Of a stretch of DNA of 64,000 nt, positions 1 to 64,000 are shown piece after piece. Location of the stretch: positions 1,612,001 to 1,676,000 of the forward strand of contig CP021228.1 in assembly GCA_003999685.1 (NCBI GenBank), read 5' to 3'. Made by a program: the position numbers and the translations under genes. This stretch comes from Taiwanofungus camphoratus. Taxonomy: Eukaryota > Basidiomycota > Agaricomycetes > Polyporales > Taiwanofungaceae. Position 1 is the first letter of the stretch, and each line of letters starts with the position of its first letter. Under the pieces are notes generated by a model, which ran no database searches, was not told the origin of the DNA, and saw nothing but the letters and a program-made list of their open reading frames with translations.

Positions 1-1291
1 GAACGGATAAATCGATCGTGGTAAATGTTCGATGGCGCGCCCTTGCAACGCGTATTGGTCTCAGATCCCACATGACTTGATACTTGCCTCGTTGCAGCGC
101 TTGTTCAACTTCATCGGACTGTCGACTTCTAAGCGAGCGCGAGGCACGAGCGCGAACGTAGAATATAGTCTACGTACGGATTAGGCAGTGTGGCGCGCTC
201 TCTCTTGTCCAGCGTCGCACACTGCCTAAACACTGCTCGACGACACAGCTCTAAGTCGACAGTGTTGCATTGAATTTCACCCTCCCACCTCTCCCTTTTG
301 TCAGCAACTTGCATCTTCATCAGACGTATCAGCCTTTAGTTTTCTCCGACTCGACACATCACTCTCGTGACCTACCTGGGGCCGGAGTTGCTGAGGCCCA
401 CCCGCCCTCACAGCTCATGTTAGCATCTTCTCCCCTTGCTAGGTTCGGGCTCATGTTTCGGGTCAAAAAACCTCCGGTTTTTGCCTATATGCACTACTGT
501 CACTAACTGATGTATTCACAATCCCTAATCACAAACCACTGTACCTACAGTTCACTCTCTCTTGAATCCACGTACTGGCCGTACATAGATTTTGACATTT
601 CTCGTCAACTTTTACTGGTTGTTTGTTGCAATTCCTGAACGGGAGAATTGACTGCTGCGGACTATGATCAGGCACAATGGTCAGTTGCTTGCTCACTTTG
701 TACTAGTCAGACCATGTCCCACATTTTTGGTGTGTTTCATATATCTCAAGAAATCATCAGCATCGAGGTTATTGGCCAGCAAATTCTTGAAGTTCTTCAC
801 ATCACATGCATGTGAAGAAGTTGATGATCTCTTCAATGAGTAGAACTACAACAGTGATTTATACAAAGTCTTTACTATATCAGATGAGCAGATCAGGATA
901 TCAAACAGCCTTTGCACAAGGATTTTTGGCTTGATATATTGTAGATCAGGGTTACACTAGTGATGAGAAGTCTACCCTCTCTTGTTCTAAGACTAGCAGA
1001 TCTGTGCCCCTGTAAACTGAGCATCTTGAACATCTGAAGAACAGGGTACTGGCTGCAGTGCATCTTTGGATTTCTGCCAACAAAACTGCATGCTCATGGA
1101 TATAAAATTGAAATTTCACAGCATGTTTATACCTCAATATAAGTATGTAAATAATTAGCATTTGTTGTAGAAAGCTGTAATGGCAAGAGCTGCAGTCTGA
1201 TTCTAAAATGTTGACATCTGTTGATGTTCTGTGAAAGGAGAATCACTGTCTACAAATGGGAACTTGCTGCCCAAAAATGGAGAAAACAACC
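1..1291. other. intergenic, AT-richer, no gene recognised
   Basis: No open frame here resembles a known family, and no convincing exon chain was found on either strand. The stretch about 660-1170 is AT-richer and has short coding-like runs broken by stops, which could be an old decayed gene or repeat; I could not name it. Confidence 0.5.
1283..1286 (-). terminator. RNA polymerase III T-run terminator of the tRNA-Pro gene
   Basis: Four T on the minus strand, five bases past the discriminator base of the tRNA, is the usual pol III stop signal. Confidence 0.7.
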
Positions 1292-1391
1292 GGGCCCAGC
1301 CGGGAATTGAACCCGGGGCCTCGCGCAACTATGATTACGTAAGTAATCGGGAATGCCCGAAGCGCGAATCATACTACTAGACCACTGGGCC
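1292..1391 (-). tRNA. tRNA-Pro (anticodon CGG) with a 28-nt intron
   Basis: On the minus strand a full cloverleaf can be drawn: acceptor GGCCCAG pairs with CTGGGCC, the T arm is CCGGG-TTCAATT-CCCGG, and the anticodon stem CGCGC pairs with GCGCG. The anticodon CGG lies at 1357-1359, so it reads CCG (proline). The mature tRNA is 72 nt; a 28-nt intron (1328-1355) sits at the canonical place one base 3' of the anticodon. The intron contains the inverted repeat GATTAC/GTAATC, which can form a hairpin in the pre-tRNA. A run of four T follows on the minus strand. This looks like a working nuclear tRNA gene. Confidence 0.95.
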
Positions 1392-1663
1392 GACACCAGT
1401 CTGGGCTCATTGAAAACCTATCAATGACATCCTGGTGCTGAGGTTGTCATCCGCCGTTTTTCCGTTTTTAGGTGATACACAACCCAGCAGTAAGCTTGGC
1501 GGAACGTCAAGGTGAGCATTTGTTCGACTTGTAGAGCCTACTACGTGAGCGGGGCGGATGCAGGCAACGTTGTGAGCTACCACCGGTCGTGCAAGCGCAG
1601 TGTTACTTTTCACTCGGTGTCGTGCTTGGGCATCAGTGGTGAACGTCTCAACGTCGATCTGCT

Positions 1664-2575
1664 CGACCTCAAACCACCACCATCTCCTTGGGCGCTTGTC
1701 GCTCACCGAGGCTTTACTCTACCATCCCTCTCTTAATACCACTCATTCTCGTGTCAAGATCATCCAACTTGACCCCCACATTCTCTTTCTGAGCATCGAT
1801 TAACTCGATCATAGAATCGTCGCTGTCCTACACTGTCTACGGCAACATTCTTCTCTCCCTTATCTGCCACCTGTCACTCGGAAGCGACAGCCTCCAAATC
1901 CTCTTGACCTTAAATGTGGTCAGCCCCAAACTTATCCAATTGTTGATGAACACGGTCGCTTGTAGAAGGGGAGGGGAGCAATCGCTACTCGACAACACTC
2001 AACACCCATGCAAGATGCACCGAAAAGAGGGCCTCCGTGCGTGGTTCGTCATTACGGGAGTTAGGGCAAGTTGCCAGGGGATCGGGGTCGAAGGGGTGGG
2101 CCGATATACTGGTCCTGTCGGTATGAGGATTTCTGAGCCAGGCTGGGAGGGGAAGGGGGGGAACTTCAGTCAGTCGTTGGGTAAGCGGGCCTCCTTCAAC
2201 GGGCCGCATGGAACACGGGAGGAATCCGCGTGGGAAGTTTATTTGGGTGCCAGTGACCATCCCTAATTGGGTCACCCATGAGGCGGGGAGAATAGCGACA
2301 CCGAGAGCCGGCGATGACTCTTCCCGCCCACTTGATGACTGAGGCCCGAAACCAGTAGGGCAAACTCAGTCCCTTACGGGTGCTGTCGGTACGGACAACC
2401 GAGCCGGGCAACCCTTCCGAGCGTGTGGATTTCCTGCCCACGCCACGTAACGAGGGCACCGATCGATAACGGTGCACCGCTCATGGGGGCGCGGAGCCTA
2501 CTTACTATCCCTAACTCTACATGTACCACGGTGTACGGAGTATAAACCCGGTGAATTTAAAAAAAAAAAAAAAAA
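1664..2575 (+). mobile_element. poly-A retroposon (5'-truncated LINE or SINE-like) with 13-bp target duplication
   Basis: The segment ends in a run of about 17 A (2559-2575). The 13 bases after the run (ACGTCGATCTGCT, 2575-2587) repeat the 13 bases just before the segment (1651-1663). A poly-A tail plus a long direct target duplication is the mark of target-primed reverse transcription by a non-LTR retrotransposon. No reverse transcriptase domain is visible in the about 910 bp, so this is either the 3' end of a LINE truncated at its 5' end or a SINE moved in trans. The last 400 bp are GC-rich and look like a LINE 3' region. No pol III box was recognised at the 5' end. Confidence 0.65.
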
Positions 2576-2587
2576 CGTCGATCTGCT

Positions 2588-3004
2588 GCTGTTCCCGCGC
2601 TTCACCCAGTTTGCACACCGACCAGGGCAATTGCTGTGCAAGTGAGTGCGGATCCTTACATGACGTTGAAGCCACACGCTTTGCACCTTGATATCTATTG
2701 TAGTCGTGGGACCCGCTGCCCAGTTAGCGATGCAGCGATTGACCCGGACACGGAGGACGATTTCATAGCTCCGGATTTGAGAGATATACATTTCGATATG
2801 CCTGACGCGACTGTGGTCATAGGTCTCAACGCCTACTCAGGATTCGCATTTTCAGGCCTCGCAGATCGGCCGCCAAGCGTCCAAGAACACCACTCAATCG
2901 CAAGCCGGTGAGGACGACGCTAAACGGCTCAGATTCTTCGGATGTCTTGCTAAAGTGTATTGTCTCTAGCCCAGCGACGTGGACTGTCCCGCCAAGATCT
3001 CGAC
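2588..3004. other. intergenic, upstream of the phosducin-like gene
   Basis: Nothing recognised; presumably holds the promoter and 5' leader of the downstream gene. Short frames here do not match a family. Confidence 0.4.
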
Positions 3005-4303
3005 ATGGTACGTTGCTGAGCGTACAAAGATCGCTGCCACCGCTCACCGCGGCTCTCCAGAACGGGGACATCGAGGAGCTCGTACTATCGGGAAAGCTAT
3101 TCAACCCAGGGTCCCGCCCGACCTCGCCCACCCGCTCGCGCTCGCGCTCGCCTTCTCCGTCTCCGTCTCCCGCACCGTGGCCCACGCCGGATGCCGATTA
3201 CGACTACGACTACGACTCGGACGCGGAGCGCCGGCGCGCCGCAGACGCACACGCCGCCTCCCCGCGGCAGGAATCGATCGGCATGGGGCCGGGGCGCACG
3301 GGTGTCAAGGGCGTCATCCGGGACCATGCGGAGGCGGCGTCGCGCGCGCGCTCCAAACGCGCCCAGGAGATCGTTGCGCTCAACCGCGCGATGGAGAAGG
3401 CCAGCCTGGGGGGCAAGACGTGGGCGGAGGAGGAGCGGGAGCGGGAACGCGAACGGGTGGCTGGGAGGGCGCAGCTGGGGGGCAAGGCGTCGCGGCTCAT
3501 GGAGGGGAGCGGGGCGCGCGCGGGGCGGTTTGGGCACCTGATGGAGGTGGGCGTGCGGAGCTTCGTGCAGGCGGTGGAGGAGGACAGGACCGTGTGGGTG
3601 CTCGTGCACATCTACGACCCGGTCTGTTTGCATTGCGTCGGACGTTCTCGTGCAGCGCGCGGCTAACGGGCGCGTGATCCAGTCGCTGGACCGCTGCGCC
3701 GCCCTCGACGACACCCTCTCGCGCCTTGCGAGGACGTATCCCTCTACTAAATTCCTCCGCGCGCGCGCGGGTGCCCTCGGGTTTGCCACGGGCGCCTCTG
3801 CGAGCGCGTCTGCTGGCTCGCAGCACTACCTCTCAACTCCGTTCCCTCTGCGCCACTCGCACTCGAGGCAGATGCTCGTTCCCGGACGCTACCCTGCCGA
3901 CGCGGACGACGACGATCCGTTTGGTGAGGACGATGACTCTGACAGCGCAGGCCAAGAGCAGGAAGACGGGTGGGAGGACGATGCAGTTGATAGAGATGTC
4001 CTCCCTACGTTGCTGGTGTACCGCGGTGGCGAGCTGGAGCACGCGTGGGTGAGGGTGGACTGGGAAGCCAAAACGGGCATAGAGGATTTGCTGAAGAGGT
4101 GCGTCACCGTGCGCGCTTTCGGGACGGAGGCTGACGACGATCACCGTCACGGCGCATTTCTCTGGCCGTTTGGCTTTTACAGGCACAGCATCCTCTCCGA
4201 TTCTGATGTCCACAAACGTGCTGGCGACCGTGGCGACGTTTCTGACGACGAAGACTTTGACGATGGGGAGCTGGTGTTTGGGGGAAGTGACGACGACTGC
4301 TGA
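3005..4303 (+). CDS. phosducin-like protein (G-protein beta-gamma co-chaperone), 394 aa
   Basis: Exons by eye: 3005-3007, 3061-3621, 3683-4303. Exon 1 is only the ATG, followed by GTACGT; intron 2 has a CTAAC branch site at 3663. The start chosen gives MNGDIEELVLSGKLFNPG, the typical N-terminus of basidiomycete phosducin-like proteins. Then come an Arg/Ser/Pro-rich stretch (about 20-45), an Asp/Tyr run, an Arg/Glu-rich helix (about 130-160), and a thioredoxin-like phosducin domain from about residue 170. Its strands include VWVLVHIYDP before intron 2 and LPTLLVYRGGEL near 295-306. The C-terminus is strongly acidic (SDDEDFDDGE). Family role: cytosolic co-chaperone that works with the CCT chaperonin to assemble the beta-gamma dimer of heterotrimeric G proteins. 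An acidic insert (DDDDPFGEDDD) lies inside the domain. Family call is firm; the one-codon exon 1 is inferred. Confidence 0.88.
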
Positions 4304-4644
4304 TGGGTCGACGGCGACTGCATTGCGTATCACTTGACTGTTCGAATACATACGACGTTGGATGTCATGTTGCAGCGAGATGGTAGCCATCCAGGTAGCA
4401 TCCCAGGCTTCAGCCCATGAGCATCCTCGTGCCATGGCGACGACCAAGGCGTCTTCGCGCCTTTGTCAGCCTGGTCTGCTTGGTGAGAGACCACTGACAA
4501 AGGCGGCAACCGAGCGTGTCCCAAGCAGGTGTGGCATGATCGTCGATATCGACGCTCGCCTGGCTGCATCCGTCATCGTATTACCAATGTACTCCCATTG
4601 GTCATCACAGCGACATCGTTCCGTGCTGCGACGCGCACAGCCAG
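4304..4644. other. intergenic between phosducin-like and GST genes
   Basis: No gene seen. It should carry the 3' end of the phosducin-like transcript and the upstream control region of the GST gene. Confidence 0.4.
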
Positions 4645-4652
4645 TATATATA
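4645..4652 (+). promoter_or_regulatory. TATA box of the GST gene
   Basis: TATATATA, 57 bp upstream of the GST start codon in otherwise GC-rich DNA. Spacing fits a fungal core promoter with a short leader. Confidence 0.55.
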
Positions 4653-4708
4653 GCGGGCCAACTCGACGAGTTCCAGCCAGTCTTACATTCCCCACCGCGC
4701 AGTTCCAC

Positions 4709-5711
4709 ATGTCGCACGGAAAGCAATTCACTCTCTACACCCACAAGGGCGGACCGAACGGCTGGTAGGCACTCCACCCCCCCTCCCCCGCCCCGCCTCG
4801 CTCACCGTGCTGCGTGCCTCGCAGGAAAGTCGCGTTCGTGCTCGTCGAGCTCGGCCTCACGTACGAGAGCGTCTACCTCAACTTTGACAAGAACGAGCAA
4901 AAGGCGCCCGCGTTCACGCAGTACAACCCCAACGGGCGCATCCCCGCCCTGATCGACCACAAGAACGGCGACTTTACCGTCTGGTGCGTGTCCGCAGCCA
5001 CTCCCCCACCCGCCGTCTGCCGCCACCCGGGACATGCTGACCGCGACCGTGCGCAGGGAGTCCAACGCGATCATGACCTACCTCGTCGAAAAGTACGACA
5101 CCGCGCACAAGATCTCCGTGGCCGCCCCGGACGACAAGATCATCCAGCTGCAGTGGCTCTTCTTCCAGGGCACCGGCCAGGGGTGAGTGTGCGCGCCCCG
5201 CCCGCCGTGCCCGGTCGCTCACCCCGTTACCCCGCTCCCCCACAGCCCGTACTTTGGCCAGGCCTTCTGGTTCATGCTGTACCACGCAGAGAAGATCCCG
5301 AGCGCGATCGAGCGCTACCAGAAGGAGACCCTCCGCGTCTTCAGCGTCCTCGAGGGCGTCCTGTCCAAGCAGGACTGGCTGGTCGGCGGCAAGTGCACCA
5401 TCGCCGACCTCTCCTTCGTCACGTGAGTGCCCTCTTCGCGCGCGCGCGCGCGCAAAAGCAGCATGATCCTCACGGCGCGCATTGGGCCTGTGCAGGTGGA
5501 CCAACGGCGCGCTCGCCGTCATCCTGAAGGACTACAACGGCGTCAACGTGGAGAAGGACTTCCCCGCCGTGCACGCGTGCGTACCCCCCGCGTCTTGCCG
5601 TGTGCTGCTGACCTGACCCGTCCGCTGACCCCGCCCCGCTGCAGCTGGCACCAGAAGCTGGTCAGCAGGCCCGCGGTCGCGCGCGTGCTGGCCGAGAAGA
5701 ACGCCCTGTGA
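4709..5711 (+). CDS. glutathione S-transferase, Ure2p-like class, 221 aa
   Basis: Six exons by eye: 4709-4764, 4825-4983, 5057-5182, 5246-5422, 5496-5576, 5645-5711; all introns are GT-AG, 60-73 bp, and the exon sum is in frame. The N-terminal thioredoxin-fold half (about 7-85) has FTLYTHKGGPNGWKVAFVL, the cis-Pro segment NPNGRIPAL and the glutathione-contact segment ESNAIMTYL. The all-helical C-terminal half has QWLFFQGTGQGPYFGQ and the N-capping stretch TIADLSFVTW. Length is normal for the class. Role in the family: cytosolic conjugation or reduction using glutathione, in detoxification and oxidative stress. The expected serine/asparagine catalytic position lies in the TLYTHKGGPNGWK stretch. 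A broken partial copy lies about 3 kb downstream. Confidence 0.95.
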
Positions 5712-6362
5712 TGGTTGTGGATGATGCCGCACGGAGAGGTCCGGGGTGAGGGAGACCTGTGAAGAACGATAATCTGTATTGGCTTGATGTTTGTATGTAC
5801 ACTGTTGGGAATGGTCAGCCCTGCGCTCGACACGTAAGCAATGACGGATCGACGCGAGTGCCACCACGGCGGGCTGCCCGCATCTGGGCTCGATCTGGAA
5901 GACAAGATTGGGACGGCAAATGAGAGATTCGCGTGCGCGATGTGATCTTCGCCTCCGAGAAACCATACTGCGATTAGCCCAACTCAAGCAACCGATAACA
6001 ACAGAACAAATCTCCAGGAATATGTCTACCATATCGACCCCCGACCGCACCCGTTTTCATCCACCTACAATAGACTGTTCTTCGGGCACAGGCGCATCCT
6101 AATGCCTGCTATCTGTACCGCGTCTCAGTACTAGCTTGTTGCGGTATATAAATGCTGATTTCATCGTCATCATATTGCGATAGCGGATGGGTGTTATCAT
6201 TGCGAGCGAGACAAAGCACGACCGATTTTACAGTGTACATAAATGCGTGAGCATGCAGAGATAGGGTGGGAGATGCCGGCGTAATACAAAATTTCGTTCG
6301 TTCGGTATACTGCGGTGCTGCGGCGCACTCGCTACGGGGGTATCCAGAATCGCGAGAAAGCG
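5712..6362. other. intergenic between convergent GST and F-box genes
   Basis: Lies between the 3' ends of two genes facing each other; probably holds both 3' UTRs. No gene or repeat recognised. Confidence 0.5.
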
Positions 6363-7739
6363 TCAGGCCTGGCAGAGGCTCGCGCGCTGCAGGCCGCGCA
6401 GCGTGATGTTCACGCCGGTGTAGTCCTCCAGCCACACCTCGCGCTCCTGGCAGCGCCGCACGACGGCGCTCCAGAAGCGCGTCACGGCCGCGCTCGGCCG
6501 CTCCGTGCGCATGCGGTGGCTCGCCGCGCTCAGGTCGCGCACGAAGCGCAGGCGCGGGAACGCCGCCGCGCGGAGGAGCGCCGCGAGCTGCGCGTGGAGC
6601 TGGGAGAACGGCGCGTCCGCCTCCGCGCGCAGGCGCGCGTCGATGTCGCGCACGCCGATGAGCTCGACCGCGGGGTGCGCGGGGAGCAGCACGTGCGGCG
6701 CGGTCCAGTCCGGGGGCGCGCGCCAGTGCCACGCGGCGTCGGCGGAGCAGACGAGCTCGCGGAGGCGCGGGCACCACGCGGCGAGCGGGGCGGGGGCGGG
6801 GTGCGGCGCGCGGGCGGTGAGGTAGTGCGCGGCGACGCGCGAGGGGGAGTGGCCGAGCTCGAGCTGGCGCAGCTTGCGCCCGTGTGCGGCGAAGAAGCGC
6901 GCGAAGCCGGGCCCGGCGTAGCGGAAGTCGGCGGAGAGCACGGAGAGGTGCGCGAGGCGCGGCATGTCCCATGCGGCGAGCGCCGCGAAGGTGTCGTTGT
7001 CGAGCGAGACCTTGAGCGCGCGCAGTGCGGGCAGGCACACGGTCATCTCGGCTGCGGCGCCGGGTGCGGGTACGGCGGGCGTGGGCGCGGGGGCGGTCAC
7101 AGACGAGTCCGCGAGCGGGAGCAGGCCGGGGGCGCAGGAGGCGAGCTCGAGGTACTCGAGGTTCGTCGCGAGGTTCGTCGCGAGGGGGGACATGCAGAGG
7201 CGGAAGGGCACGGCGTCGTAGCAGGTCCAGCTCAGCTGGCGGATGAGGGGGTGGGCGACGAGGCGGAGGATCTCCTCGGGGCTGCAGCGGGGGTCGGGGG
7301 CCTCGTCGCAGACGTTGCGCTGGACGGAGGCGTGGTCGGCGTAGACGCGGAGGTGGGGCGCGAACTCGAGAATCGTGCGGAGGTCGGCGGGGGCACAGCG
7401 CTCGAGGGCGGGGGTCTCGATGTGGAGGCGGCGGAGGTACGCGCCGCTGGTGCCGTGGTGGCCGATGAACTCGAGGAGGAGGGTGAGGGCGAGGGACTTT
7501 GCCTGTGCGGCGTGGCTGATCCAGACGAACTCGTAGAGGAAGGGGCGGGCGAGGTCGTTCCACTGCTTTGAGACGAGGGAGAGGGCGAGCTTGATGCGCA
7601 TGGTGGCGCGGTAGGTGGCGAGCTGGGTGGAGGGGGACTCGAGGAAGGACAGCTGGCTGGAGGTGTCGAGGGGGTCGTGGTAGAGCAGGCATGCGTGCTG
7701 GATGACGATGCCCCATACTTCGGGAGGAATGTAGGGCAT
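6363..7739 (-). CDS. F-box-like protein, 458 aa, single long exon
   Basis: Unbroken frame. The N-terminus MPYIPPEVWGIVIQHACLL followed by LALSLVSKQWNDLARPFLYE (about 50-70) fits the F-box pattern (Pro-Glu-x-Trp/Leu ... Val-Ser-Lys-x-Trp). The rest is a Leu-rich region with irregular repeat-like segments, the usual layout of the large agaricomycete F-box families. Such proteins bind SKP1 in SCF ubiquitin ligases; the substrate cannot be told. The ATG at 7739 is the first good one. A pyrimidine-rich tract ending in CAG lies 44-70 bases upstream, so a 5' UTR intron or a short upstream exon is possible. GC content is very high, which makes long spurious frames on the other strand. Confidence 0.85.
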   Translation of the reverse strand: MPYIPPEVWGIVIQHACLLYHDPLDTSSQLSFLESPSTQLATYRATMRIKLALSLVSKQWNDLARPFLYEFVWISHAAQAKSLALTLLLEFIGHHGTSGAYLRRLHIETPALERCAPADLRTILEFAPHLRVYADHASVQRNVCDEAPDPRCSPEEILRLVAHPLIRQLSWTCYDAVPFRLCMSPLATNLATNLEYLELASCAPGLLPLADSSVTAPAPTPAVPAPGAAAEMTVCLPALRALKVSLDNDTFAALAAWDMPRLAHLSVLSADFRYAGPGFARFFAAHGRKLRQLELGHSPSRVAAHYLTARAPHPAPAPLAAWCPRLRELVCSADAAWHWRAPPDWTAPHVLLPAHPAVELIGVRDIDARLRAEADAPFSQLHAQLAALLRAAAFPRLRFVRDLSAASHRMRTERPSAAVTRFWSAVVRRCQEREVWLEDYTGVNITLRGLQRASLCQA

Positions 7740-8334
7740 GTTGACGGGCTGGGGGTCGTCGTCGGTGTCGCCGGACGGGATCCTACGCCTGCAGGAGAGA
7801 AGAAAGGGTCAGCATGCGCGTGCCATCGATGGGAGCGGCGTGCTATGTAAATAAAGAGGTGTAATGAGAGAGGGTGATGGTACCGAGCAGCGTTGGTTGT
7901 GATGAATGTACGCCACACCGCGAATAGCACGGGCGGTTCGGCGCACGGATAGCTGTAGAAAAGAAACAGCAAGGCAGGGGGACGCGTTCTCACCTCCTGA
8001 GGCGAAGCTTGCGTGCGACGGCGCGGAGACAGATGCGTGCACGTCTGGGGAGGGCGAGATTGGGGAAAGGGCGCATGGTGGGGGAGAGTCGCAAGAGAGG
8101 GATGGCTCTGGGAGAAGGAAGGGGGACGTGGTATTGAGTGTGGGCGCTCAGCGTTTCCACGAGCGGCTCTTTCTGTTTTGGGCGCGGTATACTTGACGGC
8201 GTTGTTTACCCCCGCTGGATATCTGGACACCCGCCGCCGTCGCACGCACGTATCCACTCGAACGCGATGCCCCCGCTCGCCGCTCGTCGCTCGTCGTGGC
8301 ATGCAGAATGGTCGCTCCCACGCGTGCAGCGCCG
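7740..8334. other. upstream region of the F-box gene
   Basis: Should hold the F-box promoter and possibly a 5' UTR intron (acceptor about 7785-7795 on the minus strand). No other gene recognised. Confidence 0.4.
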
Positions 8335-8515
8335 GCTACACGAAATACAATCCGAACGGGCGGATCTCCGCTCCCAGCGGCCACATGAACGACGATTGTA
8401 TGGTGTGGTGCGTCTCTGCGGCGCATCGTCCTTTGATTCTGGGCGCTGACGGGAGCGAACAGGGAATCGGCCGCTATCGCACCATACCTCGTCGAAAAGT
8501 ACCGCGCGAGGAGAT
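8335..8515 (+). pseudogene. partial glutathione S-transferase pseudogene
   Basis: Sequence at 8335-8405 translates to YTKYNPNGRISA... and ends in MVW before GTGCGTCTCTGCGGC. This lines up with the end of GST exon 2 (FTQYNPNGRIPAL ... TVW) and the first bases of its intron 2 (GTGCGTGTCCGCAGC). Further on, ACCTCGTCGAAAAGTAC (about 8486-8502) matches the exon 3 stretch for TYLVEKY. The intron between them is shortened, conserved residues are changed, and neither the first exon nor the C-terminal half was found. It is a decayed duplicate fragment of the gene at 4709-5711, or of a close paralogue. The intron match shows it arose by DNA duplication and not through mRNA. Confidence 0.75.
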
Positions 8516-8779
8516 AGCCGGAATGGGCGCAGGGTGCTGCAGGGCGACGACATCCTCTCCCACGTCGACGTACGAACAGGTGCCATACTTATGCAAAGAC
8601 AAGCAGGTCGTCAAGCGCAGCGCGGAACAATCCATCATCACCGGTGGAGGCTGCCGTGACTGCGGATACATAAGCCAACATTGACGAGCTCACAAATCAA
8701 TGCAGGGTGTTGCAGTCATCCGCCTACTCTACTTCCACTGTATGTGTGCTCCCCATGCATATTCATCTGGAGTAATGCT

Positions 8780-8920
8780 CTCAATATTCATTGAACCGTA
8801 CGGGACATTGTGGGGTATCAATGGATTTGGCGTATCTGCGACAAGATTGAATCTCGTTGCAGATATGCCCAATCTCTTGATAGCCCCACAATATCCAGCA
8901 CGGCTCACAGATGAGGGTGT
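8780..8920. repeat. imperfect foldback (inverted repeat), possible MITE
   Basis: The two halves are reverse complements over at least 37 bp: TGTGGGGTATCAA at 8809 faces TTGATAGCCCCACA ending at 8890, with TATCTGC in both arms, and the pairing runs on with mismatches to about 52 bp or more per arm (CCGTACGGGACATTG against CAATATCCAGCACGG). The loop is only about 8 bases. Both strands therefore translate to similar peptides (SATRLNLVAD and SATRFNLVAD). No clear target duplication was found. Confidence 0.65.
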
Positions 8921-9070
8921 AGAGAGCGCAGAGATGGACTTGATGGAGGTGACCCACTTCTGGAATTTGTGGCTACTTCTGTACAGCAACTGATTGGGCC
9001 AAGTAAGTAGCAACACACCTTACCCTCAAACCTCATAAACTTAGCTCTTTGAACCCTCGGTTGGACAGTG

Positions 9071-9648
9071 ATGGACGTGCAGTACCCTTCGCTTCAGCTT
9101 CCACCAGTACAACTAGTAGTAAGCTTGTCCGAGGCTCTCAGATCGGAGAGACGGGGTAGTACTTTCACTCTCTACAACGCGCTCACCCCCACGAACATCT
9201 TGCCTCAGAGCTCCCCGTTGAGATCTTCTCCCATGTGAAAGACAAGAGTGGCCACGATAGACTGACGAAACTCGCAAGGGTCTGCCGCTTCTGGCGCACG
9301 ATGCCAGACTGCGGGCCCACATCGACGCGGGCAGGGGCGTTGCGTTCTTACGCCCCTACCTTCAACGGCCACAGCAAGCTCCGATCAACGCTCCCCGCCG
9401 CCAGCCTGACACCTCGCCAGTCTCGTGTAGCCGCCGCGACGCGGTCAGCTCGGGGGGTGATCGCACAGACAGCGCGACGAAGTCCCGTCACTCTTGTGCG
9501 ACCCTTCCGATGCCGAGGTTCTGCTCTTCGTTCTGTGTCTCTTCGTCCCTTAGATGTCGTCGGCGTGGACAGGGCCGCCGGGGCTGTGTTTGGGTTCGGG
9601 ACGGTGGATCGGCAGGTCTCCTGGCCTGCGATCCCCGACCCTGCGTGA
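9071..9648 (+). pseudogene. decayed F-box-like gene
   Basis: At 9205-9310 one frame reads HLASELPVEIFSHV, then LARVCRFWRTMP, a good match to the F-box core (Leu-Pro-x-Glu-Ile-Phe ... Val-Cys-x-x-Trp). The likely start (ATG 9071, MDVQYPSLQLPPVQ) lies in another frame, and the two frames meet near 9190, so either a one-base shift or a very short unseen intron separates them. Downstream the frame stays open to 9648 but has no recognisable repeat. It is probably a decayed member of the family represented at 6363-7739. Confidence 0.45.
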
Positions 9649-10615
9649 TTGTAGACCGACGCTGAGGAAATCGCTGGACAAATCTCTAGCGCCGCGCCCT
9701 GTTTCACTCACAGACCTTCGCGTCGAATTGGCGAACATGCGTGTCGGCGCCGGCCATCTGCGCGACCGCCTGGCCATCGATCCCAGCACTTCCCCCCGTC
9801 TCTGCGGCCTTCTTGCTCCTGTCGACCTCACGACGAACCCCAGTCCTTCCAGCCGTACTTCTCTTACTTGGGCAGACCCAGCCTACGGGTGCTGGCTCGC
9901 ATCGACACCCTCTGCATACGCACCCCGGACGATTCACTGATACGCAACGGCCGGACAGGCAACATGCGCGACCAGACGCCGCCGACGAACACAGAATGCG
10001 AGTCTACTCAAGTGGGCGAGCCCGACATCTTCCCTGGCCTCCTGCGAGAGCCCTTGCGTCCTCGCCAATTGTACGCGCGTGCACACCTCCTGCGACTGCG
10101 TCGCTCTACGACACACAGACTGGGCATAGAAGTTGGACTGCAGTGCTACCGACCCGTCTTATAAACTGGCTGTGTACCTCATTCCACTCTCACATGTCAG
10201 CCCGGACACTGACGAGGCTTGGTGGGTTCGCGAGGGCTTGGTGTATGCCGCCAAAAAAGTCGATATCCAGCATCCACCGTCCGATAGGATGTCCAGTACC
10301 TACTCAGGTAAATGCTGGTTCTGTGTGCCATCACTGCGTGTTCTCAGCAGTCTGCCATGCCTGTGCTCCCGCCGCGCTGACGAGGGCCCGATGCCCGTGA
10401 GTGTCTATAAACAGCCTCTTTGTCTCCGTCTGGACATGCCGCGTCTCTGGGTGCCACGGACGGATGTGTGGCGATCGGAGAGATCGCGCGGGCTGTCCGG
10501 CGTTGCGCACAGCGCTTGAACCGTGGCTGGAGACTCCGGGTCCGATATCAGGCCCGCAAAGCCTCGCCACTGCAGAGCGCCGTGATAGAGGGTTTCTTGT
10601 CACAAGCAAAAAAGA
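9649..10615. other. intergenic, no gene recognised
   Basis: Several open frames on both strands (up to 219 codons) overlap each other and match nothing I know. The first part could be further decayed F-box gene sequence. Confidence 0.35.
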
Positions 10616-10727
10616 CCATAAGACACAACAAGACAATCAGACAATTATCTTCGTGACTTTTTTTTCCCTCTTAAAATGGTTTTTGGAAGACACAAGTAAT
10701 TATCTGATTGTCTTGGGTTGACTTATA
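10616..10727. mobile_element. small MITE-like element, about 112 bp, with about 33-bp terminal inverted repeats
   Basis: The left end CCATAAGACAC...AAGACAATCAGACAATTA is matched in reverse complement by the right end TAATTATCTGATTGTCTT...GACTTATAG. The near 33-bp inverted termini surround a T-rich core. No coding capacity. A target duplication could not be fixed with certainty. Confidence 0.55.
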
Positions 10728-10779
10728 GTCGTTCACGCTTGCAACAAGACAACAAGCAATCTAAGTAACAAAGAGGTTT

Positions 10780-11040
10780 TTCGATGCACAAAGGTGAAAA
10801 CAATCCTGCTTGAAATAGATTTGTATATTCACATATCTGTATCAAATTCATGTATGGCTTAATGTGCATCTGCAAATCATTATTTGAGATATAGCCATTG
10901 ATCAGACCAGAATCCTGGGACATGCCCTTGCTCATGAAAAAGTATTACAAGTACGCTGGATTTAACAACTACATCGAGCATACAGCACATTTGGCTCACA
11001 GCAAGGTAATGATAGCACAATATTCTATACCATTCCTACC
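10780..11040 (-). repeat. diverged fragment of the inverted-repeat arm sequence
   Basis: This segment matches the arm DNA at about 63280-63480 (and its mirror at 15640-15840). On the minus strand it encodes INGYISNNDLQMHIKPYMN, compared with INDLISDNKLLVYIETYMN in the arm. The match is clearly less than that between the two arms, so this is an older copy of one exon-like piece, lying just past the end of ULA1. Confidence 0.65.
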
Positions 11041-11051
11041 TACCGCTACGT

Positions 11052-13512
11052 CTATTGCCCGATGATCCCCGTCCACGAATCGACAAGGTCAACAACACAG
11101 TACCCATTGACGGGCACATACTGCCGCGTGATTATCTTGATCGCTTCCTGCGCGACGAGGCCGCCGAGGAAGGAGGCTGTGTTTGGCAGATCCGCCGTTG
11201 GAGCACGGGCACTGCGTATCGACGGCAGCGTTAGCTTACAAATGAAAGGAGAAACGAATCGACATGAAAGAGTAGGGGTGGGAAACGTAGACCTCGTTCA
11301 CATGCCCGTGCCTTTTGCTCACCATGCCCGTGCAGTGTACAGGCCATGTAGACGAGTGAGATGAACGCAAGAAAGACGTACAGTTCACCGACTGCATCTT
11401 CTACCTCCTTGGGCAGTTCCACATCTGTGCCGACGATCGACTGGATTTGCGCTCTCAGTTGTTTTGTCAGTGCTTCTGGTTTCATGTCCGATACATCTGT
11501 TCACGATGTACAAGAGGAGAGGCCACGCCAGCACGTCATGAATGTATGACCAGATTCACGTGGGTCAAGGGTCGGGAACAACATCGGAAAGAGAGCTTCG
11601 GGTGTCATTCCTTCAGATATAATTTTAGACAAAAAGGGACGCACCGGGAGATTTGGCGAATATTGTAGACAATGCAGACAATGCAAGATGCGTCGCAGTC
11701 TCACGGGGAAATATTTGCAATGTCGAGACTTTGGAGAACGCAATGAGTGCGGGATACAACATATGGCCAGAAGAAGAAAAAGAGGAAAAAACCATTTTCT
11801 AGTCAACATCGCAACGAATCGAAATCAAACACCCAACTCGTGCTGTAAGATCCTAAATAAAAGGAAAATCGAGGACTCACCGACTCCAGCACGATCCTCC
11901 TCCCACGCACCCCATCTTCTCCCTCGCAAAACACGCACATGATGTGCGTTCTTCACAAAAGTATCCATCTCCTCTTCATCCATCTCCTTTGCTAGATCGG
12001 GGAATGACTCGAAAAGGAGTTCTCTAAAGTGAGCCTGTGTACGTAAGTGGAGGTCAATTTAGCGCGTTTGCACAGAGGGTAAGACGAGGGCATATCAAGG
12101 ACAGGAGGGGCCCTCACCTTCTCGACCGCTGCCCACTCGCGATACATTGTCTGCAACTTGACGTAACTCGCTGTGTCTGTCCGGATGTCGGGCAGCGTCG
12201 CGTTGAGTGGGAGACATCCCGGCCCGCCTGGGCTCGCTACGAACGCGGCGAGTGTGTGGAGTAGCGCGTGGAAGGCCGGGTTCGGGCTTGCGTTGGGGGT
12301 CGTGCTGGAGGCAGAAAGCGGCGGAAGGGCAAAGAGAGCTGATACGTCGGAGGGCACCTAAAGTCGGGATAAGTGAGCGTGCGGGGATAGAAGGAAAACG
12401 ACGTACGGCAGGCTCCGCCCAGACGCGCCACGCCTGCGCTTCGGCCTCATCGAAATTCTCTTCATCGGGTTTCCTGCGCAGGGAGCGCACAGCCGCCTTG
12501 AATGCCTGCTTCTCCTCAGACGTCTGTGGCAGTGCACCGTCGTGCTGGAATACGATGTGGTATGTCAGTCCAGCACCAATGCGACAGGGCGGATAGGCAG
12601 AAGGCATGGATGAGGACACGCACGGCTCTGCGCCAGTTGTCAACCGCACGGACGAGGATGACGACGAACGGGATGTGCCCGTGGTCGGTGGGGTCCATGG
12701 CGTCAAGATCGAGGCTGCGCGCCCACTCGAGGAGCGCGGGGAACGGGCGCGTGATGCGAAGTGAGGGCAGGGTCTCGTCCGTGTGTGGCTGCGAGACTAT
12801 ACAGAAATTCAGTTTGTTAATTTGTCAGCCATGCATAGCTGCGTACCGCAGTGTTCGTGGAACTGAATGAAGAACTCGGCCAGGAAGCCGGCGGAGCGGA
12901 CGGCAACGAGTGGCGGATTTGCGGGATCTGCCCATAGTAGTCGTGCAAGGTCGTCTAGAATATCCTTTTGCAGATTATGAGCGATGACTAGCGAGAAGGA
13001 TCGTACGTAGTCCCGCCCCTCCTCTGTCGTCAATAGGACCTTGACGTCCTTGAGCACTACCTCGCCTTGCACGCTGTCGTTGAGTTCTCTCAGTAAAGGG
13101 ACCGCTTCTTGTGCGCGAGGCTTGCCGATGCTATCCGGGCCTTCAAGGAAGAAGTTATTTCCGGCGTCGGCAGGGGATGTAATGGCATCGTCAAGAAGGG
13201 TGAAGTGACCAATCCCAGGGAGTACAAGATTCTTGAGGATAGCAGTTGAGGTCGCTGAAGAGGACAAAACGAGGATGCGGGAAGATTCTAAGGCGGACTG
13301 GCCTGATGTGGCCCAGAGTCTGCGGTAGAGTCAGTAATAATATGCCTATGTACGGACCTCGGTGCGCACCGTAGTTGGCGGTCATAACGGCGAGTCTTTT
13401 GGTCAGGGGCCCTGCGGAGGCAATATTGGAGTATAGTTGTGTATAAAATAGAATGGACGTACTGAATGGCTGTTGTCGCCTGTTCGATGTCCTGCGATTC
13501 CGTCGTGCTCAT
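11052..13512 (-). CDS. ULA1: NEDD8-activating enzyme E1 regulatory subunit (ULA1/APP-BP1), 542 aa
   Basis: Ten exons by eye (genomic, 5' to 3' on minus): 13463-13512, 13370-13411, 12847-13319, 12624-12796, 12407-12544, 12118-12357, 11881-12034, 11645-11728, 11382-11496, 11052-11211; sum 1629 bases. The N-terminus RRYDRQLRLWATSGQ (24-38) starts the Rossmann-like adenylation fold, with the glycine segment NLVLPGIGHFTLLDD shortly after. The C-terminus has ADLPNTASFLGGLVAQEAIK and QYVPVNGYCVVDLVDSW, both hallmarks of the family. Human APP-BP1 is 534 aa, so length fits. Role: partner of UBA3 in the heterodimeric E1 that activates NEDD8 for cullin modification; the catalytic cysteine is on UBA3. 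Exon 8 (ETATHLALSALSTIFAKSP) and its acceptor are the least certain. The ATG at 13512 is the first in frame. Confidence 0.93.
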
Positions 13513-15119
13513 GGTCGCCTGCACTGCGTTCGACTGTTCTCAAGCGCTCGCCTACCTACTACTGAATGTGAATCACATGACATTTTCGATCGTCTACGGA
13601 CGCGTCTAGTCACGGTCATGCCTTGCGCTCTCAATCGACCAACTTGTACTTAAATCTACCCTGGTCTAACCGAAATTTCACTATACTTCCTTGGTTTACT
13701 ATACTCAGACCATCTCGAGCATCAAAGGGACTCTCAGACGCTTTGGTGCTCGGTACGGCTCCTACAAGTAGCATTGCCCTTACGTCTTCGACTTGACACT
13801 TGTTGATAGGCTAGAAACCAGTAGACGAAGAAATCCATGAATGGACGCTTCGGGTTCACATGGAACACATTACAAGGTGGAATACATTGGTCAGCGGCAC
13901 TAATTCTCTGCTCTTCCATGGACCAAAGCGGGTGAACTCCTTGCAAAGGTAAGCGTGGTGTACATTCATGTAGTCTGATAGAGAACTATTGCAGTTCTAT
14001 CATGCCTCCTTCCCTGACCAGCTTTTCTTCAGTGAGAAAGTATGGCTAACCACAATCAATGAGTGCTCTGCTGCGGTATCGAGGAATATGCTTTTTAGCT
14101 TGTCAGGCTGTCAGAAGCATGTTATAAATATGTTCACTCAACTTTGTGCTGCTTTTTAAGTGAGACACACTGCCATTGGTGAGATGAGTGGCCACACCCA
14201 ATAAGTCCATCAGTCATACATGTTCACTTCCCAGACTCTGGTTCCACTGGCTGATTGTGTCTTATCACATTCACAGAGTGTGAAGCAACTGTTTATCAGA
14301 ACCCTGTTTTACCATCACACTTATCAGAGGCATCTTCCTTGTGGGAATACAAGGTGAATTTTCGCTTTATATAATACAGACTGGAGCTTTGTGGATCTCT
14401 CATGGTAGTTCATAAAACCATCTATTGTATTGTACCTCGAATAATTCAACTGAGTTCATAGATCAGAACCATCAAACTTCATGCTCAATAGCAGGTGGTC
14501 TGAAACAAGAACATGGGTCTGGTCCCCATCCATGGTGTGAGCATTCAGCATCTTTGCAGTCTGTCGCTGTACAATCATGGTGTCAATGAAGCAGACCTGG
14601 ACCATATGAAACTATGTTGTGTATTGGATATCTCACTTGACAGATGCTGTGGTCTGAGGGCTTGCCTCTGATATGCTTGCAATCAGGTGATCATGGTGCA
14701 TGTGTCACCAGCCATTAAGGGGAGATGAGACCTCCACTTCGATGCCATGACCTTTCCAGGCAACAAGCCTTTTTAGATATTAATGTTGGTCAAATCATCA
14801 TATCAATTGTGATGGGTTTGAACAGAGTAATTGATGCCCATCTGCATATAGCATTGCCCAGCATGAACTGCTCTTTATTTGGATTATGGTTCAATTATTT
14901 CAGCGTCACTGGCTGGGTTGTGCTCTCGATGTATACAGTTGCACACTAGATCTGAATCAGGTCAGTGAAGTGTTTTGGTGGCATAGCAGTGGTTTAGTCA
15001 CTTCAATGACATACTGTGTAAGTCCAGATATCGAAAATCATAGATTTTTTAGTTACTCAGCTTCTCACCCGACTCTGGCTTGAAGTCAACATCACAACTT
15101 CAGGCATGTCGCTCACAGA
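13513..15119. other. outer left arm region, unidentified decayed sequence
   Basis: No intact gene. Coding-like runs with stops are present on the plus strand (for example around 13990-14160). Its mirror, if any, would lie beyond the window end (65 kb), so I cannot tell where the inverted repeat begins. Composition resembles the arm, not ULA1. Confidence 0.4.
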
Positions 15120-16742
15120 GCAGAAGTCAATAGAATACAATGACATTGCAGGGATCATGTGCAGCATTTTGTACTCCAGGAATGTATTCCAGCATTTTTG
15201 CACTGTAAGATTACAGTACAAACAATAGCAAATATGTTTGATATGCTGGCACTGACTGGCCAGTCCCTCTTCATACTCATCTTGTTTCAGCAGGTCCGCA
15301 GATCTGCAGATTCTTCATGGTGAAAGCAGCCATTGTTCTAGCTTCCTTCTTAAAATGCTCCTAAGCACATTTGTGATGGTGCCTGCAAGTGAAACCTATT
15401 TAAGCAGCATGCTGTACTCCCTGAAAATGTCTTGGCTTGAATGTGTTTAAGTGCCTTGAACAGTACATTTTGCAATAATGTTACTATCACCATCCACATT
15501 CTTGACTTCATGGTACGAGAGAAGCATACACCTTCTCATGATCTGTGCTCACTATATAAGTAGCAATATGTTGAGTGGAGAGACAATTTTACTTGCCACA
15601 GTACCAATGAGGAGCGTAGTATGCTACTGTTGACTTTTTGTGATTAAATGTGCTATATGCTCAATGTTGGATTTAGTGTGCTTATATTGCTTTTGCTTGA
15701 GCAAAGGCATGTCTTAGGAATATGTTGTGATCAATGACCTGATTTCAGATAATAAGTTGTTGGTGTACATTGAAACGTACATGAATACTATACAGGTAAG
15801 AGATTATGTGAGGAAGATAGAAGAGGCATCTTGTGTCTCACTTACTAGCTTACTCATGACATTGACCTTCCAAGAACAAATGAATGAGTGTGCAATCTCA
15901 GACAGTGAGTTACTCTGATAGAGCAGCCCTGCCATGTTGATTTAATCACGTTCCAAGATGTTGATTTGCACTCCTAGACGAGTTTGAATGTTTGTTTTGT
16001 GTTTCCATCAACTCTAGCTTTAGTCAGGTTTGCTCCCCATGCCATTATACGAACCTTGCACTGTTGCATTTTCAAATGTTACATGCTACATATCTCAATG
16101 ACAGCAATCAAGAAATCTTCTCCATTCAGAGACTACATCCTCTGACAAAAGGGCCTTCAGTCTTTGTTGACACGCGATATTGTCCACAGCTCATTGAGAG
16201 GGAATGTGGGAGGAACACTCGGGCCAACAATAAGGATGAAAACAGCGATCTAAAGCATATATTTCAGAATGGAGCCAGATTCACCTAAGTCTCAGGCTCA
16301 GCAGAAGCAACTTTCCAGCCTAGGTCTGGTATCACCTCACTGACTTCCTCGATACTGTCAAAGTCAGAATAAGAAGAGGGTCTGATACGTGCACAAGAGA
16401 GGGCCTACGTATAAGCATTGTAACGCTCATGATAGGTAATAATTCATTCATCCCCTTCACCCCCAACTCCAGCGAGAAATGCCCAAAGGAGATGGTCCTT
16501 CTCACCAACAGGTGCATTGCCTATCTTGAATTTGTAGTGGCCATTCTCTAGAGCAATGATGTCCCACTGCAGACTCACATGCATCAAAATCTCTATCTGA
16601 AGTCTGGATTGTACTTATACGTGGTGCCTCTATGCCTGGAGGCAAGGACACAACTTGCTTGGGACATAATGATCTATCTTTAGCAAGTCTGCAGCCGATG
16701 AAGCTGCTGTCCTCAAGAGCAGGGCTGCTGATGATGTAGTAT

Positions 16743-16958
16743 TGATGAGCACAGACAATGGCTGAACCAAGAAAAGGGCGACACTAGCAGAATTCGAACC
16801 TGCATCCTCTCAACTGGCCTTCCAATGCTTTAGACCATTAAGCTATAGTGTCGGTCAAACCTAACTCTTGTTAGGTGGATGTGGGTACAAACCACTGAAG
16901 GCTTTGAACTCCCCCTGGGTACAAACCACTTAAGGCTTCAAACTTCCCAGTCTTATCA
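16743..16958 (-). mobile_element. 216-bp tRNA-bearing mobile unit, copy 1
   Basis: Mirror of copy 3. Ends TGATGAGCAC... and ...TTATCA are short inverted termini. It holds a tRNA-like sequence, a twice-repeated 30-bp stretch (…AGTGGTTTGTACCCA) and a 7-bp hairpin ACCTAAC/GTTAGGT. It sits inside the protease-inhibitor relic. Confidence 0.75.
16779..16852 (-). tRNA. tRNA-like sequence in 216-bp unit, copy 1
   Basis: Identical to the copy at 62268-62341: perfect 7-bp acceptor stem GACACTA/TAGTGTC, D stem GCTT/AAGC, T arm GCAGG-TTCGAAT-TCTGC. The anticodon arm pairs badly, and base 33 is G where tRNAs have U, so it is unlikely to serve in translation. Confidence 0.45.
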
Positions 16959-18638
16959 GCATCCAGTGGTGATTTTCTCAGCCATGACAGATGTTGTGAA
17001 GAAAATGATTTGTGACCCACCAACAGAAGAGAACCAGGGTTTATATACTAGGCAGAGGTTCAGGCCTCTTCCAAAAACACCTACTCATATTCCTTTCCAG
17101 AGCAATCTTGACATTTCACGGCGTCATCTTGTCTTGAACTCCACTCCCATGAAGTGAGTTGCTGATACAAATAAAGTCAGAAACAGCATTGTACAATCAT
17201 GGAATCATGAAAGTAGACTGAAATGAATTGACATTGTGATTATTCGCCCACTTGTTGTCATTATGATTTGAAAAACTCTTGTCTCATACCAAGATAATGT
17301 GTACTCTTTTTTGTATTGTATTTCAATACATTCCTTCATTGTTTCACCATTTAGAATGCTCTTGAGAAACAATAAATTACTCCGACCAGCCCAAAAATTC
17401 GACAGCACTCACTCAAATTCACATGATGCGATTGTCACTCAACCCTCCATTTTGATGTTATGTCCTGAACAGAAAGTGAAGTAAAAATGGACAAGAAAGG
17501 TGCCTCTACCATATGCAGCAAGAGGACATCAGCATCAAAAATCTCATTGGACATAATGAAGCCAGAAGATTATGCTCAAGTAGCTTGCTTCACAATGATG
17601 ATCTGTTTATTCAACACTAAGCAGCTTATTGTGGTAAAAAAAACCAGCTAAGACCGCAGTGTATTCATGAGCCTTACTAATTTTCAGCTTAGAGCGCTTG
17701 ATGTGAACCTTCTGCCTACAAGTCCTCAGTGTTGTGTTTACCAGCCAGAGTGGTCACGATCACCACTGTTACTTGTTGGTAATGTCCTCAACACGATCTT
17801 ATTTGTTTTTCTGAAATATGAAAGTGATCAATAGAATAATTTCAAGAGCGAAGGTAAAGCCTCATACTGATTGTTCTTCAAACTGTAATTCAAGTGTCAC
17901 CGGCCCTCAGAAGGCGCCTCTCAGCCCTTCTCACGTGGCAAGTCCAATAAACCTGGGCAGGTAAAACAGTCCATTTGATGTACACACTGACCACTTTCTC
18001 ATATTTCTGGGTTGCCTAGCATTAGGATCATAACCCTCACCTCTGATATTGACCCTGTGTCCCAGAAAAGACATCAATACTTGTTTGGAATGGGTCCTAC
18101 ATCGGACCAGCTGGAGGATCTTGAATACCTTTAAAGAAATTAGACTATCTTTTCATACCTGGATTATGAGTCTTTTCCTTTTACTGAGTTGGTCATGATA
18201 GTCCATGGAAAGAGATGCTTGCTAATCTTCTTGGCAAAACCACAAGCCTGAGCATGCAACTTTGATAGAGACATGGTATTGCTGAGACAATGACATTCCT
18301 TGCAGTCTAAATTGACTTCCTCATCATAATGACTAAATGAGAGCTGCTGACGCATGCACTCGAGGGCTTGTGAAGACTGTCATTTATGGAATGCTCAAGC
18401 TTATCAGGGCAGACACTAGTGGACATAACAGAGCACTCATACTGTACATACATGGTGACTGGACGAAATATGTGTGCATACAAAAATTACAGCAAAAAGC
18501 ATAGCGACAGATCAAGCTGAGTGACTCACATGAGAACGGTATTGGCAACGAACCAAGGACATAGAACACACCGAGAGCAACAGCAACAGTGACAAAAGTG
18601 ACAAACTGGTGATGGACAAGACCAGACAAATGACAGTA

Positions 18639-18972
18639 CTACTGCCTTGAACTCCTAAGTTCAAGCTCAAGTTCAGCCAACCTTCTCTCAGCCTCCTCTC
18701 TGCATCTCTTTTCCTCCTCCCTTTGTCTCTTTTCCTCCTCCCTTTGTCTCTCAGCCTCCTCTCTGAATATCTTTTCCTCCTCTCTGCATTTCTCAGCCTC
18801 CTCTTTGAATCTCTTTTTCTCCTCCCTGTGTTTCTCAGCCTCCTCTCTGCATCTCTTTTCCTCCTCCCTGCATCTCTCAGCCTCCCACTCACATCTCTCT
18901 GCCTCCTCTCTGCATCTCCTTTCCTTCTGCTCACATTTCTCAGCCTCCTCTCTGAATCTCTTTTCCTCCTCC
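18639..18972 (-). pseudogene. coiled-coil part of the unidentified arm gene, left copy
   Basis: Encodes a long Glu/Lys/Arg-rich helix with repeated EEAEKCREEEKR-type units ending AELELELRSSRQ. The R1 element is inserted in it (target CCTCC), and the rest of the gene lies at 34126-35027. The right-arm copy at 60236-60481 is shorter by several repeat units. Confidence 0.6.
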
Positions 18973-19527
18973 TGATACAACTTCTTTTTATCATGTATCT
19001 TATCGGTCGGACCTCGGAACGGTCCTGCGACCTTTTGCTTCCAGGACGGGCCTCGGGTAGGCCCAGCTTTTTCGCGCAGCATCTTGACTCATGGCTGCTT
19101 ACGGTACGGGCCCCGGACAGGCCCCGGTTACTCATGGACACTGACTCATATCGGGCCCTGCTTACACATTCCGTCTTACGCTTACTGATTGCTAATACGG
19201 CCCGATGACTCATATCACCTTACTTACGCTTACTCATGCTGATTCTTAGACCACGTGCCATGGTCCGTGCGCAGGGTAGAATACATATATAAGGCCCTGT
19301 ACTTTGTAGGTCGGACCTTAAGTTCGATCTGGTTACCAAGTAGCTAGTTACCACTAGCAATCTTATACTTGTATCTTGCGACCTCTCGCTTCGTACCTGA
19401 GTACTCGCTCGACTCTATCAACTTCACCCAGGAGGACATACGCAGTGTCCATAAAGCCTCGCTACTATCGCTAGTAGTCAGGTCCTCACGTCTGAGGCTT
19501 TCTGGTCATTGATACCAGCTTGTATCA
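18973..19527 (+). repeat. R1 5' LTR
   Basis: 555 bp, TG...CA ends, TATATAAGG at about 19286 as likely TATA box. Followed by AAAGATCGAACTTACGC, probably the primer-binding site; R2 has a near-identical motif at the same place. Confidence 0.9.
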
Positions 19528-19745
19528 AAAGATCGAACTTACGCTAAGTCGCCCCTAGTCTTATCTAGTAGGGCTAACCGTTAGACACCACATCTACCAT
19601 CGAGACAGTCGACCCCACCGTTTGGGGATTGCCGACTCAAGTAAACGACGCGCCGCTTCTGTACGATCGTCTTCGTTGAACTTTCGTTGATCAGAACCTT
19701 GATCCGATCTATCCGAACTCTCCACTCGCTTGGGCAGGGACAATT

Positions 19746-20941
19746 TTGAATCGACGAGCACAGGAGAAATTAGCCTCCTATTTCAGACGTAACCCTCCGC
19801 CAGACGGAAGAGACCCAGCTGGTTTCTTTCCCGCGTCGATACCTTCAACACCGTTGATAGCCACCCCGACCACTCCCACATTCTCATCACTTCCTTCCAC
19901 ACCAGTAACACCCACCACCCCTACCATGATGGCTACTATCGCAACAATGACCAGGGCAGAGCTCGAGGCGCTCATAGCGCACCTTTCGGTGCAACAGCAA
20001 CAGGGGAGTCGACCCCTTAAGCTCGACATTCCTGCACCGGAGCCGTTCACCGGGCAAGGAGAAGATCTGGAGCATTTCCTCCAGCGGGTGGAGCACTACC
20101 TCACTGCCACCAACAATCAAGGGTTAAGCGATGATGCAAAGATCGCTTACACAGTCGCTCTCATGAAAGGAGGGCAGGATGCACGTATCTGGCGCGATAC
20201 GTTTTACGAACGGGCTGCGGAAGGGCATGCTCCCTATGCTAGCTGGGACGTATTCAAGGCGAGCTTGCGACTTGCGTTCCCCGAGCACGAAGGAGTCCAG
20301 CGGGCTCACCAGGTGCTAATGGAGTTGCCGGCCAAGCAACTAAACAAGAAGACCAGGGTCAGTACGTGGAGAGGTTCTGACTTCTGGCAGAGAAGGCCAA
20401 GTTAAAGGACATTTTCACAAGCCTCCAAGGCCAATGCACCGAGAACGATTACCCCACATTGAGGGCGATCTTCATCAAGGGTCTGGACCGCCAGATCTAC
20501 ACGACACTCGCAGGCCGCACCAATACAGAGCGACCCAACTCCATGGAGAAATGGTATGCCGATGTTCTTCACCTCGACGCCGTCTACAGAGGGATTGACC
20601 AAACCCTCTCCGCCACTACTGATGTCGACTATGGTGAACCCATGGAGGTGGACGCACTCGTTACACCGCGTCCCACACCGTTCACCAAGAAGTGGGAGGA
20701 CGGATGCAACCTTAGCGAGAAGGAAAGGAAGTACCACATGGACAATCGTCTATGCTTCTACTGCCACAAGGGAGGACACGCAGTGCGCAGATGTCCGAAG
20801 AAGACGGCCAAGACAGGCCAAAGGAATACCTCGAAGGAACCCGAGGCGCGATTCCTCATGGATTTCTGCTCGTACATCAAGACGCTCTCATCGGATGAGA
20901 AGAGAGCGATGTTCGAGGAGTTAGGAATGGAGGATTTTTAA
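19746..20941 (+). other. R1 gag region (fossil)
   Basis: Capsid-type region with LDIPAPEPFTGQGEDLEHFL and GGQDARIWRDTFYERAA, then a nucleocapsid knuckle CFYCHKGGHAVRRC. Closely related to the gag of R2. Broken. Confidence 0.85.
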
Positions 20942-21092
20942 AGGGGCAGGGTGAGCCGACGCAACCACTGCCCGTATCCATTTCACTGTCCCGTGTTGTA
21001 CTTGTAGTCCGGAATGACAGAGCTTTGCACATTCCGATTACTGTGGGATGAAAAGCCGTCGAAGCCCACGCCTTTATCGATAGTGGCGCATC

Positions 21093-21568
21093 TGATACAA
21101 ATTGGTATCTCGGATCCTATATGTTGCCTCACACGTGAGGGCCTGACCACGATAGAAGGTGGCGAGGTCTTATGGTCGATATAGACCGAGTGTCGTGAAG
21201 TCCGTAGACTCGAGCGAGTATCACTCAGATGTGAGCGAGAGGATACAAGACACGAATATAATGGTAACCAGATCAGACTTAAGGTCCGACCTAAACTAAA
21301 GTACATGCTATATATACAAGTACGTATCCTGAGCACGGACCAAGAACTACTCTAGGGCAGGAGGTCCGTAATGTGGTACGACTATAGATAAATGCAGAGT
21401 GGTGCGATCCGGGCGTATTAGCAATATGTATGAGTGATGAGGAATGTGGTAAGCGGCCCGGATATGAGTCAGAGTCCTATGCGTAAGCGGGGCCGATCTG
21501 GGGCCCGTACAGTAGTAATCAATACGTAATCAATGACGTGGTAATGATAAGAAATGGAAATTGTATCA
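21093..21568 (-). repeat. R2 3' LTR (coding sense)
   Basis: 476 bp, two mismatches to the other LTR. A purine tract (AAGTAAGGGGGTAG on the minus strand) lies directly inside it. Confidence 0.93.
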
Positions 21569-21649
21569 CTACCCCCTTACTTAAGGTCGATCTCTGAGCG
21601 ACCCTACTTGTTTGTTCCGTTAAATAAAATGTTCTTCAGCCTATGCGGG

Positions 21650-21735
21650 TGTTTCACCGCGTACCATGAGGATGTTTCACCTCGTTCCGTGAGAGTGTTT
21701 CATCTCGTACCGTGAGGATGTTTCACCTCGTACCT
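21650..21735. repeat. short tandem repeat, 23-bp unit, about 3.7 copies
   Basis: Unit TGTTTCACCTCGTACCGTGAG with few changes, repeated at 21650, 21673, 21696 and 21719. Lies between the extra ORF and the 3' LTR of R2. Head-to-tail with no spacers, so not a CRISPR array. Confidence 0.8.
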
Positions 21736-21904
21736 GTAGACATGTGGGCGACCGGGTAAGGATCGCTTGCAACCTACCGCCTCAAGTAAACAGCACCCCT
21801 ACTGTTCACCGTCACCGTACAGTGTAAACACTGTACCCTGCTAGCATGTGGCTCAGTGTTTCCTAACTGAGTTGCAACTAGCCGCCTCCGGTAAGCAATC
21901 CCTT

Positions 21905-23074
21905 TCATTGCTCGCCATCACCATAATCCTCGAACCCGTAGTCGTCCCACTCATCGTCGTTCATGTAGGAGTTCGAGGGCGGGTCGTAATCCCTGCGGCG
22001 ATAAGCAGGTGGTGGAGAAACGACAGGGGGGATGTGATAACTGGACGGGGGAGGTGGGACGACTGAGGGAGGCGTGAATCGGCCGGCAGGGCCACGAGTG
22101 AAAGGGCCAGTACTTGCCCCGGGTTCTGCAAGGTGTTGGTTGGGCGGTATACCCAGTCCGGACAAATGGTTGAGTGATTGCCCGGGGGCGCGTGGGTGAG
22201 GGTATGGCGTATCGGTCCGCGATGGACCGGCTGTTGCATTGATGTGAGGGGCGGGCGGCCCATTGCTTTGGGAGCGGGGTGGGACAGGGGGAAGGGGTTG
22301 TTCTCTTCTGGACATCAGGACGCGTGGAGGGTTGGTGGCGGACATGATGGGGATGGGTGCCTGTGTGGGTCGGTGAATCGAGTCGACCATCTCGCGGCGA
22401 CGACCTTCTCCCGGGGCGGGTAAGATGGGTGGGGCAGAGGCGTGGCGTGCTACCGTGCACTCTCGAGATAGATGTCCTGGGGCAGTGCGATGGCACCTGG
22501 CGCAGGTGTAGTCTGGGCAGTCACGTACCCAATGCATCATGCTGCCGCATGCGTGACAGCGTCCTCGAGGTCTCCAGTTGGGCCCGGGGCGCATGTAGTT
22601 GGGGAGGGAGTCGATTCTACTAGGTACGGCTCCGATGGACTGTTGTCCGGCTGGGGTATCGATAAACACCTGTAGGGGGTCCTCAGGTTCAGGCGGTGGG
22701 GTAGGTCCACGTGTGACGATGTCGGGCTGCGAGCGTCGCACGAACCGATGGTGGTCGGTTCGTCGGTGTGGGGCGATCATGTCTTGCAGGTGGCGGGCCA
22801 TGGACATATCATCCATCTTTCGTAGGGTGCGGACCACCTTGAAGTCCAACTGCCTGATTTTGTTCTTCCATATGGCCAGCTGTTCCGTAGCGTCGTCCAC
22901 CGCTCCCAAGTACTGCAACCTGGCGTCGATGTATTCTCCGTATGCTTCTTGCTCATCCTGGTTGTTTCGTGTGTTTGGCATGGAACAAAGCAACCGCGCG
23001 ATATCCCTTGAGTGTCGAGTCAAGAGGTCGAGGAGGATGGGGTCTGCGTCATAGATCCAGCGAGGGTAGTACAA
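21905..23074 (-). other. R2 extra 3' ORF, 389 codons open, double zinc knuckle and Pro-rich tail
   Basis: Lies after the chromodomain, where some retroelements have env. No signal peptide or membrane helix is seen. N-terminal helical part (MYYPRWIYDADPILLDLLTR ...), then CHACGSMMHWVRDC and CARCHRTAPGHLSREC back to back, then a long Pro/Arg-rich tail ending in an acidic stretch. Zinc knuckles point to RNA or DNA binding. R1 keeps a related piece in the same place. It may start further upstream, towards 23.3 kb. Confidence 0.7.
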
Positions 23075-23356
23075 GACGTCAGCTTGTCGAGGTAGAGCGC
23101 CTTCCCCTGGTACGGGGTTGCGGAACTGGGCGGCGGTTGGGAGTCCGAAGAGTGGGCCGTTACCGGAAGATGCCGATGATGAGGATGACGAGGACGGTAT
23201 CGCTGTAGGGGATGTGGCCGTCTGAGGTGTTCGAGTAGCACGTCGACTAGCGAGGAAGGCGTGGGCTCAGCCGCGAGCGGCAGCTTGAGCGTAGGTATTG
23301 GACTGGCGAGGCATGTTGCGAGGGGGTGGTAGTTCGTCTGAAAGAGTGAACTGGTC

Positions 23357-26300
23357 CTAGCCCAAGTTCTTTCGCTCCTTATATGCTCCGAGGAGCTCCT
23401 CCGCAGTACCGGCTAAATTCGCTTCCGGTTCCCATGAGTCATCAGCCGAGGAATATCCTTTCCACCTGATCCTGTACTCGTGGCGTTTTGTCCGTAAGTT
23501 CTTCTGATGTCCGATGATGGCTTCGACTTCGTAGTTATCTTCGCCTTCGATAAGTTCCGGGGGCGGTCTCGTGTAGTTCTGGCCATGGATCTCCGTCTCC
23601 GTATATGGCGATAGAAGAGCTGCGTGGAAAACTGGATGTACTCGCCATGTTTCCGGAAGCTTTAGCTTGTACGAGACCGGGCCTAGGGCTTCGACAATTT
23701 CGAAGGGTCCCTCTCTCTTGGGTGCCAGCTTCCTGGAGGGGTATGGCAGTTTTAGGTTCCGAGAGTCGAGCCAAACCTGCTGTCCTTTGCGAAAACCTTT
23801 CCCTCGTGGTTTGATCCGCTTAGCCAATACCGCCTGTGCTAGCTCCATTGCCGCGTGTGCTTGGTCCCTTATCTTCTGGAGATTCTTTAGACGGTAAGCT
23901 GCGCCGGGTGTGTCCGATCCCTTGTGTACAACGGGGATTCCTCGCGGTTCGAAACCCATCATGACTTTAAACGGTGACGCCTTGATCGTCGAGTGTTCCC
24001 TAGAGTTGTGAGCGAATTGTGCTGCACTGAGTAGGGAAGACCATTTATCCGAATTGTTGCTTGTGAAGCACCGAAGGTATATTTCGAGTTCCTGATTTAC
24101 CCGTTCTGTTTCTCCGTCCGTCTGAGGGTGGAAAGCCGTGCTCATGGCGGACTGTACTCCTGTCATGCGACATAGCTCTTGGAACACCTTTGATGCGAAT
24201 TGCGGTCCGCGATCACTGATCACCTTGTCTGGGAGCCCGAACCATTTGTAGACCTCATTGTAAAGAAGCTCCGCCGTTCCTTGCGCGTCAATGGTTTTGT
24301 TGCATGGAATGAAAATTACCCCCTTACTTAGGTCGTGGTCCACTACGACCAAAATCGAATCGTAGCCGTTGGAAAGGGGTAAATCCGTGATGAAATCGCA
24401 ACAGAACGTGCTGAAGGGTGTGGCGTGAGCGGCGGCTCGGATAGGGACGAGGGCGGGGCGGTCCGGGTGGGTGTTAACCTTCATTTGCTGACAAGTGCCG
24501 CAACCTTTGACGTATCGTGTGATGAAGTCAGCCATTCCAGGCCACCAGTAGTCTCGTCGAATAGACGAGACGGTCTTTTGAATTCCAGGGTGACCGGCGG
24601 AGGGAAGATCGTGGTAATTCAAGACCGTTTGTCGCTGTAGGTCCTCGTTCAGGGGGATATATACCCGATTATCGTAGAGGAGGTCTCCGTCTCGAATTGT
24701 CCAGTGATTGTCTAAGCCGTTTTGTGCGCTATTCAGGCCGTCCATATATACCGAGTCGTTTACACCTGCCTTCCGAATGGAAGTCCTTAGGCTGGTGTCG
24801 ATTGCTGCTGTCCATACTTTGTCTGGTAGGACGGTTACATCCTGGTTGTCGGATGAGCCATCGTCGTGATCGGGGCGTCGGGAGAGTGCGTCGCTTTGCA
24901 CCATTTGTGTGCCGGGTACATGAACCAACCTGTAATCGAACTCAGATAGGCGAAGAGCCCATCATGCTTGCCTTCGATTCAGATTCCGTGCCGTTTTCCA
25001 GTATGTCAGATTCTTGTGATCGCTGTAAATCATGACTGGATATGGGCTACCGATGAGGAGGTGACTCCATTCATTGAGCCCTCTCATGACCGCCATAAGT
25101 TCCCGATCGTAGACATCGTAATTTCGTTCCGCCGGTGTCATGCTCTGGGAGATATAACCGCACGGGTGCCAATCTCCATTCTCATCCTTTTGCCTGAGGA
25201 CAGCGCCGGTGGCAAATTTCGACGCATCGGTTTCCATTGCGAACGGTTTCTCCAGATCGGGCATTAATAGGACCGGCTGTTCCAGGAAAGCTTTCTTTAG
25301 TGCTTCGAAAGCTTCCTGCTGTTCACTGTCCCAGTGCCATTTGACGTCCTTTCGCGTAAGCGAAACTAGTGGTTGGGCCAAGTGCGAGAATCGATGTATG
25401 AACCGACGATAGAAGTTTCCAAATCCGACGAACGACCTGACCTCCCTGAGGTTTTTGGGTATCGGCCAATCTTTGATACCGGCTACCTTGACTGGGTCCA
25501 TGGCGAGTTGTCCGGGTCTGATGATCATGCCTAGGAATTCGACTTCTTGCACGTCGAACTTGCATTTCTCCGGCTTGAGATATAGATCGTTATCTCGAAG
25601 TCGCTCGATAACTCGCCGTGTCCGTTTCTTATGCTCCTCAGGGTCCGTCGAGTAGATAAGGATGTCGTCCATATAGATTGCTAACCATCCTTCCTTGAGC
25701 ATGTCCGCGAAGACCGTGTTCATCATCCGTTGGAATGTCGCCGGTGAGTTGCACATCCCGAAGAACATTACCAGGGGTTCATAGAACGAGGGAGGTCCTT
25801 CCCCAGCTGCTGGAACACCGAAAGCCGCTTTCCATTCGTCTCCTTCCCGGATCCGTACGTTGTTATACCCTTGCCTGAGGTCCATCTTAGTGAAGATGGT
25901 CGCCTTGTTTAACCGTTCCAAAAGTTCCGATATGAGAGGGAGTGGATAGCGATCCTTGACAGTTCCCTCGTTGAGTTCTCGATAATCCTGACAAGGTCGA
26001 TATCCCCCATCTTTCTTTTCTACAAAGAAAAACGGGCTAGCCAATGGTGATTTCGATGGACGAATGTAGCCTTTCTGGAGGTTTTCTTCCAAGAACTTAT
26101 CCAGTTCCTCTCGTTCCTCTCTGTTGAGCGAATAAGTGGACTGCTTGAATTCCTTGAAATCTTCCTTTAGGTTGATCTCGTGATCGTGTTCCGTGTGCTT
26201 AGGGAGTCGGGCTGCCGCTTGCTTGTCGAACACCGGAAGAAGATCGTGAAGGTACTCAGGAACGAGTTCCGTGACCGGTTTCTCTTCTTTCTTGGCGTGT

Positions 26301-27193
26301 TCTTTAATAGCGAGTTCCGTGGACGTAGTGAGTCGACCGATGTCGTGCTTGACCTGCCAGATAAGACCGTTCTCGAGGCTACGATATGCTCCATCGAGAG
26401 GGTACTCCTTTTCCGTAAGCGGAACGTCTCGATATGCGGGGTGTGAACCCCGTCCGTATGTGGTGATCCGGTCGTCTCCTTCGATGAACGCTATGACCAG
26501 CTCATCGTCGTCGATCGTCTCCATGGCCTGTTCGAGTGTGATACCGTTTACCGAGCTTTCTTCCGGGGTTGAGACTGGCAAATCTCGGTGTGTCATTAGA
26601 CGAGGGGTTTCCGTGGTTGGTAAGACTGGAGACATGGTGTCCATGACGTCCCCATCTCCTTCGTCCTCTACTTCTTCGATAGAGGGTTGGCGGGCTTTAA
26701 TGATTTCCCTGGAGAGAGACTCTGCGGTCAGTCTCTTGATCTCCAGTCGTTTGGCTCTTGTTTCTAACAGGTTCTTCTTCCATTCCCTAGATTCCTCCAG
26801 GGTCATGCGGTGTTTGAGCTCCACCCATCCTGCTTTCCAGTCGATGTCTGGGTTTTCTAGTTTGAGCCAGGTATGCCCGAAGATAATATCTTCCTTTCCT
26901 ATGCTGGCTACATAGGCCTTAACGAATCGGGGTTCTCCTCCTATTTTGTACGAAAGGAGGGCCCTCTTTGTGATGACAGCTTGCTTGTTAGCCGTCCCGT
27001 CCACATTGAACACGGGCATTGGGCGAGGTAGAGCCTCAGTGCGGATGTTGTGTTCTTTAACAAATCTGGGATGTATGAATATCCCAGAGGCGCCACTATC
27101 AATGAAGGCGTGCGCTTCGACGTCTTTTCGTCCCACAGTTATCGGAATGTGTAAGGCCCTTTCATTCCGAACTACTAGTACAACACGGGACAA
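23357..27193 (-). other. R2 pol region (PR-RT-RH-IN-chromodomain)
   Basis: Protease with AHAFIDSGASGIF; reverse transcriptase with YMDDILIYS around 25650-25680; RNase H (YDVYDRELMAVM); integrase with the zinc-binding segment near GHPGIQ...CGTCQQMK and catalytic core FCCDFITDLP...VISDRGPQF; chromodomain with YEVEAIIGHQ...YRIRWKGYSSADDSWEPE at the C-terminus. This domain order defines the chromovirus branch of Ty3/gypsy, whose chromodomain steers insertion to marked chromatin. Confidence 0.93.
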
Positions 27194-27237
27194 TGAAACT
27201 GAAACGGGCAGTGGTTGCGTCGACTCACCCTGCCCCT

Positions 27238-28569
27238 TTAAAAATCCTCGGTGGCCAACTCTTCCATGACCTCTCTTTTCTCATCGGCCGATAAGCTCTT
27301 GATGTAAAAGCGATAGTCCGTGGGGCGTGAGTCCTGCGCCCTGGGCGTGTTCTTCGTTCCGGCTGCCGCCTTCTTGCGACAGTCGCGTGCCGAGTGTCCC
27401 CTATTGTGGCAATAGAAGCATAGGTTGTTGTTGCGGTGGTATTTCCTTTCGCTTTCGTTCAAGGAGCAACCATCCGTCCATTGCTTCCTGTTTGGGGCGG
27501 ATGAAGAGGTGCGTGAGGGGCGCGTAACAGCTGCGTCTACGTCCATGGGTTCCCCATAGTCGATCGAGGTGGTGACGTTGGAGATCTGGTCGATCCCCCT
27601 GTAGATTGCGTCCAAGGATAGGACGTCCCTGTACCATTTGTCCATGGTGTCCGGCCTTTCGGATGTGGCCCTTCCGGCTAAGGTGGCGTAGATCTGACGG
27701 TCTAGCCCCTTAATGAATATCGCCCTGAGGGTAGGGTAATCGTTCTCGGTGCGCTGTCCTTTCGCATCGATGGTTGCGTCCTTCAACTTCGCCTTTTCGG
27801 CCAAGAGTCGGAATCTCTCCACATACATTTTAGTAGTGGCCCTCGTTTTCTTGTTCAGCTGTTTGGCTGGTAGTTCCATGAGCACCTGATGTGCCCGCTG
27901 CACTCCCTCGTGTTCAGGAAATGCCAACTTGAGAGATCCCTTGAACAGGTCCCAGGTCCTGTAAGGTGCTTGACCCCCCGCAGCTCGTTCGTAGAATGTG
28001 TCACGCCATATGCGTGCGTCTTGCCCTCCCTTCATGAGAGCGACCGTAAATGCGATCTTTGCGTCGTCGCTGAGGTTGGTGTTGTTCGTGGCGGTGAAGT
28101 AGTGCTCCACCCGCTGGATAAATCGATCCAGGTCTTCCCCTTGCCCGGTGAAGGGGTCCGGCGCAGGAATGTCGAGCTTGAGGGCTCGAGCTCCTTGCTG
28201 CTGGGTCTAGAGGCGAGCGATGAGTGCCTCCAGCTGTTGTTGTGTCATGTTCCCTATGGTTGCCATCGTGACTCGTCGAGGTGTGGGTGCGGATATTATA
28301 GGAGTGGATGAGGAAGAGGATGGAGTGGGAGTGGGTGTTCGAGAAGTCGAGGCGGTGAACGTTTCCTCGGTGGGTGGTTCGATGGGTGTGGATTCCTGTG
28401 ATCCTCCCGTGAATAAGACGCTGATGTCTTTTCCTTCGTCGACAGGGTTTCGCTGGAAGTAGGTAACGAGGTTGGCCTGTGCTTGTTGGATGGGTCGTCT
28501 GGATGTTGTTCTAATCCAGGTAAGCGGTGAACTCGGATAGATCGGGTTCCGGTTCGCGTCTACGAACAC
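27238..28569 (-). other. R2 gag region
   Basis: Capsid-type region followed by a CCHC knuckle CFYCHNRGHSARDC. An N-terminal Pro/Ser/Thr-rich part precedes it. Matches R1 gag along most of its length. Confidence 0.88.
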
Positions 28570-28716
28570 TCGTTGTTCGATGTCGTAGAGAAGTGGTTCC
28601 TCTCCCCGTGAAGGTAACCCCCAATATTCAGGATCGACGGTCCTGATATAAGACGTGGTAGTGGATGTAGGCCCGCTAGATGGTACTAGGGGCGGTTTAG
28701 CGTAAGTCTGATCTTT

Positions 28717-29192
28717 TGATACAAATTGGTATCTCGGATCCTATATGTTGCCTCACACGTGAGGGCCTGACCACGATAGAAGGTGGCGAGGTCTTATGGT
28801 CGATATAGACCGAGTGTCGTGAAGTCCGTAGACTCGAGCGAGTATCACTCAGATGTGAGCGAGAGGATACAAGACACGAATATAATGGTAACCAGATCAG
28901 ACTTAAGGTCCGACCTAAACTAAAGTACATGCTATATATACAAGTACGTATCCTGAGCACGGACCAAGAACTACTCTAGGGCAGGAGGTCCGTAATGTGG
29001 TACGACTATAGATAAATGCAGAGTGGTGCGATCCGGGCGTATTAGCAATATGTATGAGTGATGAGGAATGTGGTAAGCGGCCTGGATATGAGTCAGAGTC
29101 CTATGCGTAAGCGGGGCCGATCCGGGGCCCGTACAGTAGTAATCAATACGTAATCAATGACGTGGTAATGATAAGAAATGGAAATTGTATCA
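28717..29192 (-). repeat. R2 5' LTR (coding sense)
   Basis: 476 bp, TGATACAA ... TTGTATCA; contains TATATATA near 28931. Next to it inside the element is an AAAGATC..ACTTACGC motif like that of R1 (likely primer-binding site). Confidence 0.93.
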
Positions 29193-32100
29193 GCATCGGG
29201 AATATTCGTGCATCCACGATTTGTTAGGGAACACAAGCTACGGACTGAGGCATTGCCACGCCCAATACCGGTGTTCAACGTGGACGGCACTGTCAACAAG
29301 CAAGCGCTCATTAACAAACGAGCCTTGCTATCATACAAAATCGGGAACGAGCCCCAGTTTGTCAAAGCATACGTGGCCAGTATAGGGAACGAAGATGTCA
29401 TCTTCGGACATACATGGCTCAAACTCAAGAACCCCAGTATCGACTGGAAGGGGGGTCGTGTGGAACTGAAGCACCGCATGACCCTGCAAGAGTCTCGAGA
29501 GTGGAAGAAGGGGATTATCGCGCAACGAGTAGCGCGACTGGAGCTGAAGAAACTAGCCGAACGAGAACAGGAAGAAGCCCTGGATCCCGTGCTAGACTAT
29601 GAGGTAGACTGATCAGCACCCCCTTGTCCACAGGTAGCGGCATTCCTCGCCGAACGAGACAAACGCCTCAAGCAACAATGGCAGCCCACCATTGAGGAGG
29701 TAGAGGACGAAGGAGACTTCGAGGTAATCGACACCATGTCTCCTGTCTTACCAACAACAGAAATGTCTAGGCAGACTGCACACCGCGACATCCCAGTCGC
29801 ACCCCTGGTAGAAGAATCGGTCAATGGTATCACGTTAGAACAGGCGATGGAAACGATCGACAACGATGAACTGGTCATAGCGTTCATCGAGGGAGACGAT
29901 CAGATCACAACATATGAACGGAACTTACACCCGGCGTATCGAGACACCCCACTTATGGAAAAGAAGTACCCTCTCGACGGAACTTATTGTCGTCTCGAAA
30001 ACGGTCTTATCTGGCAGGTCAAGCACGACATCGGTCGACTCACCACGTCTACGGAACTCGCTATCAAGGAACACACCAAGAAAGAGGAGAAACCAGTCAC
30101 GGAACTCGTCCCCGAGTACCTCCATGATCTCCTCCCGGTGTTTGACAAAGCCAAGGCAGCGAGGCTTCCCCAACATTCAGAGTTCGACCACGAGATAAAT
30201 CTCAAGCCGGATTTTAAGGACTTCAAGCAGTCGACGTATTCTCTCAACTGGGATCAACGAGCAGAACTGGACAAGTTCCTCGAAGAGAATATAGAGAAGG
30301 GGTACATCCGACCGTCCAAATCGCCACTCGCAAGCCCGTTCTTCTTCGTGGATAAGAAGGACGGCGGATACTGACCATGCCAGGACTACAGGGAACTCAA
30401 CGAGGGAACGATCAAGGACAGATACCCTCTTCCCCTCATAACGGAACTTCTGGAACGCCTCAACAACGCCACGATCTTCACAAAGATGAACCTTCATCAG
30501 GGATACAATAACCTTCACATCAAGGAAGGTGACAAATGGAAAGCGGCGTTCGATGTTCCAGCAGCTGGAGAAGGACCTCTCTCATTCTACAAACCCCTGG
30601 TAATGTTCTTCGGGATGTGCAACTCACTGGCGACGTTCTAACGGATGATGAACACGGTCTTTGCAGACATGCTCAAGGAAGGATGGTTGGCAATCTATAT
30701 GGATGACATCCTTATCTACTCGACAGACCCCGAGGAGCATAAGAAGCGAACACGGCGAGTTATCGAACGACTTAGAGATACCGATCTGTATCTCAAACCA
30801 GAGAAATGCAAATTCGACGTGCAAGAAGTCGAATTCTTAGGCATGATCATTAGACCCGGACAACTCGCCATGGACCCCGTCAAGGTAGCTGGCATTAAGG
30901 ACTGGCCGATACCTAAGAACCTCAGGGAGGTTCGGTCATTCGTCGGATTTGGGAACTTCTACCGTCGGTACATACACAGATTCTCGCATTTGGCCCAGCC
31001 TCTGGTCTCGCTTACGCAAAAAGACGTCAAATGGCACTGGGACGATGAACAGCAGGAAGCTTTCGAGGCACTAAAGAAAGCTTTCTTGGAACAACTGGTT
31101 TTACAGATGCCCGACCCGGAGAAGCCGTTCACGTTGGAAACGGATGCATCAAAGTTCACCACGGGCGCCGTCCTCAGGCAAAAGGATGACAACGGCGATT
31201 GGCATCCTTGCGGTTATATTTCTCAGAGCATGACGCCAGCGGAACAAAATTACGACGTCTATGACCGGGAACTCATGGGCGTCATGAGAGGACTCAACGA
31301 ATGGAGTCACCTTCTCATTGGAAGCCCATATCCAGTCATGATCTATAGCGACCACAAGAATCTGACGTACTGGAAAACGGCACGAAACCTTAATCGAAGA
31401 CAAGCACGTTGGGCTCTCCGCTTGTTCGAGTTTGATTATAGGTTAATTCATGTACCGGGCACGCAAATGGTGCAAAGTGACGCACTCTCCCGACGCCCCA
31501 ACCACGACGATGGTTCATCAGACAACCAGGATGTAACCGTCCTACCAGACAAGGTATGGGCAGCAGCAATCAACACGAGTCTCAGGGCTTCCATTGCGGA
31601 AGCATGCGTAAATGACTCAGTGTATGCAGAAGGGATGCGTAATGCACGAAACGGCTCAAACGACCACTGGACAATTCGAGACGGAGACCTCCTCTACGAC
31701 AATCGGGTGTATATTCCCCTGGATGAGGATCTACGACGACAAATGGTCTCGAATTATCACGACCTCCCCTTCGCCGGCCACCCCAGAATTCAGAAAACTC
31801 TCTTGTCTATCCGACAAGACTACTGGTGGCCTGGAATGGCTGACTTCGTCATGCGATACGTCAAAGGTTGCGGCATCTGCCAGCAAATGAAAGTTAACAT
31901 GCACCCCACCCAACCAGCCCTACTCCTGATCAAATCCACGCAGCATGCCACTCCGTTCAGTACATTCTGCTGCGATTTCATTACAGATTTGCCGACTTCG
32001 GAGGGCTACGATTCAATTTTGGTCGTTGTGGACCACGATCTTACGAAGGGGGTAATTTTCATTCCATGCAACAAAACGATTGACGCATCAGAAACAGCCG

Positions 32101-33003
32101 AGGCATTATATCGTGAGGTTTACAAGTGGTTTGGTCTTCCGGACAAGATCATTAGCGATCGAGGACCACAATTCGCATCAAAGGTATTTCAGGAGCTCTG
32201 CCGTATGACCGGAGTCAAGTCGGCTATGAGCACAGCGTTTCACCCTCAAACGGACGGAGAGACAGAACGAGTCAACCAGGAACTAGAAATCTACCTGTGA
32301 TGCTTCACGAGCAACAACCCGGACAATTGGTTGTCGCTGCTGGGCTCAGCACAGTTCACTCACAACTCGCGTGAGCACTCTACAATCAAGGCGTCACCCT
32401 TCAAGGTCATGATGGGCTATGAACCGCGAGGGATTCCCGTCGTACACCCCGGATCGGACACACCGGGCACCGCTTATCGACTGCGGAACTTACAGAAGAT
32501 TCGGGAAAACGCACACTCAGCAATGGAGCTAGCACAGGCGGTGTTAGCAAGACGTGTGAAACCCAAGGGAACAGGTTTCCGCAAAGGACAAAAGGTATGG
32601 CTAGACTCACAGAATCTAAAGCTGCCATACCCGACGAGGAAGTTGGCTCCCAAGCGCAAGGGCCCCTTCGAAATCACGGACGTTCTAGGACCGGTGTCTT
32701 ACAAGCTGAAACGCCCGACGACATGGCGAGTGCATCCCGTTTTCCACGCCACACTTCTTTTGCCATACACTGAGACGGACACGCATGGTCCCAACTACAC
32801 GGAACCACCACCGGAGCTTATCAGCGGCGAAGATAACTATGAAGTCGAAGCTCTGGTCAGACATCGTGAGAATCGCTGAAGGAATCGCCGAGAATATCGA
32901 GTCAGGTGGAAAGGTTACTCATCCGCCGATGACTCATGGGAATCGGAAGAGAACTTAGCCGGTACTGCGGACGAGCTGCTAAACGCATATAAGCAGCGCA
33001 AGA
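29193..33003 (+). other. R1 pol region downstream of R2 (fossil)
   Basis: Holds protease remainder (SGIFVHPRFV), reverse transcriptase with YMDDILIYS near 30691-30720, RNase H, integrase (H2C2 knuckle, FCCDFITDLP core) and a C-terminal chromodomain near 32830-32990. The first part of the protease lies before R2 at about 20983-21092. Broken at several points. Confidence 0.85.
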
Positions 33004-33010
33004 ACTTACG

Positions 33011-33307
33011 ATGAGTGGAATCAGTTGCATTTTCACCCCACTCATCATCCGCATGTCTCAGTCAAACGGTCCTTCATCCTCGTTCATTCGTTACGGTCCG
33101 TGCTACCTCTGTGGTAGCACTCGTCACTCGCACAGGACGTGCCCCGACTACAAATGTCTCCGCTGTAGTCGCCCATCGCCTGGGCATCTTACGTGCGAAT
33201 GCACCACCATTAACTACGCATTCGCCAACGACCCGGTACCACCATATCATCCAGAGTGGTTCCTGCATGTCGTTAAACTGCGAGGGTACGACCGTGCACG
33301 TTGTTAA
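33011..33307 (+). other. R1 extra 3' ORF with double zinc knuckle (fossil)
   Basis: Lies between the chromodomain and the 3' LTR. Contains CYLCGSTRHSHRTC followed closely by CLRCSRPSPGHLTCEC, the same two-knuckle arrangement as the extra ORF of R2. Shorter than the R2 version. Confidence 0.6.
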
Positions 33308-33581
33308 ACTACACTGTACGACCGACATGTCGTAAAACTGTAAAGTTCGAGCTAAAAGGATGCTCGCGGTTGGAGGGGTCATCCCCTATGGGTTCAAGGG
33401 TCATCCCTTATCGGTTGCGGTGAAACACCCGCTTGTCACTTCCAGGAAAGTTTTTCAAGTTCGTCCTCGGAAGTTTGTCAAGTTCGTCGACGGTCGTCAA
33501 AGTTCGACTCGGAGAAACTCGACACGTCCCCATTGGAGTTTAGTTGATTGACCAGGCGTTCAATCATAAGTAGGGGGGTAA

Positions 33582-34125
33582 TGATACAACTTCTTTTTAT
33601 TGCGTATCTTATCGGTCGGATCTCGGAACGGTCCTGCGACCTTTTGCTTCTAGGACGGGCCTCGGGTAGGCCCAGCTTCTTCGCGCAGCATCTTGACTCA
33701 TCGCTGCTTACGGTACGGGCCCCGGTTACTCATGGACACTGACTCATATCGGGCCCCGTTTACACATTCTGTCTTACGCTTACTGATTGCTAATATGGCC
33801 CGATGACTCATATCACCTTACTTACGCTTACTCATGCTGATTCTTAGACCACGTGCCATGGTCTGTGTGCAGGGTAGAATACGTATATAAGGCCCTGTAC
33901 TTTGTAGGTCGGACCTTAAGTTCGATCTGGTTACCAAGTAGCTAGTTACCACTAGCAATCTTATACTTGTATCTTGCGACCTCTCGCTTCGTACCTGAGT
34001 ACTCGCTCGACTCTATCAACTTCGCCCAGGAGGACATACGCAGTGTCCATAAAGCCTCACTACTATCGCTAGTAGTCAGGTCCTCACGTCTGAGGCTTTC
34101 CGGTCGTTGATACCAGCTTGTATCA
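33582..34125 (+). repeat. R1 3' LTR
   Basis: 544 bp, about 97 per cent identical to the 5' LTR. Preceded by a purine-rich tract with six G in a row. Confidence 0.9.
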
Positions 34126-35027
34126 CCTCCCTGCATTTCTCAGCCTCCTCTCTGCATCTCTTTTCCTCCTCCTTGCATCTCTCTGCATCCTGCTCACATC
34201 TCTCTGCCTCCTCCCTTGCAGTGTCTGCAGAGAGAATTCATTTTCTCTCAATGATGCCATCTTCAATCCCTCGTAATTTAGCCTCGAACTTTGATCTGAG
34301 CCTTTGGGCTTGCCTGGTCAAGTCTGGCTGTCTCATCACATGGATGGCCCACGCAAACTCTCCAGCCTTGCGTGCGTTCTTATCTTCCAGCTGCTGCATC
34401 ACATTCTCTCCAGCAACAAGACGAAGTGCCAGTCCCACAAACCAGTAGCATTGTGTGGTTTGCAATTGGTATCTTGGATATTCCTTGTTCAGAACAGAGC
34501 AGGCCACAATGACCGAGGCGATAGTCAGAGTCTCCGTCAAGGGGTGTCATACAATCTCATCAGAGGCACTCATTGCTGCAATGACATCCTGCACAGTGTA
34601 GATGGTGATGGGGTCGTGTGCAGGGAGATCAGGGGAAAGTGAGCTGCTGGTGAGGGACATGCTTGATGCGTTTGTGGAAGAACTATTGGCGGACATGATG
34701 GTACATTTGATGCGCAGAGCATCAATGACGCTTCTCTGGTAGCTGATTTGCGATAACATATTTATGATTCGGCAGAGCCCTGAGCTTCCAAAGTGTGATC
34801 TTGGAGATGACACAGTCGTAGAGTCTGGGGTCACCGCTGATGTAGAGCTGCTCGAGTGTAATGATAGAGTATGGCTTATTGTCAGAGTGGGGGTTTTTAT
34901 CACATGGTTCGAAGAGACGTTTCAGATGTACGGTGTTGTCGATGGAAGACATGAACAGTAGTTGTAATTGTAGTTGTATATGAAGGCTGGAGAAGGGCGA
35001 GTGACCAGAAAGGTATTTGAAGTGCAT
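34126..35027 (-). pseudogene. unidentified arm gene, left copy
   Basis: Starts MHFKYLSGHSPFSSLHIQLQ and continues with ITLEQLYISGDPRLYDCVIS; in another frame, AHDPITIYTVQDVIAAMSAS and NKEYPRYQLQTTQCYWF...EFAWAIHVMRQPDLTRQ. Compared with the right-arm copy it lacks two bases near 34760-34770, so the frame is broken. I do not recognise a named domain. Layout (globular part, then coiled coil, then a possible membrane helix) suggests a host-type multicopy gene and not a transposase. Confidence 0.55.
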
Positions 35028-36604
35028 TTTCAACGGATGGTATAAGGGCAGATATTGATCAGCTTACACATGCAAGGGTCGTGTCATCTTGATAACTCGA
35101 GCTCAGAGGGAATAAGACAGGAAAGAAGGGTACAAGCGGTGGCTGAAGACCACACGAGCATCTAACGTCACGTGAGAGAATAAAATCACCTATAATGATG
35201 CTTGATTGTTTCTCTGGTTGAATGAGTCCGTAAGTTATGGATGATATCCTCAATTGCTCAAGGAAAGGTTACTCCTTCGATGAGAAGAAAGGCCACAGTC
35301 AGAAGTGCTGAGAATGCAGTCACAGATTTACCCCTTTGAGAAGCAAAGTTGCAGCTGACCTCTAGAAAACGTTGATAATTGTGAACGTTCGTAGCACAAG
35401 GTCAATATTGGAGGTGAAGAGTATGACACTGGCACTGAACAATCAGGGGCTATGAGGACGCTGGTAAGTGTATATGCAAATTTGAAACTAATGTCCTGTG
35501 TGTCTAAGTTTATTGGACTTGTTTTGCAAGGAGAACAGAGAAAAACCATGTATAGAAAGCAACACGTGCCACCCATTGAATGAGTGTGGTCATGAGGATT
35601 CAGGCCTTGTACTCACTTGAGAATATCAGGGACAGGTATCTCATATGATTGTTTGGCAGTGCTTTCTACAAGGATCATTTCCTTGATCACAATTTTATTC
35701 CTGAACAAAAAATCAAGACTGCTGATTATGCTATATCATGTGTCAATGTTTCCATCAGTGAGTGGCAGTGGTAACTATGCCCTAGTAAAAGTGCCTCAGG
35801 TTGAACATGATGTGAATACCTGAAGAGTGTAGGAGGCCTCAAGTCCCTGAAGATATGTGTGTTTTTTAAACACATCACATTTTTTTTTGCATCGAGCTAC
35901 TCAATGTTGACCATAGCTGTATCATGGACTGAATGGCTGTCCTCCTCTGTGACTGAAGTGAACACAGTAGCCGCCCTAAAGCTGGGGCTCGTCTCATATA
36001 GAGAGAAGCCCTTTCCTTTCTTGTCTCTCTTACAATGAAGGACAAGATTCCAGATGCATAGGTGGAAAGTGTGTTCTCATGTTATAATTTTTGAAAAGTG
36101 ACTTACATCAGATTTTTAGCTGGTCTGATTGAATGCAAATTTCTAGTAAATGCTGGGGACATTTTAGATTATGGAGCGACAGACGTCGCCAAATCCTGAT
36201 CAGTAGAATGGACTTGCTATTGCCAGTGCAAGGTGTGAGCAGTATGATTTTTGAATGCTGAGGACCATCTGTGTTCCCATTGACAATTCACTTCATATTT
36301 CATTGCATAGCTTTGAAATTCATTAGTACGAACGTGTGATCATGCTATCAATTCACTTTGGCTTTCATGCTGCCATAACTGCATGATAGCATTTTCACCA
36401 TGACAAATTCTGGCCTTTCAATGCACAGGACTGGATTTGGAGACAAAACACATCTTGTAATGTGCATTGTTCTCTAGTGCTGGGAAAAGGTGCACCAGTG
36501 AATGTTCACACTGATAACTTGATTCACGGTGTGGTATGTAATCCAGGTTTCCCCTTGTTGGTGAGTCACAAACCCTCTTCTTCATAAACATCTACTGGGG
36601 CTTA

Positions 36605-36960
36605 TAAAATCACCACTGGACACTATATCATCAGCAACCCTGGTCTTGAAGACAGAAGCTTTATCAGCCACAAGCTGATTGATGATGGGCTTGTTCCTTC
36701 AAGCAAGCTGTATGCCTACTGCCCGAGACAAAACCACAGCATGTAAATCTAGTTCAGAACTTTGAATGCTGAGATTCTCATGTTTGGGCACACAGTGGGA
36801 CATTGTTGTCTTGGAAAATGGCAACCACAAACTCAATATTGGCAACAATGCACCTGCTGACGAAAAGGACAGGCTTCTCTGGACATTCATCAATGGTCTC
36901 AAGAGCAGAGGTGATGAATGGATTATCACCTACTGTGAGAACCAAGGTGCCTATACGTAA
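36605..36960 (+). pseudogene. I66 (cospin-like) serine protease inhibitor relic, diverged copy
   Basis: First part reads KITTGHYIISNPGLEDRSF, then after a likely intron WDIVVLENGNHKLNIGNN, then DEWIITYCENQGAYT. This order and spacing match beta-trefoil inhibitors of the mycospin/cospin type, where the WDI...NGNYKL...EW...T segments are conserved. The start codon present in the arm copy is lost and the middle part is decayed. It does not hold the 216-bp unit, so it shows the uninterrupted site. Confidence 0.6.
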
Positions 36961-37507
36961 GCTTCTCTTTCTCATATATCATATTTTACGTTTAACATGC
37001 CATATAGGATTGTGAAAGCCTCAGAGAAGTTACTGGGTCAAGGTTGACAGCTTAATACCAAGAAGCCCAGTGCCCAGGTAGTTCTATTTTGTTTTGATTA
37101 TCCAGCATTCTTACTATGTTACTTCAGCTCGCTGTTAACATTCTTATTGTGAGTGGTACTAGGCCACCCCATTATCCCATCAGTGAACTGTGGACAATAT
37201 CATGAGTTCTTGAAGATTGAGAGGCATATGCAAAATGGTAGTTACACATGATAGCCTGTGAGCAGAGAAGGAATCTCGAATGTGAATGTTACAATGTGTA
37301 GATGCCTGAAAATGAAACCAAGTGAGGTGTGTATGGAAAAGGTGAACAAAGAGAGCAGAGGTCATACTTAGTATCACGCAACGACTGCACGTTGGACGTT
37401 ATACCCAACTTCTGCTCACGTGGCTTAACTGGTTTAGGCTGCGTAAACACGTGCAGAAACGCGTCCTTGCCTCGACATAGTTGACTCGCATTTCGAAACA
37501 TTCCGCC

Positions 37508-38987
37508 ATGCATGCTGCTCGACCGACGAATATCCGTTTTCGCTTGACTTGCCAGTGGCCGCGTCATTTTAGCTTTAGCCCAAACGTCGACCTGCAGCAT
37601 TCTCACTCTTGGTTCTCATCCCCGACACCTTCACCCAACGTCCGCATTTCCCCGCCTCCAAGCCCGCAATTTCATGCCGTGACCAACACCAGTGCTTACC
37701 CGATCTGTGTCTTGATTCATCCTGTCATTCATGCGAGCTTTGAGACTGCAATCCGGGACGCAAGAGTCTCCGACTCTGTTCGCAAAGCTGGTCAAAACCC
37801 CGAGCCTGGTAAACTTGATCCAGAGCAGCAACCAGAGCCAGAGCGAACCGATGAAATATCCGACCAAGAGTGGGAGATCCGTACTGGTAAGCTTCTAGTA
37901 TAAACACTCTCCGTCCTTTTCCAGTCCCGGAGAGGATCTGATGCTACCGTCAGGCTTACTTTCTCTCGAACATAATCATGGTCCCACTCTCGCATTCTAC
38001 ATGAACACCGGATGTGCACGCCAATGAATGATGGTTGTCACTATGAACAGGCCGTGCTATCTACGTCCTGCAGCAGACGCTCCCCGACTTCTTTCAGACC
38101 GGACTTGTCACTTCAGCCGAGATCCCAACTCTCCAGCCGCCCATCTCTGACACCGCTGCCAAAGCAGCCAGTGAGCAGAGTATATACAGTCCAAACATCC
38201 AGCTTGCATACACCCCGCCAGTGGCTCTCCCGGCACCGTTCCCGAGAACGTTACATGTGGAAGGTATGCACGATCAAAATCCGAATGAACCAGTTGCATA
38301 TGGTTCAGCTCATCCAATCTTATTCTATGTCTGAGATGATATGGCGCTTATACGTGATTCTTCTGTTATGCACAGGCCTCACATTCTACACAGCATCCTT
38401 TGCGTTCATCCGTCACACGCTGGGCGCGCTCTACACTGATCTCCGTGTCGACCTGCGTAGCGTGCGCGTGCATGGCCCGCGATCCTCCTCAGGTATGTGA
38501 ATATCAGCTACCTACAACTCAATCACATTAGTGACAATCAGCTTCGTTATTCCTGTCGGCTTCAGGCAAAGGTCCGCTGCCGACCCAAGGCCTAGAACCG
38601 GGCCTGGAGGGTGCACCCCCGGGCGCGGAGCGGCCCCGAAGCCTCAGAGAGAAAAGCCTCTTCGTGGGACTGTCCCTCTCAGGCGTCGCACGAGTCAGTG
38701 GGGCGCAAAGCGGCTGGGAGGTGTGAGTACGAGCTCCCGCGCATCCGCTGCATCGCGCATTTGCCGCATGCTGACTCTTCCCCGTGGCCAGTAACTCGAC
38801 GTATCGCTTCTCCCCGCTCACGGGGCTGATCCACCGGCACAACGTTGACTCGATCGAGCCTGCGCCGCACCAGGCCGTGTTCGATGCGCTGCGGATTGCG
38901 CTGGGCAAGCTCGGGCTTGCGGGCGGGCCGGGGAGGGAGGCCTCGGGCGCGAGCGGTGTAGCGCGTAACGCGCCGGGGCGATTATAG
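37508..38987 (+). CDS. conserved fungal protein of unknown function, 353 aa, likely mitochondrial
   Basis: Five exons by eye: 37508-37886, 38051-38263, 38376-38492, 38566-38722, 38792-38987; introns 69-164 bp, GT-AG, sum in frame. The N-terminus (MHAARPTNIRFRLTCQWPRH) is basic with no early acid residues, as in mitochondrial presequences, and is followed by a Pro/Ser-rich and then a Glu/Pro-rich linker. The conserved part begins at about 128: AIYVLQQTLPDFFQTGL, IYSPNIQLAYTPPVALP, a segment with FIRHTLGALYTDLRVDLRSV, KSLFVGLSLSGVARVSG, then YRFSPLTGLIHRHNVDSIEP. The layout recalls the DUF2358/NTF2-like group, but I hold that loosely. It starts only about 165 bp from the edge of the left repeat arm. 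The longest frame also has a TTG-initiated extension; the ATG at 37508 is preferred. Confidence 0.85.
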
Positions 38988-39811
38988 GGGCGGCAGAACG
39001 ACCAGAGGTAGAGGAGAAGCGCATCTTGATGGACCTTTTGTGCATGCTTCTGCGCGCGGAGTACTATATTTGCTATGCCTTACATTACATCGATAAAGCT
39101 TAATACCAACCACCGCTCTTGTCAGGATCCAAACAGCCCCTTTTGCTCGCGCACTTTAAGGAATGGCGTCACTTGAGTAGTATTGTTCATACTTGATTGC
39201 AACTCCAAGCGAATTTCGAACGGAACGTTCTACAAGCAAGTTTCTCTGGACAAACATCGACAGCACTGAACTCTTGCGTTCTTAAATATTTACTAGCTTG
39301 CAATTGTAAATAACTTTTCGCGATGCTGCGATGTCGGCGCGTGAAGCTGGCATTGTAGTGATTATATTTACAAAGTTTTGATACGGGCTTTGCGCAACGT
39401 TCGGTCTTGTAGGTCATCAATGTAGACAATCGTAATTGTGCCACCTCGGACAAAAAAGCATTAAGATTGCACAAATTCATTCAACGTAGGACACGCGCAA
39501 AAAAGCCCACAGAGCTAATGGACAAGAAATATGAATAATCGACAATTCTTAGAACTTAAGAGTAATGCCGGGTATAGGGAGACGCAGCGGTAAGAAGGGC
39601 GATTCAAGGTATGGTGAAAAGGGGATAAGCAGAATGCGATGCGTGGCGGATACGTGGCAAGCGAAGAGCGGTGCAATGACACAGACGGATTAGCGAAGAG
39701 TAGCCAAGGAAGAGGACAAAACCGGCAGTCCCCCCTCAGCCGCCTGCGTATCTTCGTTGTCTTCACAAGGCTCTATTCCAGGCTCGCCGTGAGTCCAACT
39801 AGGGACACACC
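38988..39811. other. intergenic between convergent genes
   Basis: Lies between the 3' ends of the unknown gene and the LysM gene. AT-rich; presumably 3' UTRs. No gene or repeat recognised. Confidence 0.45.
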
Positions 39812-40584
39812 TTAGAGCTCATCGCACCAGGGGAGGTCAGAGTCGTCGCCATCATCATCACCGCTGTCGTCGCCGTCATCAGTCGAGGACGGTGTGGCGG
39901 CGGATGCAGAAGTGGGAGCGGGGGTCACCGACACGCTGGACAACGTGGCGCTAGGGTTGGCAAGGGTTGCAGTAGCCGGAACGGAGGCTGCAGGGATGGA
40001 CGAGCCGGCTGGTGGGGAAGGGGCTACGACACTGTCAGCTGCGCAAAGAACCTACACACAGTATCAACACCAGGATCTGAGAGACAAAACCCGGAAACGG
40101 ACCTCGCCAACGTAGAGATTGTCGCACTGTGCATCGAGCTGAGGGTTGTTGTTGAACAAGGTGGTCGAATTGATACCGTTGGCGGACGCGATGTCATCGC
40201 AGGTATCGCCCAACTTGACCACGTACGTGGTCGTGCAGTCCTGACCAACCCATCCGAGACAGATGTTGTTACCAGGCACGAGGTTGTTGCAGGCGGGGTC
40301 GATGACACCGTTGTTGACTACTGCGAGCTGGTAACTGTTCGCGACGCGTTAGTGGATCTGGTGTGAAACGGCGGGAGAACCGACGCACGTTGAGACATTC
40401 TGGGCTGCGGAGATGGTGTCACACCAATCGTTCGCCTGGACGGTGTAGTTCCGGGAGCAAGTCTGAGCATAAGCAGCTGTATCGCGTTTGATCAATCGTC
40501 GATATCTGCGACGTAGTCAACGTGCTTACACTGGGCAACGAAGGGGAGAGCGACGAGGGCAGCGACGACGGAGCTCGAGAACAT
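39812..40584 (-). CDS. secreted LysM-domain protein, 204 aa
   Basis: Four exons by eye (5' to 3'): 40530-40584, 40389-40476, 40103-40334, 39812-40051; introns 51-54 bp. Residues 1-22 (MFSSSVVAALVALPFVAQSA) form a signal peptide. Two LysM domains follow: about 29-75 (YTVQANDWCDTISAAQNVST ... NICLG) and about 81-127 (TYVVKLGDTCDDIASANGIN ... YVGEVLC), with cysteines placed as in fungal LysM proteins. The tail is Ser/Thr/Ala/Pro-rich, then Asp-rich, ending DLPWCDEL. LysM domains bind chitin or other N-acetylglucosamine polymers outside the cell. In plant-associated fungi such proteins can hide chitin from host immunity; in saprotrophs the role is less clear. No enzyme domain is present. It is divergent to IND1 with 231 bp between start codons. 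Confidence 0.92.
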
Positions 40585-40815
40585 GGCTTCGGATGAGCGT
40601 ATGTATGAGTGTCGTGGAGAACGAACGTGAGCGCTGTAAAGCTGGTAAAGAGAGATGGGACGAGCAGGGTCGCACTGGTCGTGGAGGACGTCGAGGGAGG
40701 ATGCAGAAAAAGAAAGATGGCAGTGTATCTGTCGGTTGATTCCTTCGGCAGTGCCCGTTTCTCTGACAACCCAAGAAGGCAAGTCACAAGGTAAATGGGC
40801 AAGGTCTTGCAGAGC
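40585..40815. promoter_or_regulatory. shared divergent promoter region of the LysM gene and IND1
   Basis: Only 231 bp separate the two start codons, which face away from each other, so both core promoters must lie here or overlap. No clear TATA box was seen. Confidence 0.5.
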
Positions 40816-42107
40816 ATGGCTCTTGTCCACAATTACCATGCCGCCCGTTGTTTCGCTACTTCTTCGGTTTTGAAGCATGACAATCCATTGGTGAGCTCAA
40901 TGTGAAGCGTGTTCACCGCATCTTTACTTTCACATCCACAACCCACTTCCAGGGTCTTCCAAATCGTCGGCCAGGTCCCGCTCCTCAAATACCTCGACGA
41001 GGCGGTCCCATCCAGAAGAGGTCGCTCCCCCATGTCAAGAAGGTGCTTGCGGTAGCGAGTGGCAAGGGTGGGGTGGGAAAGAGTACTGTTGCCGGTGAGA
41101 TTTATCCTAAGGTACGATCGAGTCAAGTTCGTGACAAGCTTAACAGTCAATCTGGCGTTCTCTCTTGCCATGCATCAGCACGGCGCCATGGGGGCACGAC
41201 GACCACGAGTCGGGCTACTTGATCTCGACATCTTCGGTCCCTCAATACCAAAGCTTATGGGCCTGGAAAGCGCCGAAAAACCTAACCTTACCTCCGGTAT
41301 GTTTACGCTTCACAATATACGAATGAATATCGGAACCAATTTGCCTTGCTAGCGGGAGCTATTGTTCCCCTTAAGAACCATGGTCTGCCTTGCATGTCAA
41401 TGGGTTTCCTCCTCCCTCGTGCCGCGGACTCCGAATCAAGCGCAGACACACCTGTTATATGGCGCGGTCTTATGGTTCAGAAAGCCGTGCAGCAGTTACT
41501 TTTCGATGTCGATTGGCGAGAACAGGATGGCGACCCCGGACTAGACGTGCTAGTGATAGATATGCCACCGGGTACGGGAGATGTCCCGTTGACGTTAGGA
41601 CAGTTGGTCAACGTCGATGGTCCGCAATCTGCACACATGCTCTAATGATTGAAGTCCTGATACTTGTCTGGTTCCAGGCGCGGTTATCGTGTCAACGCCA
41701 CAAGATGTTGCGCTGACTGATGTCAGAAAGGGTGTAGCAATGTTTCAGAAAATCTCTGTTCCCGTGAGTCTTCCTCCTTCATATCCCACCGTCGCCGTTG
41801 ACGATCCTCTCGCCCGGTACAGATCATTGGCCTCTTACTAAACCAATCGCATTTTATCTGCCCCTCTTGCACTACGTCGCACCATCTCTTCGGGTCCCCA
41901 ACATCCTTCCGCGCGACAGCGAATCGCTTAGGCATTGACATCCTTGGGGAGCTGCCACTGATACCTGGAGTGAGTGAGGGCGGAGATAGAGGCGTGCCAT
42001 ATGCCCTCACAAGCATTGATCCAGCGATGGATGGACGAGGTGGGAAGCAGTGGATAGAAGTAATGGAGGGTGTTGGTGCGAAAGTGTGGCAATTCTTCTT
42101 GTGTTAG
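40816..42107 (+). CDS. IND1: iron-sulfur protein IND1/NUBPL, mitochondrial P-loop ATPase, 334 aa
   Basis: Six exons by eye: 40816-40890, 40953-41094, 41147-41296, 41353-41619, 41678-41763, 41823-42107; introns 52-62 bp. The start chosen gives [17 protein letters not shown], an Arg/Ser presequence, then the family motif HDNPLGLP across intron 1, which a later start would lose. The deviant Walker A box GKGGVGKST is at about 62-70, [16 protein letters not shown] follows, then [17 protein letters not shown], and the paired cysteines FICPSC at 253 and 256 that bind the bridging Fe-S cluster. Role in the family: in the mitochondrial matrix it helps place 4Fe-4S clusters into respiratory complex I. 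Length and all motifs look intact. It lies in the spacer between the inverted-repeat arms. Confidence 0.95.
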
Positions 42108-42946
42108 TCACAACTAGCTTTATTGGCACGGATGCACTATGCTTGCAGCAAGAACCGGCCAAGGAGCGATATCAAACTACTATCAATGGGCCTTCGGTAC
42201 ATGTTGAATGCCTTTAAATCGTCTCTGTGCCTTTTGTACCTTTGCTAACCGTCGCTCACCGAAACTACTCAAACAATAACGTGCTCCGGATGTTGTACAG
42301 AAATGTCGATGCAACGCTCCATGCACAACCTTGTAAGCCCAGCTATTGTCCAAAATGACCACAGTAAATGTCCAATGTATTACTGATTGTGTGTCACTGG
42401 CTAGTGGCCGCATGAATACGAACCCATGACTAAAACCTTGATTTTTTGAAGCGCGAGGTAAGATGTTGGATGGAGCCCTGGGTGAGGTGTGATAGCAATC
42501 TGACAAGATACGCTTCTTCATACGACAGGGTTGTGACACTGGCCATATTGGTATCGAGTTATACCTTCGTTTTGCGTTATTCAACTGAGATGGCCATCGG
42601 CAGCGTTCATCTTGCACGTTCTGATCTGATGCATCTTACATATTTTTACTTGGTGAGTGCTATGTCCTCAACTCGCACCATCGTGGTTGAGCCTATGTGT
42701 CAACATCCATCTAGTATCACCTCATTATCGGCCATCTTCAAACCGCTCATCCAAATTGTTAGCAGTAAGATAAATTTGGCCAACCATCCGTCACTTGTTC
42801 TCCTTTCTCCCAAATAGCACGCCATGCATGCACCAGAATGGTCTGGACAATATAAACGTGGAGAATGTCCTTGTGAACTAAACTTCCAGAGCAACGTTAG
42901 CTGATATAGGGTACCTGAAAAACATCAGGTCACTTGAGTAGGTGTG
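42108..42946. other. intergenic between IND1 and the right repeat arm
   Basis: No gene recognised; short frames on both strands match nothing. The right arm begins abruptly at 42947. Confidence 0.45.
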
Positions 42947-43257
42947 ACCTTTTCCATACACACCTCACTTGGTTTCATTTTCAGGCATCTACACATCATA
43001 ACATTCACATTCGAGATTCTTTCTTCACTCGCAGGCTATCATGTATAACTACCATCTTGCATATGCCCCTCAATCTTCAAGGACTCGTGATATCGTCCAC
43101 AGTTCACCGATGAGATAATGGGGTGGCCTAGTACCACTCATGATAAGAATGTTAACAGTGAGCTGAAGTAACATAGTAAGAACACTGGATAATCAAAACA
43201 AAATAGAACTACCTGGGTACCAGGCTCCTTGGTACTAAGCTGCCAACCTTGATCCGG
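42947..43257. repeat. right arm, inner boundary segment
   Basis: Reverse complement of about 37036-37343, roughly 93 per cent identical. The match stops abruptly at 42947/37343, which marks the edge of the spacer holding three host genes. At its other edge the R3 element starts. Confidence 0.85.
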
Positions 43258-43976
43258 TGATAGTTGCCAGGCCCTTCTAGGCCCCACAGAGCGCCCTCAC
43301 TCGACCCTAGGACCTTAGTCATGGCTTCAACACCACTCAATGCATCCGATACAGCCCAAAAAGCCACTGCAAGACTCTCTGATAGCTTTGAGTCACGCCA
43401 CAGCCACTCCACCAATTCTGGGCTGATGTTCCGGCGCACTGTTCTCTCTACACACAATACGCCACATACAGTTGCCACTCAAAGGCCCTCACACGTGACC
43501 AGTCATGCCACCCTGATATTGCTCGATCAGCTTCAATGCACCACTCAATGTGCTTGATAACGCTATGGCCACAGGCTTTGTCTTAGTCTATATACATTTC
43601 TTTATCTCAGCCTTTCTAGTGATGTCAGTACAGTAGCCACTCCCTCTATGAGTGACTTCATAGCTCATAGTATGCAAGTAGTTAGGATGCCACTTGTGCT
43701 ACGCCACTCCCGATGCGTCTTACATTATAGTAAAGTAGTATAAATATGATATATGACGTCTCGGAACAACAGAGAAGTTTTCCCCCATCCTGCAGAGCTC
43801 AAGAAGAGCACCTTCGAGTCAGTCCTCTACTGCGTTCTACCACGTCCTTCCGTCTTTGATTACATTCAAAGAGCTGCATTTACTATCCACCTTCTACAGT
43901 ATCTTGAAGGGTTGCATCTAGTCTTACGTCCGCTAGGTTGTACCCAGTAGGGGTTGGAGTGTTATAGAGCATATCA
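43258..43976 (+). repeat. R3 5' LTR
   Basis: 719 bp; starts TGATAGTTGCCAGG and ends GAGCATATCA. Shorter than the two other R3 LTRs (about 1035 bp) but alike along both ends. Contains TATAAATA near 43740. Confidence 0.8.
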
Positions 43977-44060
43977 TTTCTGGAGCCCACTGTAAGGGGA
44001 TTTCAGGCAAGGAATCTGCTGCTATCAGATTCGTCGAAGACATCTCCAGTATTCATCCAC

Positions 44061-47000
44061 TTGCAAGTGCGTGAGGCTGCTAGTTGTAGCACAAGCGAAA
44101 ACCTCAACAACAGTTCTACCACCCTTTCCACAACTCTCAACACCTTCAACCACAAGGAAGAAGACCTCATAGATCACGAGCTACAGTTTCCTTCGACCCC
44201 CAACAAATGTACTTCATCTCCCGAGCTTCTAGGGCTATCTACACCAGAAGTCAACCTCTCATCTCCCGATCCCTACAAACAGTCCGGTTCATTGCCTGAG
44301 CCAGAGGACCCAGTAGGATCAACATTGCATATCGCAATCCTGACTACTATGACTCTACCCTTATCCCAGCAGACCATTATGCCATACATCCTTCCCAGTT
44401 CTTCGAACCACCTCACACCAGCTACCGTTAACCCCCCTACTTCTAAACTTACAATGAATCAAAACGCAGCACCTACGCCATTCATGCCCCCTCGAGGCCA
44501 CTTGACAGCCCTCACCTTTGACCTGACAGAAGTCTGATCACTTCGACATTACTTCCAGGACATCGAAGTCTTATTCACTCAGTGTAGAATTACCGATGAT
44601 GCAGAAAAGAAGTCATGGGCCATTCATTACCCCTTGATCAATGTTGCAGACCTATAGGAAACCCTCAAATCCTTTTTCAATCAGACCAAAATGTACACAC
44701 AGTGGAAAGCTGATGTTCTAGCACTCTATCCAGATACCGATGACACCAGAAAATGGTCTCTCGCAGATATGGACCAACTGATTGAGGAGTGTGCACGTAT
44801 TGGAATCCACAATGCCACAGACCTCAGAAGCTACTACTGTGACTTTGTATCCATCACAAAGCACCTAATCACACAATGACAACTCTCCGACATTGAACAA
44901 AGTCAAGCATTCCTATGAGAGTTTCAGCCTTCTCTACTCATGTGACTCAAGGCCTGACTTCACCTGAAGCATCCTGACCACTATCCCGATGACCCCTATC
45001 TGCTTTCCGATATTCATGCAGCAGCCACGTTCATTCTACATGGTACTTCGAGTACGCTGACAGTCGCAGCACCACAGCCAGCAGCTTCAATAACTACTTT
45101 GTCTGGCATGATCAAAACAGAAGACATTTCAACGATAATCAAGAGCCTATCAAAGACCATTGCAACCCTTATACAGCCCAGTAGTAGCAAATTGAACGTA
45201 GCAGCTAGGCTTCTGTCAACATAAGGTGGTACAGAACAGACCTACCACTTTTGCGGTGACCAGAACCACAGCATTCAAAGCTGCCTGCACATAGAAGTGG
45301 ACATAGCTGCTGGGAAATGCAAGCGTAACACCAAAGGAAAGGTTGTACTCTCAAATGGTCTATTCATCCCACGTAATATCCCTGGCATTACGATCTACGA
45401 CCGCCTCTACAAGTGGATTTGTCGTAACACACCAGCAGCACCTAGTCTGCTCTATGACATCAATGATCAAGCCAGCATCCAGACCTTCACACTCAACATA
45501 AAAGGTAGGATCGAAGCACTCAAAAGGGAACTCCTACAGCTTCGAAAGTGGAGGGAAGTCTTCAATGACGTCGAGATTTTACAGCGCAAGAAACCTACCA
45601 TGACAGCACTGCAGACTACAGAAGTTTCTGATACGACCCCCGTCTCACGCAGTACCAACAACCCAGTGTCTGACACAGCCAAATCAGCGACTTCTACTGC
45701 AGTCTGCATACAAGACCATAGTTCCCATACATCAGCCCAAAATAGCTGACAAAATCTTTGCATGCTTGATGAGGTCCCCTCTTGTCACATTAACACCAGA
45801 AGAACTCCTTTCAATCTTGCCTGACATATGCAATAGGTATCGAGAAGCAGTTACACCCAAGCAAGTCTCAGTGGAACCTGTCACCTTGGCTCACATCATA
45901 GAGCTCACCGACGAAAATGAAGTAAAAGAGGTACACCAACTATCTTGCTCAGATGCAGTGCTACAGCCAGGAGCTACTGTCGTACCCAACCCCTACAAAA
46001 CTTATCTCAAGCACGTCCCATATGGTGAACACCCTGCCGATCTCACAGTTGCTCGCAACTCAAACGCTATCCACTCAATCTATGCTCTAGTCGACAATAA
46101 AGAGCAGATTGAATGCATCATAGATCCAGGTTCACAAATCGTAGCAATGTTGGAGGAAGTCTGTTTAGGCCTGAAGCTTCTCTTTGACCCTACGATACAG
46201 TTAAATATGCAGTTCGTCAATGGTGAAGTAGATCAATCGCTAGGGTTTGCATGCAACGTACCCTTCCAGATTGGTGAGGTAGTATTATATCTTCAGGCTC
46301 AGATTATTCAAAACACAGCATACAACATTCTTCTTGGATGACCCTTCGACATTCTTATGCAGAGCATTGTAAAGAACTTTGTGAACAAAGAACAAACCAT
46401 CATGATAGTATGTCCCAACTTTGGCAAAACCCTCACAATTCCTACGTATCTGCGTGAAAAACCACACTTTTGACTGCAACACCATAGAAGCTGCCCGCAT
46501 GCGGGTTTTCATGCTTTGAGGATTTGATATCCCATTGTCAAGGAGAAGCAGCCCTAGTCATCGACTATAATGGGGCAAAACCTAGTATTTTCTTCATCGC
46601 TCTGATTAATTCTTTGATCCCCTGTGCAGTCCAGTCTTTTTACCTCTCTGCTTGTTCTTCAGTCTTCTCACATTTACAGTTCCTCTATATCGCAGACACA
46701 AAAGCATCCAGTACGGCCACATCGAACGCTTCGACGTGGGCTTCAACACTTCTATTTTCAGCCCCCTTTGCTTCACTTCCTAATCTGTCCTCTTTGAACT
46801 CTTTGACTCGCGCTTCGACCTCTCAGCTTTTTAACTCCATTCATCCGACATCTTCTACGTCGACTCACGAAACCTATGCAGCTACTAAGAAGAAGTACAA
46901 GCCAGTCATGCTCAAGACTCGTCCCGTTCTAGGAGCGGTCCCCAAGCAGTTTCGAATAATTTGAGATATCAAGGGTGACCCCCTATCTATTATGCCAGTA

Positions 47001-49982
47001 CTCTCAGCAGACCCTCTGCCCTTCGAACCTACTGGCTGTTATATGCATGAACACTTCGAAATTATGGAGAAGCTTCATGACGGCACCTTCCTGCTCCCCG
47101 ACAAGCATCGAGTCCTCCATCACTTCATGTGCTTGCACAATAAAGCCTTCGCATGGACCAACGAAGAAAGGGGATGCTTCAAACCAGAGTACTTCCCTCT
47201 CATAGATTTCCCCATCATACCACATACACCCTGGGTGCAGAAGAATATCTCAATTCCACCCAGGATCTACAATCAAGTCTGCGCAATAATCAAGTGAAAG
47301 ATCGATGCAGGTGTCTACAAGCCTTCAAACTCGTCGTACCAATCACGTTGGTTCTGTGTAGTAAAGAAGGACAGGAAATCTCTTCGACTCGTACACTCCC
47401 TCGAGCCCCTTAACGCAGTTACCATACAGCACTCCAGCGTACCACCAACGCCAGAATATCTCGCAGAACAGTTTGGAGGAAGACCGTACAGCGGCATGCT
47501 CGACCTCTACATAGGCTACGATGAACGACTCATCGTGGAGTCTTCAAGAGACCTTACAACGTTTCAAACTCCCTACAGCGCCATGCGACTCATCACCCTT
47601 CTGATAGGTTGAACGAACTCAGTCCCTATATTCCACGATGACGTCATGTACATTCTACAACCCAAAATCCCGCACTCTACAGTCCCCTACATCGATGACG
47701 TTCCAGTCAAAGGCCCCACATCTGACTACAACGATGAGCGGCTACCTTTGAACTCTGGAATTCGAAGATTCGTGTGGGAACACTTCAAAAACTTGAATCA
47801 AATCGTTACTCAAATGCGCTACACAGGAGGAACCTTCTCCGGCGTAAAGAGCGTTCTAATCTCGTGCAAAATCATGGTCATAGGACACCGGTGTACTCCT
47901 GAAGGACGATTGCCTGACGACTCTCGAGTCTCAGCAATACGCAACTGGGGCCCCTGCACTACGCTCTCTGATGTTCGAGTGTTCCTAGGAACCATCAGAG
48001 TTGTTCGAATCTTCATACGCAACTTCGCCCATCATGCCGATGTTCTCGTACACCTTATAAGGAAGGACGTAGAGTTCGAATTCGGTCCTGAGCAAATCGT
48101 AGCACAAGAAGACCTCAAGGACACTCTACTCTCCTTCCCCGCACTACGAGCTATCAACTACGATTCCCCGTCCCCCGTAATCCTTGCAGTCAACACTTCA
48201 TTCATTGCAGTTGGGTACCACCTTCGTCAGTGTGACGAAGCCAACACTCGAATCCACTACTACAACCACTTTGGCTCTATCACGCTGAACGATCACGAGC
48301 GAAGAATCTCTCAACCTAAACTCGAGATCTACGGTCTATTCCGCGCCCTTCAATCCCTTTGACTTTACCTTATCGGTGTTCAAAACCTCATCGTAGAAGT
48401 CGATGCTCGCTACATCAAAGGCATGCTCAAGAACCCAGATATCGCCCCCAGCACAAGTATCAACTGCTGGATAGTAGCCATCCTCACATTCCACTTCATG
48501 ATAGTATATGTTCCCGGTACAATGCATGGCCCCAATGGTCTCTCTCGATGTACACCACAGCCAGGTGATGCTGTCGTAGAAGAAATCAATGAAGACTTCG
48601 ACAACTGGATTGATCACATGCACTCCTTTGTACATCAGATACTACCTCCCCCTCATGCCCCTACGATGTCTGTTTTAACCAACGCAGAAGCCGAGGATGG
48701 CTTCAATTTCAAAAAGGAGGAGGATAGCTATAAAATCGTCCCACGTTCAGAGCAAGCGCAGCTCACAGATGCAAAACTTGACGAGGTCCTCGAGTTTCAT
48801 CGAATGCTTTCGAAGCCAGAAGGCATTTCGGACGGCGAATACGAAGGGTTTCTCAAGTACTGCATGCTGTTCTTTCTGGATAACGACACTCTATGGCAAA
48901 AAGACAACCATGGTGTGCACAAGTTGGTCGTCAAGTCTGGCGATCGACTTCAAATTTTTCGAGAATGTTATGACTGCATCGCTCATCGGGGCATCTACAC
49001 AACAAAAGTCTTCGTCAACGAATGATTTTGGTGGCCGTTCCACTATGCAGATATAGCATGGTTCGTTTGAACGTGCCATCTATGCCAGTCTCGTCAAGTT
49101 CAGCAAATCCTTATTCCCCCTACCATCACAATGCCTGCTCCTATCTTCGCAAAGATACATATTGATATGATGCATATGCCTGCATCAGGTGGATACAAGT
49201 ACCTCGTACAAGGAAGATGCTCTCTCACGACATACTCAGAGTTTTGAATGCTTCGAAAAGAAACAGCGTCAGCACTCACCGACTGGATCTTTAAAGACAT
49301 CCTCTGTCGGTGGGGCGCGCTCAGCGAGATCGTTACGGACAATGGAGCAGCGTTTATCAAAGCGGCAGACTATCTGTTGAAGAAATACCACATCAACCAC
49401 ATTCGCTACAACTCTAGAGCGAATGGACTCGTTGAATGACCACACTTCAGTACGAGACAAGCCTTGTTCAAAACCGCCGACGGAGACGAGAAGAAATGGT
49501 CTCGCACGACGTACTTCATATTCTGGTCCAAACATATTACAACTCGACGACGCATGGGGTGCTCACCATACTTCGCAGTCACAGGCACTCACCCCCTCAT
49601 TCCTCTTGACATCGTAGAAGCCATGTACCTTCAGCCCCCTTCCACTTCAATTCTTTCTATGACAGATCTCATCACACGCAGAGCAATCGCGCTCCAGAAG
49701 CGCGTAGAGCAAGTAGCTGAACTCAGCTCGAAGGTCTACGAAGCCCGTCGAACAGCAGCACTGCACTTCAAAAAGGAGCACGAGCACTCGATCAAGGACT
49801 TTAATTTCAAACATGGAGACTTAGTGCTTGTACAAAACACAAAGATCAAGAAGTCCCTGAATAGCAAGATGCGCCCCCACTACCTAGGCCCCCTCATCAT
49901 TGTCTTGTGCAACAAGGGTGGCACGTACATCGTCTGTGAACTGGACAGCACAGTCCTCGACAGGCCCATCGCAGCATTCTGA
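44061..49982 (+). other. R3 gag-pol region (fossil)
   Basis: Gag-like low-similarity region to about 44880. A retropepsin-like segment with IECIIDPGSQIV at about 46110-46140. Reverse transcriptase and RNase H remnants at about 46990-48360 (YIDDVPVKG, then a RNase H-like KLEIYGLFRALQ). Integrase remnants at about 48.4-50.0 kb (IVTDNGAAF; a GDLVLVQNTK tail). The YIDD box and integrase tail place it in Ty3/gypsy, in a lineage distinct from R1 and R2. No chromodomain was recognised. Confidence 0.75.
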
Positions 49983-50142
49983 GTCATTCCCTACTTCACT
50001 TGACAATCCATTCCCATCCCAGACAACCTAGAAGACGTCTCAACAGAGCGTCTTCGAGAACTTGAACAATCCAATTCACTCGGTGACGATGACAACAACA
50101 TCATCGAAGATGTCAAAGAAAGCGACCACTAGAAGCCCCCGT

Positions 50143-50696
50143 TGATACTAACTGGTATCAATGACCGGGATGCCTCGAACATGAGGACCTGACTACGAGA
50201 GATAGTAGCGAGGCTTTATGGACACTGCATATGTCCTCCTGGGCAAAGTCGATAGGATCGAGCGAGTACTCAGGTACGAAGCGAGAGGTCGCAAGATACG
50301 AGTATAAGATTGCTAGTGGTAGCTAGCTACTTGGTAACCAGATCGAACTTAAGGTCCGACCTACAAAGTACAGGGCCTTATATACGTATTCTACTCTGCG
50401 CACGGACCATGGCACGTGGTCTAAGAATCAGCATGAGTAAGCGTAAGTAAGGTGGTATGAGTCATCGGGCCGTATTAGCAATCAGTAAGCGTAAGACGGA
50501 ATGTGTAAGTGGGGCCCGATATGAGTCAGTGTCCATGAGTAACCGGGGCCTGTCTGGGGCCCGTACTGTAAGCAGCAATGAGTCAAGATGCTGCACGAAG
50601 AAGCTGGGCCTACCCGAGGCCCATCCTAGAAATGAAAGGTCACGGGACCGATCTGAGGTCCGACCGATAAGATACGAGAGAAAAGAAGTTGTATCA
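50143..50696 (-). repeat. solo LTR of the R1 family, inserted in R3
   Basis: 554 bp, reverse-complement orientation to the R1 LTRs; begins TGATACTAAC and ends TTGTATCA on the plus strand. Flanks CCCGT and CCCAT make a likely 5-bp duplication, and the matching place in the second R3 unit (about 54495-54510) is an empty site. Left by LTR-LTR recombination. Confidence 0.88.
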
Positions 50697-51086
50697 CCCA
50701 TTCCTCTACTGGTACTACTATGATGCATACTTTCTACTATCTCTTTCTTTTACCATATGCTTGATTTCATCTCTTTTTCTATTTAAGCTAGCGTCATTCT
50801 ACTTGTACCATACACAATTCAACTCGACTAAGTCACGATATCGCTTCGACATTCTACGAACGCTTCGATCCAAACATTACATGGAGGCTCACATTCTACG
50901 AGTCCTCCTAGGCAGTGATGACAAACTGAGCCTACAAACGCTACCATTTTTCTTACCAAGTCCTTTGATATGTTCTTCTTCTTTGAACGCTTCTATTTCC
51001 TTCTATCACACTTTTTCACATTGGGACGAAGAACTTTTTAATTTTCTACTAATACAAGAAAGCCACGACCCACCACAAGACAATGA

Positions 51087-52497
51087 CTACTCCTCGTTGC
51101 CTGACTCCAGCTCAACTATGAAGCTGCCACCCGCAATTGCCTCCTGTTCCATGCAAATCAGCTCCAGGTCGAGGTCGTGGAGCATGGCGCGGCAAAATGC
51201 TAGGTTCGCGCGCTCCGCCCAAATTATGCGAATGGCGGCGCGAGACTGCTCATCAAGGTTGAGCGAGTCCAGGTCATCTTGCTCGAGGCCCAGGTGACTA
51301 CTGCCATCCAGGGGGACCTTGACGGCGGGATGAGATGGCTGCATCATCTGACGACGCTTCGATCCACTGGCCTCCCTCGTCGAAGGTCCAGCAAAAGGGG
51401 TGAGCGCTGCAAAAAGAAGTGTTAGAAACACGACGTAAAAACTGAGAAGTACTTACCTTGCTTCTTTGCGCCGCTGCATGTCTTCTTCGTCTTCCCCAAG
51501 ACCGAGATGCCACCGAAGTAGCACCCCTGTGCTGCCTGTACACAGCGGTCGCATGCCGTAGTGCCCTCTGACCAGGTGCACTCGATGGTCTGGGTACGGG
51601 TGCGACATCGATTGCACTACGAAAGAAGCATTAGCCAAGTCGAAGACTTACAAACAAAAGCATACCTTCTCCCCCACCTGCTGCTTCCGTCATGCAACTT
51701 GTGCCCAGTCAATCTCGGGTGCCGTCGAGCCATCACGATTGCCCTTCAATGTCTTTTCACAAATCAGTAGAAGGATGAGGAGGACCAAGCCACTTACAGC
51801 CACATTGATCCCCTCATCCTCCCGAGCCCACTTCTTACCTTTCAAAGGAGCGGCGGCTCCTTCAAAGAGCTCCTCGACATCTTTGGCCGGCTGCAAAGCG
51901 TTGGCAGCTTCCAAGCGTGCCACCTCCTCGGCCTCCTGCGCAAGATGAACGGCCGCTTCCTCCTCTCTAGCCAATCGCTCGGCCTCCTCCTGTTGGCAAC
52001 ACTCCTTCTCCAAGCGACGGACTTCAGTGGCGGCAGCGTGCACCTCTTCTTCCAAATGCCGCTCCTCCTCCACACAGCGCACAATGGCGATGTTGATGGC
52101 CACGGAAAGCGCGGGCCACTCGTCACAGGCCCAGTGGACCCACGACTCAGCTGCACGCTCAGCAAGGTCCTCAACAAGCACAGCAATGCATCCCTCGACC
52201 TCAGGATCTTCGATGGCACCTCGGGCCTTACGATACGTACTCTACAATAAGATCAGCAGTGGTATAACAAGGAAGGACTAAGTCACTTACCAGGAGGCCC
52301 ACAACCTCCTGAGCCCACTTCTCCACCTCTCTGACAGAGGCAGACACATCACAAGGTGCGTCAAGCGTGGCAATGAGGCAGCCATGAGCACGTTGTGCGT
52401 GCGATGAGGCAAGAACGGGTGTCGCAGAGTGGGCTGACATTGCAAAGCAGGAAGAAAATATAAAGCAGTTTAGAACGAAGAAGGGGGAGCGTGTCAA
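51087..52497 (-). other. R3 antisense gene block, copy 1
   Basis: Minus-strand coding blocks between integrase and 3' LTR. They encode an N-terminal part with repeated Ala/His and Val-rich segments, a Glu/Arg/Ala-rich coiled coil (EEVHAAATEVRRLEKECCQQ), a cysteine cluster (CNRCR...ECTWS...CDRC...GC) and a C-terminal acidic part (LEQDDLDSLNLDEQ). Introns with canonical donors and pyrimidine-rich acceptors are visible between blocks. It is repeated in the second R3 unit. Function unknown. Confidence 0.65.
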
Positions 52498-52680
52498 ATG
52501 TGGAACGATGAGTGAAGAAAAACAGCTAAGTCACACTGGCTTAAATCCTCTTTGACGGCACGAGTCACGAGAAGGTCAGAACCGCACAGGTCCCCATAAA
52601 GCTTCGATCCAGTCACATCCATCAAGCTTCTAGGCATCACATGTGGACCAAGGACGGTCCAAATTCCAAAAAGGAGGAGA

Positions 52681-53715
52681 TGATAGGCACCAGGCCCTTC
52701 TAGGCCCCACGAAGCACCCTCACTCGACCCTAGGACCTTAGTCATGGCTTCAACACCACTCAACGCGTCCAATACAGCCCGAAAAGCCATCGCGGGACTC
52801 TTCGATAGCCTCAAATCACGCCACCGCCACTCCGCCAGTTTTGGTCCAATGTTTTGATGTACCGTTCCCTTTACGTGCAATATGCCACATGCAGTTGCCA
52901 CTCAATGTCCTCACACATGACCGGTCTCGCCACTCTGATATCGCTCAATCTGCTACGATGCACCACTCAATGTACTTGATAACGCTACAGCCCCAGGTCT
53001 TGTCTTAGTATATTTCATGTATGTTCCTTTGTTTCAGCCTTTCTAGTGACAACAAGTAGCCACTCCCTCTACAGGCCACTCCGTAGTTCATAGTATGCAA
53101 GTAGTTAGGATGCCACTCATACTATGCCACTCCCAATGCACCTTACATTATAGTACAGTAGTATAAACGCGATGTATAGTGTCTGAGAACAACAGAGAAG
53201 TTTTCTCCCATCCTGCAGAGCTCAAGAAGAGCACCTTCGATTCAGTCTCCTACTGTGTTCTACTGCGTCCTTCCATCTTCGATTACGTTTGAAGAGTTGT
53301 GTCTACTATCTGCCTTCTACAGTATCTTGAAGGGTTGCATCTTGTCTGTCTTCGACATCCGTCGAAGAGTTGCATTCAGTCTTACGTCCGCCTTCGAGTC
53401 ACATCGAAGGGTTGCACTAGCATCTCTCTCTAACCCAAGTCCACCTTCTACAGTAATTTAAAGGGCTGTGTATCAGCTAAGTTCTCACGTTTAAGCCTCT
53501 CTTTAGTATAGTACAGCATAGTAGCGCATCGAAGCTACGTCGAGCAGTCACAACACACATCGAAGGTCATCGAAGACCTTCGTAGGCGTCTCTCGACCCA
53601 TTTGAGATTGGGAACCCTTTGCTGCTGACTCTCCCCTTCACACTAACTAGTTCTATAGCCTCCCAGCTTCTCTAGGTCGTACCCAGTAGGGGTTGGAGTG
53701 TTATAGTGCGCATCA
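52681..53715 (+). repeat. R3 LTR, shared by the two R3 units
   Basis: 1035 bp, TGATAGGCACCAGG ... GTGCGCATCA. It ends the long R3 unit and at the same time starts the short second unit. Confidence 0.85.
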
Positions 53716-56407
53716 GCGGCAGACTATCTTGCAAAGAAATACCACATCAACCACATTCGAATCAGCAGCTACAACTCCAGAGTGAATGGACTCATTAATG
53801 ACCACACTTCAGCACAAGACAAGCTTTGTTCAAAACCGCCAACGGAGACGAGAAGAAATGGTCTCACGTGATGTACTTCGTATTCTGGTCCGAACGCATT
53901 ACAACTCAACAACACATGGGTTGCTCACCGTACTTTGTGGTCATGGGCACTCACCCTCTCATTCCTCTCGACATTGTAGAAGCTACTTATCTTCAGCCCC
54001 CTCTGACTTCAATTCTTTCTATGACCGACCTCATCGCACAAAAAGCAATGGCACTCCAGAAGTGCGCAAAACAAGTGGTCAAACTGAAATCAAAGATCTA
54101 CAAAGCACGTCGAATGGCAGCTTTTCACTTCGAAAGGGAACACGAGCACTCAATCAAGGACTTTAATTTCAAATGTGGAGACTTAGTGCTCGTATGAAAT
54201 ATGAAGATCAAGAAACCCCTGAATAGCAAGGTGTGCCCCCACTACCTAGACCCACTCATTGTTGTCTCATGCAACAAGGGCAGTGCATACATCATCTGCG
54301 AACTGGACAGCACAGTCCTCGACCGGCCCATTGCAGCATTCTGAGTCATTCCATACTTTGCTTGACAATCCATCCCCATCCCAGACAACCTAGAAGATGT
54401 CTCAATGGAGCATCTTCGAAAACTTGAACGATCCAATTTGCTCAGCGATGATGACAATGACATCATCGAAGACGTCAAAGAAAGCGATCACTAGAAGCCC
54501 CTGTCCCTCTACTTGTACTACTACGATGCATACTTTCTACAGTCTCCACTCTCTTATGATATGTTTGATTCAAATTTAATTTTTCTATTTTGAGCTAGCA
54601 TCATTTTACTTGTACCATACACAATTCAACTCGACTAAGTCACGATATCGCTTTGATGTTCTACGAACGCTTTGATTTGAACGTTGCGCAGAGGCTCACA
54701 TTCTACAAGTCCTCCTAGGCAGTGATGACAAACTGAGCCTACCAACACTACCATCTTTCTTACCAAGTCCTTCGATATGTTCTTCTTCTTCAAACGCTTC
54801 TATTTCCTTCTATCACACTTTTTCACATCGGAATGAACAATTTTTTAATTTTCTACTGTACAGAAAGCCACAATCCATCACAAGACAACGACTACTCCTC
54901 GTTGCCTGACTCCAGCCCAATGACAAAACCACCATCCACAATCGCCTCCTGTTTCATGCACATTCGCTCTATATCGAGGTCGTGGAGTATGGCACAGCAA
55001 AACACAATGTTTGCACGCTCTGCCCGAATCATGCAGATGGCAGAGCGGAACTGCTCATTGAGGTCGAGCAAATCTAAGTCATCCTGCTCAAGGCCCAAGC
55101 GACTACCGCCATCCAAAGGAACCTTGACTGTGGAATGAGGAGGTTGCGTGACCTGGTGACACTTCGATCCACTGGCCTCCCCCGTCGAAGGTCCAGTGGA
55201 AGGGGCGAGCACTGCAAAAAGAAGTGTTAGAAGCACAGTGTACCAACCGAAAAGTACTTACCTTGCTTCTTTGCACCACCGCGCATCTTCTTTGTCTTGT
55301 CTAAAACTGACACACCACCAAAATAACACCCTTGCACTGCCTGTATGCAATGGTCACATGCAGTGGCACCCTTTGACCAGGTGCACTCGACGGTCTGGGT
55401 ACAGGTGCGACATCGATCACACTACGACAGAGGCGTTAGTCAAGAACGAAGACATACCGTATATCGAAGACGTACCTTCTCCCTCACCTGCTGCTTCTGC
55501 CGTGCAACTTGCACCCTGTCAGTCTTGGGTGCCACTGAGCCATCACGATCGCCCTTTGACGCCTTTTAGCAACTCAGTCAGTAAAAAGATAGGAGGACCA
55601 CTTACAGCCATACTCACCCCCTCCTCCTCCCGAGCCCGCTTCTTACCCTTCGAAGAAGTGGCGGCCTCTTCGAGCAGCTCCTTGGCCTCCTGTGCAAGAT
55701 GGGCAGCCGCTTCCTCTTCTCTGGCCAAATGTTCAGCCTCCTCCTGCTGACAACGCTCCTCCTCCAAGCGATGAACTTCAGCGGCAGCCGCACGCACCTC
55801 TTCTTCCAGGTGCCGCTCTTCCTCTATGCGGCACACAATAGCAATGTTGATAGCTACCGAAAGAGCAGGCCACTCATTGCAGACCCAGTGGACCCATAAC
55901 TCAGTGGCACGCTCAGCAAGGTCCTCGATGAGCATGGTGATGTGCCCTTGACCTCGGGGTCCGCAACAGCACCTCGGGCCTTACGATACGTACTCTACAA
56001 AGAGATCAGCCATGGTATAACAAGGAAGGACTAAGTAACTTACCAGGAGGTCTGCAACCTCCTGCACCCACTCCTCCACCTCTTTGACAGGAGCAGCCGC
56101 ACCACAGGGCGCGTTCAACATGGCAATGAGGTGGCCGTGAGCATGTTGTGCGTGTGATGAGGAAAGAGCAGGAGTTGTCGTATGAGAAGACATGGCATGG
56201 AAGGAGAGACGCATTGAGTAAAGACGAGAACACGAAGAGAAAACAGCTAAGTCGCTCCAGCTTAAATCCTCTTCGACAGCACATGATCAATGTGAGTCAT
56301 GAGAAGGTCAGAACCACGCAGGTCCATATAGCGCTTCAATCCAGTCATGCCCATCGAGCTTCTAGACGTCACATATGAGGACGGTCCAAATTCCAAAAAG
56401 GAGGAGA
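53716..56407 (+). mobile_element. R3 second, short unit (integrase end plus antisense block)
   Basis: Lies between the LTRs at 52681-53715 and 56408-57656 and shares the first with the long unit. It keeps only the C-terminal end of integrase (about 53.7-54.2 kb) and the antisense block (54892-56214, minus). The two units make an LTR-body-LTR-body-LTR array, usually the product of unequal recombination between LTRs. Decayed. Confidence 0.75.
54892..56214 (-). other. R3 antisense gene block, copy 2
   Basis: Same parts in the same order as copy 1. The cysteine cluster reads CDRCRTCTQTVECTWS...CDHCIQ...GC, the coiled coil EEEVRAAAAEVHRLEEERCQ. The first segment opens MSSHTTTPALSSSHAQ. Coding spacing is kept between the copies although the bases differ. 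Confidence 0.65.
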
Positions 56408-56652
56408 TGATAGGCACCAGGCCCTTTTAGGCCCCACGGAGTGCTCTCACTCGACCCTAGGACCTTAGTCATGGCTTCGACGCCACTCGATGTGTCCGAT
56501 ACTGCCCAAAGAGCCACTGTGGGACTCTCCGATAAGCTTCAAATCATGCCACAGCCACTCCACCAATTCTGGTCCGACGTTCCAACGCACAGTTCTCTCT
56601 ATGCACAAAGCGCCACATGCAGTTGCCACTCAAAGCCCTCGCACGTGACCGG

Positions 56653-56868
56653 TGATAAGACTGGGGAGTTTGAAGCCTTAAGTGGTTTGTACCTAGGGGA
56701 AGTTTGAAGCCTTCAGTGGTTTGTACCCACATCCACCTAACAAGTGTTAGGTTTGACTGGCACTATAGCTTAATGGTCTAAAGCATTGGAAGGCCAGTTG
56801 AGAGGATGCAGGTTCGAATTCTGCTAGTGTCACCCTTTTCTTGATTTGGCCATTGTCTGTGCTCATCA
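56653..56868 (+). mobile_element. 216-bp tRNA-bearing mobile unit, copy 2
   Basis: Same 216-bp length as the other copies. It lies inside an LTR of the R3 family. The sister LTRs at 43258 and 52681 lack it, so the empty site is visible. Flanks are CCGG on the left and CTGG on the right, a 4-bp duplication with one change. This shows the unit moves as a discrete piece. Confidence 0.8.
56759..56832 (+). tRNA. tRNA-like sequence in 216-bp unit, copy 2
   Basis: Same fold as the other copies with a slightly changed acceptor stem (GGCACTA against TAGTGTC, one G-U pair). TTTT follows within a few bases. Anticodon arm is degenerate. Confidence 0.45.
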
Positions 56869-57660
56869 CTGGTCACACCACCCCGATATTGCTCAATCAG
56901 CTTCGACGTGCCACTCAATGCACTCAATAACGCTACGGCCACAGGTTTTGTCTTAGTCTATGTATGTTTCTTTGTCTCAGCCTTACTAGTGATGTCAGTA
57001 TAGTAGCCACTCCCTCTATGAGCTATTCCGTAGTACGCAAGTAGTTAGGATGCCACTTGTACTATGCCACTCCTGATGTGCCTTACATTACAGTAAAGTA
57101 GTATAAACGTGATGTACAAGGTCTCAGACCAACAGAGAAGATTTCCTCCATTCTGCAGAGCTCAAGAAGAGCACCTTCAATACAGTCATCTATTGCGTTC
57201 TACAGCGTCTTTCTGTTTTCGATTATGTTCGAAGAGTTGCGTCTACAATCCACCTTCTACAGTATCTTGAAGGGTTGTATCTTGTCCATCTTCGACACCT
57301 GTCGAAGGGTTGTGTTCAGTCTTACGTCCATCTCCAAGTCACATCGAAGGACTGCATTAAATGTCTCATCTCTAACCCAAGTCCGTCCTCTACAGTAACT
57401 GAAGGGCTGCGTATCAGCTAAGTCCTCCCATTTAAGCTTCCCCTTAGTACAAGTACAACGTAGTAGCACATCGAAGCTACGTCAAGCAGCGCAACACACG
57501 TCATAGGTCATTGAAGACCTTTGTAGATGTCTCTCGACCTATTTGAGATCGAGAACCCTTTGCTGCTGACTCTCCCCTGCACACTAACAGTACTATTGCT
57601 TTTCAGCTTCTCTAGGTCGTACCCAGTTAGGGGTTGGAGTGTTATAGTGTGTATCACCGT

Positions 57661-59424
57661 TGATGAGTCCTGTGGCCTCCTGGGCCCCAAATCACAATTT
57701 TAGGAGCTCTCCTATCCCCTAACAGACCATTCTATGACTCTTCTACAGCCTATGACAGGTGGGATAGGTTCCTATAATGTTCCTAACACCTCCTTTCCTT
57801 TCTAAACCCTTCTAACACCCTACGAAGTCCTGCGAAGTCACAAGAGGTGCTATGAGGTTTTGAACGCTAGCCCCGAAGTCCCTAACTCCTGCTAAGTCCA
57901 CTATCAGACACTGCCAGCCCTCCCATATTGTTCTATTGGATCTAGGCCCCAGCTACTACATCACTCATCCCGGGTTTAGCTAAGAAGTCTTAGCTAAGTC
58001 TCTTCTAGCTTTTGTGATTGCAGTCACCTCCGATAGGCTCCGAAACAGTTTGAAGTTTCAAAGGCTGGACTTAGGAAGCCTTGTGCACTCCCTGGGTCTC
58101 AATTCTATGCCATAAGGCCCTCTTATGGCACAGCCATATGATCCTCTACCCATTTAGGACACCTTCTACCCTGATTAGGCCAAGTTCCGCTGCTAGAAAC
58201 TTTGTATGCTCTTAGCCCACTAAGACAGATGATCACAGCGCATGGCTGCTCTCGGATAGTCCTCTCACCCTCATGGATGGACTTGGTCACCTTTCTACTG
58301 TACATAGTTCCCCTGTTTCAGTTCCTATTTAGTTCCTATCCTCCTCATGTTCACTTTGGAGCCCATGCGCTGTAGTACACATTTTGAACTCGTAAGGATC
58401 ACTCTACACAAGAATAGTTCACCTCACGCTCCCCTATTTAGTCAGAGGTAGTTCACTATGTACCAGAGAGACCCCTTAGTGCACGCTTCTCCCTTTGGAA
58501 TACAAGTTCCCCTGTAGCTCTGATCTCAGAGAAGTGCCACGAGTACCACCTTAGGAATGGTCCTAAGCCCCTAAGTCTTCACCCTAGCTCCATTTCAGTA
58601 TCTTTGAACTACATCTACACTCATGATATATCTACGAACCACATCTACGCTTCCTGAACTACGCACTATGATCCACAAAGTCGCCGTGACTTTGCACTCT
58701 TCAGCACATCTTATAGCACCTATCCGGTGGGCCTTCACCTTGGTTATACCCTTAGGCTCACATTGCGTCATCCCTACGTCCTACGAATAGCCCTATGACT
58801 CTCTTATAGCCTTCATTTTAGGCCATAAGTACATCCCCCTACACCTTCGAACTCCTCAACCTACACCTCAAAGTCATTCGACACTTCAGAACTTCCAGCA
58901 ACCTCATTCCCCCATCCCTATTCCAAGTATTAGCTCTCCGAACCATCTGACCTCTTCTACAGGTCTCCTATGCTAGCCAAATCTCGCCCAACTTGCTCTA
59001 ACAAGCCTCAAAGCCTTATGTCCTTTAGCTAACTCTAGTTAAAGACTTCGCAGCAGTCTCGTACCATTTGCCAATTAATTGAAGCTATATTCCATTGGCT
59101 TATTGCTCCCTAACTCCATACAGCCTATGAAGTCAGCTTGTGCACTTTAGCTAAAAACTTCGAAGGACTTCGCAGAACTTCAAAGGACTTTGTGCACTTC
59201 GGAGAGCCTCACAAGGCCTTAGGGATCGTCTAGCACTTAGGAACAAGATCCTGTCATGCAGGACCCTTGGCCCCTTACTCCCTCACTTACAAAAACAAAA
59301 CATACAGGTTTCCCAGTATCATACAGGTTGTAGCTCCTCCTCTCACATCTCCACAGTTCACACACTATCTCCTAGCCATGTTGCGGAGCACTCTCTAGGT
59401 ACCAGGGTCCCCTAGGTTGTATCA
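57661..59424. mobile_element. 1.76-kb LTR-like element (TG...CA ends), probably a solo LTR
   Basis: Begins TGATGAGTCC and ends GGTTGTATCA, with CCGT before and CTGT after as a possible imperfect target duplication. It separates the outer R3 LTR from the restart of arm sequence at 59425. Rich in CT and short runs such as CCTACG and CTTCGAA; no coding capacity. No partner copy in this window, so the family is unknown. Confidence 0.5.
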
Positions 59425-59437
59425 CTGTTCATTGAAA

Positions 59438-60229
59438 ATGCACTTCAAATACCTTTCTGGCCGCTCGCCCTTCTCCAGCCTTCATATACAACTACAACTA
59501 TGACTACCGTTCATATCTGCCATCGACAACACCATACATCTGAAACATCTCTTCGAACCGCGTGACGAAAACCCCCACCCTGACAATAAGCCATACTCTA
59601 TCATTACACTCGAGCAGCTCTACATCAGCGGTGACCCCAGACTCTACGACTGTGTCATCTCCAAGATCACACTTTGGAAGCTCAGGGCTCTGCCGAATCA
59701 TAAATATGTTGTCGCACAAATCAACTACCAGAGGAGCATCATTGGTGCTCTGCACATCAAACGTACCATCATGCCCACCAATAGTTCTTCCGTGAACGCA
59801 TCAAGCGTGTCCCTCACCAGCAGCTCACTTTCCCCTGGTCTCCCTGCACACGACCTCATCACCATCTACACTGCGCAGGACGTCATCGCAGCAATGAGTG
59901 CCTCTGATGAGATTGTATGCCACCCCTTGCCAAAGACTCTGACTATCACCTTGGTCATTGTGGCCTGCTCTGTTCTGAACAAGGAATATCCAAGATACCA
60001 ATTGCAAACCACACAATGCTACTGGTTTGCAGGACTGGTGCTCCATCTCGTTGCTGGAGAGAATGTGATGCAGCAGCTGGAAGATAAGAACACATGCAAG
60101 GCTGGAGAGTTTGCATGGGTCATTCGTGTGATGAGACAGCCAGACTTGACCAGGCAAGCCCAAAGGCTCAGACCAAAGTTTGAGGCTAAATTACAAGGGA
60201 TTGAAGATGGCATCATTGAAAGAAAATGA
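59438..60229 (+). pseudogene. unidentified arm gene, right copy
   Basis: Reads MHFKYLSGRSPFSSLHIQLQ, then a TGA at 59501-59503 where the left copy has a sense codon, then an open frame to 60229 ending GIEDGIIERK. Otherwise the reading frame is kept, including LITIYTAQDVIAAMSASDE and CSVLNKEYPRYQLQTTQCYW. No named domain recognised. A stop shared by both arm copies separates this part from the coiled coil in the same frame. Confidence 0.55.
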
Positions 60230-60235
60230 ATTCTC

Positions 60236-60481
60236 TCTGTGGACACTGCAAGGGAGGAGGCAGAGAGATGTGAGCAGGATGTAGAGAGACGCAGGGAGGA
60301 GAAAAAGAGATGCAGAGAGGAGGCTGAGAAACGCAGGAAGGAGGAAAAGATATTCAGAGAGGAGGCTGAGAGACAAAGGGAGGAGAAAAAGAGACAAAGG
60401 GAGGAGGAAAAGAGATGCAGAAAGGAGGCTGAGAGAAGGTTGGCTGAACTTGAGCTTGAACTTAGGAGTTCAAGGCAGTAG
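60236..60481 (+). pseudogene. coiled-coil part of the unidentified arm gene, right copy
   Basis: About 80 codons of charged heptad-like repeats (REEAERCEQDVERRREEKKR ...) ending AELELELRSSRQ, in the same frame as the preceding part but past a TGA. A separate open frame at 60491-60736 follows with a hydrophobic stretch FVTFVTVAVALGVFYVLGSL that looks like a membrane helix. How these join is unknown. Confidence 0.5.
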
Positions 60482-62161
60482 TACTGTCATTTGTCTGGTC
60501 TTGTCCATCACCAGTTTGTCACTTTTGTCACTGTTGCTGTTGCTCTCGGTGTGTTCTATGTCCTTGGTTCGTTGCCAATACCATTCTCATGTGAGTCACT
60601 CAGCTTGATCTGTCGCTATGCTTTTTGCTGTAATTTTTGTATGCACACATATTTCGTCCAGTCACCATGTATGTACAGTATGAGTGCTCTGTTATGTCCA
60701 CTAGTGTCTGCCCTGATAAGCTTGAGCATTCCATAAATGACAGTCTCCACAAGCCCTCGAGTGCATGCGTCAGCAGCTCTCATTTAGTCATTATGATGAG
60801 GAAGTCAATTTAGACTGCAAGGAATGTCATTGTCTCAGCAATACCATGTCTCTATCAAAGTTGCATGCTCAGGCTTGTGGTTTTGCCAAGAAGATTAGCA
60901 AGCATCTCTTTCCATGGACTATCATGACCAACTCAGTAAAAGGAAAAGACTCATAATCCAGGTATGAAAAGATAGTCTAATTTCTTTAAAGGTATTCAAG
61001 ATCCTCCAGCTGGTCCGATGTAGGACCCATTCCAAACAAGTATTGATGTCTTTTCTGGGACACAGGGTCAATATCAGAGGTGAGGGTTATGATCCTAATG
61101 CTAGGCAACCCAGAAATATGAGAAAGTGGTCAGTGTGTACATCAAATGGACTGTTTTACCTGCCCAGGTTTATTGGACTTGCCACGTGAGAAGGGCTGAG
61201 AGGCGCCTTCTGAGGGCCGGTGACACTTGAATTACAGTTTGAAGAACAATCAGTATGAGGCTTTACCTTCGCTCTTGAAATTATTCTATTGATCACTTTC
61301 ATATTTCAGAAAAACAAATAAGATCGTGTTGAGGACATTACCAACAAGTAACAGTGGTGATCGTGACCACTCTGGCTGGTAAACACAACACTGAGGACTT
61401 GTAGGCAGAAGGTTCACATCAAGCGCTCTAAGCTGAAAATTAGTAAGGCTCATGAATACACTGCGGTCTTAGCTGGTTTTTTTTACCACAATAAGCTGCT
61501 TAGTGTTGAATAAACAGATCATCATTGTGAAGCAAGCTACTTGAGCATAATCTTCTGGCTTCATTATGTCCAATGAGATTTTTGATGCTGATGTCCTCTT
61601 GCTGCATATGGTAGAGGCACCTTTCTTGTCCATTTTTACTTCACTTTCTGTTCAGGACATAACATCAAAATGGAGGGTTGAGTGACAATCGCATCATGTG
61701 AATTTGAGTGAGTGCTGTCGAATTTTTGGGCTGGTCGGAGTAATTTATTGTTTCTCAAGAGCATTCTAAATGGTGAAACAATGAAGGAATGTATTGAAAT
61801 ACAATACAAAAAAGAGTACACATTATCTTGGTATGAGACAAGAGTTTTTCAAATCATAATGACAACAAGTGGGCGAATAATCACAATGTCAATTCATTTC
61901 AGTCTACTTTCATGATTCCATGATTGTACAATGCTGTTTCTGACTTTATTTGTATCAGCAACTCACTTCATGGGAGTGGAGTTCAAGACAAGATGACGCC
62001 GTGAAATGTCAAGATTGCTCTGGAAAGGAATATGAGTAGGTGTTTTTGGAAGAGGCCTGAACCTCTGCCTAGTATATAAACCCTGGTTCTCTTCTGTTGG
62101 TGGGTCACAAATCATTTTCTTCACAACATCTGTCATGGCTGAGAAAATCACCACTGGATGC

Positions 62162-62377
62162 TGATAAGACTGGGAAGTTTGAAGCCTTAAGTGGTTTGTA
62201 CCCAGGGGGAGTTCAAAGCCTTCAGTGGTTTGTACCCACATCCACCTAACAAGAGTTAGGTTTGACCGACACTATAGCTTAATGGTCTAAAGCATTGGAA
62301 GGCCAGTTGAGAGGATGCAGGTTCGAATTCTGCTAGTGTCGCCCTTTTCTTGGTTCAGCCATTGTCTGTGCTCATCA
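62162..62377 (+). mobile_element. 216-bp tRNA-bearing mobile unit, copy 3
   Basis: Begins TGATAAGACTGG and ends GTGCTCATCA, giving imperfect short inverted termini. Flanks ATGC and ATAC are a likely 4-bp target duplication. The related inhibitor relic at 36605 has the empty site (ACTGGACACTATATC). No ORF. It carries A-box- and B-box-like promoter sequence in the tRNA-like part and a T-run just after it. Confidence 0.8.
62268..62341 (+). tRNA. tRNA-like sequence in 216-bp unit, copy 3
   Basis: 74 nt that fold into acceptor, D and T arms with intact promoter-like boxes (TAGCTTAATGG and GGTTCGAATTC). The nominal anticodon would be GCC (glycine), but the stem UUGGA/UUGAG has at least one mismatch plus weak pairs, and U33 is missing. 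Best read as a pol III promoter head derived from a tRNA. Confidence 0.45.
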
Positions 62378-64000
62378 ATACTACATCATCAGCAGCCCTG
62401 CTCTTGAGGACAGCAGCTTCATCGGCTGCAGACTTGCTAAAGATAGATCATTATGTCCCAAGCAAGTTGTGTCCTTGCCTCCAGGCATAGAGGCACCACG
62501 TATAAGTACAATCCAGACTTCAGATAGAGATTTTGATGCATGTGAGTCTGCAGTGGGACATCATTGCTCTAGAGAATGGCCACTACAAATTCAAGATAGG
62601 CAATGCACCTGTTGGTGAGAAGGACCATCTCCTTTGGGCATTTCTCGCTGGAGTTGGGGGTGAAGGGGATGAATGAATTATTACCTATCATGAGCGTTAC
62701 AATGCTTATACGTAGGCCCTCTCTTGTGCACGTATCAGACCCTCTTCTTATTCTGACTTTGACAGTATCGAGGAAGTCAGTGAGGTGATACCAGACCTAG
62801 GCTGGAAAGTTGCTTCTGCTGAGCCTGAGACTTAGGTGAATCTGGCTCCATTCTGAAATATATGCTTTAGATCGCTGTTTTCATCCTTATTGTTGGCCCG
62901 AGTGTTCCTCCCACATTCCCTCTCAATGAGCTGTGGACAATATCGCGTGTCAACAAAGACTGAAGGCCCTTTTGTCAGGGGATGTAGTCTCTGAATGGAG
63001 AAGATTTCTTGATTGCTGTCATTGAGATATGTAGCATGTAACATTTGAAAATGCAACAGTGCAAGGTTCGTATAATGGCATGGGGAGCAAACCTGACTAA
63101 AGCTAGAGTTGATGGAAACACAAAACAAACATTCAAACTCGTCTAGGAGTGCAAATCAACATCTTGGAACGTGATTAAATCAACATGGCAGGGCTGCTCT
63201 ATCAGAGTAACTCACTGTCTGAGATTGCACACTCATTCATTTGTTCTTGGAAGGTCAATGTCATGAGTAAGCTAGTAAGTGAGACACAAGATGCCTCTTC
63301 TATCTTCCTCACATAATCTCTTACCTGTATAGTATTCATGTACGTTTCAATGTACACCAACAACTTATTATCTGAAATCAGGTCATTGATCACAACATAT
63401 TCCTAAGACATGCCTTTGCTCAAGCAAAAGCAATATAAGCACACTAAATCCAACATTGAGCATATAGCACATTTAATCACAAAAAGTCAACAGTAGCATA
63501 CTACGCTCCTCATTGGTACTGTGGCAAGTAAAATTGTCTCTCCACTCAACATATTGCTACTTATATAGTGAGCACAGATCATGAGAAGGTGTATGCTTCT
63601 CTCGTACCATGAAGTCAAGAATGTGGATGGTGATAGTAACATTATTGCAAAATGTACTGTTCAAGGCACTTAAACACATTCAAGCCAAGACATTTTCAGG
63701 GAGTACAGCATGCTGCTTAAATAGGTTTCACTTGCAGGCACCATCACAAATGTGCTTAGGAGCATTTTAAGAAGGAAGCTAGAACAATGGCTGCTTTCAC
63801 CATGAAGAATCTGCAGATCTGCGGACCTGCTGAAACAAGATGAGTATGAAGAGGGACTGGCCAGTCAGTGCCAGCATATCAAACATATTTGCTATTGTTT
63901 GTACTGTAATCTTACAGTGCAAAAATGCTGGAATACATTCCTGGAGTACAAAATGCTGCACATGATCCCTGCAATGTCATTGTATTCTATTGACTTCTGC

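What the first reader, a model, noticed from the sequence alone, without database searches (positions are those of the whole stretch)
15120..64000. Giant inverted repeat with host genes in its centre and an abrupt change in identity
Outer arms 15120-18697 and 60423-64000 are exact mirrors (coordinate sum 79120, no difference seen), while just inside 18698/60422 the arms are only about 92-95 per cent alike. The sharp step suggests a recent event limited to the outer part: gene conversion, a fresh inverted duplication on top of an old one, or an assembly fold-back or collapse. The arms enclose about 5.6 kb with three intact genes.
Basis: seen in the sequence. Interest (0 to 1): 0.85.

Follow-up and report, generated by a model that had tools for sequence, protein, structure and literature searches.

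The report
Inverted gene duplication, partly re-homogenised
In the medicinal fungus Taiwanofungus camphoratus an old back-to-front duplication carrying a basic cell gene has been broken up by jumping genes, and its outer part looks to have been copied from one arm onto the other much later, which would explain the sudden jump in similarity; it is a well-resolved example of a known process, not a new kind of element.

Summary
The inverted repeat is real. The given end (15120/64000) is only the window edge: the arm runs 10591-18869 against 68536-60251 (8,289 columns, 99.48%), holds a full-length ULA1 gene in each copy, and ends inside a ~250-bp TIR/MITE-like element. It also continues inwards past LTR insertions: 34131-35033 and 37032-37343 pair with 60336-59432 and 43258-42947 at 91-93%, enclosing a 5,603-bp spacer with three genes. 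The step in identity is sharp: 10 substitutions in 7,965 sites in 10732-18697, but 63/903 and 28/312 further in and 5/140 at the outer tip.
Best explanation: an old inverted duplication, then LTR insertions in both arms, then later one-way copying (gene conversion or break-induced replication) of about 8 kb of the outer arm, stopping at a minisatellite 275 bp short of the left LTR insertion. A mutation-rate difference alone is unlikely: core non-coding DNA is as CpG-depleted as the inner arms, yet 78 of 79 CpG sites agree between copies, against 11 of 56 inside. Assembly fold-back is unlikely. New member of a known kind.

The parts
10591..10780 (-). Outer end of left arm: truncated copy of a ~250-bp TIR (MITE-like) element; its longer counterpart, with both ends, lies at about 68341-68591, beyond the window
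   Evidence: Genome hits of both ends and alignment with 4 other copies
10732..18697 (+). Homogenised core of left arm (mirror of 60423-68396): 10 substitutions in 7965 aligned sites
11052..13512 (-). ULA1 (NEDD8-activating enzyme E1 regulatory subunit), left copy, spliced; right copy at 65608-68076 (+), beyond the window
   Evidence: Ten segments of the 542-aa protein P0134 (538 residues; 4 exon-edge residues left out) found without a stop in both arms; Pfam ThiF
13521..18514 (.). CpG-depleted, presumably non-coding part of the core (CpG o/e 0.30-0.38)
18515..18972 (-). Coiled-coil (3') part of a multi-copy gene, with a 21/42-bp minisatellite at 18684-18971; the inner limit of near-identity lies here
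18973..34125 (.). LTR retrotransposon (outer, older) inserted in the left coiled-coil gene; LTRs 18973-19527 and 33582-34125, 5-bp target duplication CCTCC
21093..29192 (-). Nested younger LTR retrotransposon (Gypsy type with chromodomain); LTRs 2 differences in 476, target duplication GCATC
34131..35033 (-). Left arm continued: 5' part of the coiled-coil gene, 63 substitutions in 903 against the right arm
35034..37031 (.). Left-arm stretch with no counterpart found in the right arm, where the LTR cluster lies instead
37032..37343 (+). Innermost left arm, 28 transitions in 312 against 43258-42947
37344..42946 (.). Spacer with three genes: AcW1_010225 (37508-38723 +), LysM-domain gene (about 39.8-40.6 kb, -), NUBPL-type NTPase (about 40.9-42.1 kb, +)
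42947..43258 (-). Innermost right arm
43259..59426 (+). Right-arm retrotransposon cluster (reverse-transcriptase RNase H domain in the one ORF tested; two tandem units, about 49361-53715 and 53715-57656); its ends show no matching target duplication
59427..60580 (+). Right-arm coiled-coil gene region, without the left insertion (empty site); 152-aa ORF 59771-60229
60423..64000 (-). Homogenised core of right arm inside the window; continues to 68396

Best explanation
An inverted duplication of about 11.6 kb (ULA1, non-coding DNA and a coiled-coil gene), with a 5.6-kb spacer of three genes, arose before the sequenced strains of Taiwanofungus camphoratus separated (inferred). Both arms then collected LTR retrotransposons: a 15.2-kb nested pair in the left coiled-coil gene and a 16.2-kb cluster in the right arm (insertions shown, order in the right arm not dated). 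Later, about 8 kb of the outer arm was copied from one arm onto the other by homologous recombination (gene conversion, possibly by break-induced replication; inferred), wiping out most differences between 10732 and 18697. The tract ended near where pairing fails: outside at the truncated TIR element, and inside at a minisatellite whose length differs between arms, 275 bp before the left LTR insertion. The short outer tip and everything inside kept the old divergence. The effect is two nearly identical full-length ULA1 copies. Direction of copying is not known.
For: Sharp step with older-looking DNA on both sides of the core: 5/140, 10/7965, 63/903, 28/312 substitutions; core vs outer tip P=3.7e-6, core vs 34131-35033 P=9.9e-53, and without CpG-type changes P=4.2e-17. 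The right arm is the empty site of the left LTR insertion, so the duplication is older than the insertion, and the LTR pair (5 non-CpG changes in 544) is more diverged than the core (8 in 7965), P=0.0009. The core non-coding DNA has the same CpG depletion as the inner arms, yet 78 of 79 CpG sites agree between copies against 11 of 56 inside, P=4e-24. In the inner arm both copies have changed since they split (32 left-derived, 20 right-derived, 11 undetermined of 63), and the left copy groups with strain V7's protein apart from the right copy (5 shared-derived residues, one of them weak, against 1 for right+V7; support 81/85). In the core the two ULA1 copies share 3 residues against one V5 copy and differ from each other at 1. 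The ULA1 cluster has two V5 tags near the spacer-gene tag.
Against: Most inner divergence is transitions (88 of 91), 56 of them CpG-type, so part of the step is a mutation effect; by transversions alone the difference is modest (3/1215 vs 2/7965, P=0.019). The grouping of left+V7 is below the tree tool's star threshold; only 1 of the 3 ULA1 residues is derived in W1, judged by one outgroup (P0135), another is derived in V5. The V5 and V7 proteins come from different strains, and V5's second ULA1 sequence was not seen. The minisatellite blurs the inner limit. No reads were examined.
Confidence: 0.72

Rival explanations
1. Two inverted relatives of the coiled-coil gene and two copies of the TIR element were already there by themselves; one break was repaired by copying the stretch between them (ULA1 and non-coding DNA) from the other side, so the 8-kb core was duplicated only once, recently.
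For: Both step points lie in repeats: the outer in the TIR element, the inner in a multi-copy gene's minisatellite.
Against: The two coiled-coil copies are far closer to each other (93%) than to the 7 other genome places that match its 5' part (77-81%), and the innermost 37032-37343 pair matches nothing else in the genome search, so one original duplication explains the tips more simply. The ULA1 cluster has two V5 tags.
Confidence: 0.14
2. One duplication only; the inner arms diverged faster because DNA next to LTR elements is methylated or hit by a RIP-like process, and the outer core was spared.
For: Inner differences are 88 transitions to 3 transversions, 56 CpG-type; of 52 polarised changes in 34131-35033, 42 are C>T or G>A; CpA/TpG pairs point to independent CpG loss. 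CpG methylation and CpG-biased RIP-like change are reported for another polypore, Ganoderma sinense (PMC4457147, abstract and passages read). CpG loss in the core could be older than the duplication.
Against: The core non-coding DNA is just as CpG-depleted (o/e 0.30-0.38 vs 0.16-0.47) but shows 1 changed CpG site of 79 between copies. Non-CpG changes differ 25-fold between the core and 34131-35033, and the outer tip has 2 transversions in 140 (P=0.0017).
Confidence: 0.1
3. Assembly artefact: fold-back or mixing of reads of the two arms during consensus.
For: Near-identity over 8 kb is a range where long-read consensus might mix copies (general knowledge, not tested); orientation of the 41-kb interior depends on reads crossing the arms. 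The paper's W1 genome size (33,373,109) is not that of the held genome (33,194,378).
Against: Distinct flanks, 30 mismatches and 5 gap openings between arms, no N in 84 kb, PacBio+Illumina assembly (PMC8865532, sections 6 and 20), and two ULA1 tags in a separately assembled strain.
Confidence: 0.04

Closest known systems
Arm-to-arm gene conversion in palindromes / large inverted repeats of mammalian sex chromosomes (PMC3308322, abstract and passages read)
   Same: Inverted arms around a spacer with genes in the arms, and arm similarity attributed to conversion rather than to recent origin
   Different: Fungal chromosome in a haploid monokaryon; about 8 kb of near-identity inside a longer, decayed, LTR-interrupted repeat; only one pair of arms studied
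Ectopic gene conversion that leaves a block of low divergence between more diverged parts (the X-Y case in PMC3308322, passages read)
   Same: Abrupt change of divergence along one homologous pair, argued against a local drop in mutation rate
   Different: Here within one chromosome, and the limits coincide with a truncated TIR element and a minisatellite next to an LTR insertion
Gypsy LTR retrotransposons of T. camphoratus (PMC8865532, section 7 read)
   Same: Reverse transcriptase, RNase H, integrase, chromodomain, paired LTRs, 5-bp target duplications
   Different: They are secondary insertions here, not the cause of the inverted repeat as far as tested

Membership tests
Large inverted duplication (palindrome with spacer) | Two arms in opposite orientation, collinear, around unique DNA | tested here: met
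   Collinear blocks 10591-18869, 34131-35033, 37032-37343 against 68536-60251, 60336-59432, 43258-42947; spacer 5603 bp. Copy number of the spacer beyond 37600 was not searched in the genome
Large inverted duplication (palindrome with spacer) | Defined outer ends with different flanks | tested here: met
   Mirror stops at 10591/68536, no similarity found beyond
Arm-to-arm gene conversion | Block of near-identity between more diverged homologous flanks | tested here: met
Arm-to-arm gene conversion | Low divergence not due to a low mutation rate | tested here: met
   CpG-depleted core non-coding DNA, 78 of 79 CpG sites shared against 11 of 56 in inner arms; the transversion test alone is weak (P=0.019)
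Arm-to-arm gene conversion | Conflicting phylogeny: copies group by strain inside the tract and by position outside | tested here: inconclusive
   Outside: left copy + V7 against right, support 81/85. Inside: one residue derived in both W1 copies against one V5 copy, judged by one outgroup; the second V5 copy not seen
LTR retrotransposon (18973-34125 and 21093-29192) | Paired LTRs, target-site duplication, reverse transcriptase/integrase | tested here: met
Assembly fold-back | Arms identical, without distinct flanks | tested here: not met
   spanning reads not testable with these tools
RIP (repeat-induced point mutation) | C-to-T change across duplicated DNA that is long and similar enough | tested here: not met
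   The most similar 8 kb is the least changed; a RIP-like past of the inner arms is not excluded, and RIP genes were not looked for

The most novel reading that the evidence does not exclude
Retrotransposon insertions act as firebreaks for concerted evolution in this fungal inverted repeat: repeated conversion keeps two ULA1 copies and 5 kb of CpG-poor DNA alike and resets methylation-type decay, while the arm parts cut off by LTR elements decay freely.
Probability: 0.3. Interest if true: 0.55.

Novelty: new member of a known kind. Interest (0 to 1): 0.42.

Why it matters
It is a base-level map of a likely conversion tract in a basidiomycete inverted repeat, with internal clocks (CpG decay and LTR insertions) that separate age from homogenisation. 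It lets one ask, in the four published strain genomes, whether retrotransposon insertions stop concerted evolution and whether conversion offsets decay in repeated DNA. It also shows that this genome carries two full-length ULA1 copies. My search of the held open-licence library for 'Taiwanofungus' with 'gene conversion' gave 0 papers.

Tried and rejected
I first took ULA1 to be truncated because I read only ORFs of 90 aa or more; the 542-aa protein P0134 showed its exons in both arms. I first took 18973-19528 / 50142-50696 as arm homology; they are copies of an LTR. The polarisation is dropped: 5 of its 7 outgroup loci were in the opposite orientation (their identity to the arms came out near 43%); one search repeats it with all 7 turned round. 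Transversions alone as a clock were too few to decide.

Which arm is the original could not be settled: the longer TIR element sits at the right end, but the spacer gene nearest the left arm has, in some Polyporales, a locus tag next to that of ULA1 (Laetiporus 709012/709013, Trametes cinnabarina g86/g87, Trametes versicolor 10097/10098, Ganoderma adspersum 002391/002392, Ganoderma leucocontextum 975391/975390); in others the tags are not adjacent (for example Wolfiporia, Gelatoporia, Fomitopsis serialis) (tags only, from capped lists, gene order not examined). Paper searches on inverted duplication, conversion and heterology (6 listed) and on 'Antrodia cinnamomea' with 'NEDD8' (1 listed) gave nothing on point by their listings.
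Full report
Setting. The window is C9:1612001-1676000 of a 33.19-Mb, 15-contig genome. The spacer gene's product is 100% identical, over a 236-aa query that I put together from three exons, to a 289-aa record named AcW1_010225 of Taiwanofungus camphoratus (syn. Antrodia cinnamomea), and another AcW1 protein lies on a contig of 1,741,554 bp, the length of C9. The paper on strain W1 describes PacBio and Illumina sequencing without unidentified bases, 14 nuclear chromosomes and a mitochondrial genome (PMC8865532: abstract, outline, passages, sections 6, 7 and 20 read). Its W1 size, 33,373,109 bp, differs from the held 33,194,378; I did not find out why.

The observation. The mirror with sum 79120 is there, but 15120/64000 is the window edge and three bases differ in the 3,578 (16141, 18373, 18537). 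With the next 20 kb added, the arm is 10591-18869 against 68536-60251, 8,289 aligned columns at 99.48%, 30 mismatches and 5 gap openings (the segment alignments give 5+10+19 = 34 substitutions for the same stretch, the difference lying in how the minisatellite is aligned). Each copy holds a ULA1 gene (11052-13512 and 65608-68076): ten segments of the 542-aa protein P0134, 538 residues in all, are found without a stop in both arms. Beyond 10591/68536 no similarity was found. The end lies inside a roughly 250-bp terminal-inverted-repeat element that has both ends in the right copy and is cut in the left.

Further in. The left arm is cut at 18973 by an LTR element ending at 34125, with LTRs starting TGATACAA and ending TTGTATCA and a CCTCC target duplication; a younger Gypsy-type element with chromodomain (21093-29192, target duplication GCATC) sits inside it. 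With the insertion left out, the left gene runs on in register with the right arm, which is the empty site. A second stretch, 37032-37343, pairs with 43258-42947 and has no third match in the genome search. The right arm carries its own retrotransposon cluster (43259-59426), and no counterpart of left 35034-37031 was found there. The ends of that cluster show no matching target duplication (reading), so it is not one simple insertion. The spacer, 37344-42946, holds AcW1_010225, a LysM-domain gene and a NUBPL-type NTPase gene.

Shape of the divergence. Substitutions per aligned site: outer tip 5/140; core 10/7965; minisatellite 19/172; 34131-35033 63/903; 37032-37343 28/312. The change is abrupt at both ends. 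At the outer tip 3 of the 5 differences could be polarised with other copies of the element, and all three changed in the right copy (my reading of the alignment), which does not fit a recent copy of the right end. In 34131-35033 both copies have changed: 32 left-derived, 20 right-derived, 11 undetermined (seven outgroup copies; an earlier count is dropped because five outgroups were wrongly oriented).

Is it mutation rate? The inner differences are 88 transitions and 3 transversions, 56 of the transitions CpG-type, so CpG decay contributes much. The telling check was composition: the core DNA at 13521-18514 has CpG observed/expected of 0.30-0.38, the inner arms 0.16-0.47, while ULA1, the spacer and both outer flanks have 0.95-1.09. 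The core has therefore been through similar decay, yet 78 of 79 CpG sites still agree between its two copies (13521-18697), against 11 of 56 in the inner arms (Fisher P=4e-24). Without CpG-type changes, core and 34131-35033 still differ (8/7965 vs 23/903, P=4.2e-17). Against this, by transversions alone the contrast is weak (2/7965 vs 3/1215, P=0.019), and an older shared decay followed by a recent duplication plus very fast inner decay cannot be wholly excluded.

Order of events. The right arm lacks the left LTR insertion, so duplication came first. The LTR pair (18/544 substitutions, 5 non-CpG) is more diverged than the core (non-CpG P=0.0009), so the homogenisation came after the insertion if rates are comparable. 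The nested element's LTRs differ at 2 of 476, not distinguishable from the core (P=0.14).

Other strains. In the 152-residue part of the coiled-coil gene, the left copy shares 13 residues with V7's AcV7_007649 against the right copy; 6 are private to the left, 3 to V7, 2 differ in all three. Polarised with ten relatives, 5 are shared-derived for left+V7 (one of them, residue 8, weakly), 1 for right+V7 and none for left+right; the left+V7 fork has support 81/85, under the tool's star threshold. In ULA1 the two W1 copies share three residues against P0134 of V5 and differ at one, A264V in the right copy (a fourth apparent difference lies at an exon edge and is not counted). Judged by one outgroup, P0135, one of the three is derived in W1 (I169V), one in V5 (residue 396) and one is undetermined. 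The P0134 cluster (19 members) is named by two V5 tags, AcV5_003113 and one beginning AcV5_00310; the spacer protein carries a V5 tag beginning AcV5_00311 (names are cut in the output). V5 therefore appears to have the duplication too. V5's second copy was not seen.

Mechanism. Shown: an inverted duplication with spacer, retrotransposon insertions in both arms, a block of near-identity with sharp limits, and more diverged homologous DNA on both sides. Inferred: one-way copying of about 8 kb between arms by homologous recombination, ended outside by the end of homology and inside by the minisatellite (about 190 bp longer in the left arm) just before the LTR insertion. Gene conversion and break-induced replication cannot be told apart here, nor one event from several, nor the direction.

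Known context. Conversion between arms of inverted repeats is described for mammalian sex chromosomes (PMC3308322, passages read). CpG-directed methylation and RIP-like change are reported in a polypore (PMC4457147, passages read). I found no report for this genus (0 papers for 'Taiwanofungus' and 'gene conversion'; only an open-licence library was searched). Verdict: a real, well-resolved new example of a known process; the possible role of retrotransposons as barriers to conversion is the interesting and testable part.

Noticed in passing
C6:1851722-1852197 (loci L062-L064): A third, broken ULA1-like copy, 87% identical in DNA to the arm copy over 1.79 kb, with a stop inside an exon.
   Followed up: partly
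window 59427-60730 and C9:35k, 97k, 200k, 341k, 347k; C13:923k; C4:2885k (L014-L020): Family of genes of unknown function with a heptad-coding minisatellite (coiled coil); no Pfam hit in the members tested. Five of the seven other places lie in the left fifth of C9; C4:2865k (L004) matches the 3' part only.
   Followed up: partly
C9:35266-36159 and C9:97307-98243: Two copies of that family are 98.4% identical in the piece compared, a possible second recent duplication on the same chromosome.
   Followed up: no
   Followed up: no
   Followed up: no
window 49361-53715 and 53715-57656: Two tandem retrotransposon units with matching pieces 81-84% alike in the right cluster, the first carrying an LTR copy of the left element's family (50142-50696).
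   Followed up: partly
window 12585 / 66535-66543: A 9-bp difference between the two ULA1 copies, between two exons: the right copy has the extra bases; by eye the C6 copy resembles the left.
   Followed up: partly
window 35235-36649: Distant similarity (64-69%) to C1:1173877-1175191, possibly an old gene or gene remnant in the left arm.
   Followed up: no
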